64,000 bases of DNA, taken from the NCBI GenBank assembly GCA_964019055.1, contig OZ025215.1:8159284-8223283 (forward strand). The letters are read 5' to 3'. The stretch's first letter is position 1, and each line of letters starts with the position of its first letter. The translations under genes were made by a program, and so were the position numbers. This stretch comes from Anthopleura xanthogrammica. Taxonomy: Eukaryota > Cnidaria > Anthozoa > Actiniaria > Actiniidae. The notes below the pieces were generated by a model. It did no database searches and had not been told where the DNA came from. It saw nothing but the letters and a program-made list of their open reading frames with translations. Of the stretch, positions 1 to 64,000 are shown one piece after another.

Positions 1-379
1 GCCTCACTTGTATGATTCTAAAACAAAAGGATATCACATTTGCATGCATCCGTAAAAACAGCTATTGTTTAAAAAAATACTTTTTGCTATAAATATAGAC
101 TAAATTTTCGAGTCTTGTTCCCTGCTTTTAGTTATGCATACTACTTCATTACATAACATCTTAAAGAAACTAAAGTTTCTCCTTCTACAGTTTATCAACA
201 TTCCTAATGCTCCTTTATTTTAATACTCAAAAGATTCTACAAAACTTTTAGTTAAATTTTTCACAAAAATTCAAACTTTCAAAAAAAAAACTATTGCCAA
301 ATTAAAGCCATTGATATATGCCAAGCTCAACTTATAATCATTTCCCCCTAAATACTGTTTATTTTTCCATTATTTTCAG

Positions 380-3300
380 CTCCAGTTATCAGCACCAGCC
401 TGCTTAATGAAACCACAGAAGTAGGAAAAAAGAGTGTTTTAAAATGTGTGGTAACTGGGTCACCGACACCAGACATAACGTGGTACAAGGGTAGTATTAA
501 TCTACACAACACCCAAAAAGGAAGAATTGCAATAAAAAGGTAATAAGTGATAATTCAAACTTGAGTCCCAAATTTACTGCTAGTGATTTCACTTGGTCCA
601 TGAAACAAAGTTGTATACAGCCTATGAAAAACAAGCAAAAGACTGGGAACAAACACCATGAATGATCAATGATTTGATGCTATATACATATAATATTCTG
701 TTTCAGACTTGACTGGGGATCTCGGTTAAAGATCAAAACTTTACGAGTATCAGATACTGGCAGATACTTTTGTCAAGCAAAAAATAAAGCTGGGGTTGCT
801 GTAAGCAATACTGCACACATTGTTGTCAGAGGTGAGTATGGTAGTGAAAAACTCCTGGGAATCAAGGGTGGCATAGCGGTAGTTGTTGATTCCTAGACTT
901 GGTCACATGTGAAGAAAGCTTGTTAGGTCTCTCTCTACCTTGATTCAAAGTTTTCTCCAGTTTTCCTCTCTCTGCAAAACCTAACAAGCTAAATTCCCAT
1001 TTGTTCTGTGAGTTAACTGTGGCCTGACTTTGATCAGCCCTGAGATTGTTTCATAGCAACCAAAAAACTATTTGCAGCTTTGAAAACCTAGCGTGAACTC
1101 TGCCAAGGAATGAATCTTTATATCTCAAGGGAATGATGTGTTCTGAAATGAAAAGCATTGCAGCCAAATTAATACATTCTATAGAGGCTTTATATCATCT
1201 TGTGATGGCAGTCATGACAGGAAGAAGGAACAATTGAATCTTGTCTAATATGATTTACATGAGAAAGAATTCAGTTACTTTGGCAGAAAGACTCTATTGT
1301 TGTGCCTCCTGTCATGGCTGCCACCACATGATGGTGCAAAGCCCCTATTTGTTTGATTGTCTGAAGCTAAGGCCTCTAACGTTGAATGATGTAGCTCCTA
1401 TTGTTATAGTATGGGCTTAATTTAACTCTTTGGTTATCCTTTGGTGCTGCCCTACATGCCAACTAGGCATTATGGACAGTAAGTAAGTAAGTTAATTTAA
1501 CTCTTACTAAAAATGATTTCCTCTGTTATATTTCTTTTAGATGGCAGTTGTTTTAATGGCTCTGGAGAAAATTATAGAGGCAGTATAAACATAACAGCGA
1601 ATGGTTATACTTGTCAACAATGGAATACCACTTCCACCTACCCAGAGTTACAAGGTGGTCATAATTTCTGTCGGAATCCTGGAGGGCAGAAGAAAGGTCC
1701 TTGGTGTTTTACCACAGATCCTAACAAGAGATATGATTACTGCGGCATTGCACAATGTGGTGAGTGATATATTTTACTTCTGTGAATAGAAGGATTTCAT
1801 GACAGGCATGTTGTGGCTGCAGTGTAATTACATGACAAGAGCTTTCATTTTTTAATCCATTTTTCTTTTCCTTTCCCTTATATTGCTTTACTTTTTTCGG
1901 GGAGAGGCAGTATCCAGGCATAACTATCAGTAAATTCAAACTTCCTCAAAAAACAACAACAACAACAACAACAACAATAAAAACCTGGGGGAAAAAAACA
2001 CAATGTATTATGGGGAATATGAAATGGCAAATAGCTCTTTCCCAAATTACGTCCGGATACACTTGCACTAACCAAGCCTTGGTTTTTATGCATAATATTG
2101 GGGATATTGAGAATGAATATCTCACACTTGCCAACATAGATTTTATTGGATGATTAAACAATAACACAAGGTTAGAGCACTATTTGATTTATTGGCAGCT
2201 TGTAGTCTTTGATTGTTCTATCACCCACTAAAGAAAAAGCCGCTGATAAGAAAAATCGATTTTCAGAGCACTTGACTGAATCTTGGAAAAGGTCTCTATG
2301 AGAACATTTCTATTGTTTGCCCCACAACATAACTGCCATAAATCCCCTCTATGCTGTCGAAAGAGGTATACATTTGTAAGTATGGTATTCTAATTTGATT
2401 CTCTTATTTAATGTCTTCACAGAAGAAACCAAATCCCAACCATCGACTACAGCAGCCACTACTGAAAAACATGTTGGCCATGCAGAATTGTAAGTGTTTA
2501 TAACAGACATTCATTTGCACTGAACCAGCCGAAGGGTATGAATCAATTGCTGTTGGGAATTTCGGGGAACTTGGTATCATAAATATATTGTCTCTCAAGG
2601 CAATCATAGGAGTTTAGGATTGAGGTTGAAGTTGAGTTGCAGGTGGATGCTTTTAGCAGGACAGTTCCTGCCAAAAAGTCCCCTTCACAGTTCCTTTCAC
2701 AGTTCCCTGTGCCATCTTGAAAGGTAGTCATACCTTTGCAGCAAAGCGAGACATGAGGTGTGCTTGCAATGATAAAGACCTTTTTTAACACCTTGGACAA
2801 TTATTCACATGTCTCTATCATTGCAAGCTCACCATTCATCTCACTTCGATGCAAAGGCATGGCTACCTTTCAAGATGGTGCAGGGAACTGTGAACTGATG
2901 GACTATTAAAATGAAGTCCATCAGTATAACCCATAGAGAGAATCACTCTGTTATCAAGCATGAAACACTGAATTTGAATTTCTTAAAAATTTCATTTTTT
3001 TAATGGGGAAAAAACCTCATCTGTAAAATGTGTGCCTGAGTTTTTGGCGGAGAGGTGAAATTTGGGGTGGGGTCGTTCGGTCCCCTTCCTGTGCCATTAC
3101 CCTTTATCTCATAAACTAAGGTAGTTCTCGTTGTTTCAGCACCTATCCAGCCCCCACTGCACACCCAGGATACTGTGTTCGCTACACAGGAAGCAAATGC
3201 TCTTCCTACATCAACCGTCGAAAGACCGTGTACATAAAAGCTGTCAACCAGCAAAGCTCCATAGAAAAGAAACTAGAAATTGCACTAAATGCGATATCAT

Positions 3301-6300
3301 CATCAAAGAAACTAAGCGACAGGTGCAAGCCATATGTACTGCCTCTTCTGTGCCATTACTTGTTCCCCTATTGTGATGATGTAGCCACAGAACCCAAACC
3401 AAGACCAATATGTTATGAAGAATGCGACTTGTTAAGGAAAGACATCTGTCGAGATGAGTATATAGTCGCCAAGAGAGAGTCTTTGGAACACGTTTTATTC
3501 CCTGATTGTTCTTTGTTGCCGATGAAGGAAAGCAAAGAAGGAAAGAACTGTATTCCACTGAGGTTGCCGTTTACTAGAGGAGTCAGGTTTAGGGAAAAGA
3601 AAGGTATAATAAACAACAGTTCTTTAGCTCGCGGTGTCAACTCGATGGCACCTTCAAATTTAAATCTTATCAACACCCAAAAAAAACACTGGACTAAACA
3701 AAGTCACGGCATGGCTTACTCACAGATCGGAAAACCGGAGAACCCGCCTGGGAAACACCCTTGAATCAAAGGAGGGATCTAACAAACTCTACTCACATGT
3801 GATGTCGAGTCTAGAACTGAATGCACCACCTCGAGCTCACTCGGAATAACATGTGTGTAGAGTTTGTTAGGTCCCTTTGATTCGAGAGTCGGTTTTTCTC
3901 CAGTTTCTCCGGTTTACCTGCTTCCTAGTCCAGAACTGGACCCACTTTTCTCAGGAACTGATTATTTTATATCGCAAAAATAAAAGGAAAACAGCGCGCG
4001 CGCGAAATACACAGAATCTTTACGATTCTTACCAGTCTCCTTCCACTACTCGGATCGTCCTCGCCGCGCGCGCATCGATAAAAGTGGGTCCATTTCTGGA
4101 CTATAGATTCCCATATGTTTATTTGTGAGTTAGCCTTGCCCTGACTTTGATCAACCAGGTGACCATCTTTCTGTGATATGGATTCATGAGCTGATTCATA
4201 AACATTGATTAAAGTTAAGTCACCTTTCTTTCAGGCGATCGTTGCTTTAACGGCACAGGTGAACATTACCAAGGCAACGTCAGTGTGACCGAGAAGGGAT
4301 ACTCGTGTCAGCGTTGGAACTCCACTGAACCGCACTACCACTTAATGTCGCCTGCTGTGCATCATGAGCTGCGTGGTGGTCATAACTTCTGTCGGAATCC
4401 TGGAGGAAAGAAGGATCGACCTTGGTGCTTCACCACCGATCCTAAGAAGAGATACGACTACTGTGCTATTGCGCGCTGCGGTGAGTTTGAGTGAAGAATC
4501 ACTCTGCTGGAGTCGTTACACAAAGCACAATAGTCCTTGCTTTTACGAGGGTAACACAGCAGTTATAGCCAGTGGCTAACTTACCCATGGCCCTCGTTCC
4601 ATTATCGGATTGGAATTTAGAAATTGAATTGGTTTTGAAGGGAAAAAACCTTCGAAGTACATGAGAGAACCAACTACGAAATCCACTTACATAAAATAGC
4701 AAGTCGTTTTAATTAACACACATCTTAAGGCCCTGTTATATGTTAAAACGTTTAGCTGAGACTTGTACACAACGGCGTTGCAAGATAAGTTTCATGGGGG
4801 TGTTACACGATGCAATTTCGTTCTGAAATTTGTTCGGGAAACAAGTTTCGGTTCGTTTGTACAAGTAGAAAGCAGTTCTACTTTTCGTGAAACTTTCACA
4901 AAGCTGAGATGTTACACAGAGCATGTCGTTCTGAAACTTGTCTCGCAACGCCGTTGCACACAAGTTCTCTTGTTCATCATGCCTCATTCATGTTTGTACC
5001 CAAGCTAGACCACAATGCACCCTGTTTATCGAACTCAGAAAAACCTATTAACACTACCTTTGCACTTCCTTTCTTCCCTTACAGAAGAAGACCCGCCCAC
5101 GATCCATGTGGTCAGCATCTTGTACACAGTAATCCCATGTCTTATCATCGCTATTGTGTTTTCGTCTGTGGTCATCTTCATCTGTTGGAGGTGTCACAAA
5201 CAAATCATTTACAATGCCAATCAAACGGCCACGCCCCTTATGCCCGTCACTGTCAAGACGGTTTCCAAGGTGAGGCTAATTAACAGAAGTTTATTAGAGA
5301 TTTATTAACTTATTACTATTGGTTTAGCGCGTGCAAAATGGGAGATATTCAGGCTGGTACAGATTATCAATGTCAAATTTCATTATCATCATCAAGATCA
5401 CCCGATTATCCTGATCATCTCATCATTGTCATACCACCACCACCATCATCTCATAATCATCATCATCACTCTTTACGCCAGAAGGCGCAGAAGGCCAATT
5501 TCAAATGTATTTGCGGTTTATTATCCTAAAGACAACCTCCACTACTTCCACTGAGACGTTTGGATTTTTGGCCCTCGCCAATAAAAAAAAACAATTTAAT
5601 TCAACTCAGACCCTTGTGAATTTGACGGGCGGAAGCCAAAACAAAAAAGCGTGGCGCATATGGAGTGGTCACTGAAACGTGAAGAGCGCTCTTTGATCTC
5701 ATTGCGCGCATTCGGTTTTCCCAGCTCACACTAACTGGACAATGGTACCATATAGTAACCATCTTCTGTTTCTTCCTGGGTAAACAATTTTTGTTCTTTG
5801 CAGATACAGATGCTTTAAGATCTTATTGCGCGCATTCCCTAGGTTTTTCCCAGTTCCAACTGTAAACGAAAAATGGTACCAAATAGTAGCCATCTTCTAA
5901 AGTTTAACTGGGGTAAATTGTTTTTCTTTCCAGATGCAAGAAATGAAAGAATCTCTCCATCTTTTAAAAGAACTTGGAGAAGGAGAGTTTGGAAAGATAT
6001 ATCACGGAGAAATCTCCACACGGCAAGACAATAAAATGGTCGTCACTCAGGTCCTCATTTCGGGGCTGAGAAAATCACACGACCAAACTCAAAGACAAGA
6101 GTTCCTCGATGAAAAAGAAACTTGGCTTAAATTCGCGCACCCGAATGTCCTGCCTATTCTGAGTATTCTCGACCAGGGGCACCCGGCTTATGTACTCTAC
6201 GAGTATCTAGAATGCGGCACACTTCATGAGTACTTGATCCGACACGCACCCATCGATGATGCGCTCGAAGACAGTGAAGATTCGGCAACTCTTTGGTGCT

Positions 6301-6815
6301 ACGACTTATTATCGATTGCGTACCAGATCGCGGCGGGCATGAATTATCTATCTGATATTGATTATGTTCACGGAGATCTAGCTACGAGAAACTGTATGAT
6401 AGGGTCGAGATTTGAAGTGAAGATAACCGATCTGGCTGCAACGCGATCGGGGTATGCGCATGACTATTATCGATTACCCAACAGGCGTCCGCTACCCGTA
6501 CGTTGGATGGCTCCCGAGAGCATCATTAGCTATAGATTCACTACAGAATCAGATATATGGTCCTTTGGGGTGGTTCTGTGGGAGCTCTTTTCGTACGGTG
6601 CTCAGCCATACTATGGTTTATCGAACGAGGACGTCATGCATCGGTTCAGAGAGTTCGTACTCTTGCCGTGCCCGTTAGACTGTCCGGCCAGCGTGTATTC
6701 CCTAATGAACGACTGCTGGAATATTCTTCCTCCAAGCAGACCGAGGTTCAGCTCGATCTACAAGATTTTATGCGCTTTAAGATGCGAAAGTACTTTTCCA
6801 GCGTTGCCAACGTGA
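380..6815 (+). CDS. ROR: ROR-family receptor pseudokinase, 5'-partial (Ig-kringle-Frizzled-kringle-TM-kinase-like)
   Basis: Eight exons read in one frame: 380-539, 707-831, 1541-1759, 2423-2489, 3140-3603, 4235-4480, 5085-5269, 5934-6815 (about 781 residues; signal peptide and start lie upstream of the window). Exons 1-2 give an Ig domain (LKC, WYK, DTGRYFC). Exons 3 and 6 each give a six-cysteine kringle (GGHNFCRNPGG, PWCFTTDP). Exon 4 is a short Thr-rich linker. Exon 5 is a cysteine-rich Frizzled domain, the Wnt-binding module of ROR proteins. Exon 7 holds a hydrophobic membrane segment, then a basic WRCHK stop-transfer. Exon 8 is a complete kinase-like domain with a glycine loop (GEGEFG), VHGDLATRN, RWMAPES and SDIWSFGVVLWE, closest to ROR. 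The beta3 lysine is Gln (codon 6048-6050), HRD is HGD and DFG is DLA, so catalysis is unlikely. The protein ends just after the kinase fold, without the Ser/Thr/Pro-rich tail of vertebrate RORs. Known RORs have one kringle, after the Frizzled domain; the extra kringle is unusual. The Frizzled donor (GTATAA) is the weakest junction. Confidence 0.93.
1184..1345. mobile_element. foldback (MITE-like) element in ROR intron
   Basis: Two inverted arms of about 45 bp (around 1184-1232 and 1300-1345) match with a few mismatches; shared core TGATGGCAGTCATGACAGG against its reverse complement. It has no coding capacity and lies in the intron before the first kringle exon. Confidence 0.6.
2677..2906. mobile_element. 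MITE-like foldback, family copy 1
   Basis: The terminal inverted repeats contain CAGTTCCCTGTGCCATCTTG and its complement; the ends read AGTCC and GGACT. The interior includes a stretch on clearing cell-sized spacing of TCTCTATCATTGCAAGCTCA. The same arms and interior recur at 34125-34350. It lies in the ROR intron between the linker and Frizzled exons. Confidence 0.7.
3712..3925. mobile_element. two SINE-body fragments in inverted orientation
   Basis: The left part carries the reverse complement of the SINE body (CCGGAGAA, TTGAATCAAAGG) and the right part carries the forward form (CCTTTGATTCGAG, TTTTTCTCCAG, TCTCCGG). Together they form an inverted pair within the ROR intron between the Frizzled and second kringle exons. 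The motifs match the body of the tRNA-derived SINEs at 32.1 and 48.4 kb. Confidence 0.5.
3926..4103. mobile_element. TAGTCCAGAA-type MITE, copy 1
   Basis: The ends are inverted (TAGTCCAGAACTGGACCCAC against GTGGGTCCATTTCTGGACTA). The interior holds an alternating GC run and CAGTCTCCTTCCACTACTCG. A second full copy lies at 24167-24359, so this is a mobile family. It is inside a ROR intron. Confidence 0.75.
4538..4690 (-). mobile_element. SINE 3' part, minus orientation
   Basis: Contains the complement of the SINE tail (TTTTACGAGGGTAACAC, ATGGCCCTCGTTCCAT) and then body sequence (CCTTCGAAGTACATGAGAG). The same tail occurs at 31950-32155, 48887-48960 and 53757-53830. It sits just after the second kringle exon of ROR. 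Confidence 0.65.
4761..4965. mobile_element. foldback element in ROR intron
   Basis: Inverted arms of about 35 bp surround CAACGGCGTTGCAAGATAAG on the left and CTCGCAACGCCGTTG on the right. A non-coding interior of about 135 bp carries further short inverted pieces. No second copy was seen in the window. Confidence 0.6.
4990..5050. mobile_element. single arm of the 61.4-kb foldback family
   Basis: Contains GTTTGTACCCAAGCTAGACC followed by ACAATGCA and a CAGAAAAACCTATT end, matching the right arm of the element at 61412-61557. It lies about 35 bp before the acceptor of the ROR transmembrane exon. Confidence 0.55.
5700..5937 (+). repeat. tandem duplication carrying two splice acceptors before the ROR kinase exon
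   Basis: Two diverged copies of about 124 bp share ATTGCGCGCATTC, TTTTCCCAG, AATGGTACCA and GTAACCATCTTCT/GTAGCCATCTTCT. Each ends in a pyrimidine tract plus CAGAT. The first CAG (about 5801-5803) leads to a stop within a few codons; the second (5931-5933) opens the kinase exon. Confidence 0.7.
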
Positions 6816-8037
6816 AAGAATTCACTTGGTCAACTTGTTTTCGATGCGTTCCTCGAACACGAAAATTAACCCGAAGACGAAGACGTAGCGTCGAGAATGG
6901 TGTTTCTTTATACACCATGGTGGTGCAGATTTGTAACGCCACGTGCTAAGGATAACACTACCATCCTGCCTAAACAAAACGATGTCTCCAACTAAAAATC
7001 GTTAGTTATACCACTGCACATTAGTAGAGCAGCGGTTTGTAAACGTACTGCATGCGCAATGACTGCCATTTTCTTTGCGCTTGTTTTTATTGGTTCTAGT
7101 TTAATTTGTAAATTGAAAATCACCAAGACAGTGGTGTGAGTCATGTGACAGTCGTGTCATAAATATTCTTATAAGTTTACTAGCTTTATTAGCTTCCTTC
7201 GGAAAATATAATTTTAGGAAATGAATGGGACTATCATTCTACCAATTTAACTTTAGGAAAGAGGTTTCATCGCTATTACACGGTTACTGATTTGAGTGAC
7301 AAGAATCCCCAAGAATCTTGAAAGTCGTATCGAAAGAACTAGCTACTCTAACAAAGTTTAGGCTGGTTGCAATATTGCAATCGACCATCTGAGCCCACGA
7401 TATGGGGTCCATTCAGCGGTAGTTTGTTGAAGAATCGGTATTCTTGTATCATTTTAGTATTTCTACCCATACTCCTTTACGGTCCCGTCGCTTAGGCTTG
7501 AGGCCAGTCAACGACGACTACTGCGATCCGATCCTGCTGTACGAAGAGAGGATGTTTGGGGCAACAAACACTGAGAGGGATGAGAGGGAGGGAGAGTTGA
7601 GTGAACATTTCTAGTTGGTCCTAAAGACAAAACAATAAGTTCCAATTCTCAGGAGATTGAAATTTTGACCACCAAATTGAGCTGCTTTGACGTCACGTGC
7701 AAGGGATCCATAAAATATGTTTTGCTAGTAGGTCTTCCGTCCAAAATGTTCCAGAATAACAATAGTATTAATATCTATTAGTTATTGCTTCAGCCTATGA
7801 TTCCATTTCCAAGAAATTTAAGAGAGATTAATGTTTGACTTCGGATCGAATGACTTTTTTCGTTCAAGTTTATGTTCAAATAATACAGAAATAATATAAA
7901 TTGATAAAATCTTAATAATCAATAAAAAGAAATTTAATAAAACAAATACTTATTTCAATTTGTATTTGTGTATTTCGATTAAAAAAAAAATAACGAAAAA
8001 AAATTCGAATGCGAGATGTTCTGGACAGGTACTAACT

Positions 8038-8410
8038 GTTACAGTGCGGACACTTGAACAAAACTGACCAATCAGATAACACCTAAAAACAATGACATTC
8101 CAACAAAAACAGTCTGGGCCAATCAGCTTTAAGAATTCGAAACTTGTATTTTAACAAAGCTTTGGACTAGGATTTGCTATATTATCGTTTGAAAATAGGG
8201 ATTTTTCGAATACAGGAGGACAGAAAATATTTCCTATATCAACTTGGGATCAGTAGAACTTTCACAACTGCGTTTTCGACAGAAATTACGCTCGTAAGTT
8301 TTCGATGCTGTTTTATGTTTCAACTGTTCAAAATGGCCGTGAGAACGTGATGTTCTGATTGGCTTATACTGTAATCAGTTCAATCTCTGCTTGTGGTCCT
8401 AGTTAGTGAG
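8038..8410. mobile_element. MITE related to the 57.6-kb element, diverged
   Basis: Starts with GTGCGGACACTTGAAC, then AAACTGACCAATCAGATAAC, close to the left end of the element at 57643-57875. Its right part (GAGAACGTGATGTTCTGATT) matches the interior of that element in reverse complement. The order appears rearranged or internally enlarged. Confidence 0.5.
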
Positions 8411-9234
8411 TTTGTACTGTAAATATGCAATATACGTTTTCCGTTGTTGAATTTATTCGATCAAAAACAACTTCGACAGCCTGAGGTTGTTTTTTTCCCG
8501 CAAAACTTGACATCCCTGGTTTAATTTTTCTCTTGTACTTTCAAATATTTTCTATCCTAATATCTAGCTATAAGTTGTAGCGTCTCAGGTACCAGGAATG
8601 GCCATCCATAGAACATTTTAAACACATGAAGTGATGGCAAGAAGAAAAAACAGCCTCGCGCAGCCTCGGGGTTAAGGAAGATAAGATAATATTGCATCAT
8701 TATTTCAGACAATACAACAACAACAAAACACGCCAAGTTTAATTTGCACTGAGAGCTCAAAAGCCTGGGAACGAGTAGAGTAGGGTAGAGCCCTCTTTAA
8801 TCTACCATGAAATTTAACGATGAAAATGCCGTGAAAGCCGTAACCAGAAAAAGCTGGTTCCCGTTCTCGGATTTCTCCAGAGTTTCTCTGGGGACGTGAA
8901 TGCTTAGTTAAGAATATACTGACTGATACACAAGCCTTACTTTGAATCAATTTTATTCTTTTCAATACATTTCAGTGGCAATGCCCGTGATATATTAACG
9001 TGATTATCAATTCCAGGGGGAAATGTAACAAAACTAATTCTACAAGGAATAGGGGGGATGTTGATAATCTACAGGTAATGTTGCTATGACTACGGATAGC
9101 ACCAGCCTCCTTAAAGATGCTGATTATAATTTACAAGGTCCGATTCATTCACGCCATGTCTTTGCTAAATCGTCCTGAAATAAAAAGAAATCAAAATTAT
9201 CGTTAGGATTCGTCGAGAATGGTGCGTGCGTCTT

Positions 9235-9441
9235 TAGACGATCGTACATGCATCTCTTTAGCTTAGATGTAATGTTTACCCATTTCAGACCACGTGTCAT
9301 TCTCTTGAGAATAAGAATCTTTGTTTGAGTTGTATCCATATTCATGTGTCTTCTCGTGCACAACCGTTAAACAAAGAAATGATACTCTAGGGAATGACAC
9401 GGTCTGAAATGAGAAACATGCTCAAGCTAAAGAGGTCTATT
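9235..9441. mobile_element. palindromic element, family copy 1
   Basis: Inverted arms contain CCATTTCAGACCACGTGTCA and TGACACGGTCTGAAATG, bounded by TAGAC and GGTCTAT. The interior shares AGTTGTATCCATATTCATGT with copies at 57890-58022 and 61994-62194. Confidence 0.75.
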
Positions 9442-10406
9442 CTTGATTTTCATGTGACGTCATAGCCGCCATGTTGGGAAATTTGAAAATAGATTTTTAC
9501 AAGAATGCCATGTCCTTTGTTATTTCATTTTCTTGAGATGATATAATTGCAAACCAAGAATTCACAATTTCGCTAGAATGTAAGGTTTTTAGGCAATTTT
9601 TCAAATGATCGCGTTTTGAACTTTTTGAAACACACTCGACGAGCAATTCACGACTGAGCATGCACACGCCGATAAACTCGACCGATGATGACAGATATTT
9701 AGAAAGACGAGGGAAAAATCCAACCGCGCTTGGTCAAACTCTTTGCGGTTCCTTTATGGAGGGAGGATCAAGAAAATCACGTTTGAAGTTCAGTTGAAAA
9801 CCATGTTACAGCAGTGACCCCACACAATTTATCACAATAGTAAACTAACAGCCACTCGGAAGCACAGTGTAATTCAAGAATCATGTCATAGCTGCCCTAA
9901 AGCATCCAATCAGAGTCGATCGCGAGTTTGCAATCTCGTACAAGTTTGACATTCACTTTAATCACATATGCCGTTGTTACTACTGATTATATATCTGCAG
10001 TAACTAGATAATTTTTTTCTACTTTAATCCGATTAACTCGACGTGATCTCGATGCGACCTGACTGAATAGGCGACTCATTATCATACTATATGCAAGTTG
10101 ATAGAACATGTGATATTTTAACACCCTTAAACATCCACTTACAAATGACCACGCAGTTCAAGGGGACACTAATGAAGTCCTTCACCAGCATTCACGGAAA
10201 GCAACGCACATATACACGTATTATTATTTTTTTTAGGAAAACATGCCGGTTAAAAATGAAACTTGCGCGCCTCATCAGCAAGCGCGCACTTTTTGACTGA
10301 TACTTTAGAGTCCGAACTTGAAAATTTCCATTCTACTCGAGAAGCAGCATTAGGTGACTTTTAATCATCAACTTTGTGATACAAAAACATTGACTGAATC
10401 GTGATA

Positions 10407-10595
10407 CTAACGTTTCTTGAATCTTGAGTCCTGGGGGAATCCTTCATAATATTGCTCGTAAAAATCTCGGGGAAGACCGTCTTCTCGTGCTAAGGGGATG
10501 TTATTTCTGCCATTTCTCAGAAAGGCGTCTCCTGTCTGGACCATAACACCGGCAATAAGGACAACAAGAAGTACAAGAACTGTTCCTTTAGACAT
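10407..10595 (-). CDS. secreted neuropeptide precursor, FLRN-Gly (Antho-RNamide-like), gene 1
   Basis: A 62-residue open frame. Residues 1-24 form a hydrophobic signal peptide ending in GDA, followed directly by FLRNGR. Signal-peptidase cleavage would expose FLRN-Gly-Arg: Gly is the usual amide donor and Arg a processing site, giving FLRN-amide. Sea anemones contain Antho-RNamide, 3-phenyllactyl-Leu-Arg-Asn-amide, whose expected precursor is Phe-Leu-Arg-Asn-Gly. The remainder is an acidic, Tyr-rich spacer (DFYEQYYEGF) with a basic end (FKKR). The ATG at 10593-10595 lies 12 bases after a minus-strand acceptor (CAG, 10610-10608), so a 5'UTR intron is likely, with its first exon at 14025-14092. 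The last codons contain AAAC|GTTAGT, a weak possible donor in phase 1, where genes 2 and 3 splice to a tiny last exon; I found no clear downstream exon. Signal peptide and motif are direct observations; processing is inferred. Confidence 0.82.
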   Translation of the reverse strand: MSKGTVLVLLVVLIAGVMVQTGDAFLRNGRNNIPLAREDGLPRDFYEQYYEGFPQDSRFKKR

Positions 10596-10607
10596 GATGA
10601 TTAGTTT

Positions 10608-13600
10608 CTGAAAACAAACACATAAAATCTTAGGCTTTGACGTTTAGTCGTGATTAGTACGTTGACGAAACAAGGGTGGGGCTGGGGGTGAAGGGTCGAC
10701 CTATGGTAACATGCCGGGTATTTTATCTATAGTAGACATGAATAAAATCTGTTCACTATAGTTCGAGCCTCGAACGAGAAATAGAGAAGAGAAGAGAGAA
10801 ACAAAAAAAAAATGAATTATTCGATATTGTGACATTTTAACCGGCTTATGATTAACACCATTAATCCTAAATTTGGCTTAAAGAGCGCGTGAGGAATCAG
10901 GATGTTCCATGAGAGGATCACTCCCTTGCCTACGTCTCCACTAATAAACACATGCACCTAACAATCAAATTGGTGATGGAAGGTTAAGGGGGCTCACTAC
11001 CACCCTAGAAACGGCCATGAATACCAAGGTTGGTGATTCCAAATGTAGAATCAAATGTATAGGATGCAATAGTCTAAACTACAAAGACGGATACAAAGGC
11101 TTTCATTGGTGCAGCAAAATCCCATACCATCAATCATCTCGCATTAGCTTTTCCAAAGCAAGCCGGATTTTGGATAACTAAATTGCTTAAAATTTCAAGC
11201 TCAGTATTGCTGACTTTCATTATTTTACATGACCTTGAAAGTACGGGATTACCAATGCGTGCATTATTGCTTTATTGATGAGTGGATTTATCTAAAGGCG
11301 CTAATAAGGAACAGTTTGGTACTCTTTATCGTAGTTAGGCGAAAATTGAATAAGTGCAGGTTTTGAGGATTTGTGAAATTTTTTCTTAATAAGATTAAAT
11401 ATAATGGAAACAGAAGAGGGGATTGAATATTATTTATATTGTAAATGCATTATATGAATTATTGGCAATCAGTTTAATTCCTAACTCATTTGTTAGAAGT
11501 TTCCACTATTAAATACTAGTGTAGCCGGATGTGATTAATTTTGGTATGTTTTGGTGTGTATTTAATATTTTAATCTAGGATTTGTTTTAGGCTCTTAATT
11601 AGTCCAGTTTGCTGCACAAAATGAGTTTATAATACTTAGAATAACAATTATAATATACAAACATAAGATATTATATCAATAGTAAAATTAAGTTGATTTA
11701 AAAAAAGAAAGAGATAGAAATAAAAACTAAAAATGAAAAGTAGGACGAAACAAGCAGAGTAAGAGAGGGAAAGGAACGAAGGAAGGAAGGAGGGAAGAAA
11801 CGAAACAAAACAAAAAGAAAAGGAAAGGAAAAAAAGAACACTGTTATTGATATATGCCCGGAATAAAAAGCCCACGGCTAAACATTGACATTTTCTTACA
11901 AACTGCCTCAGAGCAAACAATATATAAAACATTTATTCTACTCTGCTACAGGAAATGATGCCTCACAGGGAAAAGGGATTTATCATGTTTGAACGATTTG
12001 ATGTGGACTCCGGATCAAGTTTGTGGCATAATACCTAATGTGTTCGTGAAAAGCCCTTGAGTATGAGAGTAGATTGAAGAGATGCTTTAATCTATGTAGT
12101 ATACGAAATTATGAGCTAAACGAAGAAACAATGAAATAAGGGCGATGAACACCATGAACATAGATACACCTTAATGTAACTGAGTCAAAAAAAAAGTGAA
12201 ATTCAAAATCTTTAATGTACGATTAAGTTGTTCCAATGAGTATGCTTTTTCTCGCTAACGTGGTCGTAAACAATTAGATAGTTCAAAAGCACTGTTTGAA
12301 TACTCATGAGTCAACAACTTCGAAATACTGAAAAGATAGTCCTATCAGTAGAGATAAGGCAAAGATAATGTAAATTCAACTACGCAAAACAATGAAAAAA
12401 AGATGTCAAAAATGGGTGGGGATGTTGTTGAGTTGAATTACCGACTTCTATCAAACTGATCAAAGATGAATCCAATACTGAACATTTCTTCAAAGATTTT
12501 ATAGATAGCTTTTCGAGACATTCTTTAATGGGAAATCTTCCCAAGGACTGAAAAAAATCCTGTAACGCTGGTCTTTACAAGCATGACCAATATTTCAAAA
12601 CCCTTTTCAAATGTTTACTTTATTCCCGTCTGTTAGGGATTGAAGAAAGAAATGAAATTATTATTTTTCCCAGTTTTTCAAGGCTTCCTGCGGCTTTGAC
12701 TGTTAGCCAACTGCTTGGTATAAAACCGTTTTTTCTTGTTTTTCTTGTTGCTCCTTTTTCATTCACGTTCCGATTTCTTTCAGTTCTTACTTTTTCTTAT
12801 TAACAGTTTTTACCGTGACTTAAAATTTTATCTTTTTCAACTATCGTTAAAAAAGAGGAGAAAAATAAACAAGAAAACTAACAAATAAGAAAAATAATAC
12901 GAAAGTGAATACGGCCGTTACTTCTGAGAAGAATTGGAGCCTGAACAGTTCAGCCATGGGCTCGAGTCCCGTTCTAAGCCTGAATTTTTTTCAGGCTTTT
13001 TCAGGCTCTAATTTGTCGCAGCAATGACGACCGTATTTACTTTTATATTACTATATCACGACTGATTAAAGGCAACTACACTTGAAGAAGAAGACCTGTA
13101 TTTTATAGACGCGTACATGATCCTGGAGCTAAGTCTAATATTAGTGGAAGTTCATAATACAGAATTTGAGAGCGCAAACAAGAAATAACAAGAGAGAAAA
13201 AAGCAAGAAATAACAAGAAATAACAAGAGAGAAAAAAAGCAAGAAATAACAAGAGAAAAAAAAAAGCAAGAAATAACAAGAAATAACAAGAGAAAAAAAA
13301 GCAAGAAATAACAAGAAATAACAAGAGAGAAAAAAGCAAGAAAAAAAAACCCCAAAGAAAAAACAAGAAAAGGAAAACAAGAAATAACAAAATAATATTC
13401 GGTGAATATGTCTTAGTACGAATAAAGACCTAGTCTGAAACTCTTTGAGTTGAATATGAGAAGTAACGAAGAGAGCGAATTGAAGAACGCCTTTTTAGCG
13501 CCGTTTTTTCGCCGCGCGCGCTGTTCGACTAATAGACTTTGTCTCTGGTACGAGGAGTTTCGTTTAGTAAGTTGAATCCTTTCAGCTCTTTTTATATACC

Positions 13601-14024
13601 ATTTCTTTACGGCATATCCTCATAAGGAATAAAATAAACTGAAAATGTGCCAAAAGCCGTTCCTTCACTAAGAATTAGATAGGAAAATCAAAAGAAAATC
13701 ATATATTTTGAACTAATTTTTCGGCTTGCTTTTTGAATTGAACGTTTCATATTTTACAAAACTTCACTGGAACAGTGTTGAAAAAAACAAATAATGCAAC
13801 GAGTGGCTTTCTTGGAAGACTCTTTAGTTGAAAAAAATCTAATTTTCTAATACGCTTTTCCTAATTTCCTTATTTCAAATTTTCTTCTTTATACTATATT
13901 TTTCGAAATAGTGTATAGAAAATCTTTCATTAAGTTATTGTTGATAGAGAACTCGTACATTACTGCCATTATAAAAGAGCTCAGTTAGAAACCTAAAATA
14001 AACACGAAGCAAGATGCTACTCAC
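10608..14024 (-). other. probable 5'UTR intron of peptide gene 1
   Basis: Bounded by a minus-strand donor (GTGAGT, 14024-14019) and acceptor (CAG, 10610-10608). It contains purine-rich stretches (11700-11840), a minisatellite at 13180-13372 and otherwise AT-rich sequence. No other coding exon was recognised. Confidence 0.5.
13180..13372. repeat. minisatellite of GCAAGAAATAACAAG units
   Basis: About seven imperfect units built from AAGAAATAACAAGA and A-runs. It produces long Leu/Phe/Ser open frames on the minus strand that are not genes. Confidence 0.85.
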
Positions 14025-14123
14025 CCTCTTATTTTCAGTCAAAATCAAACTCTCAAAGACTCAAGCGCTGAATGAAGTTGTTTACTAAGTAATGATCCAA
14101 CCCTAATGCTATCCCATTTTATA
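14025..14123 (-). promoter_or_regulatory. TATA box and first non-coding exon of peptide gene 1
   Basis: Minus-strand TATAAAA at 14123-14117; transcription probably starts near 14092. An exon of about 68 bases ends at 14025 before the strong donor GGTGAGTAG. This mirrors the TATA-plus-donor units before genes 2 and 3 and lies about 3.4 kb upstream of the coding exon. Linkage is inferred from orientation, spacing and shared plan. Confidence 0.55.
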
Positions 14124-17100
14124 GCAAATTTCGCGCAGGGCAAACTGCAACTTCCAGTCGGATGTTAGTGATAAACTATTCCCTATCGAACCAATCAGAC
14201 AAAACTAACTAATGAATAACAGATTACGTGCTTGTAACTGGTAGAAAAATTCCCATGCTAAATTGGTTAGAAAAGATGATTTGAGTCTCGAGTACTTGGG
14301 GGATCTTATGAATTATAAGTATTTGAGCGATGAATACCGAGATATAACACGCCTTCATTACGAAATACAGCTCTCAAATGACAAATTTTCGTCACTCAGT
14401 TTCGAAATCAAAAATACCTTGACAAATGATCCAAAAGAACGAAAATAATAAAACAATCTCATTCTGTATTTCGATACGTTGTTTTAGAGCGATTTTAGCT
14501 TTGAAGAGTTGTTCTTTCGGTTGAGTTGTTGCGCTTTTCTTTAAAAATGATATTCAACTAAGATGGCGCTGATGATAAGCTTTCTAAAGACCGTTCATCC
14601 CACGTTGAGTTCGCTTAATTAGGAAATTAAAACAGAGAAATATCAAAGTAAAATCGTTTCACACCTATAGTTTAGTCAAATTTTAGAATATTTTTAAAGA
14701 TAAACTTAGTTTTTTCCGTCATTAGCTTCAGTTATTCAGACCGGAACACTGTCCACATAATTAAGAAAAATAACCGCGACATTTTATGACTTTGTGAAAG
14801 AAAGTCGGACAAAAACTTGGCAAGAAAATGTCTTCATCATTCTAAATCCTTCAAAACTGAAAGCACAGTGGAAGCTGCTAGGGGAAAATGTCAAGACATT
14901 TTGATTAATACTAGTTTTCATGGAAAAAAATTGTGTTATTTTGCAGTTGTTTAAGTTAGTACTGTAAACAGGAGAGAATCGCGACCTTTTGTAACGGGAA
15001 ACCGATAGATTGTTTTTAATCCTGGCTTCGACTTAATTACTTAATGACATATTTAAAGAAATAAGCAATAGATAATTACGATTTTTAGGGTTGACCGACT
15101 GTGAGAGCTAGAAGGGGGAAATATCTGGAATTCATGCGAGCCTTTCAGTGTTTGTCAAGAAAGTTTTCAGGCACCAGGGAAAGTTTTACCAGTAGTTTTC
15201 TAAGCTGAGCGCTTAATGACAGTTAGAAGTACAAAAGTACAGTAGATAAAGAGATTACTGAATACATTTACTAAAGAAATTAAAGCTTTTGTATATTTTA
15301 AGTAGTTCTTCCATCCAGGAGGCCAGAAGCATATGCAAAATGTCTTCCACTTCTAAAAAGAGTAAAAATCCTTATCAATTCTCACCTATAATGGTTATGA
15401 ACTCAAACACTTTTTGATTCACAAGAAAGATACTTCAAGTTCTGCTCTATATTTATCCTTCTAGAGTCTTTGGCTAAAAGCATTGCCTTTTTGCCTTCAC
15501 AAAAACTTTCAAGTATCTGATAATTGACACACAATTCGCCTGGAGATAGCATTGCTAATGGCGTTGCCAAATGACTCACAAAGAAAGAAAAATTACTCAT
15601 TTTAGATTGCAGCTCTCAAGGTCCTTAAGCTCCCACTCATATTTTTCAAAAGAAGTAGTTTTTCGGTTGTCAAGAGAGCAGATATTTCCTCGCTTCTCTC
15701 TGGAAAGCAAATATGTATTTAACTGACTGATATTCGTGTCAGTCCATGACTGAAAAACTTGCACGTGCATGTGAAAGATTTCGGTTTGTTTTGAAAATAC
15801 AGAATTAAATCTTATACAATTTCTAACTTTCCGTCATATTTTTTTTGCAAACAAGACATTAGTTTACTATTTAGTTTTCTTTAACTCGAATACAATTAAC
15901 TTTTCAAATACAACATTCATAATATTGTCAAACAGCAAATAATTTCTAATTAATCTTGTAATTTTGACGTCGTTTGACTTTGAAAATATCTTGCTCTTTC
16001 TTCAAGCAAAAAATAACATGTTTTTCTTTCGTGCTTGAGTAGTTTAACTTAGAGAACGCCAAAAGTTTTGATTAAACAATACACTCAGACTTGGTCCTCA
16101 AGATTTTATTCGATATTTTCTCAAACTTGTTGTGAATTCAAAAAGTGTTTTCCACATTTATCTTTTTACAATTTGCCTCAAAGTAAATTAAAAATTATCG
16201 CCAAGATATTGAGTTTTTCATATCATTTCCATTCGTAATCACATTTACAAATAAAGTTATCGCAATCTTTGAACTCTCTTAGCAAATTTTTGTACCAAGT
16301 CGATAGACAATATGAATATTTCAATCCATTTTGAGCTGCGAATAGGAAATGTGTTGTACTCGGAGCCACATTGTCGACCGTTTTACAGGAAATTCCTCCG
16401 AATTATGATCCTTTTTTCCATCAAATCTTTTCGCAAATGCCACAAGTCAGATTGTAGTGAGATATTCCAGATCGTTTTTATATGGTTTATCGCTTAGCCG
16501 CAGCGCTATCACAGGAGATTTTACAAGTCGTATCTCTGGGCAATCCCAAAATATCTATTCAGAGTACATCCGTTGAAAATTCACTGCATTCATAAACCTC
16601 TTTCCTGGCTGAGATTAATTTGAATGAATTTTTTTATCAGTTCAGATCTCTTGGAGTGAAATTTTTGGCGGAAAAACGTCAAGAAATTTTCCACAAGATC
16701 CTGTTTAACTATTACGCCTTGCCTTAGTCTAGTTTATTCTTTTTTCTATTCATTTTTGTATCCTTTCCCTTGCGGAGATAAGCGCTGCTTGTGGCAAAAG
16801 TTTTAGTTTTACAGCTTTAACGACGTGGGAGAAAGCAGAGATAGCTAACGATGAGTAATATCGCTAATGACTTTATGAAGTACTTTCTGATCATGACATC
16901 TTGTGTTTTCTGCTGCTAAATCTAAAACGCTAAGGTGCGAACCAAAATGTTTTCCTATAACTATCGAAATTAGCTGCTTTGCTCATAGTTAATAGATTAT
17001 TAACTATGCTTTGCTTTTCTCCTCTTAATTACAAAAATACTAACAATAATTTGGTTTTTTTAGCCGCTTTTTTGAATCAAGAATGTTTTCAGTGTACAAT

Positions 17101-20100
17101 CTCATACTTTGCTTTCAAAACATTTTGAAGCCTCGTAAAAAAACATATGAATATTTTCAATCATTGAGTTTCCTTCAAAAAAATATCCTAGCCTTTGTTT
17201 TGGTCGGTCGTTTCATCCACTTTTGTTCTTTAGTTATTCCAAAATATTAGGAAATTCTTATAACTTTCTTATTAGATCGCAGAGGATCGCCAAAGTTCAG
17301 TTTTCATACATTCCTAGGTTAATTTTGTACACATCATTTAAACTGTACAGCGGAATTCAAAATGCAAAGCTTTCGCGCATGCGTAAGTCAAGAGTGAGCA
17401 TTACCAAGTGTGTTAGTTTCTTGAGCATGCGCAGTAAGAATATCACGAGCCCTGCGTACGTACTTAACACACATAACAAGGAGACCAAGAAGAGGACAAG
17501 CCATGTCTTAGCTGTTCATATCTTTGCTGCTGTCCAAATGAAGGGTTAACTGAGAACTATTTAGTCTCACAGCACATTCTCGGCTGAGTTTCTCACTTCT
17601 TCGCACACCACAGGGTGACCATTTGGAAAAATAATCATGTCAACATTTTCGCTCCTGTTTAGTTGTGGTCATAGCTCACATTCCTCACATCTGTCAATAT
17701 AACTATTGAATCAGCTTGATTCTCGCACTGATAACCACGGTCAGAAATACCACAACGACATGAAAGTCTATACTTGACGTGGCTATTTTTAACTACAGCG
17801 ACAGTTTTTAACCAAACTCGGCTAAAACTGTCCCGCCTTGGTTCAATGACAATCCACCGCTGAATAAACAAGATTTCCATCCCAAAACCAAGATAAACCG
17901 CATCGTTATTAATAGTAATAGCAATGCCAAAGGATGAAGCTATTTTGTGTTTTTGTACCGCCTTGGATGCCAGAATATCTCACCGCTGAGCAAAACAAAA
18001 ACGCAAAGCCTAAAACCATGACAAACCACATTGTAACGGCAATAGCAAGCAACAAAACCCAGTTGTTGTTTACCAACTATTCGTGCTTTTATTCGTTGTC
18101 GTCTTGGCCTATAGACAACGAGCCACCAGCCATTTTGGATCCAAGTTTATGCCGATCGTCATAATATAAAAATCTTATTATCGGACTATGAGATCAGATT
18201 GAATGAATGCAGACAATCAGGAGAAAATGCTGATTCTAGACACTCAACATGTCTTCAATGATATGACGGGAAGTTATAAACACAAGCTAGCTACCCTTTA
18301 AAGCTGCGCGCGCGTTTCCAAAACGTAACCGCGATGAGCCAAAAAAAAAAAAAAGAAAGAAAAAAGAAAAACAAGGCAACAAACAACAGCAATAACAAAA
18401 AAGACAAATTCTAAGATTCTTTCACAAAAATCATATTACTCAACAAGCAGTGATAATAGTCTTCTTTTTTACATCAGCTCGACAAAAAATTCTAAAAATT
18501 CTTTGAATGTCTCGCCAGCCAGGTTTAGTTCTTAGATTTGGATGAGTAACGGTTTGAGAAGAAAGTCTCCGTTGGATAGATTACACGATTCTCAGCCAGG
18601 ATTGAAGTGTTAAGCTTTTGCTCATATATTGTACCGTATATTTATTTACAAATCCTCAGATAACTTTATTTTTATTGCTGGATTTCAATCATAATTTCTT
18701 GTTAGAGTGAACTTATCCTGAGATTTGGCTTTAGCCATAGACAGGCAACCGAGCAAACATGGCGCCAGCACTGATTTTACAAACCACCGCCATACTTAGT
18801 ACGCGGACGTTAGATTTAGATCACTTTTTATAAAGAGTTCAGTTTTAATAAGGCTCAGAAAATAGAAAAGTCTGGCGGTCTACAGACTCAAGTAAAACAA
18901 AAGGAGACCGCCCCGTTTCAGTGATATTGAAAAGCTTATGTATAAGAACTTCCAAGTCGTAAAGCGAAAGAATGAGGGCAAAAATGGTCATATGTAACAT
19001 GGTTTAACATGGTTATAGCAAGATTAATCCCAGTTATTTAGGCTCTGATTTTTTTAATGAAAAATATGATTCATTTTTAGCGCTAATTTTTGCAACATTT
19101 CGTGATATTCAATTTCTTATTTCTTAGATTTCTTATTCAAAAATGTGCGAATACGCACGCCCGAACAACAAAACTCCAAGATTGGACGACGAAAAAAAGA
19201 CTCGGTCATCATAGCAAAGCTCAATTCAGTACTGTACATAGTTCTGGATTGCTTTCGATATTCACGCAAATTAATTGCAAACCTAGATAAAACCTAGCTC
19301 CTCTTGTTAGCTTTCGAACTGTAGTCGTTTCAGTCTTAAGATGAAAAAGACCACACCCAGCAGACAACACCCCTATATATCAAATACGGCACTGGCTACC
19401 TGTCTTAACTTCGTATTAATATATATATATATATATAAACTTATATACTTAAGACTATATCACAGTCATTCTCTCCCTAAAGAGACTTAAAATATAATTG
19501 ATAACGAAGACTTACTTGGAATCGTTGTCTCGAACCTTGTATTTTTGGTAACTGTAATATTCCTCGGTAATCTATTGCTTATATATATAGTGATTCTTGC
19601 GGTCATGTCCCAAATTGGTTAATGAATTTTCGAAGACAGGTAGTCGTCTTAAAGGGGGTTAAATTAAATAAAGACAGCACGCTTTTAATTAAATTGCACC
19701 GTGGACTACGATTAGGACAAAATTAGTGCCACCTTAATAACATCCGAAACGGTAAACTATAATCCCAGAAAAAAAACTATTGAAAATTTTCTCTTTTAAT
19801 CGAGCCTAAAAAAATCCATGAAAACATATTTTGTTCTGACAATATATATGCTCGTCTTGTTTTTGTGATAATCCCGAACGTTCTAATGGAACAAGAGCCA
19901 TACGGTCTCACCACGCTTACGAAACAACAATGTCCCAACTATAATAGGTTTTCGTTTTCAATAAGGTGGTTTCATGTGGGGTTGGTTCATAACGTTGTTT
20001 GAATACAACCCAACACCCCAGTGTTCCAGTAAACCACTATTATACGACAATACGCTGGTTAATTTAATAACAGCGTCATTAGTTCTTAAGAACGCAAAAA

Positions 20101-22136
20101 TCAAATGACTTTGTCATCGTACGTAAACGTGAATCTTGTCAAAACAGGTTTACTTGTGCGTGTGCAGTTATGAGAACAGCGTGATAGGTTTATTGGTATG
20201 TTTTTTGATGAAGTATATAAATGAGTATTATATAAGTAGCTGTTGACAAAGGGAAAAAAGATCTTGCTTGGCTACCAAATTAGGATATTTTGGTTCGGAT
20301 CATAGTGGGATATTTATCAGCATTGATGGAGGTTCGCGGAGATTTGATTTTTTGTCAACAAGTTGCTCTTTAATTCTCTTTTTTTTATCTCTTCATGTTT
20401 TTCTTTTTGACTCTTTTTTCTTTTCGTATGCTATTCTTTTCTGTTCACTTTTTCTTCTGATCAGGGCTTTTAAAAAAAATTTCGATTTTTACTAATTTTC
20501 TCTTTCATTTAATTCTTCAACTTATTATAACTTCCCCTCTTTTCTTGCATGTTCTTTCTTGTTTGCCCCTATTGTCCCTCCTTTTCTCTTTCCCCCATAT
20601 CTTCCCTATTTCTCCTTTTTATCATTGCTTAGTTCCTCAACGTTCTTTCTATACACTTTTCCAATATTTTCCAGCCCCTCTACTCCCTCCTCATTCCAAC
20701 ACAACAGACGCTGAGTCTAACATCATTGTCCTCGTATTTCCTCCTGCAACACATCTCTAATACCAGCAGGATGGATTACCCTAGCCTATGAAACACTAAG
20801 CAAATTACGCCTCAAACTTTTCTATAATTCTCTAGCCGCGCAGGCCAAGTAACAGGTGCTTGTCAGAGCAAAATTAGTCAGTATCATAACTCATTTTATC
20901 ATCCCACATGTGACAACACATCACTAATACTAAAAGCCAACTAGTGGAAGACGTTGAATGTCATGGAAGTAATGGAACACTGACACTGAATCCAAACTGA
21001 CACCAATAGTTGACAGTTATGCCAATGAGACAAAGAGGGACTGTACACGTCTTGGACTTGGATAGCTTCCTAAATGAGATCTGTATATTAGGTTTTTAAA
21101 CTAATAGCACTTAGGCGAACACAGTAAATATAGTAGCTCCAGTGACAGACCCAGTGTAGCTTGAGGAATCTGTAAGCTAAGGAATCTGTAGAAATCTTCA
21201 ATCAGCTTTTTTAAGACCATTGCAATGTTTCAGGATCACTTTTATATACATTGATATATTCTAACAACAAAAATTTAAAAAAAAGTAAAAGTAAAGTAAT
21301 TCAAAATTCGATCTGTGTCTGTACTTGATGTTTTTTATTTTAATTCTGTGTTTTCTTTTAAACTCAGATAGTTTGTATTTTTTGTTTTTGTTGAATTTGA
21401 CCAAGGAAAACAATGAATAGTGCGCCGAGATTTTCCTCGGAAGAAGAAGGAAAACTATATGTTTTTTTTAGAAACTAATAAAAATTGTTGAATTGCGCAT
21501 GCTTTTTGAAGAGAGACAATCAAGCGAACACTGCTGGGGAACTAAAATTTTTTAATCAAATCATTTCACAAGTTGAAAACACATCAAAACTGTGAACAGC
21601 AAACTGGTATGCGAAGGCACCGAAACAGTAGGACTAGTTTAAACAAAAGTCATATTATTGCCTCTTTATTCGAGAAGTCATTGGAAACGAAGGTTCGGAA
21701 GCAGGGATCAAAGATCGTCTGGTGAAATACCGCGATAATTGGGATGTGTAAAGAAATGGTTCATTGCTAGTAATCGCAATACAAATACGCGCGCGTAATG
21801 CCTGGCACAGCCTCGGGAAATATTCTATTAACTTATACACTTAGGAAAGCACTTTCAGGTTAATGATCGGTATTTTACGGATTTCATGATCAAATACGAT
21901 TCTTTTTTCGGCTTTTTAACAAAGCTTTTTTTCATTTTCTGCCCATTGGTTACTATTTGTGACATTTCTAGGAGATTAACAGTCAAACTTGCGTCGTACA
22001 TTGCGATGAAAAGAGGACGGAAGGTTGGGGAACCAATCTAAGACGATTCGGAACCAAGGACTTGAGAATTAACGATCAGCTAGCTAGAAAATGTTAAGCT
22101 TTAAGGCACATTCCTTAGGGCAATATTCGTTCGTAC

Positions 22137-22268
22137 CTGTATTAAGCGACCATCTTCGAAGATGGTCGCTAAATAGAGGTTGGTCGCTTAACAGAGGTAT
22201 AAATTACCGCAAAAACCCTCTTTGGGACTTTGACAACTGGTCGCTAAATAGAGGCAGGTTGACTTAAT
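22137..22268. repeat. GGTCGCTAAATAGAGG repeat element
   Basis: Contains three copies of a GGTCGCT-TAA/AAT-AGAGG motif and an inverted start (AAGCGACCATC / GATGGTCGCT). Related 'TTAGCGACCA' motifs fill 38815-40165. Confidence 0.5.
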
Positions 22269-23594
22269 AAAATGGAGTTTCAATCTGCTCCTCAAAGGTA
22301 AAACCAAACATACATCTTCAGAAAATAATGGCATTCACCTTGAATAGAAATTCAAAAAAATAAATTTTGTCTGTGTAATATTTAATAGCGAAGGGGATAT
22401 TTCAGTTAAGCCATCAGACTAATAATCAAGTGTTGTAAAATAAGCTAATAAAAAAACACTTAATTGCTCAATATTAACGCATCTTACGGTCGCCAGAAGT
22501 CTGTGATTTTCAAAGAGCTTAAAAGTCGATCCAAACCAATAAATTCTAATGAAGGACTGATCATAAATTTTGGGTCAATATTGAGTTCTACGTTATAATC
22601 CCACAAAACTTTATATCTTAATTCGCATTTGCCAGATATTGGGCTAGCAATTTAGGGCAAGCTTTTGCTTGGATTTTAAAATCTCTTTTTAGTAATTATT
22701 TTTTCATTTTTTTATGTTTTTATTCATAATTCCAAACTGAGTTCCACGCACTTTTAAACATTTCTAACGCGAAAATTTTAAAAGAAAAGGAACTGACTTC
22801 CGCAACTCTACGGGAATTGTGCGCACATCTTAATAATTACTATCAGACAAGCTACTTCAAAAAATAAATACGCACAAAAAAAATGTAAGATTACTCGGGA
22901 GTCGTGCTGTATAATACATTAGGGATGGCCTGTAATGAACTGTAGTAATCATGTTTAGTAAATATGCATGGAAAACATGTTGGGGTTTTGCGCACAGTTG
23001 TAGCGGATGAAAGGAAATTGGTTATTAGCGGGGAGTCGCGATGGCGTAGGGTGGCAGGGTTTATTGAAAAATGAAGAAATGAAGAGAAAAGGCCTGTTTT
23101 GTTTAGACAATGGTAGGGGATTCTTTTAAATTCATGGACTACACGTGGTCAATAATATAGGTGTATATATACATGTGTGTGGGTCATACACCTGTTTATA
23201 AAACGGTTGTCGAAGCCAAAGGAACTAGGAGAAAGTTATCCCAAGACAATAAGGATCTCTAGACGAATATAGACGAATAATTCAAAAATTTATATCAAAA
23301 ATCAACTTCTTAATTCTAATTCGATCTTTGGGCTTTCACCTAGCATGGACCTTAAGGCTCCGTTCGTGATTATCCCACGCGGTGATACAACAGCCAAAAC
23401 TTAATATATTTTTTTATAACCGATATTGCTTGCTAAGAATGGTTTTATCGGCTGCCAGCAACGCTGAATCGGCTTCTATATTATACTAATGAAGGTATAA
23501 CTACGGGAGGTGATCTTAGTGATTTCGTTATTAATCATTATCTGAACCTGACAAAACCAATGATATACATACATACTCGGGTTTTTTCATTTAA

Positions 23595-23771
23595 AGGCGC
23601 GGACACACGGTGCAACATGCATTGTGCGCAATATTGCAGGAAATATTGCTGAAATAGGATCGTTTTTTTACTTCAGCAACATTGCGTGCAACAAATTACG
23701 TCATGTGACATGGCTTGCAATATCGACTGCTCGTAACATTGCGTACAATGATGCGCTGTGTGTCCCGCGGG
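23595..23771. mobile_element. MITE with GCGGACACACGGTGC ends
   Basis: Terminal inverted repeats of about 23 bp (GCGCGGACACACGGTGCAAC against GCGCTGTGTGTCCCGCGG). The interior repeats ATTGCG-type motifs. It is non-coding. Confidence 0.65.
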
Positions 23772-24166
23772 TCCGCGTAGCTTATTTTAATAAGAAGCCA
23801 TTTAACAATAAAAAGGATCACGGGATTTGGTTTTATTAGCAGAGACCCAGACCCAGCTCGTGATCATTAGGCCGTAGTTACTAGTGTGGCATTATCGGGG
23901 TGGATGCGGCGTCAGAGCCGTCATGTTGGATGACGTAAACAAAATATTTGATCAACCAACATGGCGGTAATTTTTTCGGTGTACTTTCTTGTCTCGTGGG
24001 AAGGGATACACGCCACCTTGAATTATGAACCTATCAACGTTAATCTCGTGTAGTACAGACAGAACTAAGCAGGGGGATTAGACGATGTATACCGGCCCGT
24101 GGCCGTGGGCGATAGGGTTTTGATTTATCCCCCCTCCCCTCCCCCCTCCCTCTCACCAAAGGAATT

Positions 24167-24359
24167 TAGTCCAGAACTGGACCCACTTTCCACATTAACT
24201 GATTAATTTATATCGCAAAAATAAAAGAAAAATAGCGCGCGCGCGCGCGCGCACTAAATACAAAGAATATTTTATCTTTACGACTCTTTCCAGTCTCCTT
24301 CCACTACTCGGTTCGTCCTCGCCGCGCACACATCAATAAGTGGGTCCAGCTCTAGACTA
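24167..24359. mobile_element. TAGTCCAGAA-type MITE, copy 2
   Basis: Full-length relative of 3926-4103 with the same ends and interior. It carries a longer alternating GC run (about 24234-24252) that could adopt Z-DNA. Confidence 0.75.
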
Positions 24360-24495
24360 CAAACGTATGGAAACTGACGTGGTCTTCATCTCAAGACTCA
24401 TAGAACCTAGCTGGAAATAAGTCCTTTAGATTCCAGGGGTCCTCAAAATATAAAAATTCCCTGGCTCGTCCTCTCCCAACCCTGGGGCTTACTAA

Positions 24496-24518
24496 TGACG
24501 TCATTGCGCATGACGTCA
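24496..24518. promoter_or_regulatory. paired perfect CRE palindromes
   Basis: TGACGTCA at 24496-24503 and again at 24511-24518. This octamer is the classical CREB/ATF site. No adjacent transcript start was identified, so function is not established. Confidence 0.4.
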
Positions 24519-26816
24519 TTGTGTAGTGTTTTAACATTAAAATATGATTGATTGTGCGCAAGGTTCGACGAAAGCGCGAGCGGGATTGTTCTTTCTCATT
24601 TGTGTGCGTGTCTATATATGTGCGGGGGGTTGGGTCCAGTTCATTCTTCTTTCCTTTTTTCTTCCTTTTTCCCTTTTTTATTCCTTCGATTCACGACGTT
24701 TAGAACATGCTCACGAAAATTAAAACACCCCGTTCACGATTTCACGCGAAAACCCCTTACCGCCCCTGAATTCTCACTGAGGAGATTGAAATTCTTTTGT
24801 TTTTTTCCTCCTGATTTGATGTCATGCGAAAGGAGTCTATTCCTTGCCTAAGATTTCTTGTATTCGAAAATGTCATATATGATCATATTTGAGAGCCACG
24901 TTTGCTCGGTTATTTCGAAATCTAGATTGATTCTAGGTCATTCTCGGGCACTGGGTACGAGTCAGAATACTTCAAGGGCTACTCGAATAACTATCGTGAA
25001 TGAAATATGGCCTTTAGTTCCATCCGCGTCTCTTGTTTTGTCCTCCAAATTGAGCTGCTTGGCGCCACGTGAAAGGGGTCTATGATGACTCGAGTGATGG
25101 TCGAATTAGCAGCGAAAGCCTCACGACGAAAACCGACTCGAGTTCGACAACAAGTGTCCATGAATTCCGGTAGAGACGTTTTCAATAGAACACTCATATA
25201 TTCAATTCTTGAAGAGAAAGGCCTGGAATAATCGATACTGAAATATTTATATCAAAGACATTTATCAAAATACTATGAACTAAAATAATCAAACGTGTTC
25301 AAGGCAGTCATGCTGACGACCCGCGGAACATGAAGGGTTTTGAAATGGTAACTGGGATTTCTGTGTTGCTTTTTATTTTTTGGGGGAAACAATGGGATTG
25401 ATATACCGGGATAGAGAGTACTTCCATTCCTACCTCTCCTCTGCCAACACACAAGTAGGACTGGTTTTCAGTATCTGCATACCCAATGGAAAGGGGAGAT
25501 ATTAGGTACCTCAGGATCACCTTTTTCTACCCCCTTCGATCTTTCTTCTTCATTTTCTTCAGCGCAAACAGCCTGCTTGCGCATAGTTGCATCCCCACTG
25601 CAATAAATCGCTCGGACGGATAATCGTTAGCTCCCTGGGGCCAGAGCGTGGAGCACGAGGGAACAAATTGTAACGTCCAGAGATTTTATTTTTGAGAGGG
25701 AGACAGAAAACCTCTCCCTTTTTCTTGTGTGTCTCCTTGTTTTGCAAAATACACGTAAATCAGGAAAGACTTGCGACCCTAAAACACACGTTTCGCTTCC
25801 AACAGACAAGAAAACCCGCCTTGTTTCTCAGTGTACTGACTGCCAATCTACTAGGAACTCATCTCGCCGTATTTGGAGTCAATATCAAGGAAGTCCAATG
25901 GTAAACCACTGAGTGTGCCAACTATCATGTTTAGGAAGGAAGTCGGTTACTGTACGAAATACCGACGACTTTGTTTAGTGATAGATATCTCTGTTTATAG
26001 TAATTGTTTTAATCTAATAGGCTATATCATTTCCCAAGATGTTCAGAAAGTATTTTTAGGATTTCTGACTCTCAAATAAGCCAAATAAGCTCGAAAATTA
26101 CATGCTTGACGTAAATAGAGAAAATGTATAGGTCTTGATTCAGTACGAGAACGATCAATAGTGTTCTGGGAAAAAATGTTGTTCGACCTTGTGAGGCGAT
26201 ATTGCCGTAAAAGTTATCAGTTAGGTTTAGAATATAAACAAAGTTGTCTCTGTTTAACTCTTGGAATTGCGATAGATACTGGTGAGAGATCCGCCGGACG
26301 ACAGACACCGAAACACTAAAAGGCAAATATCAACATGGCAAAAAACGCGTGGTCAAGAAAGCGCCGTGGTGTGTGGATAAAACGACTGAAAAATTTGTAG
26401 AACCAGCGTAGATGATTCCAGCTTAGAAACCCTGTATTCTACACAGAGAAAAACAGAATTTTTGCCTCTGAAAAAGAATAGCAATGCTTCGAAGTCTTAC
26501 TGGTGTTACTTTCTTATTTTATTATTATCCGTGAATAAATGATATATAATGCGATACCGTAGACATTCCTTCCTTTTATTGTTTTCTTTCGAATGCTTTC
26601 GACTTAAATATCAAATTTTGCAAAATTTGGCCACAAATTATTGGAAATTTTAACCTTCATCTCTAAAGGGAAAAATAAATGAATAAATCTGTATTTTACG
26701 TCGTGGTACTGACAGTCGTTGCCAGTCTTCCTGGTGAAGGGGTAGAGTTGTTGTAGGCGACACGCTCTACACTCAGTACCCATACATTTAATATTCTAAG
26801 CACACGACTCATCTTG

Positions 26817-26915
26817 AATGTTGGTTTTTACCTGGAGAAAAACCCTCGTGGAAGGGAGAGAACAACACATCAAGCGAGCTCTATTCACTTGTGGCATCCA
26901 CAGGAATTGAACCAA
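26817..26915 (-). mobile_element. SINE fragment, minus orientation
   Basis: The reverse complement reads GGTTCAATTCCTGTGG (a polymerase III B-box-like motif), then CCACGAGGGTTTTTCTCCAG, the SINE body also seen near 48.48 kb. Confidence 0.5.
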
Positions 26916-27016
26916 TAGGGGTGCATCTAACAATTAGGGCGTTTATCAATTGTAATTGAATTCACCCCCTCCCTCTTTATTCTCGTGATCATCTTATGAA
27001 ATCTTATGTTGGCGTA

Positions 27017-27019
<3 letters not shown>

Positions 27020-27113
<94 letters not shown>

Positions 27114-27365
27114 GTCCTCTTCCCCTCTCTCTCTTTCCTAATTTCACTCCTTTCTTATTCAGTTCTTTTTTTCCTTCCTTCATTGTTTCTATCTTTCATT
27201 TTTTTCTTTCCTTCCTTCTTCTTTTCTTTCTTTTTTCAGTTCTTTCATTCTTTCTTTCTTTCTTTCTTTCTTTCTCTCTTTCTTTTTTTCTTTCTTTCAT
27301 GCTTTCATTAATCAATTCTTTCTTTCTTTCTCATGTTTCTTTCTTTCTTTCTTTCTTTCATTCAT
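27020..27365. repeat. (TC)n tract followed by degenerate (TTTC)n
   Basis: Perfect TC dinucleotides from 27020 to 27109 (45 units), then about 250 bases of T/C-rich tetranucleotide repeats. Confidence 0.98.
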
Positions 27366-28037
27366 TTAATTTTTCCCTTTCCTCGCACAAGATTCAAATC
27401 TTCACTCTAGATCTCATCTTACCAAATCTTGCTTGCCATAATAGAATACTCCAACTTATTCTTTGAAGTTTCTACCTAATTCGATTTTTTGTGCTAAAAA
27501 TGAAAATAATAGGGGGAAAAAACACCGAAAACTTTAAAACTTTAAATCAAAGAATCATAATTGATTTTTTGTTTGATAAAGGCTGGCAATCACCCCTTTG
27601 ATGCATTTCCCATTCACGAGGAAGCGAATTGTCTAAAAAGAATGTGAACAGGCGAGGAAAGTATTATAAGAAAAGGACCGGAAAATCATAAAATTACAAT
27701 AAAGCAATGAAGGGTCTATCATTGTTCAAAAGTAACAGGTTTATTGTATTTGTAATTGGAGTAAATGAAGAATAATCGATTTGTTGAGGATGTAGCAGGT
27801 GAAATTTGATATCGATGCAGTGATTTCAAGTGGGGAGATTTCGAGGAAGGCGAATATCTTGATTCTATTAATTTTGCCGTGAATGTTCTGGTCAGGGCGC
27901 TTCATGTACTTACTGAAGTTTAAGAGAATAATTGTTCATTTTAGAAATGAAATAGATATGGAAAAAAAAATTGGAAAACTCACAAAAATAAAAAAAGTGG
28001 AAGATAAGGGAAAAGAAAAGGAGAAATTAAAATGATG

Positions 28038-28130
28038 AAGAGAAAGAAAGAAAGAATGAATGAATGAAATAATAAATGAATGAACGAACGAACGAACGAA
28101 CGAACGAAAGAAAGAAAGAAAGAAAGAAAC
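28038..28130. repeat. GAAA/GAAT/GAAC tetranucleotide microsatellite
   Basis: Adjacent runs of GAAA, GAAT, GAAC and GAAA again, each four to six units. Confidence 0.95.
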
Positions 28131-29072
28131 GGAGAGAGAAAGTTAAAGAATAAATGAATGAAAATTGAAATCATTCAAGAGTGGAGAAGAAAAAAGATAT
28201 AATGAAAAATTTTAAAGTCTAAATTAAGTGGAAAACAGTGTCATGAAACAGAAAAGAATATGAAAAAAATACTGGAAAATAAAAAAGATAAGAAGAAAAA
28301 ATAATAAAAAAATAGGTGGAAAAACAAGAAAGGAAAGTAACAGGAACGAAATGGTTAAAAAGGAATTGGAAAACGTTGTTTTTCATCAAAATTTATATTC
28401 CTAAACAATTAGCACACAAAAATAGTGCTCAAATTTTCAAGAAAATCCACCTCACTTACATCACGAATTATAACCTTGAGTGGCATTCGGAAACATCTTG
28501 CTTCATCCAACTCCAAACCTCAATAAAAGTATTTCAAAAGTCCTTTCTTCGTTGTATTTAGAGAGTCCATTACATGGAACATTTCTACCAGATCACGACA
28601 ACTCCCTGACAGTTCCAAACGTCCCTGAGTATTTTTCTAATTTCCTTATTGAGGTTTGCAATCAACCTGTGTACTCATCAATTTGTACATTAGGCAGAAA
28701 TGTAAGACACACTTTAGTCATAACAATCGCGTAACGGAAATTAGAGAGCTGTAGTTAAAACGCTTGGATAGTGTGCTGTGCACTAATCACCTCAATGAGT
28801 GTGAGCCAAAACAATGGAATTTGAAGTAAGCCATTCAAGTGTCACTGCCTATCAGTGAAATGCTTTTGCCAAAGATGGCACACTCCCTGTAGCTTGTATT
28901 CATTCAATCCAAGTTCACAGGAAGGTGCTAGTCGAACGAGGTGAATTTGAAGCAGGTGTCGCGCTGAGATCAAGAATGTGTTCCACGCCCGCCCACTACC
29001 GTTAGTACAACGAGCTCAAACGGCGCCTGCGCGATGGGTGTATCGCAGTGTAATAGTTTACAGCGAGAAACC

Positions 29073-29156
29073 TATATAAACAAACGGAAAGCGCTCTAAC
29101 TACACTACACTACAACCCTTGTACAAGATTGAGTGTCTACGCATTTCATCCGCAAG
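29073..29156 (+). promoter_or_regulatory. TATA box and orphan first exon
   Basis: TATATAAA at 29073-29080, then a probable start near 29100 and the strong donor CGCAAG|GTAAAT at 29156/29157. This is the same layout as the first exons of the peptide genes. No coding exon with a signal peptide was found between here and the next promoter at 36669. It may be an alternative first exon of gene 2, or belong to a lost or unrecognised gene. Confidence 0.45.
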
Positions 29157-29866
29157 GTAAATTAAATCTCTAAAATCTTAATTTTTCAGGAAAAGATATT
29201 AGCTTAAAAATTTCATTGTTCAAATCTTACAAGAGTTTAAAAGTAATTTCTCGATTTTCTTTTTTTATTCGTTTTTGTTAATTTTATTGCCTTCGGCAAG
29301 GGTCTATATCATTTTCTGTCACACTTTCATGACGTCCACAATTTCCTAATCAAATGTGGATCTTACTTGACACGAGTCATTTAGCCAATATCCGAGCTCT
29401 CATGGTACAAAACTGACTGTTTGGTTATGGAATTGTGATCAAAGTGAACGAAATTTGAAAGCTCAAAATTTTTATTTTAGTTAAAACGTAGATGAGACAG
29501 GAAACTGTGACCAAGTTGTTTGACGTTTTAGCGCCAGTGAGGCAGATTCAAGATCTTAAATCGTATGGCAAAAAATGCAATTATTTCTTATATAACCTTT
29601 AAAATGACAAATTGCAATGGAAGTTGGAACTGAAAGCAGGAAGGAAAAGATTTTTTTTTTAACATAAAAGCTAGGAAACAACGTTAATTGAGGGGGGAAA
29701 AAAGTTCCCAACTTGTTTCCGACTGTGAAGCAAGTGAGGCTTGTTTTTGAGAAGATAAAACAGTTTTGAAATATTGTAAGACATTTTTAAGCAACCGTTT
29801 GTTTTGCTAAAACAAATGTTGGATGTAAGAATGTTTTTCCTTTTCTTTTTTTTTTCTTCTCTTTCA

Positions 29867-29912
29867 TATTTCCTTTCTTTCTTTCTTTCTTTCTTCCTTC
29901 CTTCCTTCCTTC

Positions 29913-29955
<43 letters not shown>

Positions 29956-30021
29956 TCATTCTTTCTTTCTTTTTTTCTTTCTTTTTTTTTCTTTCTTTCT
30001 TTCTTTCTTTCTTTCACTTTT

Positions 30022-30061
<40 letters not shown>

Positions 30062-30175
30062 TCATTCTTTCATTCTTTCTTTCTTCCTTTCTTCCTTTCT
30101 TCCTTTCTTCCTTTCTTCCTTTCTTCCTTTCTTCCTTTCTTCCTTTCTTTCTTTCTTTCTTCCTTTCATTCTTTC
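29867..30175. repeat. (TTTC)n/(TTCC)n microsatellite
   Basis: About 310 bases of imperfect TTTC and TTCC units; spurious Phe/Leu/Ser and Lys/Glu/Arg open frames run through it on both strands. Confidence 0.98.
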
Positions 30176-31949
30176 CTTCGTCAATATTTCCTCTTTAACC
30201 TTGTTTGCTAGCTCACAAACTCTAACCACTTATTCCTACTATAGTACTAATGGCCTTTTGAATCCAATTCACTCTTTTTTATTGAGTCAGAAGAGCCATC
30301 ATAAAGACACACATTACATTATACTTCAAAATGCCAAATGAACGTGCTGTCAAACATGTTCCTTCATAACCTTAAGCTTAAAATATAACTCAAAGTCAAT
30401 ATTTTGCACTTTCCTAAAATGTTCTGGTATTTTTTTGTGTGTTTTTGGCGTGAATTTATTAGCATATTCCTAAACTCTAACTCGATCTAACTCTAAATAT
30501 TCATTACTAAACTTGTGATAATTTATTATTATTATATTCCCTTAGAGTTAGAAGAGTTTTTAAAACAATTTAATCAAATCAAAAATGATTCTCATAGAAA
30601 CAACGACAATGTATCATTCTACTCTAAGATTCAATTATTTATAGTCTACTTCTAACTCCTTACACATGATATTCTTAACAATAATCGTATGTTGAGGGTA
30701 AAAATCGATAGCGTTTATAACCATACTACTGTGACAATACTAGTCCAGCACACTGCTCAATAGCAACCTCTTCGCTATCAGTTACAGTCAAACAATAGAA
30801 TATATATCACTAGTTGAACTTCGCCATTTTGTCGCCGTAGCTGTTCAAGATAGCAAGCTAGCCGTGTTGTCCAGTAGTTTAGAGAGTGTATTTAATCGTT
30901 GAGTACTTTGATAGACATTACGGCTATTAGAAGAAAAATGAATATCGATAAGAATGATTCACGAGGCACCAGGGAAACTCAAAAATCAAAATACTACAGA
31001 GTTTGAACATTAAAATAACCAAGGACGCCATGAAATGCTAAACTATTGACGAAGCCGAAAAAAAAGTGAAGCCAAAATCATTCAATTCCAAATACCAAAA
31101 GAAATATATATTGTAATAATATTGTAGAACAGCTTCACTAAGGATCATCCTCCTCATCCTCATTAGCTAGGATTCATTACAATATTAGAGTGGTTTCCAT
31201 AAAATTACTAATAGACAAGACTGAGCAACTCTTCACGAAATTTGTTCATTCAATTTAGACTATGAATCATTACGAACCATTACTTGTTTGTTTTCAGAGA
31301 TTCTTTGTCCATTAAAAACGATATCAACACTAAAAAAAAGTCCGTGAAAAAAAACCGCTTTTTTGACCATGGATTATAGTTGACGGGTTCCAACAGACTG
31401 CGCGCGCATCTAGGTGTAATATACTCACCCATATTTGCACTCACAAAACCTATATTCCTACACGAGGAAGTGCGCATTGTATCATAACGTGTTTAATGAC
31501 TATGATATCTGGTTTCACGTCTGTATCGATAGCTAAGCTATACTCGTCTGATATTTAAGGATTAACATGGCGGAATTAATTTTGATAGCGTTGATCTAAT
31601 AAACTTTGGTCGACTGCACCGATCTACCTAAAATGTTTACAGACAGCATTTTATAATTTAGTTTTCGATGGTGTGTGCGTCGGTAAGCGGGGAGGAATGA
31701 GGAGGGTCGCCGTTACCAGTGGTTGAAAAATACGATATTTTTTACAATGCCAAAAATAGAAACCCACGAAGTCTCATTGTACATGATCATGACATTGTAA
31801 ATAATATTTTCGCTTATCTATCCCTCCTTGAATCTTTCCCATTTACCCCCCCCCCCCCCCCCCACTTCCCCCGTCACTTGAAAGCGCCACCATGCATTTG
31901 ACCAACTCTCCCATATTTGCAAAAAATATTGCAGCCGTTCGTTCTTGTT

Positions 31950-32155
31950 TTGTTTTTACGAGGGTAGCACTTAATAGCCAGTAGCTAACAAACCTGTGGC
32001 CCTCGTTCCATGAACGAATTGAAATTTAGAAATTGACTTTTGAGGAGGGAGGAAAATCGGAGAATCCGGAAAAAAAACCTCGAAGCACAGGAAACACCAA
32101 GCCCGACGGGACTCGAACCCGGGCGAACGCTCTCATCGCTACATACCAGGGCTTT
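31950..32155 (-). mobile_element. tRNA-derived SINE, nearly complete, minus orientation
   Basis: Read on the minus strand: a tRNA-like head with B box GGGTTCGAGTCCC, then the body (CTGTGCTTCGAGG, CCGGATTCTCCG) and the tail (CATGGAACGAGGGCCACAGG, ending TACCCTCGTAAAAAC). It is the most complete copy and defines the family; the 48.4-kb copy is split by an insertion. Confidence 0.8.
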
Positions 32156-32760
32156 CCAAAGATCGCGGAGACGTAGGGAGACTGCAGCTTTCCCTTTATA
32201 GATAACATCTACAAAATGAGCTTTCAAGGCACCCCTTAAACCCCACCACCCACCCACCTCTAGTCTTATCGATACTTCTCTGACTTTGGTTTCAAATCTA
32301 AGCCCCCACTCTCGAGGGTGTTCCACGACTTTTGTGTACAGAAACAATCACTTTTATTGCAATTTTATTTACCTAAAAAATTCTCAATCACGGTAGCCAA
32401 TTTTCCTGCTGATTAACTAAGTTACCATTCAACAAGACCAAACAAACAAGCGGTTCAATGTTGTTTTCCTTGCAAAGATTCTACTAGATGTAAACTAGAA
32501 AATTGAACTATCATGTGAAGGAAGATAAGAAAAGTGGCTTTGCTTGCCGCATCATTAATTGAACTGTTTGACATGTTCTTAATCAAAATACTAAAATAGC
32601 TGAGATACAGAGAGTCAAATCACATTCAACGGTACCTTAACTCTCAAATGGCTTCCCGTATGTCAATCAAAAATGTTTCATCCAATCATAATTCTTAATT
32701 GATTACCACGAGTTCCTTTGTGAGATTCCAATGTTCACTGGTTGAACGGCATAGCTTTAT

Positions 32761-33544
32761 CAAACCACCTATAGTGAACATCGTCCAACATGGCTGCCAC
32801 TTTTATTCCCTTAGAAATGATTACAAACCACCTATAGTGAACACCATCCAACATGGCTGCCACTTTTATTCCCTTAGAAATGATTACAAACCACCTATAG
32901 TGAACATCGTCCAACATGGCTGCCACTTTTATTCCCTTAGAAATGATTACAAACCACCTATAGTGAACACCATCCAACATGGCTGCCACTTTTATTCCCT
33001 TAGAAATGATTACAAACCACCTATAGTGAACATCATCCAACATGGCTGCCACTTTTATTCCCTTAGGAATGATTACAAACTACCTATAGTGAACATCGTC
33101 CAACATGGCTGCCACTTTTATTCCCTTAGGAATGATTACAAACTACCTATAGTGAACATCGTCCAACATGGCTGCCACTTTTATTCCCTTAGGAATGATT
33201 ACAAACCACCTATAGTGAACATCGTCCAACATGGCTGCCACTTTTATTCCCTTAGGGATGATTACAAACTACCTATAGTGAACACTATCCAACATGGCTG
33301 CCACTTTTATTCCCTTAGGGATGATTACAAACTACCTATAGTGAACACCATCCAACATGGCTGCCACTTTTATTCCCTTAGGAATGATTACAAACTACCT
33401 ATAGTGAACACCATCCAACATGGCTGCCACTTTTATTCCCTTAGGAATGATTACAAACTACCTATAGTGAACACCATCCAACATGGCTGCCACTTTTATC
33501 CCCTTAGGAATGATTACAAACTACCTATAGTGAACATCATCCAG
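32761..33544. repeat. 63-bp tandem array, 12 full units
   Basis: Twelve complete units plus a 24-base partial unit, with few substitutions. Because 63 is divisible by three and no unit carries a stop, a 302-codon frame (32699-33607) runs through it as a 21-residue repeat. There is no signal peptide, domain or promoter support. Each unit contains CAACATGGCTGCC, close to the YY1 core AANATGGC. Substitutions cluster in adjacent units, suggesting recent expansion. Confidence 0.95.
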
Positions 33545-33601
33545 GATTTTATTTATAATAAGTTATGTTACGTTGTTGTATTTTTTTCTGCCCGATACTT
33601 A

Positions 33602-33806
33602 CAGTGAGGACACTCGAACCATGAACACTTTATATTTTTTATTTTATGAACTTTCTACTGCTTCAAACCTTCTGAAAATGAAGCACTGAACTCAATTAAT
33701 ATTATTGCTCAAAATAAATCATATTTCCAATCGATTCACACAAGGGATAAAGGAGAAAAAAGTATGAAGAAACCTCAAAGTGTTCACGGTTCGAGTGTCC
33801 TCACTG
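33602..33806. mobile_element. Tc1/mariner-type MITE with TA target duplication
   Basis: Ends are CAGTGAGGACACTCGAACC and its complement (about 30 bp with one mismatch). TA flanks both sides (33600-33601, 33807-33808). CAGT ends plus TA duplication are typical of Tc1/mariner derivatives. It starts about 60 bases after the 63-bp array. Confidence 0.8.
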
Positions 33807-34124
33807 TAATTCATTAGGTAAATCAGGCTCGTCTCATCACCTTTACGGTACAAATTTTCATCAATTTTGTCGTATCTACATCTAAATATAATGCAAGATA
33901 AGACCTCATTCTGATTATCAATCGCTAACTATATTGATAAGATAAGAGAATGACTCCGTCGGTAGAAACGAACTCTTTAGAAACTTCAACACCTAAAAAC
34001 TGTCTTGTACTGTTCAATATATTCGCTTTTTCATAGCATCAGAGATAATCATAGATGGATCTTGGCAGGACCGTGGACCTCTTGCTCCGAAGGCCTCACA
34101 CCAACCAAAAGATGTGTAATCTGA

Positions 34125-34350
34125 TAGTCTCTTGTACAGTTCCCTGCGCCATCTTCAAAGGTATAGCGTGCCTTCGCATCGAAGCTAGACGAACGGTAAA
34201 CTTGTAATGATCGAGTCATGTAATTAATTCCAGTTGTCCAAGGAGTTTAAAAAAAAAGGTCTCTATCATTGCAAGCTCACCGTTCGTCTCACTTCGATGC
34301 ACTGCGCGTCTACCTTTCAAGATGGCGCAGGGAACTGTGAAGGGGACTAT
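34125..34350. mobile_element. MITE-like foldback, family copy 2
   Basis: Same arms as 2677-2906 (ACAGTTCCCTGCGCCATCTT on the left, AAGATGGCGCAGGGAACTGT on the right) and the same interior TCTCTATCATTGCAAGCTCA. Confidence 0.75.
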
Positions 34351-35457
34351 TCTCATAGCTTAATGCAAACTTGAAAAAAGACGGTTCTAATATGACCAAT
34401 TTTTAAACTTTTTTTTCATACTGAGATTCACTACAAAATGTCTTGTTCAAGTGTCGTGAGCTATCAGTTTTTGAACTAAAGCCACTTGACTCCAATTTTC
34501 GTTAAATCAAAAGCCTCTGGCTACAATTCTCAATCGCTCACAAAAAATCACATATCAATCACGCAAAATAGCGATCAAAATTGTTTCCTTATTTCTATAG
34601 ATTCCAAGCATTCCCTCCCTAAAATATCAAATTCTCATCTCGATAAGTTTTGTAGCCACCCACAGAGAGTTTAGTAATCAACTGAATGATTGAATTATAA
34701 TTTTTTTTTTAATGATAAAGTTGGAAGTTATAGGAAAGAGAACGCCCTGACAAAGAAATGCTCTGTGTCTCTCAGTTTGAGTACATCACTTTATTCCGTT
34801 AACTCAAATCACTAGAATGTTTACCATAAACCTCCTAAGCACTTGAAAACAGTACTTGAAAAACAGGGTTTATTAATCGATAAATATAGCAGAATCAATG
34901 GCTAGAATAATCGTATTATGTGTACAACAAGAAAGAGATATTAGGGACGGTTAAAAAGCATGTGCATATATTTAAAACTGAAATATTGTTGAATTAAGAT
35001 AACAATGTTTCAACATTAGGTAGTTATAACAACTTTGTTTGACTGCGAAAGTATTATATTTCGGCATCTTCAATTCTAAAGAAGAGATTTGAAAGATTTA
35101 AAGGATTGTAAGGGCTTGGTTAGACTAGAAAGTCTTGGCGATTCTTGATAATCGTGTCTCGCAATTTTGTCATAAATTAAAAGTCAGTCGTTCTAGCTCT
35201 CGCAATGCTTCTGAAATATCATTGCAATCAAAGTGCCAAACAATATCTTATTGATCATCACACGCACTACTAGCTACTTGGAAAACAAGTTGCAAGGAAC
35301 ATCCCCTAGCAGCGCCTACTGTTAAAAAATCTTTTTCAGAAGCAGTGAAAAAAGGTTAATATTTAAGACAATATTTTTTTCCTTTCATGATTTGACTGAC
35401 AACATTTGATCTCAGTACTAGAGCTATCATTCAGCTATTCTATTTTTTTCAGTTTTA

Positions 35458-35673
35458 TTTCTTCTTCTTCTTCTTCTTCTTCTTCTTCTTCTTCTTCTTC
35501 TTCTTCTTCTTCTTCTTCTTCTTCTTCTTCTTCTTCTTCTTCTTCTTCTTCTTCTTCTTCTTCTTCTTCTTCTTCTTCTTCTTCTTCTTCTTCTTCTTCT
35601 TCTTCTTCTTCTTCTTCTACTTCTTCTTCTTCTTCTTCTTCTTCTTCCTCCTCCTCGTCCTCGTCCTCCTCCT
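35458..35673. repeat. long (TTC)n trinucleotide tract
   Basis: About 60 nearly perfect TTC units (one TAC interruption), then TCC and TCG variants. It gives false poly-Ser and poly-Glu frames. Confidence 0.98.
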
Positions 35674-36668
35674 CATTATTAGTCATTAATATTTGTCAGT
35701 TTATCGACTATATTCTATCTAGATTATCTTTAACTCTCTATTGACGGGCTGCAAGCATTCCCAAGGGAGTCAAAAGACAAAAACGTGGCGGCCATTTTAG
35801 TGCAGCTAACAATGGATACTAATGAGAAATCTTTTGTTAAATGGCACCAACGCTCCCCCGAGAGGCTGCGATGACGTAACGTGCAAACGACGAATAAGCC
35901 CTAAAGATAAACTAACTATGTCGCTATTCAAAGTAGTGTAAGTCAGAGTTTAAACACCAAACACATTGATATTAAGTTCAAAGCATCATCAGCCTTTTAT
36001 TAGTTTGTTTTTTATTTCTTTATTTTTCGTACGAGTTTTCGTACAATACATTAAACGCTACCAATATTGGTCTGACACTAATTTGATTTAGGAACAAGAC
36101 GTAGGCTAGATTGAATCACTACATTTTATAATTTACAAAAAGGGGATGTATTCTTCGTGTGTGGGAAACAAACCAGGTTGTCACAGGCTCACCTCATTTA
36201 ACAGAACTCCTAAAGCCAGAATCCGAACAATGAACTAACGAGGCCGTGTTGTATAAGAGAGGAAGGATTTTTATCAACAATTACATCCAATACAAATAAA
36301 TCATACAACATCTTGCAAAATTCCGTGATCATTTTTACTTTCTCATTCGATTTTTCCCAAACAGACACAATAGAAAATTCTAGCCCAAAACTATTGCCTC
36401 AAGAGGATTAGTTTTCTGATATTTTTTTTCCTTTCTCTTTGTAGTTAATAGGTTTTTCAAGGCACAGTATCTTATCTGATATTTTGATCTATTTTCGCAA
36501 ATTGCCCCATTGTTATGGCAAGTTGGAGTAGCTATTTTCGTAATGAGTCTTAGTCAATATCAATTATCGGTGCAACAATTTGCGTAATCTCTGGATCAAA
36601 TCTTAAATATCACTTCATTGGTGCTTAAAAAATAAGAATACTTCATATTACAAGTAAATAAAATCTAC

Positions 36669-36775
36669 TATAAAAGATATCGAAAAGGTTGCTTTGCTCA
36701 CACGTCAGTTTGAAACCAGTGGCAGTCGAGGATTACCAGCAGCTATCCGATCAACTTTACTCCTAAATTACTTCG
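36669..36775 (+). promoter_or_regulatory. TATA box and first non-coding exon of peptide gene 2
   Basis: TATAAAA at 36669-36675, a probable start near 36700, and an exon ending at the donor TTCG|GTAAGT (36775/36776). The coding exon opens 1.5 kb downstream at 38271. Confidence 0.65.
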
Positions 36776-37869
36776 GTAAGTTTTAAAAAAAATCTACAAT
36801 ATTCTCCAAAAAGATATTCATCCTTTCTTTTGCCCCAATTATGTTTAAGTTATTAAGAATATTAGGGTCAATTTTTGGAGATTTTGACATTTGTTTGAAA
36901 GTAGAAAACAGTCCGGAAAAAATGTATACGTAGCACTGAGTAATAAGAAGAGAACGGGTCTTGAAGAGAACGGGTCTGTCAGTATTGATAATTCATTAGC
37001 TTGTAATAATATTAGATAAAACTGTCTAATAGCTTTCTTAAAAGATTTAGAATTGATTATTAGTATCATTGCCTTCCAATTATTTGCTTTATAGCTTTAT
37101 AATCATAAGGATACTTCAATAAATACTGAGCTCATCGGATTAAGAAACACGAGTTCGAAAGCCTTTAAAATGCTGAATTATATAGATCATTCTAGATTAC
37201 TTGAAATATCCCTTTATTAGACCTTAAAATGTTTTTAAGTAACTAAACTTGGGTTATTCTGAAGATTGAGAAAGGTTTTTGAACTGTACATCTCAATCAA
37301 ATCATTGAAAAAGGCTGTTTTTTGAGTGTTTAAGAGTTGGGATTTCCCCCCTTTTTTTTGGTATTGTCGTTTTAGACGCGATTCAAGTGTTTAATGCCGT
37401 CAATCATGAAAGCCCCATCTATTGGAGCTTAAACTAGATTATATATTTAATTAGATCACTCCAGTTCCATCATGATATTACCCTGCTTGCAGAAGTCTTT
37501 TTCTGCCCTCCGTTTAGCTACGGAGGGGAAGAAAAATAACCTCTGCTCGCAGGGTAGTTTCATGTTAGTATTCTCTGAATGTACAGATTGTACACAAAGT
37601 AGGAAAGGAATTGGAAAAAGCAAGTTCAGAATATGTTACGTAAAACAGACACAAGAGGGCATTTCATTCAAAATATTTTATATGAAGAAATGGGCTGTTT
37701 TTAAATTACAAAGTTATTTTGTTTTAAAAAATGATCAGATTTTATAGTCACATGGACGAAGATATCAAACGATGATGATGATGACTTTAATTTCCAATCA
37801 ACGAGCGAGCGTAGATAGAAAATAGTTACTACTAGTATCATATACCGTACACTACCACATTTTCCTTTT

Positions 37870-37930
37870 TTCTTTCTCTTTCTCTTTCTCTTTCTCTTTC
37901 TCTTTCTCTTTCTCTTTCTCTTTCTCTTTC
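37870..37930. repeat. (CTCTTT)n microsatellite
   Basis: About ten hexamer units within the 5'UTR intron of peptide gene 2. Confidence 0.95.
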
Positions 37931-38276
37931 CTCCCTTTCATTGCTGTTTCATTTCGGAACCATTTAGTTCCATTTCAATGCCAGAACTCTTGATTCTTAA
38001 AACATGGCTATTACTTACAGACCCTAGCACGCATACGAACGCACTGAAATAGTGCGCTTATTTCTGAGGTTAGGTTTACTGAAGTAGATAGAGGCAAAAA
38101 AGTGATTACCGCGAGAGGCGGGATGCGGTCGTCCGTCCTCCACTACTGCTAATTATTTTAAGCAGATTATAAAGATTTGGCCAGTGTTAGAGAAAATAAT
38201 AATATAATTTAGAAAAATCCGAATTCTTGTTCTAAAATATTCTTTCCCTAAACTTGTTTTTCTCTTGCAGTTACCA

Positions 38277-38696
38277 ATGGCAACCAACAAGAGCCTCGTT
38301 TTCGCAATCGCCATAGTCCTAGTTCTCAGTCTCTTCACACGGACCGCGACCTCATTTTTCCGAGAAGGACGAACGCTACAAACCAGACAGCCCTCCAACG
38401 CGGGTATCTTTGATCCAATTAGACAACACAGCGATTATGAAACCCTTCCATCAGAAGAACTTAGTAATGCCTTCAAAGAATTTCTACAGAAGAAATCTAG
38501 AAGTAAGACTTAAAATATTTTAAAATCTTTCCAAAGTATGGTTTCCCCTCATACGATAGCGAACCAATCACTGTTCAATGCAGCAGTTTTCCCAGTGGAA
38601 TAAAAGTCTTGTCCCACAAAAAACTACACAGTATCTGTTTTAAAGAGTACTACAAGGATCACAATACAATCCTATTTTATTTTCACAGGAAAGTAA
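38277..38696 (+). CDS. secreted neuropeptide precursor, FFRE-Gly variant, gene 2
   Basis: Coding exon 38277-38502 plus a tiny last exon 38689-38696, giving about 77 residues ending in SRRK. The ATG follows the acceptor TTGCAG (38270) by six bases, as in the other two genes. Residues 1-25 are a signal peptide (IAIVLVLSLF core) ending in ATS, followed directly by FFREGR, aligned with FLRNGR of genes 1 and 3. Predicted product: FFRE-amide, a changed form with Leu to Phe and Asn to Glu. The spacer is acidic (SDYETLPSEEL) and the end basic (QKKSR). The phase-1 donor A|GTAAGA at 38502/38503 and acceptor TTTCACAG at 38688 match the phase in gene 3. If the intron is retained, the frame stops at 38511-38513 and AATAAA at 38599-38604 could end the transcript. 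Whether the altered peptide is amidated or active is unknown. Confidence 0.78.
38599..38604 (+). terminator. candidate polyadenylation signal, short isoform of gene 2
   Basis: AATAAA 86 bases after the unspliced stop codon and inside the proposed last intron. Confidence 0.4.
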
Positions 38697-38814
38697 ACAA
38701 GTGAAACAATTTAAAATCAAATTTCCGCAATTAGGGTTAAAAGTTTTGAGATATTTTAGCTAATTTGTTGAGCTAGTGGGACATGATGGACAATTATCTT
38801 ATAATATCTTTTAT

Positions 38815-40165
38815 ATCAGCCCATTGTTTCAGCGACCACTACGCTCAGTTATCAACCATTTCACCTCTTTTAACGACTACATTTCTTATCAACCACGTTT
38901 TGTCCTTTCCTATGAAAAAAGCACATGTTACTTGCCTAATGCACATCATCAGCTTGTTACTTGAGGGAAGTAGAACATCTGGTCACCGAGTCATTCCTCG
39001 TTAGCTTGAATAACACATACGTCGTCATTAGCAAATTCCAGATTTTTAAATAACTTTTTCTTAGTCTTTTCTATAATTTGTCTTGATTGAAAGAAGTGTC
39101 GTGTCTTTCGAGATTTTTGTTTAGTAAGCTTAGCGCTGATTTGACAATACATAATAAAGTTTAAAGATTTGTAAAAAAAATTGCCTTTCCTCTCCCCCCT
39201 GAGTACCAAATTTGCCTTCCCTGAATGAAATCGAGGTGGGCCCATAGCTAAAATCAATTAGCTTGTCCTATGCTATCATCGTGCTATCATCATATATATG
39301 CTATGCACAATTCGACCATTCTTTTGCACCATATTGCTGGACTATAAGAATTAGAGTGGAGATTGGCTGCTTAGCAACCGATTAGCCATGGTAGATCGTG
39401 TATTACAGTTGAGCCTGCAGTTCACACATTCTGTGGTTGTTTTCTTAAGTCAATGCCAATCAAATTCAATGCCATATTGACTCAAACTGATGGCTGACAT
39501 CTGGAATATCCGTAACAGCATATGACAAAATTCAATTAGTTAATATCTAAAATCGCTAATAGTCAATTTGAAAGTGCGTTTTTATAGTGCGCATAAGCCC
39601 AACACAGCGCGCAGCTTTATTGTGTGTGTGTGTGTGTATGGGTGGGTGGGTGGAAGGCGGAGGGGGGGGGGGGGGGGGGGGGGTTAAAAGAGGGGGAAGG
39701 GAGGGAAGACAATTGATCATGTGACCAGTCTCCAGCTAATCTCTGAAACACCTTTCATTGCGACCATTTATGTCAGTGATCGAATACCTCATAGTCATTT
39801 CACGACCAAATTTATTATCGACCAATTAACTCTCTTATCGACAAAATGTAGAGAACACTTGACTGAATATATGTGTATTTCCGACATCGTTACACGTACT
39901 ATCCCAGGGGCCACTTTCCTCAGTGATCGATCACCTCTGTCACCGACCACGTCCCTTATTAACACGATGTTTTAGAGACCGAGTCTCCTAGAAACCACCT
40001 CCTCTTAGCAACCATCAGTACATCAGCATATATACTGTCTTAGCGACCACTTCCCTTAGTGATCGATCAACTCTCTTACCGACCACGTCTCTTATCGACA
40101 CAATCAAATAAAGACTGAATCTCCTAGAAACCACCTTATCTTAGCGACCATTTCACTTAGGAATG
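38815..40165. repeat. degenerate array of TTAGCGACCA-type motifs
   Basis: Motifs such as CAGCGACCAC, TCAACCA, TTATCGACCA, TTAGCGACCA and AGTGATCGATCA recur at roughly 20-30 base spacing, densest at 39745-40165, with unrelated sequence between. It looks like a decayed minisatellite. Confidence 0.5.
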
Positions 40166-40315
40166 CAGCTTCGATTATATAATGAATAATAAAGCTAACC
40201 TTTATTGAAGATGCCTACATCACAACGGTGATAAACAGAAAGGATATCCTCGAAACAACTGATCAAAAAATAGATATATGTATAGCTATGATATCGATAT
40301 TTGAATTTATTTACT

Positions 40316-40466
40316 AGGTAAAAGTTAAACGTGAACATTGGGGAAAAAAATATTACTGAAACGTTTTCGACCTTAACTTTAAGCTCATCATCAGTAGTAT
40401 TGAAAACAATATACAAGGTGTGAAAACGTTTTATATTTTTTCCAACTTTCACGTTTAACTTTTACC
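40316..40466. mobile_element. foldback element with AGGTAAAAGTTAAACGTGAA arms
   Basis: Left arm AGGTAAAAGTTAAACGTGAA and right arm TTCACGTTTAACTTTTACCT are exact complements, then ATATT/AATAT with A/T runs. The interior has GAAACGTTTTCGACC and CTCATCATCAGT. Confidence 0.7.
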
Positions 40467-41566
40467 TTGTTATATTTTAGTATTTATCTATTTATTTTAT
40501 GAAAGCAAATATTATGACAATATCATTTTTAACCATCTCCTTATTTTTATTCTTATTTCCAGGTTTTAAAAGAAAACAGCAAGATTAAGGAATAAAATAA
40601 AACGAATGATTCAAAATAACTATCAGGATATATAGGCTGACCATATTACTAGCATTGAACGATGGAATCAGTGATGAAAGATTTTTATTTAGTGAACGGC
40701 ACAAAACAAAATTCAAGAGCATGAATTTAAAGGGTCACTGTAAACGTGCTTCGCTTTGTTGACGTGTGTGTGTGTGTGTGTGATCAGTATGTGTTAGTGA
40801 AAGAATATGAATAAATATGAAATGAAAAAAGAATGAATAATGTCATTGATTTATCTTATTCCCATTCACATTTATCGTTCATTTTTTCTTGCTTTCTCGA
40901 GATTTTTTTTATTTAAAAGTTTACCAGTATTTTTCCATTTTTTTTCGTTTTTCTCTCCTTTTCTTACTTTTACTTTCTTCATTTCGTCTCATTTCTTTTA
41001 GATTTTTTTTTTCATTTTCATTTCTTTTTCTTTCTATTCCATTACCATTTCCATCAGACTCATTTATCAAAGCCAATATTTCCTTTTTCCATACCTACTT
41101 TCAACTACTGCATACCTGACAGACTTTAAATGCAGTCATATCAATTATTCAATAGATAATTCATTATTATACTAATACGATTCAAGAACAGATGTTCGAA
41201 TGCCACTCTGAAAAGCTCCATCCTCAGCAGAAACTCATGGAGTATAAACAATCCAAATTACAACCCATTAAACCTCATAATTTTGTGTTCAAAATCACTG
41301 CATAGTATCAAGATCATAGCGATATATTTTTCGTTTTTTTTCCTCTGTTTTCGTGACCTCTGTATGTCGTAGTTCCATCTGTTCTAGACTAATAATTTCA
41401 AACTCCCTCAGGCCACGGTTGTAGGAGAAAACATTCACTGTATCGAACAGCAATTAACTCAAACAAACTCGGTAATATCGCTGAAGAAAAGTCAGAATGA
41501 ATTATTAATGTTATCTAATTGAATTATTGGATTGTGTTTGAGAAATTGAAGCGGCCATCTTGGGGC

Positions 41567-41744
41567 TATAAAACTGGAATCCGTTATATATTTCTGAGCA
41601 AATCATGCGAGGTTTTTGCTGATTGCACGAAAAAGAAGGATATCCTGACCGAGCGACGTAAAAATGGTCAAAATGTCTCGACCAAAGATGATAATTCTTG
41701 GAGACATTCTACTTCTTCTCTGTGCTCTTAATAAAATTGTATAA
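41567..41744 (+). other. possible tiny TATA-driven unit with a 26-codon frame
   Basis: TATAAAA at 41567-41573, ATG at 41664 with a hydrophobic run (IILGDILLLLCAL) and a stop at 41742-41744, overlapped by AATAAA near 41729. The frame resembles a signal peptide with nothing after it. It could be a truncated relative of the peptide family, an unspliced first coding exon, or chance. Confidence 0.2.
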
Positions 41745-42239
41745 TTCATGAGTACAAGTCTCCGAGTACAAGTAGAGAGGCGAATAATCTAGCAGTGCAT
41801 TTCCCAGTGGCTAGACGTTTTTATTTATTTCATTTCGGCTTGAAAATTTTCTAAAAGGTCACCGAAAGCTAAAAATGGATTTTGTTGAAGGTAATTGGTA
41901 AAAATCGTGAAATATTCAAGAGATTTTCGGTACCTTAACTTGATTATGTTTTCCTACCGAATACGATAGTATCGCGCTAAAAGTAGACCTTCTCTTTGTC
42001 TCGTGCTTATAAATAGTAAATAGTACGGAAAAGGTGTTTGGAATCACTCAGTTTTTTACTTAAAACCTTTTTATATATTGTCGCACAAAGCTCTCTTTTA
42101 ATTTGTTTTTTAATTTCAAAAGAGTGGGGCCGAATATGAGTGGTTTCAGTATTTTCTTCGTTCTGATTCTTTTTACCCCTCTTTTTCTCTCCAATTTTCC
42201 GTTTTGCTATCCCTTTTTTGTTCATTTTTTTCTTCCTTC

Positions 42240-42250
42240 TTTTATCTATT

Positions 42251-42292
<42 letters not shown>

Positions 42293-42372
42293 CCCATTTT
42301 CCTCTCTTTCTTTCTTTTCTTTCTTTCTTTCTTTCTGTTCTTTCTTTCTTTTCATTTCTTTCTTTCTTCCAT

Positions 42373-42408
<36 letters not shown>

Positions 42409-42640
42409 TTTTCTTTCTTTCTTTCATTCTTTCTTTTCTTTTTTCTTTTTTTCTTTTCTTTTCTTTCTTTCTTTCTTTCTTTTCTTTTCTTTCTTTCTTT
42501 CTTTTCTTTTCTTTCTTTCTTTCTTTCTTTCTTTTCTTTTCTTTCTTTTCTTTCTTTCTTTTTTTCCTTTTTTCTTTCTTTTTTTCTTTCTTTCTTTCTT
42601 TTCTTTATTTCTATTTTCTTTCTTTCTTTCTTTCTCCTTC
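42240..42640. repeat. (ATCT)n and (TTTC)n microsatellite
   Basis: About ten ATCT units at 42243-42280 followed by about 350 bases of degenerate TTTC repeats. Confidence 0.97.
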
Positions 42641-44130
42641 TAGAATATAAAATATCAAATAACTCATTCCCCATGCACTTTACATAGCGTCACATACACC
42701 TCTGACTATCGAACTAGCCTTCACTATCACATCAATCTTTTTGACAACCGAAGTTCATTTTTAAGAATAATATTTGGTGTCATTCTTTTCGAGCTGAACT
42801 AGAGTCTTATTTTGATTTTCTAAAATAAATTTTACTCATATCGTAATACAGAAGGTTGGAATTTTGCAATCCTAACGGACAGCAAACCCACCTATATTTC
42901 CCTTTATTCATTAGCCTTGTTCTTCACAAGCAAAACACAAAATAAATCACACTTACAATATATAGAGTTTAGCTCACGTGAAATTGAAAATATTCGTTTG
43001 TGTGTAACATAACTCTGTCGTTTAAACGAACCTAAATTACAACTTCAATATGAAGTGAAATGCAATGGACTTATCCCCCACAAACTCATTCAGATATGAT
43101 GAAGTTTTCAAGTCATAAATGGATTTAATATTCTATTTATCTGTGAGTCAATATATCAACTCCTTGGTTCGATGGGTTTTAAAATCTTTGGCTCAATATT
43201 TCAAATGGTTGAGTGGTGAATTCCTATGGGGAAGAGTAGTTACAAAGTGAATTCCACCGAGCGAACTTGGAAGATGTGCCGTTTTTAAAATATTCTTTTC
43301 GCTCGAGGATTTTTCTTTGGCTTTCATTTTAATTCTGTAATAATAAATATACTTAAATCTGTAACATCTAAGCCAGGAAATTACGACAAGGAAAGAAGAA
43401 CTTTGATACTATTAAGGACTTTTATTATCGCTTCTACATGAACTTTTAGATATTGAATGAGGAATCTCGACAATCACAGTCCCTCCTTCAACCCAAAACA
43501 ACAAAAAATATTGAAGTTTTCAGCGACCAAACGCGTGTTTTAGCTTCGTTATCAGCCGAGTTCAACCCCACAGGGCTGCCAAGTAGATGATAGTCGAAAA
43601 AATCTTTTAGCTTCATGAGATTAAAATGTGAGTAAGATGAGTTCTTTCAATGAACCGCCAAAACAAAGTGACGAATTTAATAACACAAAAGGTGAAATCA
43701 CATCCTCAAAGGAAAAGCTGATTAAGGCTTTAATTCTGAAGGATTTTCTTCTTACTTCGCGAATATTTTTCATTTATTATGTACTTCTTAAATAAGAACT
43801 TTCTTTCAACCTTTGAACGAAGTAATTCTATACTTAACCGAAGCACTCAATACTTGACCACGACAACAGTCTCTCGAACCATCTTGATTTGTTTACTTGA
43901 AAATTTATGGGGAATCTTATGTTTATAGAACTAGATTTTGTTTGGTGAATGATCCATGAATTTTTGTGGGAAATACAGCATGTGTTTATCGGTAAAGAGC
44001 TGCGTAAATGCCCATCAATGACCCCATTATTATTAGTCTTCCTTATCGAGTTATCTTTTATCGCGGCGAGTAGACACATTTCGCGTCATTTACATCCGAG
44101 GGAATTCTTTACCTTGAAAGCTCGCCAGAG

Positions 44131-44207
44131 TATAAAAGAAGTGGGAATTCGATCCTTTAGTACATATTGCATACTGAGGAACAACGACTGAAGAAGACTC
44201 CTAAAAG
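44131..44207 (+). promoter_or_regulatory. TATA box and first non-coding exon of peptide gene 3
   Basis: TATAAAA at 44131-44137, a probable start near 44160, and an exon ending at the donor AAAAG|GTAAAT (44207/44208). The coding exon opens at 44917 after TTTCAG. Confidence 0.7.
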
Positions 44208-44944
44208 GTAAATTTCTTCATCTATTTCTGATCTTGACTTTTTCATTTCTGAACTGTGTTTTCATCGCTCAAAAAGAAATGCAAAACCAGAGTTAGCAAC
44301 TCTCAAAAAGATTCACAACTTTTTTTTAAATTACGCTTTTTTAAAACACATCAAACCTAAGCTTTTTTTTAAAGCAAAAACGTATATTTGAACCAGAATT
44401 TAAACGTTAGTATTTGGCAATTCTCTTGTCACGAACTTTCTCCTTTGCATGCCCCGGGCTGAAAAGTCGTTTTTTCAGCAATTTTGGCCAGTTTCGCATC
44501 GCCTCCTATCCTAGATTTGAACATAACTGCTTAAACGTATGTAAACCATACGTAAATGAAACCAAATTATTAAATCCTAGTAATGAAAATAGCTCATTTT
44601 GAGAGCAAAAAATATATAGTTTTTATGATTTTTTAAAATTTTTTTCCAACGTCTTAAGTTCTTAGGGGTTTCCCGCCCTTTTTCAGCGACAAAACGAATA
44701 AAGTGGTTTCGCGACTAACACGTAATTCAATTGCAATCGATTCTTATTTCTGGATAACAACAGGCTTATTAGAGGCCTAGGAACAGAATGATTTTCACGA
44801 CATTTTTTTACGTGTTAGCGTTTATTATTAAGGCACTTGTCTTACTTTTTCCCGCGCTTTTTGATCACGTGATATCTTAATTAGAGTTGTAAATGTCTTA
44901 TGAATGATTCTTTCAGAGAATTCCCGCACAACCAAGATTTTAAA

Positions 44945-46610
44945 ATGGCATCAAGCAAAACACTAGTGGCTCTCCTTGCCGTGTTCATGCTGTGTGGAGT
45001 CGTGTTCCAGTGCACTGACGCCTTCCTTAGGAACGGACGAGATGAAATCATGGCGAGAAAACGGGCTGAGATGGGCAGCCCACCCTATGAAGAAATGTAC
45101 CAATACGACGAAGCAAACATGGCCAAGGCTAGACGAGGTACGGGAAAAAAATTGTATCTTGTGTGTGTCTAAGAAATTATTCATAAGACGTCAATTTTTT
45201 TTATTAAATATACAATTGAGATAGTTTTAGATGCTTCAGGAAATAAGGATTTGAAACTCTGAAGCCCAACGAACAAAGCACGCGCGTGCGCCTTCATTTT
45301 CGCGCCAAAAGTAGCCAGCAAAAATGTTTTCTATCCAAACAAGCTAGAGTGATCAATTCTTGCCTTCATTTTGAGCTCGAGCACGAGTTTTGCTTTTGTT
45401 TTATGCATTTTAACCTTTAAAATCTTATCGAACCCTGAAACAACCTCTGGGCTGGTATAAATAAACATGAATATACTTAGGCATGGCTGTGACATGGCTA
45501 ACTCACAGATCGAATTGGAAATTAAAGTGTTGGGCTTTGCGGAAGGAGGAAAACCGGAGAAATTCTTTGAATATTACTAAGTTATTGTACATGAATGGTT
45601 TGCATTAAAGTGCGATATCAATATACAGAGAATTATCTTTCATAATGTTGCAAAATTGTCTAAGAATAATACAATAAAGTAATGGCCTTCAGGATCGAAA
45701 TTGATTAGATCGCATCTCTGATACACAACACTCTCTCGTGAACCTCAAAAATGCCGCGTTGATTCTGCGCACATTCGTATAGCACACCCTATAGTGCGGT
45801 ACATAGATATCAATCCATTTATTCCTTTTGAGCAATCTCCGCCTTCCCGACTCATTTAGATCTTTACTTGTGTTTATATCGGATTGATAAAGTAACATCG
45901 AGTGTATAGTCCTTTAGGAGTGAATTGGAAATATGGCGGGTACAAGGTGGCTCAAGGTTAAGAGGCCATATCTTTAGTTCATCCAGGAGAGGATGAACTT
46001 ACTGGAATACCGTGTTGAAGTATAGAAGGAAATCTCTAATAAGGGAAAGAAGTGGCCATATCTTGGTTGATAGTTAAAAAAGTGGTAGACGGTTATCTTT
46101 CGTAAAAAAGAAAAAGGTCGCATGTATATGAACTCAGTAAAATAATACTAGATAGCCATGACATATGGAAGCTTTAAGGTGTTTATTTGCAAAGGGGTTG
46201 GTCGCATGTAGGAAGGCAGCTTAGGAAGTGATATGAACGCATGTACATTCATAGAGAATAGCCGTTCGCGGGTAAAGAGTCGCATGTCAGTTATAAAAAG
46301 TGATCAGATGTGGAGGGTGGCCGTTCGAAAATTTCTATTTTCTACTGTATTTGATGCCGAGTAAGGGAATTGAACCCAAGACCTCAGAGGTGAGAGGTTA
46401 GTGCACTGCCACTACACGAACCCTTGATTCCCCGGCCGGGTTAATTGACCCTGAAGCCAAAAAGTACATCTGAACACCTGGAATCTTGAATTCCTATCAA
46501 AAAAAAAAACCCCTCCTCCAGCCGGCCCTCAAACTGTAAATCAAATTGATTATTCTAATTATCATTATGCTTTTCCTTTTCTTCCAGAAGCAAAGAGATC
46601 TAAGCAATAG
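44945..46610 (+). CDS. secreted neuropeptide precursor, FLRN-Gly (Antho-RNamide-like), gene 3
   Basis: Coding exon 44945-45137 and last exon 46588-46610, 71 residues. The signal peptide (LVALLAVFMLCGVVF core) ends in TDA, followed directly by FLRNGR, identical to gene 1. Cleavage and amidation would release FLRN-amide, the backbone of sea anemone Antho-RNamide. Next comes a basic ARKR site, a Pro/Glu/Tyr/Met-rich acidic spacer (SPPYEEMYQYDEANM) and a basic tail (KARREAKRSKQ). The phase-1 donor G|GTACGG (45137/45138) joins the acceptor TTCCAG at 46587. AATAAA at 46754-46759 is a good polyadenylation signal. An upstream in-frame ATG at 44900 lies in the 5'UTR intron and is not the start. The spacer does not repeat the peptide, so one active copy per precursor is predicted. 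Confidence 0.85.
46345..46440 (-). mobile_element. tRNA-derived SINE head, minus orientation
   Basis: The reverse complement reads TCGTGTAGTGGCAGTGCAC (A-box-like) and GGGTTCAATTCCC (B box). It lies inside the last intron of peptide gene 3. Confidence 0.55.
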
Positions 46611-46753
46611 ATGAATATATACGCCCCCTCGATCAAGACGAAAGAATCCAGAAGAAAAATCTCGCGTGTTTCATCTGCAACGACATGCATTTTGTAGATC
46701 AAATGATTCCAATGTACACGTGATGAATAGTTGTACAAAAAATAACAAGCAAT

Positions 46754-46759
46754 AATAAA
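46754..46759 (+). terminator. polyadenylation signal of peptide gene 3
   Basis: AATAAA 144 bases after the stop codon. Confidence 0.6.
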
Positions 46760-47033
46760 GTGGACAAAATTCAATAATTTTACTTGTATGTAGTTAAACA
46801 AATGTTTGTCTTTTTTAGAAGGTGTATTTGGCCAGGGGGTTTAATGTTAACTTTTATGGGCCCGATTATTTTACTGTTTTGTTTAAGACGTTCTAAGAGC
46901 GTGCACTGGGCTGCCTACCAACTACAATGTCCTTTAGCTCGACTTTGCGAATGCATAAAGCCAGCGCTAGCTAGATGTCGAAAAACTAGGTAAAGCAGTC
47001 TTTAAAAAATACGTTCCTACCTTATCTACAAGA

Positions 47034-47110
47034 AGCTAATAGCCTAAAGACCAAAGAAACAGGGCAGAACCGAGTAACAATGAGTTTTCAAAAATTATAT
47101 ACCATATTTA
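47034..47110 (+). pseudogene. relic of the lectin gene's 3' end
   Basis: AATAGCCTAAAG, AAACAGGGCAGAACCGAGTA and AAAAATTATATACCA occur in the same order and spacing as around the stop codon and 3'UTR of the lectin gene (58645-58713). The polyadenylation AATAAA of that gene is absent here, and the upstream lectin frame is not recognisable. Confidence 0.5.
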
Positions 47111-47811
47111 AGTAGACGATGGACGAAAAAAATCATTATCTGACTGACAGAAACCAGTTGTCGAAGCATGCTCGCATTTCATGAATTTGTTTTTTGGGGG
47201 GACTCCGAGCGTATCTTTTATTTCTGCGCTCTCTCCGGGGAAGGAAAACTTTTGGTGCAACACCATGGTAACGAACGACCAATCAGATTAAGGGCCAGGC
47301 TGCACAGCCCTGAAGTCAGTTCATGACTGCCAACGGCTCACTCACAATATCTATAGAATGAAGCACAAATACGGCTAAAATTGTGCCGTTTTTATCAGAA
47401 ACCTTGGACCAAAGTGCAATTTCTAAACGGGATGGCTATCGTACTTCAGTGCTGTGCTGTTTTTCGAGGAGTTTGGTGGATTTCTTTGGTTTTATCGCCC
47501 AAAAGAATGGAGGTGGTAGGAATCGTAGTCTCCAGCCTCGTTTCCTCTTAGGTAGGGGAGGGAAAAATCGATGTAAAATGCATGAAATAAGGCTAAAACC
47601 TATCCGAATGCAGTCTAAAAAACACCAAAACAAAGCTAGATATAGGTATGTTAAAATTTAATATTATATTTTGATTGTTACGAGGACAGATATCAGGGGC
47701 TAAAGGTCAAACGTTGACCTTCACATGAACTGTTCACATTTTTAAAAACAATGGATAAAAAGGCGGTTTATAATAAGTTCGGCGAATAAAGAAGTTCAAC
47801 GTTTGACCGAA

Positions 47812-48143
47812 GGGACCGATCGTTTTTTACGTCGCAGAGAAGATGGAGTGGGGGAGGTGGGGGCGGTTTGTTTTCTTAAAAAAACCTTTTAAGTACAATT
47901 TGTACCCCCCGTAAATATGCTCTCCAATGCATCCCCTCTTCATCCTTATTCAGGAAAAATGTACCCTTGTTAAAGAGTTACTGGGCTGCATGATAGCATA
48001 AAACCTAAAACTGTACCCCCCAGTATTTTGAAATTGCAAAAAAATGTACCCCCCACTTTCAGTTGATTTTGAAAATTGTACCCTCTCTCCAAAATTACTC
48101 CCCCCCCCCCCCCTCCCCCGCGACGTAATAAACGACCGGTCCC
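47812..48143. mobile_element. foldback element with GGGACCGATCG ends
   Basis: Ends GGGACCGATCGTTTTTTACG and CGTAATAAACGACCGGTCCC are inverted repeats followed by G-rich and C-rich arms. The interior carries five or so TGTACCCCCC repeats. Confidence 0.7.
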
Positions 48144-48356
48144 TAAGTCTAGTCTCAAGAGGTTGACAAGATTGACCAACCACTCGGAATGACCGAAGGG
48201 AATTATGGGAATTATTCTAAAGCGCTCTTGATCATTTTAATGTTAAAAAGCGCTATATCAAGTAAATAAATTATGATCATTATTAATGAACTCGGCCCGT
48301 CGTAGTTTGATTGATGGAGGCCAAAACGCCAGGCGCCTGCATGGAGTCTGGAGGGA

Positions 48357-48960
48357 AGCACTGGTGGCGTAGCGGTTAGAGTGCTTGCCTCTCACCAAGG
48401 CGACCCGAGTTCGAGTCCCGCCGGGCTCGGTTTTGTATGTGAGTAGAGTTTCTAGTTGGTTCTCTCCTGTGCTTCGAGGGTTTTTCTCCGGGTTCTCCGG
48501 TTTTCCTCCCTCCACAAAAATCAACTTCTAAATTCCAATACTCCAGTTTCACATTCGATGGAAACCGCTGTTTTTGAAGACCACAGACTCATTTGTACAG
48601 GCTTAGCCTCGCTTATAAGTCAGCTATTCAACGACATCATTAAAAGTCCGTGGGATTTCAAAACATTGGTATTGTTCAACTTACACATTCTTTACATTAC
48701 GGTTGACTTATGCAAATCATTAGCAACAGCCAACTGTAATGTAAAGAATGTGCAAGTTGAATAATACCAATCCCACGGACTTTTAATGGTGCCTTTGAAT
48801 AGAGGACTTATAAGCGAGGCTAAGCCTGTAGAAATGAGTCTGTGGTCTTCAAAAACAGCGGTTTCCATCGAATGTGAAACTGGAGTATTCGATCATGGAA
48901 CGAGGGCCACAGGTTTGTTAGCCACTGGCTATTTAGTGCTACCCTCGTAAAAACAAGGAA
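48357..48960 (+). mobile_element. tRNA-derived SINE split by an insertion
   Basis: The head has an A box (GGCGTAGCGGTTAGAGTG) and a B box (GAGTTCGAGTCCC), then the body (TGTGCTTCGAGGGTTTTTCT). It breaks at 48540 and resumes at 48886 with the tail (CATGGAACGAGGGCCACAGG, TACCCTCGTAAAAAC). It is a retroposon, not a functional tRNA gene. Confidence 0.85.
48541..48885. mobile_element. 345-bp near-perfect foldback inserted in the SINE
   Basis: Arms of about 165 bases pair almost throughout (CTCCAGTTTCACATTCGATG at one end, CATCGAATGTGAAACTGGAG at the other), with a short central loop. TA is duplicated at both edges (48539-48540, 48886-48887). The interrupted SINE proves insertion. Confidence 0.88.
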
Positions 48961-49615
48961 TGTTTTAGTCGGTTAGGTCGCAGAATTATCAAAAAATAAA
49001 CTATGTGTCTAAATGAAAAAAAAAATTGAATATAGTGGTAGTGCTTATGGAGCGAACATCACGTAATAACCCCTTACAGATTGGCAGGTGTAAAATAAAA
49101 GTTTTTTTTAACTCGACTGACTTACTCGTCAATAGGTTCGCCTTTTAATAGAAGAAATCCCAAAGTTGTGAATGAATAAAAATGAGGCAAAGAAAAAAAA
49201 ATTATTAAAGAAAGAAAAAGTAAGAAATAAAAATGAAGGAAGCTCGATTTGAAGTCATCACTCAACTTCCGTAAAGAAATTTTCCCAAAATTTTCTGAAA
49301 TTATACTACTTCAAATCGAATTCCTTGCAGAACAATAGCCTTTAAAAATCTTCGATCGTAGCAACATTCTGCCTATTGTGTGACGCAGGAGGAGATCGAC
49401 GCCCCTTACCTCAGGCTTTCTGAATAACATGTAGAGTTCTGAACAAAACATATTCAACACACAAAAGATCTGCGTTGTTTTCGTTTCATCGCCACGCTGG
49501 GTGCCTTTGTGAAACTTCAATTGACTTATATTTGTTATGCAGCGAGCGAGAAGTTATTACGTAAAGTCATCATTACCTTCCCTAAAACAGCAGATGTAGG
49601 TCTTAATTGTAGCAT

Positions 49616-49666
49616 GCGATGGTTGGTGTCAACAAGGAACTGATTTTGTAGCTTCCACAACCCAAG
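49616..49666 (+). promoter_or_regulatory. possible first exon of the lectin gene
   Basis: The donor CCCAAG|GTAAGT at 49666/49667 is strong, and the lectin coding exon starts with an acceptor at 52226-52227, so an upstream non-coding exon is needed. No clear TATA box. The link is inferred only from position. Confidence 0.25.
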
Positions 49667-51582
49667 GTAAGTCGGCCTATTTCTTTTATTTAGTTAATAA
49701 AGCTCGCCAGCTCCTTTGCATTTGTTTTTTCATTTCATTTGGCATTGAAACCGACTAGAATTCCGCCGACTGACTACAATAAAATATAGCCAGGTCAGTT
49801 TAGAACTAATTTTTACTCATTCAAATGGACTTGTCTCGCAAGGCAAGATTTAGCAGATTTTCTCATTACCGCATTCGTTGAAGTTATTCCTTGATCAGCC
49901 CTAGTCTTGACTTTCTGGAAGAGAAACTTTCATGCAAAATTAGTTCGAACTACTTTCTGTTCGGCAGCAAATGGAACGTTTCTGGCAGGGCAAGTTTTAG
50001 AGGAGTTTCTTGAGGTCATCACTTGATCCGACCTTTGCACTGTGAAACCGTTTCTGGGCCGAGAAAGTTCGAGAAAGACGTTTCAGTTATGAAAAAGAAG
50101 GGCGGTAGAACTCCTTTCTCGTCATGTACCAGAAGCTTCTGTCGTGGCAAGTTTCATAAAGAATTGCACCTTGAAATACCCCCTGTGAAATCTGAACGAA
50201 ACTGCAAAGAAATTTCCGTAGTTTCATTACCGCTAAAAAGTGCGGCCCTTATCGACAAATTGGCAAAAACTCCAGTAGATCACGAGGCCGCCCACACATC
50301 TATTTGCAACGGATTGTGTGTCTTTAGAGGGAGCTTTTTTTTTTTGAGCTTTTCAATTAAAAGATTTCTGTATACATTCCTCTTATTTCGTTCTATCCTT
50401 TAGTGTGCAATGTGGCCATGGCCGCGATATCCTTTCGAATCGATATCGATATCCATTCAGGCGTAGCAGAGATTAGAGCATTCGCCTCAACAAAAACATA
50501 AACAAAAACAAAAAACGTAATTTGAGTTCCTTGTTTGAGCGATTTCCCCTGTGATTCTATAGGGTTTTTCTCTACTCCGGTTGAAGTCTAATCGACCTGC
50601 GAAAGCTTCTTTCTTCGAGCTCCATTGGAACGACGTTTGTGAAAATACCACTGCTAAATCCGATTGATATCTATTCTATTCATGCTTTCACTGAAAAAGA
50701 TTACAAAGTATTCGTGACAAAATAGGATTCGTACACTCTTTTTGTCTTCAAATGATGAATTTCTCTAACTTCTTGAGACTGAAATCAATTCAAATTTTCA
50801 ACAAGCAAGTTAGTAGCAAATCTTGAGTCCATTAATTATTCAGTTAACTCATTGGAAATCAGTAGAAGCTAAAATAAAGGCTGGAATATTCTAGGCTGGT
50901 ACATAATAAGTCGTTATAAGATCCATGTATTTTTTAAATCTCAGAATATTTTAGAAACGGAATATATCAAACAACTTTTTCAAACTTTTTTAGATTGTCT
51001 CTCCGTTTTCGATTCTCTCATTCATAAAAAAAAGGGGGGGGGGGAGGAAAGATAAAGAATCAGAGGAATTTTCGTTTCATTGGGATTCTGTTTTTCCGAC
51101 ACTGAATTCAAATCTCGAGCTATACGTATAGTTTATTGCAAACTTGCAGCAGTTTTCATGATATTATTGGGGAAAACATTTGAATTTTCTGAGAGAATAA
51201 GATTTAAATTGCTGCGAAATTTATATAAGCAGTAAATAGACTCCCTGTGACGAGTTCCTGCATGAGTAGGAGGTCAATCAACCTATTTAGTCGCCGTTGT
51301 TTGGATATCGAAGAAAACAATAAGTGTTATCAAAAACGTCCCGGAAAATATCATAAAAAATTAATTACACTGAGTCAGTCGCAATAAAACATTATGTAAC
51401 TAACAAATCTGTAGCTTTTGGTGGCCTATTTTCCTATTACAGGGACGTAGCAAGGATTTTCCATGGCGGGGGGGGGGGGGGGGGGGGTGCATAAATCCTA
51501 AAAGCCGTCATTTTTTTGTCACCTCCAAAATGCTGAACCAAAAAATAATAAAAAAGGATATTTTTCACGAGCACCCACCTTG

Positions 51583-51892
51583 TAAGGGGGCTTTTATTTA
51601 TTACTGTATGGGGGGAAGGGGGATGGTCGGCGTGGGGGGGGGGGGGGGGTGGGGTGTCGGCAAAATCATCTGTTGTCTTTTCCAAATATTACCCAACCCC
51701 CCTTGCTGGTTGGCAAAAATATGATACCCCCCTATATTTCGCCCAGTTTATTACTAAACCCTATAAAGCTGCATACAATGTTAGTAACAACACCCCTATA
51801 TAGCTTCAGAAAATAATGTGACCTCCCCGAATATTGCCGACCCCCACCCCCCCCCCCCCCCCCCCCATACCGTAATAAATGAAAGCCCCCTT
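51583..51892. mobile_element. foldback with homopolymer G and C arms
   Basis: Left arm AAGGGGGCTTTTATTTATTA then CTGTATGGGGG; right arm CCCCCATACCG then TAATAAATGAAAGCCCCCTT. Long G and C runs lie inside the arms. Confidence 0.65.
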
Positions 51893-52237
51893 ATTGCTAG
51901 TTGGACTGTTCAGGAGATGCTTCTGGACATTATGATATCAAATCCCATCATTTTCTATCGCTACAGCCAGATTGTTTTATTTTTTATCACTCCTTTTCTA
52001 CAAAGAGGGGGGTCACGGGCACCCTAGGACCCCACTAGATACGCCCTTGTATTGTCAAGTTGAATTGAAAAGATTCTGCTGAATCTCGTCACATTCCTTA
52101 GTCTATCTCCCATGGCCATAAATAGGTGTGTGAGCCAGCATATTCACAGATCAAGAGTCTATCATTAGGAGCATCCACCTCTCATACTGGGATGTCTAAA
52201 ATCCAATGTCAAATTATTTCTTTCCAGATATTTCAAG

Positions 52238-55200
52238 ATGATTCATAAAAAAATATTTTGTGCCTTCGTCGTGTTTCTGACTCTCGCCTCGTACCAGTCT
52301 CTCACGGAATCCTGTGAAATATACAAGTTTGCCAAACAGGAGGGTCCGGTTCTAGTCAATCACGTGATCAAGACAATTTCCAGAGCATTGGTTGAAGTGT
52401 GCTGGTCTGAATGTTTCGGGGTGCCCGAGTGTTTTTCCGTCAATGTTCGCCGAATTTCTGATGCCATATTTGAATGTGAGCTGAACAACTCGACCAAACA
52501 AGCTAGTCCTGGGGACCTGGTATCTAGGCCAGGATCTGAGTACTACGACATGGTGGTGAGTATTATGGTACATTATGAAGTGACTAAACATAACTCGCTC
52601 TGTCATTGGTTAACGTTCTATATTAACACATCACCTAACACATCATTAGTGTCGATTAAGGAAGAAAGAAAATAAACCAATTTCTAGTGCGCATGTTTAT
52701 ATAGCTTGTTTAATTTAGGATATGTTTTTGCTTTTACAGGATGTGGAATCCAAGTACTGCAGTCTATATCAATGTGCAAGGAAACAAAGTTCGTTAATTA
52801 GACTGATTGACTGAATGTCTGACTGACTAGGGAATGGATAGACCTGACTGACTCAGGGTCGGATCCAGGGGTAGTGAGAGGGGTGACTAGTCAGGCCCCC
52901 CTCCCCCCATTTGCACAAAAAAACCACACACACACAAAAACTAACACTCAGTTTAGTTCGAGCTCTCAAATTAAATTTCCGTCAATTTGAGATCTGACCC
53001 AATGTTGCACTATTTCCCGCCTTTATGGGTTTCCTATGGCATTAGTGCTGAGGTACCTTGTAACAGTTACCTACTTTTAAGAATCCTGGATCCACCCTTG
53101 CTGACCGACTATTTGTCACTACCCGGCTTACAACTCTAAACAGAGCTTTCCTTTTGATTCTCTAGTTTTACCAGACGGATGGATTGGATTAGGTTTATCG
53201 GCTCTTAAGCTTTTCACTCAAAGTAAAAACTGGACTGATGCTGGTCAACACTGCAAGTCACTTGGAGGTGAACTCGTCTCTATCACAAGTTCCTACAAAG
53301 ATAACTTTGTTTATAAAGTCTTGGTAAAGGAGGTGATAAACTCTGTAATCAGTAATCAAAGTGAGTAAGAAAAGATTTATCAACAAAATAGTTGATGCCC
53401 GAACTGATTTCCAACATTGATTTTAGGCAGTGGTGCAGCACCACCAACTGATAACTACTGGGCACTGGATGGACATGATGACGATGTCTTGTAAGTGACC
53501 GACTGGCTTACCTGGGATCCAGAGGCTCTCTCGCTGCAGTACTTCTTGGTCGCGGGATTCGCCTCAAGCCTCACGCTCTTTGACGCCTGCAGCACCGTCC
53601 GCCCACAGAGCGAGAGCACCTCTGGCACCCAGCGTAGAAGGGCGATGGTGGCTAAATTTTTTGTCTTAGAAATTATATTTTGAGTTAGAATCAGGTTCTT
53701 CTTGTTTTGCATCTGGGAGGGGGTGGTGGGATTCGCTTGGTACAAAAATAACAAAAATCATGGAACGAGGGCCACAGGTTTGTTAGCCACCACTGACTAT
53801 TAAGTGCTGCCCTCCTATAAAACAAGGACGGTAACGTATACAAAAAACCTGACCCCTCTCTCTGTTTTTTTTCCATACCGTTTATTGTAAAAGTGTTGTG
53901 CGACTTGAATTCTTTTTTGTGCCCCCCTCTTGACTCTGATTTTTTATGACCCCTCCCCAAACCCCAACCCGGTCCCTTACAATGATTCATCACTACCTTA
54001 ACCCACTAAAAATATTTGTTCCAACCTCCGAAGGATTTATTATCGGGCAATATCCTGCCTTCCCAACCTCCCCTCTTCCTTGTTTGATTCTACCGGAACC
54101 TAACACAATATTCTCTTTTTAACAGACTTTTTCAGGATTCGAAATATAAAAACTTTAAAGGCGAAACAAGTCTTTACGTACCACAAACATCCTTTGCTAA
54201 AGTACCGGCAGTCCCGTTCAATCCCGAGGGATTCACGTTGGCGTTTTGGGTTTACATTCGCTCATCTCCAGGAGATTGGGAGAATACTATTTACGGTGAC
54301 ATCCCTGCTGGTGATCTAACCTTTCGAATAAACTGGAAAGTTGGAGATGATCAAATGATCTTTACTCATTTTACACCAGGCCAGTCCAATTACGCGACTA
54401 TCAAATCAGCGACGTAAGTAGCCCCATTCATAAGACGTTAGGGTGTCCCTAAATGGAAGGCTAACTCGGTGTGGTGTGGTGTGGTGTGGTATGGTGTGTT
54501 ATAGTCAGTGGTGTAATGTGATGTGGTATATGAAGTGTGCTGTAGTGTGGTATATATGGTATAGTGTGGTGTGGTGTGGTATATGTAGTGTGCTATATAT
54601 GGTATAGTGTTATGTGGTGTTGTGTGGTGTGGTGCGGTATATGAAGTGTGCTATATATGGTATAGTGTGGTGTGGTGTGGTGTGGTATATGTAGTGTGCT
54701 ATATATGGTGTGGTGTGTAATGTGGTGTGGTGTGGTGTGGTGCGGTATATGAAGTGTGGTATATATGGTGTGGTGTGGTGTGGTATATGTAGTGTGCTAT
54801 ATATGGTGTGGTGTGTAATGTGGTGTGGTGTGGTGTGGTGCGGTATATGTAGTGTGGTATATATGGTGTGGTGTGTAATGTGGTGTGGTGTGGTGTGGTG
54901 CGGTATATTAAGTGTGCTATATATGGTATAGTGTGATGTGGTGTGGTGTGGTATATGTAGTGTGCTATATATGGTGTGTTGTGTGGTGTGGTGTGGTGTG
55001 GTATATGTAGTGTGCTATATATGGTGTGGTGTGTAGTGTGGTGTGGTGTGGTGTGGTGCGGTATATGTAGTGTGGTATATATGGTTTAGTGTGGTGTGGT
55101 GTGGTATATGTAGTGTGCTATATATGGTGTGGTGTGTAATGTGGTGTGTAATGTGGTGTGGTGCGGTATATGAAGTGTGCTATATATGGTATAGTGTGGT

Positions 55201-58200
55201 GTGGTGTGGTATATGTAGTGTGCTATATATGGTGTGGTGTGGTGCGGTATGTGAAGTGTGGTATATATGGTATAGTGTGGTGTGGTATATGTAGTGTGCT
55301 ATATATGGTGTGGTGTGTAATGTGGTGTGGTGCGGTATATGAAGTGTGGTATATATGGTATATTGTGGCGTGGTGTGGTATATGTAGTGTGCTATTTATG
55401 GTGTGGTGTGTAATGTGGTGTGGTGCGGTATATGAAGTGAGGTATATATGGTATAGTGTGGCGTGGTGTGGTATATGTAGTGTGCTATATATGGTGTGGT
55501 GTGTAATGTGGTATGGTGCGGTATGTGAAGTGTGGTATATATGGTGTGGTGTGGTGTGGTATATGTAGTGTGGTATATATGGTGTGGTGTGTAATGTGGT
55601 GTGGTGCGGTATATGAACTGTGCTATATATGGTGTGGTGTGTAATGTTGTGTGGTGTGGTGTGGTGTGGTATATGTAGTGTGCTATATATGGTGTGGTGT
55701 GTAATGTGGTGTGGTGTGGTGTGGTGCGGTATATGAAGTGTGGTATATATGGTATGATGTGGTGCGGCGTGATATATTTGGTGTGCTGTGGTATATGTAG
55801 TGTGCTGTGCTGTGGATGGTTGGTTGGTTGGTTCTGAAGTACGCCTTTGATCAATTGAGCTGCTGATTACATATTGGATTGTGCACTAACTTGACTCAAA
55901 TTTACCCAATTATTAAATTATTAATTACTAAATTTACTTATCATACACTAAATTCATATTGATTACTCTTTGATAAACTATCATAATTTTCAGCGGCAAG
56001 ATCCCTAGAAATATATGGGAGCACATCGCCATAACCTTTAACAAAACAGAGGCCAGAGGTAAAATTTTACTTAATGGGAAGTCTGTGAGGACTACATTAA
56101 CGCCTGATCCGTTCAAGCAAGGCGCCACGACTAAGATTTCCCGACGTACACACTATAAAATAGGAGCAAAAAAAGCTGTATCTTCAACCAATGAAAATCC
56201 CTTCCACGGCAACATGAGGAACCTGATGGTGTTTGACAAGGAAATGAGCACTGACGAGATCAAATATATCATGAGTAAGTGATTATAGTGTCTCTTTTTG
56301 CACTGGGTATAGAGCTTTGAAGTTGTAACATATATCCGCAAGTCCAACTGCTCACAAAAGCCACTAAGATCAGCAAAAATTTCTCAATGATTCACCTTAT
56401 TCTAAATTTAATCTTAGCTAAGGATTTTTTTAGTACTTAACCATCTTAAAATATTATTATTGTTTTATCATCGCTTTAAGTTTATTATTGATTTACACCT
56501 GATTGCAAAAATGTTGTCATAGGAAAATAAAATTAAAAAAATATATAAATAACAAAATAACAAATAGTAGTTAATTAAAGATGGCGACTTAATTTAACCT
56601 GTTAACGTTTTTGATAAAGTCCATGAGACGGAGTTTCACGTAGAGGAGCTTTCTAGCCGAGAACAAGAAACCTCCTGTTTCCTAAACGTAGTTCAGAAGA
56701 CAGTCTTGTATTAACGTGTAACACCTCTTTTGAAACGTTTGCCTCACAACAGGAATCGACACCAGTTCCAGAAATAAGTTTCAGTATGTAACATTGCCTT
56801 TGTAATGGAAGAAAATATCATTCTTGGCTATGAGTAAATCAATTAAATAAAATGAAAACAACTGCTTTTGTGTTTGTCTTGAATCTTAAGAAAAATCTAT
56901 TAAATTTGCCATTTTTAATTAATTCCTATTTTATTTTTTATTTTTTATTTTTATAAAGTTTATTTTTCTATGACAACATTTTTGCAATCAGGTGTATACT
57001 GTTTATTCATTTTACTTTCGAGGACCCAGTTCTGTAAACCACAGATTGTGGTGTTGGTATCCAGCTGTACGAAAAACTAAGCGCGAAAAGGATTGTTGTT
57101 GTAATTCAAGCGGCCCTCGCCCGAGTCTTAAAAGTCATATATCTCACAGAATTTGAGGAGATGGCTCGCAAAGATTTACTTTAATTTTTTAAACAACACG
57201 TATACTTCAACTTTTTTTCTCTAAATTCAGTTTGAAACGCGTGTTTTTGTATTGGGAAGAGACTTGGACAAGGGCCGCTTGGCTAAGCATCGAAGCGCGC
57301 TGTGATTGGACGGTTCGTGCGTGCTCCGGACACCTGGATCCTCAATAAAGATGATTTATTATATATTTATTTACCTCCTGTAATAATTTCAACTTTGGAC
57401 AAAAAATCCTTAAGAAAAAGAAGGAAAAATCTTTATAGAACTGCTTTTCGTTTTCAGTTTGGATCCAGAAGTTGTTTTTCCCGATACGATTGACATTACA
57501 TTTGAAAGTTCTATATAAGCCAGATGTGATGCATGAGTAGAAATATAATCAGCAAAAAGGGGATAGGGAATCACAAATGCGAGACTAGAAAAGCTGTAAC
57601 ATACATAGAGGGTATCCAAAAACGTGCCAGACTGCTTACTTTGCGGACACACTAACCGGGACCACTTAATTGAATAAAACTGACAAATCAGATAACAGAA
57701 AACTAGACGGAGATTGAACTGATAACAGCGTTAGCCAATCAGATTATCACGTTCTCACGCTCTTTTTACATCGATGTGCTATCTGATTGGCTGGTTAAAA
57801 ATACTGAACTAAATATCGCAATGTGATTGGTTAATGACACTAGTTTATCAAAGTGGTCCCGGTTGGAGTATCCGCACAATAACTACTTATAGACCTTTTC
57901 GGCTTGGGTGTAATGTTTTCCCATTTCAGACCACGTGTCATTCTCTTGAGAATAAGATTCTTTGTTTGAGTTGTATCCATATTCATGTGTCTTCTCATGC
58001 GCAACCCAAGCCGAATAGGTCTGTTATAATGATTGTTTTTCACGGTTGATTCTGAGTCAATATGCAAACAGACATTTTTTTTGTGCGAACATTTGTGGTA
58101 CATATTTTGTGTGCTTTGTTGTTGCTGCTGTTGCTGCTGTTGCTGCTGTTGCTGCTGTTGCTGCTGTTGCTGCTGTTGCTGCTGTTGCTGCTGTTGCTGC

Positions 58201-58656
58201 TGTTGCTGCTGTTGCTGCTGTTGCTGCTGTTGCTGCTGTTTATAGGCGTTGATCTATGATTTTAAGTAGGGGGTCACAAAATCAATAAGATGCACCTTTT
58301 GGTGTACTAAACAACTTATTCCAATCTAGAAAGAGGGGTCACGGGCACCCTATGACCACCCCCTAAATCCGCCACTGTTTTTGTTGTTGTTTTTCTGGTA
58401 TCCAATTTAATTTCTCGTGGATTTGTTTTCAGATTGGAGTGAGTATGGTCCCTGGATCGGTTTGACTGATGAGACAAGTGACAAGACGTTTGCTTGGTCA
58501 GACGGTTCGTCTATTGGTCAGTACGTGCCATTAACCGGCTATAAACCCACACCATCCGCGGTTACAACCTGCGTTGCCATGAAAAAGAATGGCAAGTGGA
58601 TAAATAAAAACTGCAATCAAAAAAGACCATTCATCTGCCAGAGGCCAATAGCCTAA
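52238..58656 (+). CDS. secreted PAN / C-type lectin protein with an inserted laminin-G-like domain
   Basis: Seven coding exons in one frame: 52238-52555, 52740-52788, 53166-53360, 53427-53490, 54126-54413, 55994-56274, 58433-58656; 472 residues. Exon 1 has a signal peptide and a PAN/apple-type domain (NHV, VCWSECF, FECELN). Exon 3 is the first half of a C-type lectin fold (DGWIGL, WTDAGQHC, GGELVSI). Exons 4-6 form a laminin-G/concanavalin-like jelly roll (YWALDG, FTLAFWVYIRS, WEHIAITFN, NMRNLMVFDKEMS). Exon 7 completes the lectin fold (PWIGLTDE, FAWSDGS, TTC, CNQKRPFICQ). All four canonical lectin cysteines are present, split across the insert. The usual Ca/sugar motifs EPN and WND are absent (WIN), so classical sugar binding is doubtful. 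The exon 2 donor (GTTCGT) is weak. AATAAA at 58720-58725 follows the stop. It probably acts outside the cell; its ligand is unknown. Confidence 0.85.
53757..53830 (+). mobile_element. SINE tail in lectin intron
   Basis: CATGGAACGAGGGCCACAGG through GCTGCCCTCCTATAAAAC, the 3' tail of the SINE family, without its head. Confidence 0.65.
54460..55815. repeat. GTGGT-type satellite in lectin intron
   Basis: About 1.35 kb of TGTGG pentamers with recurring TATATGTAGTGTGCTATATA blocks about 80-120 bases apart, forming a higher-order repeat. Long open frames on both strands here are artefacts. Confidence 0.95.
57643..57875. mobile_element. MITE with GCGGACACACTAACCGGG ends
   Basis: Ends GCGGACACACTAACCGGGAC and GTCCCGGTTGGAGTATCCGC are inverted repeats. 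The interior shares AATCAGATAAC and TCACGTTCTCACG with the element at 8038-8410. Confidence 0.75.
57890..58022. mobile_element. palindromic element, family copy 2 (shortened)
   Basis: Starts TAGACCTTTTCGGCTTGGG and ends CCCAAGCCGAATAGGTCT. Shares CCATTTCAGACCACGTGTCA and AGTTGTATCCATATTCATGT with copies 1 and 3 but lacks the second internal arm. Confidence 0.75.
58121..58240. repeat. GTTGCTGCT 9-bp tandem repeat
   Basis: About 13 perfect units, 190 bases before the last lectin exon. Reads as poly-Leu, poly-Cys or Ala-Ala-Val in three frames, none of them a gene. Confidence 0.97.
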
Positions 58657-60721
58657 AGAACCAAGAAACAGGGCAGAACCGAGTAACAATGACTTTTTAA
58701 AAATTATATACCACATATAAATAAATAATACGTGAAAAAATATATTTCAATGGACCTATACAAAAATCCATAGAAAAAGAAAATATATTTTCATGGCATT
58801 GCTGAAGTCATCGGTATAGCCAACATTTGAAACAGCATGCTCACATTTAATTGAGCAATATGTTACTACTCTAGCAAAAATACTTGAAAAGAAACAGCGC
58901 TTTGAAATTTAGAAGGATTTGTACGAGAAAGAGAGGACCAAGGCCTGACTAGCCTCACTTCCATGTTTTTGCTAAATTTCAAATTCTTCCAGCTGATCTG
59001 AAATAGTGACGTAGATATGACGTCACTACAAAACTGAGGTGTCATGAAGCCTGCGAAAATTGATTCAGTATAAAAGTTTATATCTGAGATAAATCAAGAT
59101 TTTCATGATAGGGAAAACCTTTTTGATATTTTGTATACATTTACCATTATATTTATTATTGAGTGGGGAAATATAGTAAACAAATGACCGTTTCCTGAGT
59201 CGCCGGGCTACAAAGGATGACACCTCAGTTTTGCAAATTTTAAGCCGGGATATTAGCATGTGTCGGCTACTATGCCTGATATACTAGCCGTGCTAAAACA
59301 CACTGAATATTAGGTTTTATTCATAGGTATTTCAAATTACCAATGTATTTCATTATTACCAAAGAATGCACCTTTTAACAGATGTACATTAGCAGTGCCA
59401 ACTCCCCTGCTTCCGGGAGTTCATACCACTAACCGTGAGTACAACGGTGCCTCGTTAAAACCACAAATATACTACATTCAATATTTTCATTTCATTCTAA
59501 AATGCCTGGCTGGTTTTACAAACCAATTGATAAGGTCTCTGAAAGATCAACCAGTTTAACTGTAGAAGTTGATGCCGTTTGATCAGTATTCCGCTAAATG
59601 CCACGTTCATTTGTCTTTTCTTTCTTATTCTTTCTCAAGGGTAGGAATATACTTTCTGCAGTATTTACTAGCTTATTATAAATATTGCGTTTTCTTATAA
59701 TTATAACGGTGATGGGTTTGTTTGACGAAAGAGAGAGTCAGTGTCATTTTTATTCTTATCCTATATATTCAGGGTTTTATAGACATCCGTATAAAAAAGT
59801 TTGGAACTTTGTTTAGTGACTTTACCCCGACGACGAGAAAGACTAGTTTACGTCCGAAACATCAGTATATTTCCAAATGCTTCTTACTCGGTGTTTACTC
59901 CAAGTTTCCTCAGGGGTGTAGGCAGGGGGCCCAGGGGGTCCAACCCCCTCCCTGTTGGTTGATTCCGTTTCATTGGTTGGCTTTTTTGGTTGATTTAATC
60001 CTGGCTACGCCCCTGTTCCTTTTTATAGAGCTTTTGTGTGACGTCAATCGAATGAAAAAACGACTTCCGGGTTCAAAACGAAAAGCAGTTCTATGAAGAT
60101 TTTTCTTACTTTTTCTTCATGACAGAGTTTTTTGTACAAAGTTCTGATTATTTCAGGGAGAGGTTAAATCATTGAGAATATTTTTTGCTTTATTTTAGAG
60201 GTTTTTGTGAGCCGTTGGACCCGGAAATACGTCACAACTTAACAGCTCTATTCACTTAGATAGATAGATAGATAGATAATTTTATTTAATGTCTTACTCT
60301 TGGACTGATAGCTCTATTTGGTTTTCAAGTCATTCAGTTGATAGTGTCTTGGACCTAATGGTCTACTACTAATAGTCTACTTTTTGATCATTCCTTACAT
60401 TATCGAATCTATAAATATACTATATTTATGCATAGGTATTGTTTTATTAATATTACTGATGTCAATCAATATATTTCTGATTATAAAATAACTGTTATAA
60501 ATCTCGCTTTCTGATTGTGTGACGGTTTTCTATTTCTTCATTTTGTTGTCTTATGTAAGTCCTCCCCTCCCCCCTGTGAAACCCAGAAACTTTTCCAAAG
60601 CGTGGTATCCCTGTGTATTTTCTTCAAGGCCTGGCTACCTTTCCCAAAGCTAGTTGATCGATCATAGTGATCATCTAGGTTCATGTTGGAGTGAATTTTT
60701 TGCTTCAAAAACCATCTTATC
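58657..60721. other. lectin-NDUFA11 intergenic region
   Basis: Lectin 3'UTR with AATAAA at 58720-58725, AT-rich sequence, a small MITE at 59911-60015 and a GATA run at 60258-60277. The NDUFA11 promoter should lie in the last few hundred bases; no TATA box is visible. Confidence 0.5.
59911..60015. mobile_element. small MITE with CAGGGGTGTAGGCAGG ends
   Basis: Ends CAGGGGTGTAGGCAGG and CCTGGCTACGCCCCTG are imperfect inverted repeats. TTCCT flanks both sides as a possible 5-bp target duplication. CAGGGG-type ends suggest an hAT-like origin. Confidence 0.55.
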
Positions 60722-63423
60722 ATGGCCAAAAGACACGATCTTCGTATCAAGGAGTTCGATGGAGAACATATTCTTGAAAGGACGGCGTCATTTGGTGCAA
60801 GGGGAGCTTTAGTTGGTAAGTAAAGGTCGAATATCATAGAGTGATTTGCGTTGTGGCACGGTAGAAGACCTACAAAATGGCCAAAGTTTTGCTGTTATTT
60901 AGCTTATGTATGGTTGCATGAAGAAAATTCATTGCTTTAAATTGAAGTTGAAAGAGAGTTCTCTTTAATTTAATTTGTGATTATGTGTCAGAGAGTAAAA
61001 CAATGGTAAAACGTAAAGTTAAAAATACAGTTTACGTTGGATAATTTGAGCTTATTTTCATTGTAAACTTTGTACAAAAGATTTATCAAAATGGTTGAGA
61101 TTCAGAAAGGAATTGACTTTTAGAAGAACTATATCAACATCTGTTTTGCCTTGTTATATCGTTGCCAATGACTTAATATATCAAGACAAATTCTATTCTG
61201 TCCTGGACTAGGACTCCAATTCCTACTACAAAATAGTGTACAGTAGTTTTGTATTCCCTTCATTTGATTGCCCTACTAAAATAGTTTCCTTGTTATATGT
61301 TCATTATTTAATGTTCAGCAACATTTGCAAATTGTTAGTCTGTACATACAGTACTGACTTACATCACACACGCGGTACAACATACTATACATAACACAAA
61401 TGGGGCCTCCCATAGGCGTTTTCTGAATTTGCTCAACAGAATGCATTGTGGTCTAGCTTTGGTACAAACAACACCATATAAGACATGATGAACAAGAGAT
61501 GTTTGTACCCAAGCTAGACCACAATACAGCATGTTCCCTATCTCAGAAAAGGTCTATTGTCCTCAAATAACTCAATTACAATATAACATATGGTAAGCAT
61601 GGGTGGCATAGCAGTGAGAAGGCTCACCTTGCCTTGATGATTGTTTGGCATGTGACAGCCATACTATTTAATAAAGCTTTGTGAAAATTTAAAATTATCT
61701 TTTAAAATGTTTTTTATTTAACCTCAACATTTTTTATGTTGACAGGAGCATTTTATGGTGCATGTGCGGCAGCATTAACACCACCAAAACCAGCACCAAC
61801 ACCTCTCATCCTGCAAGCATTAAACACCATGAAGAATACAACACTGTTAATAGGTATTCAATTAATGTAATAATAAAACATTCTGTTGGGAAAATATTCA
61901 TGTTGGTGCAATATACCAGGTGATCTGACTAGGTGCGCAAAACATGATTTCCTGATCTGAAAAAGAATCAATCCCGTCATCCACTGCATGCTCAATAGAC
62001 CTCATCGGCTTGGGTGTAATGTTGTCCCATTTCAGACCACGTGTCATTCCCTAGAGTATCAGTTCATTGTTTAACTGTTGCGCATGAGAAGATACATGAA
62101 TATGGATACAACTCAAACAAAGAATCTTATTCTCAAGAGAATGACACGTGGTCTGAAATGGGACAACATTACACTCAAGCCGATGAGGTCTATTCACTTG
62201 AATTTCATGGCGGCCATCTGAAAATAAGCTAAGTATGAGCGACTTTCTCGCCAATAAATATTTTCTTGTCAAAAACGAGGAACTCTAAATAACAGCTACT
62301 TAAGAGGATTTTCTTAAGGTTTAAAGCATCCTCGAGATTGGCAAGGACCAAAAAGCAGTGTAAGATGTAGAAATTTTAGTTAAACCATGCCAAGGAATCA
62401 AGAAAGCTTTTCGGCAGCTTCTTCGAGGTCGTTTCAATGGTAATTCTTTGATAAAAAGCCATGAATAATAACCTAACCAATAAAAATATATTCCTAGTCT
62501 CATCTTGACAACATATTCTTTCTTACAAATTTTATACTTGTATGCTATTTTGTTTTGTTTTGATTTCCCCCTGTTCATCCATGATTGAGCTCGAAAAGAT
62601 GCATGGGATTGATTCTTTTTCAGAAAAGTGATTCGCAATCTGATTGGCTAATCGTTTTTCCTCAGATCACCTGGCAAGCGAATAAGAAAGAAAATTATTA
62701 AACCCTGTATAAAAAAGTGTTAACTGTACTGACGTCTAGACATTAGTACTTTGTCAGAGTAAAAAGGGGTAATATACTGGGCCTGGTTGTACGAAGGGTG
62801 GATAGTGCTATCTGATGGATTAAACTTTACCTGGGGGTAAATTTATTAGATAACAGCATAGATTTATTAACTGGATAAGGATTTATTCATAGGATAGCAC
62901 TATCCACCCTTCATACAACTGGGCTCAGTTGATTCCAAATCAGTTATCCATTCGTTTTTCAATAAATGTATGTAATGATTGATTGATTGACTGATTGATT
63001 GACAGATTGATTGATTGATTGACAGGTGGAGCAGCAGCAATATTTGCAGGGACAACATCAACAGTAGCAGCCATCAGAGGAGTTGATGACCCCAAGAACT
63101 GGGCAGCCGGGGGAGCAGCTACTGGCGTATTCATTGGATTAAACAGTAAGTAACTGACCAGAACTCTCTTTAAACAGGAAGCCTATACTGATAATGGTGT
63201 GCAAGTGGGCTTTCAGCTGTGATTTTGTTATAGTTTTCACCCCCTAACATCGTTTCATGTAAATATAATTTCAAATTGTTTTTAGACACTGTCTTTGTTT
63301 GTTCCAGGGCGTAGCTGGGGTATCGGTACAGGAGCAATGGTTGGGTTGGCTGTGGCCGCTGCTGTTGCTAAATATACAGGTGTCTATAAACATCCATTCA
63401 GAAAAGATAGAGTATATGTTTGA
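60722..63423 (+). CDS. NDUFA11: NDUFA11, mitochondrial complex I membrane subunit
   Basis: Four exons, 60722-60815, 61746-61853, 63026-63145, 63308-63423; all introns are phase 1; 145 residues, close to the usual size of about 140. NDUFA11 is a Tim17/22/23-fold accessory subunit of NADH:ubiquinone oxidoreductase in the inner mitochondrial membrane, helping to hold the membrane arm together. The sequence shows four Gly/Ala-rich membrane helices (GALVGAFYGACAAAL, GGAAAIFAGTTSTVAAI, GGAATGVFIGL, GTGAMVGLAVAAAVAKY). The family-like DDPKNWAAGG and SWGIGTGA match the DDPLNYFLGG and NYGIGAAA positions of the vertebrate protein. The start is the first ATG in a good context (ATCATGG). AATAAA at 63533-63538 follows the stop. 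Introns 2 and 3 hold several MITEs. A related Tim17-family protein is less likely given these motifs. Confidence 0.9.
61412..61557. mobile_element. foldback element in NDUFA11 intron 1
   Basis: Arms of about 55 bases: left contains GGTCTAGCTTTGGTACAAAC, right contains GTTTGTACCCAAGCTAGACC, ending AATAGGC-like and GGTCTATT. A single right arm recurs at 4990-5050. Confidence 0.75.
61994..62194. mobile_element. palindromic element, family copy 3 (most complete)
   Basis: Ends ATAGACCTCATCGGCTTGGG and CAAGCCGATGAGGTCTAT. The arms extend about 60 bases through CCATTTCAGACCACGTGTCA. It lies in NDUFA11 intron 2. Copies 1 and 2 are at 9235-9441 and 57890-58022. Confidence 0.85.
62779..62925. mobile_element. 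MITE with GGTTGTACGAAGGGTGGATA arms
   Basis: Inverted arms of about 33 bases (GGTTGTACGAAGGGTGGATA on the left, TATCCACCCTTCATACAACT on the right) around an AT-rich interior, in NDUFA11 intron 2. Confidence 0.75.
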
Positions 63424-63532
63424 ATGCTTTTATTTAATCTTTCTTTCTTGTAAATGAATTTTTCCCGTCAGTTTAATAAGCCCTTTTGAGCTGAGGTCTT
63501 TTGTGCAATAATCAGTGTATTGAAATTAAAAA

Positions 63533-63538
63533 AATAAA
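63533..63538 (+). terminator. polyadenylation signal of NDUFA11
   Basis: AATAAA 110 bases after the stop codon. Confidence 0.55.
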
Positions 63539-63623
63539 AAGGGTTTCTTATATATATATTTTTCTTAATTATTAATTTAGAACAGATTTCGTATGAGTGT
63601 GAAAAGTCATGGCTCAGTTAAGG

Positions 63624-63950
63624 CGTGGTGCGGACACGGCACAGTTTTGAATGTTTTCACAATTGGCATGGCACTAATGGCAAGGCATGGTCCACGCCAT
63701 AAGTTTTCATAGTCATTAGAAAACTTCTCTATTTACAATGGATTTCACAATTGGAACAACAGAACACAGCAGTTGCAGTTTTCTCCCATTTTCCATTTTG
63801 TGGCATTGGGCTTCCTGTGGTCCATTGCTATGGTAACTTGCTATAAAAATCTCATTATCATTGACAATTTGATTAACACAGAGCAGTTTTCTTATAACTA
63901 TGAAAAACTTGTATGAAAACATTTGATATTCGTGCTGTATCCACACCACA
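63624..63950. mobile_element. foldback element downstream of NDUFA11
   Basis: GTGGTGCGGACACGGCAC on the left pairs with GTGCTGTATCCACACCAC on the right, 15 of 18 positions. Non-coding interior of about 290 bases. Confidence 0.45.
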
Positions 63951-64000
63951 CCGTAACCGTACCGCGTGCCGTGACGTTTCATACTCAAATCTGCTCTTAC

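Follow-up and report, generated by a model that had tools for sequence, protein, structure and literature searches.

Three linked candidate single-copy neuropeptide precursor genes of the Antho-RNamide type in the sea anemone Anthopleura xanthogrammica

Three related short secreted precursor genes, here called A, B, and C, are found within 37.5 kb, based on the open reading frames checked in a window of 64,000 nucleotides (the whole stretch of DNA that was analysed, positions 8159284-8223283 on contig C10, in a genome of 289.8 Mb). Each one has a signal peptide, a short peptide at its junction, a Gly-basic amidation site, an acidic spacer, and a basic tail, and it is very probable that the three are single-copy preprohormones of the Antho-RNamide type, which originated through old local duplications, are processed from the signal cut, and belong to a family that grows by whole-gene duplication. 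The gene type and the central inference of a phenyllactyl block are already published, and what is apparently new, in the open-access literature searched, is the FFRE paralogue, the linkage of the genes, and the genome-wide pattern. A preliminary description of this DNA had proposed a dispersed tandem family, which was borne out as a linked and dispersed cluster, with gene A (minus strand) inverted relative to B and C (plus strand).

The cluster was recovered when all six frames of the window were scanned for F-x-[RK]-x-G-[RK], a motif in which the first x could be any of 12 residues. Each of the three matches follows an ATG and a hydrophobic segment like that of a signal peptide. Across 100 second-order Markov resamples, the motif itself was common (2.96 per window) and its occurrence in a signal context was rare, with only three cases in all 100 (0.03 per window), while a broader motif gave five signal-context frames in the 100 resamples and three among five matches in the real window. 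Given the expectation of 0.03 to 0.05, the finding of three genes is not attributable to chance.

The signal peptides were judged by their hydrophobicity and the -3/-1 rule, which permits a cut exactly before the Phe in all three genes, this being one of 2, 5, and 2 permitted sites in A, B, and C, respectively. All three frames that had been described, with FLRNGR, FFREGR, and FLRNGR at the predicted signal cut, are thus present with a plausible cleavage site. The identification of A and C as FLRN-type (Antho-RNamide) precursors with the Phe at the signal-peptide junction is supported by their sequences, and the earlier view of three FLRN-type precursors stands for these two and falls for B, in which FFRE is not the Antho-RNamide sequence. 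Each gene also has an acceptor-like site shortly before the ATG, and its basic tail carries a phase-1 donor (Table 1).

The precursors are short and probably disordered, and no Pfam family was found above the cut-off for A, B, or C. BLASTN comparisons among the three loci returned only short or low-complexity matches, which indicates that the duplications are old. A putative fourth member, a profile HMM match of 14.1 bits at 16816-16727 (minus strand; YLRKGK after ATSSA), was rejected, given that two of 200 resampled windows reach the same score and that a stop codon separates the YLRKGK frame from the upstream hydrophobic frame; it is treated here as a chance match or a decayed copy.

Table 1. 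Features of genes A, B, and C (positions in the window) and of related genes on contig C1 (positions in the contig).
Feature	Position	Strand	Remarks
Gene A, coding exon 1	10412..10595	-	signal peptide of 24 aa, FLRNGR at 10506-10523, spacer, RFKK, phase-1 donor AAC/GTTAGT
Gene A, phase-1 intron, 1237 nt	9175..10411	-	contains the TAG stop used in the preliminary description
Gene A, coding exon 2, RRFSKDMA then stop	9149..9174	-	matches the end of Exaiptasia P0005; first R split by the intron
Acceptor-like sequence, 12 nt exon before gene A ATG	10608..10625	-	consensus match only
Gene B, coding exon 1	38277..38502	+	signal peptide of 26 aa, FFREGR at 38355-38372, acidic spacer, KKSR, phase-1 donor GAA/GTAAGA
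Gene B, probable coding exon 2, RK then stop	38689..38696	+	intron of 186 nt
Acceptor-like sequence, 6 nt exon before gene B ATG	38253..38270	+	consensus match only
Gene C, coding exon 1	44945..45137	+	signal peptide of 26 aa, FLRNGR at 45023-45040, spacer, RR, phase-1 donor GAG/GTACGG
Gene C, coding exon 2, EAKRSKQ then stop	46588..46610	+	E split by the intron; best-scoring of seven acceptors scanned
Acceptor-like sequence, 28 nt exon before gene C ATG	44899..44916	+	consensus match only
FYRI gene	C1:20235603-20235860		single-copy precursor layout
FFKT precursor	C1:20324177		55 kb beyond the C1 array
FFKA gene	C1:20799536-20799760		530 kb beyond the C1 array

Gene A has a coding span of 10595-9149 on the minus strand and begins with MSKGTVLVLLVVLIAGVMVQTGDA, followed by FLRNGR, with an AATAAA at 8957 and, before the ATG, an acceptor-like site that suggests an intron in the 5'UTR. 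The gene had been taken to end at 10407 (...FKKR-stop), a reading that does not hold, as the donor precedes that stop and the second exon at 9174-9149 had been overlooked. Nine acceptors passed the scan, and that of exon 2 was chosen because the Exaiptasia diaphana model P0005 ends in RFKKRRFAKDMA, its C-terminus being RRFAKDMA against RRFSKDMA in gene A. This protein (AIPGENE21965, a record named hypothetical protein; E 7.2e-15) is 59% identical to gene A, and two other proteins, P0002 and P0004 (a JGI protein), are 98% and 75% identical to it. The near-identical P0002 has a Lys where gene A has the TAG, as would be expected of a better donor there, which would read GTAAGT were this codon AAG.

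Gene C begins with MASSKTLVALLAVFMLCGVVFQCTDA, followed by FLRNGR, and has an AATAAA at 46754; its earlier span, 44945-46610 on the plus strand, was retained with the exons as drawn and the top-scoring acceptor. Proteins similar to it are P0001 (97% identical) and P0003 (76%).

The comparison of A with C provides evidence of constraint on the peptide, given that each of the six FLRNGR codons carries a single-base difference, silent in every case, while six random changes leave FLRNGR intact in 6.5e-5 of the trials, which points to purifying selection on the peptide. FLRNGR is also kept in 7/7 of the homologues found, a set recovered by similarity and so biased towards this sequence. In hand-set segments, gene A and Exaiptasia share 15/24 residues of the signal peptide, 6/6 of FLRNGR, 7/23 of the spacer, and 14/17 of the tail, and the corresponding values against P0004 are 18/24, 6/6, 14/23, and 9/10. 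As judged from these alignments, the second conserved element is the basic tail, as had been claimed, and not the acidic spacer, the most divergent segment, for which, together with the tail, a second conserved role such as sorting had been suggested. The conserved tail holds the phase-1 donor and, in gene A, the conserved last exon. The description of the spacer as acidic and Tyr-rich fits A and C, with three Tyr each, and not B, with one.

Short secreted peptides are numerous in sea anemones, and A, B, and C might for this reason be other short secreted products, of venom or defence, in which the match to FLRN is a coincidence. This is highly improbable, given that no Cys follows the signal peptide in any of the three, that FLRNGR is kept throughout the homologues found and its codons differ between A and C by silent changes only, and that the three genes match the published Antho-RNamide layout.

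This layout is set out by Koch & Grimmelikhuijzen 2020 (PMC7523074), in which the Antho-RNamide precursors are single-copy and have the Phe directly after the signal sequence, each sea anemone species having two or three such genes, and the Phe thus exposed is stated to become phenyllactyl. A and C are like these preprohormones (family #7) in having a single FLRN right after the signal, and gene B differs in having FFRE in its place. The claim that signal peptidase itself makes the N-terminal cut and leaves the Phe free for the phenyllactyl conversion fits A and C, and had already been published there. The main text of PMC7523074 nowhere uses the words "cluster", "scaffold", "intron", or "FFRE". 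According to Thiel et al. 2024 (PMC11087051), Nematostella has four receptors for FLRNamide and two FLRNamide precursors, for which peptides next to FLRNamide were detected by mass spectrometry; "FFRE", "KAamide", and "intron" are absent from the main text of that paper. Non-amidated peptides between cleavage sites beside FLRNamide and LRWamide were also seen by mass spectrometry in Nematostella (PMC11087051), so that parts of the spacer are at least released in that species.

Amidated neuropeptides mature through the action of a convertase, a carboxypeptidase, and PAM. In A, B, and C, the signal peptidase would cut directly before the Phe, as published for the family, a proprotein convertase would cut after the single Arg of the G-R, a carboxypeptidase would then remove this Arg, and PAM would convert the Gly into the C-terminal amide. 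A converting enzyme would turn the exposed N-terminal Phe into a phenyllactyl group, as published for LRN-amide in other anemones, and this block would protect the peptide from aminopeptidases. The products of A and C would thus be identical, phelac-LRN-amide, and that of B would be FFRE-amide or phelac-FRE-amide. The [M+H]+ values calculated for the unmodified and phenyllactyl forms are 548.330 and 549.314 for FLRN-amide, 597.314 and 598.298 for FFRE-amide, 597.351 and 598.335 for FYRI-amide (isobaric with YFRL-amide), and 541.313 and 542.297 for FFKT-amide, with 571.346 for HFRL-amide and 557.331 for HFRV-amide.

The A, B, and C peptides may, alternatively, keep a free N-terminal Phe, as in FLRN-amide. 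Unmodified FLRN-amide does activate four Nematostella receptors in an assay that did not include the phenyllactyl form (PMC11087051), and the Phe-converting enzyme is given as unknown in PMC7523074. The same paper nevertheless records the isolation of phenyllactyl-LRN-amide from Anthopleura elegantissima, with precursors of like layout, and the free-Phe form is accordingly considered unlikely.

Gene B, on the plus strand at 38277-38696, begins with MATNKSLVFAIAIVLVLSLFTRTATS, followed by FFREGR. Its probable last exon fits the end at 38696 given in the preliminary description, and less likely rival acceptors lie at 40563 and 41058; the acceptor at 38689 is favoured because an AATAAA lies at 39153. 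Gene B is 25% identical to A and 28% to C, and it has FFREGR where Antho-RNamide preprohormones have FLRN-G and Antho-KAamide preprohormones have FFKA-G, although FFRE and FFKA agree in the first two positions and both have a basic third residue. From its sequence, gene B is best classed as a paralogue in layout and not as an Antho-RNamide gene.

The protein search recovered no homologue of gene B at the sensitivity used, so that its function rests on its intact anatomy. Given this, B might be a decaying or repurposed paralogue that yields no amidated neuropeptide, beside functional A and C genes. The acidic residue at its amidated position and the single Tyr of its spacer point in the same direction, and short cnidarian neuropeptides are mostly without acidic residues, according to PMC7523074. 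This reading is nonetheless rather unlikely, as gene B retains its open frame, signal peptide, Phe at the cut, and G-R, together with the acceptor-like site before the ATG, the phase-1 GTAAGA donor, and the poly(A) signal, several of which neutral decay should have broken over a divergence to 25% and 28% identity.

When the A, B, and C proteins were used as queries against the genome, the matches were these genes, B being retrieved by its own query alone, and just one other, a weak match (E 0.87) that is an FYRI precursor on contig C1. No further FLRN or FFRE gene was found in the genome by the protein and pattern searches under the signal-context filter. The pattern [AS]FLRNG had 17 genome matches against 35 in the reversed control, an FF[KR][A/E/D]-like pattern had 36 against 30, and QGLRWG had two against two; given the lack of any excess over the controls, these patterns serve only to locate candidates, and matches in a signal context alone were accepted. 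Among the 17 FLRNG matches, only A and C have FLRN in such a context, and the other 15 were discarded.

Two of the 36 FF-pattern matches, the FFKA gene (L033) and gene B (L055), were kept, and 34 were discarded for want of signal context, the reading of context having left out C15:2762738, C19:9144485, and C20:21524. Thirty of the 36 came with loci, of which four passed a crude signal filter, and L037 and L038 (copies, with L039, of one repeat on contig C2) were rejected by eye, as they have no signal peptide. Three of the six matches without a locus were fetched, and none has a signal peptide. A further FFRD-like gene may lie at C15:2762738, where the matched letters are SFFRDG.

The FYRI protein, used as a query, led to a 47-kb array on contig C1 (20222939-20269631), which contains eight precursor copies and four copies of the signal-peptide part alone. 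The precursors are alike in their signal peptide and in most of the pro-region, and their peptides are FYRI (one copy), HFRL (four copies, and one more in which the stop comes two residues too soon), YFRL (one), and HFRV (one). Five minus-strand units have a period of 6.33-6.39 kb, and four of these, the first unit being left out, were aligned over 6255 columns, of which 126 are variable, in many cases because one short repeat differs in length.

Nine sites in 6.2 kb set the FYRI unit alone apart from the three HFRL units, and all nine fall within 115 bp (-27, -6, 8, 32, 77, 78, 79, 82, and 87 relative to the ATG), a clustering reached in 0/200,000 random placements. All four amino-acid-changing bases lie in the tetrapeptide and all three silent ones in the signal part (Fisher P 0.029). 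An account of these differences by selection that acted on the tetrapeptide only was rejected, given that the nine sites span 115 bp that include the 5'UTR and silent positions, and a short exchange tract explains them more simply. An exchange between paralogues is likely because the upstream sequence of HFRV is the same as that of the HFRL units.

The Antho-RIamide and Antho-KAamide preprohormones (families #8 and #9 in PMC7523074) have the layout seen in A, B, and C, and the genome holds the corresponding FYRI and FFKA genes, which differ from A, B, and C in their tetrapeptides and their contig, the FFKA gene also being without a tail donor. The Antho-RWamide preprohormones (family #10, PMC7523074) also carry a single copy directly after the signal sequence, here with an N-terminal Gln (pyroglutamate) in contrast with the Phe of the FLRN family. 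Four LRWamide precursors, QGLRW, QQQGLRW, QSLRW, and QGGLRW, lie within 46 kb on contig C14, and this set of peptides is the one given for Anthopleura elegantissima in that paper, which, like the Exaiptasia match, points towards Actiniaria. On the other hand, the pattern QGRFG[R]-D/E had 20 matches in the genome, 19 of them in one 0.5-kb stretch of contig C20, against none in the reversed control, and this stretch is one repeat-filled locus.

This difference would follow from the proposed processing. If the first residue of the peptide is where both the cut and the block must be placed, internal repeats offer the peptide no route to amplification, and the family multiplies and changes its peptide through the duplication of whole genes. 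As extra copies then need extra genes, clusters such as those on C10, C1, and C14 are predicted, as opposed to the single repeat-filled QGRF locus. The basis for this idea is one genome and one multi-copy control family (QGRF).

A common architecture of these genes is possible, with a mixed pattern in the tail intron. A donor-like site is found in the tail in 9 of 12 gene types, always in phase 1 (A, B, C, YFRL, HFRV, and 4/4 of the LRW genes), a count in which YFRL and HFRV, as recent copies, are not independent cases and QSLRW is included only under a looser cut-off. With a tenth site in the middle of the FFKA spacer, the only donor of that gene, ten were observed, against 2.8 expected from codon shuffles over the 12 genes, half of them in phase 1; the donors are matches scored with consensus weights, and not proven introns, save in gene A, where the Exaiptasia model bears on it. 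FFKT has no donor, the FYRI and HFRL donors lie 3' of the stop, and the first residue of HFRL, HFRV, and YFRL is not Phe. Given these cases and the FFKA gene, a description as one Phe-blocked gene architecture misses some of the clusters. Profile comparison of the FLRN and LRW precursors with hhalign gave a probability of 91.8%, which comes partly from the signal peptide, and that of FLRN with FFKA/FFKT gave 35.3%, so that homology between the FLRN and LRW families is only suggested.

A broader scheme can be put forward tentatively, and we lean somewhat against it. The Antho-RN-, RE-, RI/FRL-, and RW-amide genes would form one superfamily with the peptide at the signal cut, in which gene duplication replaces internal repeats, and the tetrapeptide of the C1 genes would be a cassette, with a tract of about 115 bp swapping FYRI for HFRL between near-identical tandem genes. 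If true, such a swap would change the N-terminal residue (Phe, His, or Tyr) and hence possibly the N-terminal block.

Since genes of this type were known before, the window is, taken by itself, a modest find. FFRE-amide is a candidate new peptide, as are HFRL-, YFRL-, HFRV-, and FFKT-amide, and in the open-access literature no relevant paper was found on FFRE-, HFRL-, YFRL-, HFRV-, FRL-, FRV-, FKT-, or FRE-amide. The locus presents two genes that hold one peptide under strict selection, next to a neighbour that has altered it. Genome-wide, the finding offers a testable rule, that neuropeptides placed at the N-terminus multiply by genes and not by repeats. Finally, in two unrelated families, receptors for LRWamide and receptors for FLRNamide are closely related to one another (PMC11087051), and a shared descent of the ligand genes, if true, would explain this odd kinship, for which it is a candidate reason.

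On contig C1 of the same genome, the precursors for FYRI, HFRL, YFRL and HFRV are organized as an array, which also includes four copies with a signal peptide only, on the strand opposite to that of the tandem units. When the FYRI unit is compared with three HFRL units, all of the differences unique to the former are held within a 115-bp tract. The FFKT-amide precursor of this contig, for which the peptide name was not found in the literature searched, shares 46-47% identity with the FFKA precursor (C1:20799536).

Contig C14 bears a cluster of LRWamide precursors, the peptides of which are the same four as those listed for Anthopleura elegantissima, and the pattern match on contig C15 may, from its letters, represent a further FFRE-like peptide.

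Features in the window and on other contigs of the genome
Feature	Position	Strand	Details
Receptor tyrosine kinase exons	window 352-6815	plus	Ig, Kringle, Fz, Kringle, kinase
Weak stretch resembling FLRN/FFRE-type precursors	window 16816-16727	minus	ATSSA, then YLRKGK...MNRKK
Minisatellite	window 32761-33543		63-bp unit, 12.4 copies, 97% matches
Predicted tRNA-Val and adjoining nested inverted repeats	window 48357-48892		
C-type lectin domain exons	window 53105-58653	plus	laminin-G-like match, sub-threshold
Tetrapeptide precursor array	C1:20222939-20269631		8 closely similar copies
FFKT-amide precursor	C1:20324177-20324401		
LRWamide precursors	C14:7064311-7110448		4 within 46 kb
Pattern match	C15:2762738-2762757	minus	SFFRDG

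Within the window, the weak precursor-like stretch is separated by a stop codon from the hydrophobic frame upstream, and its score was equalled in two of 200 resampled windows. The minisatellite falls within an open frame of 302 aa, which is probably non-coding. The inverted repeats beside the predicted tRNA-Val, with arms at 48534-48657 and 48769-48892 that are 94% complementary, possibly constitute a mobile element. Long GT-rich tandem repeats (54468-55804) lie between the C-type lectin exons. The kinase resembles ROR-type receptors, but differs from their domain order in that an extra Kringle precedes the Fz domain.
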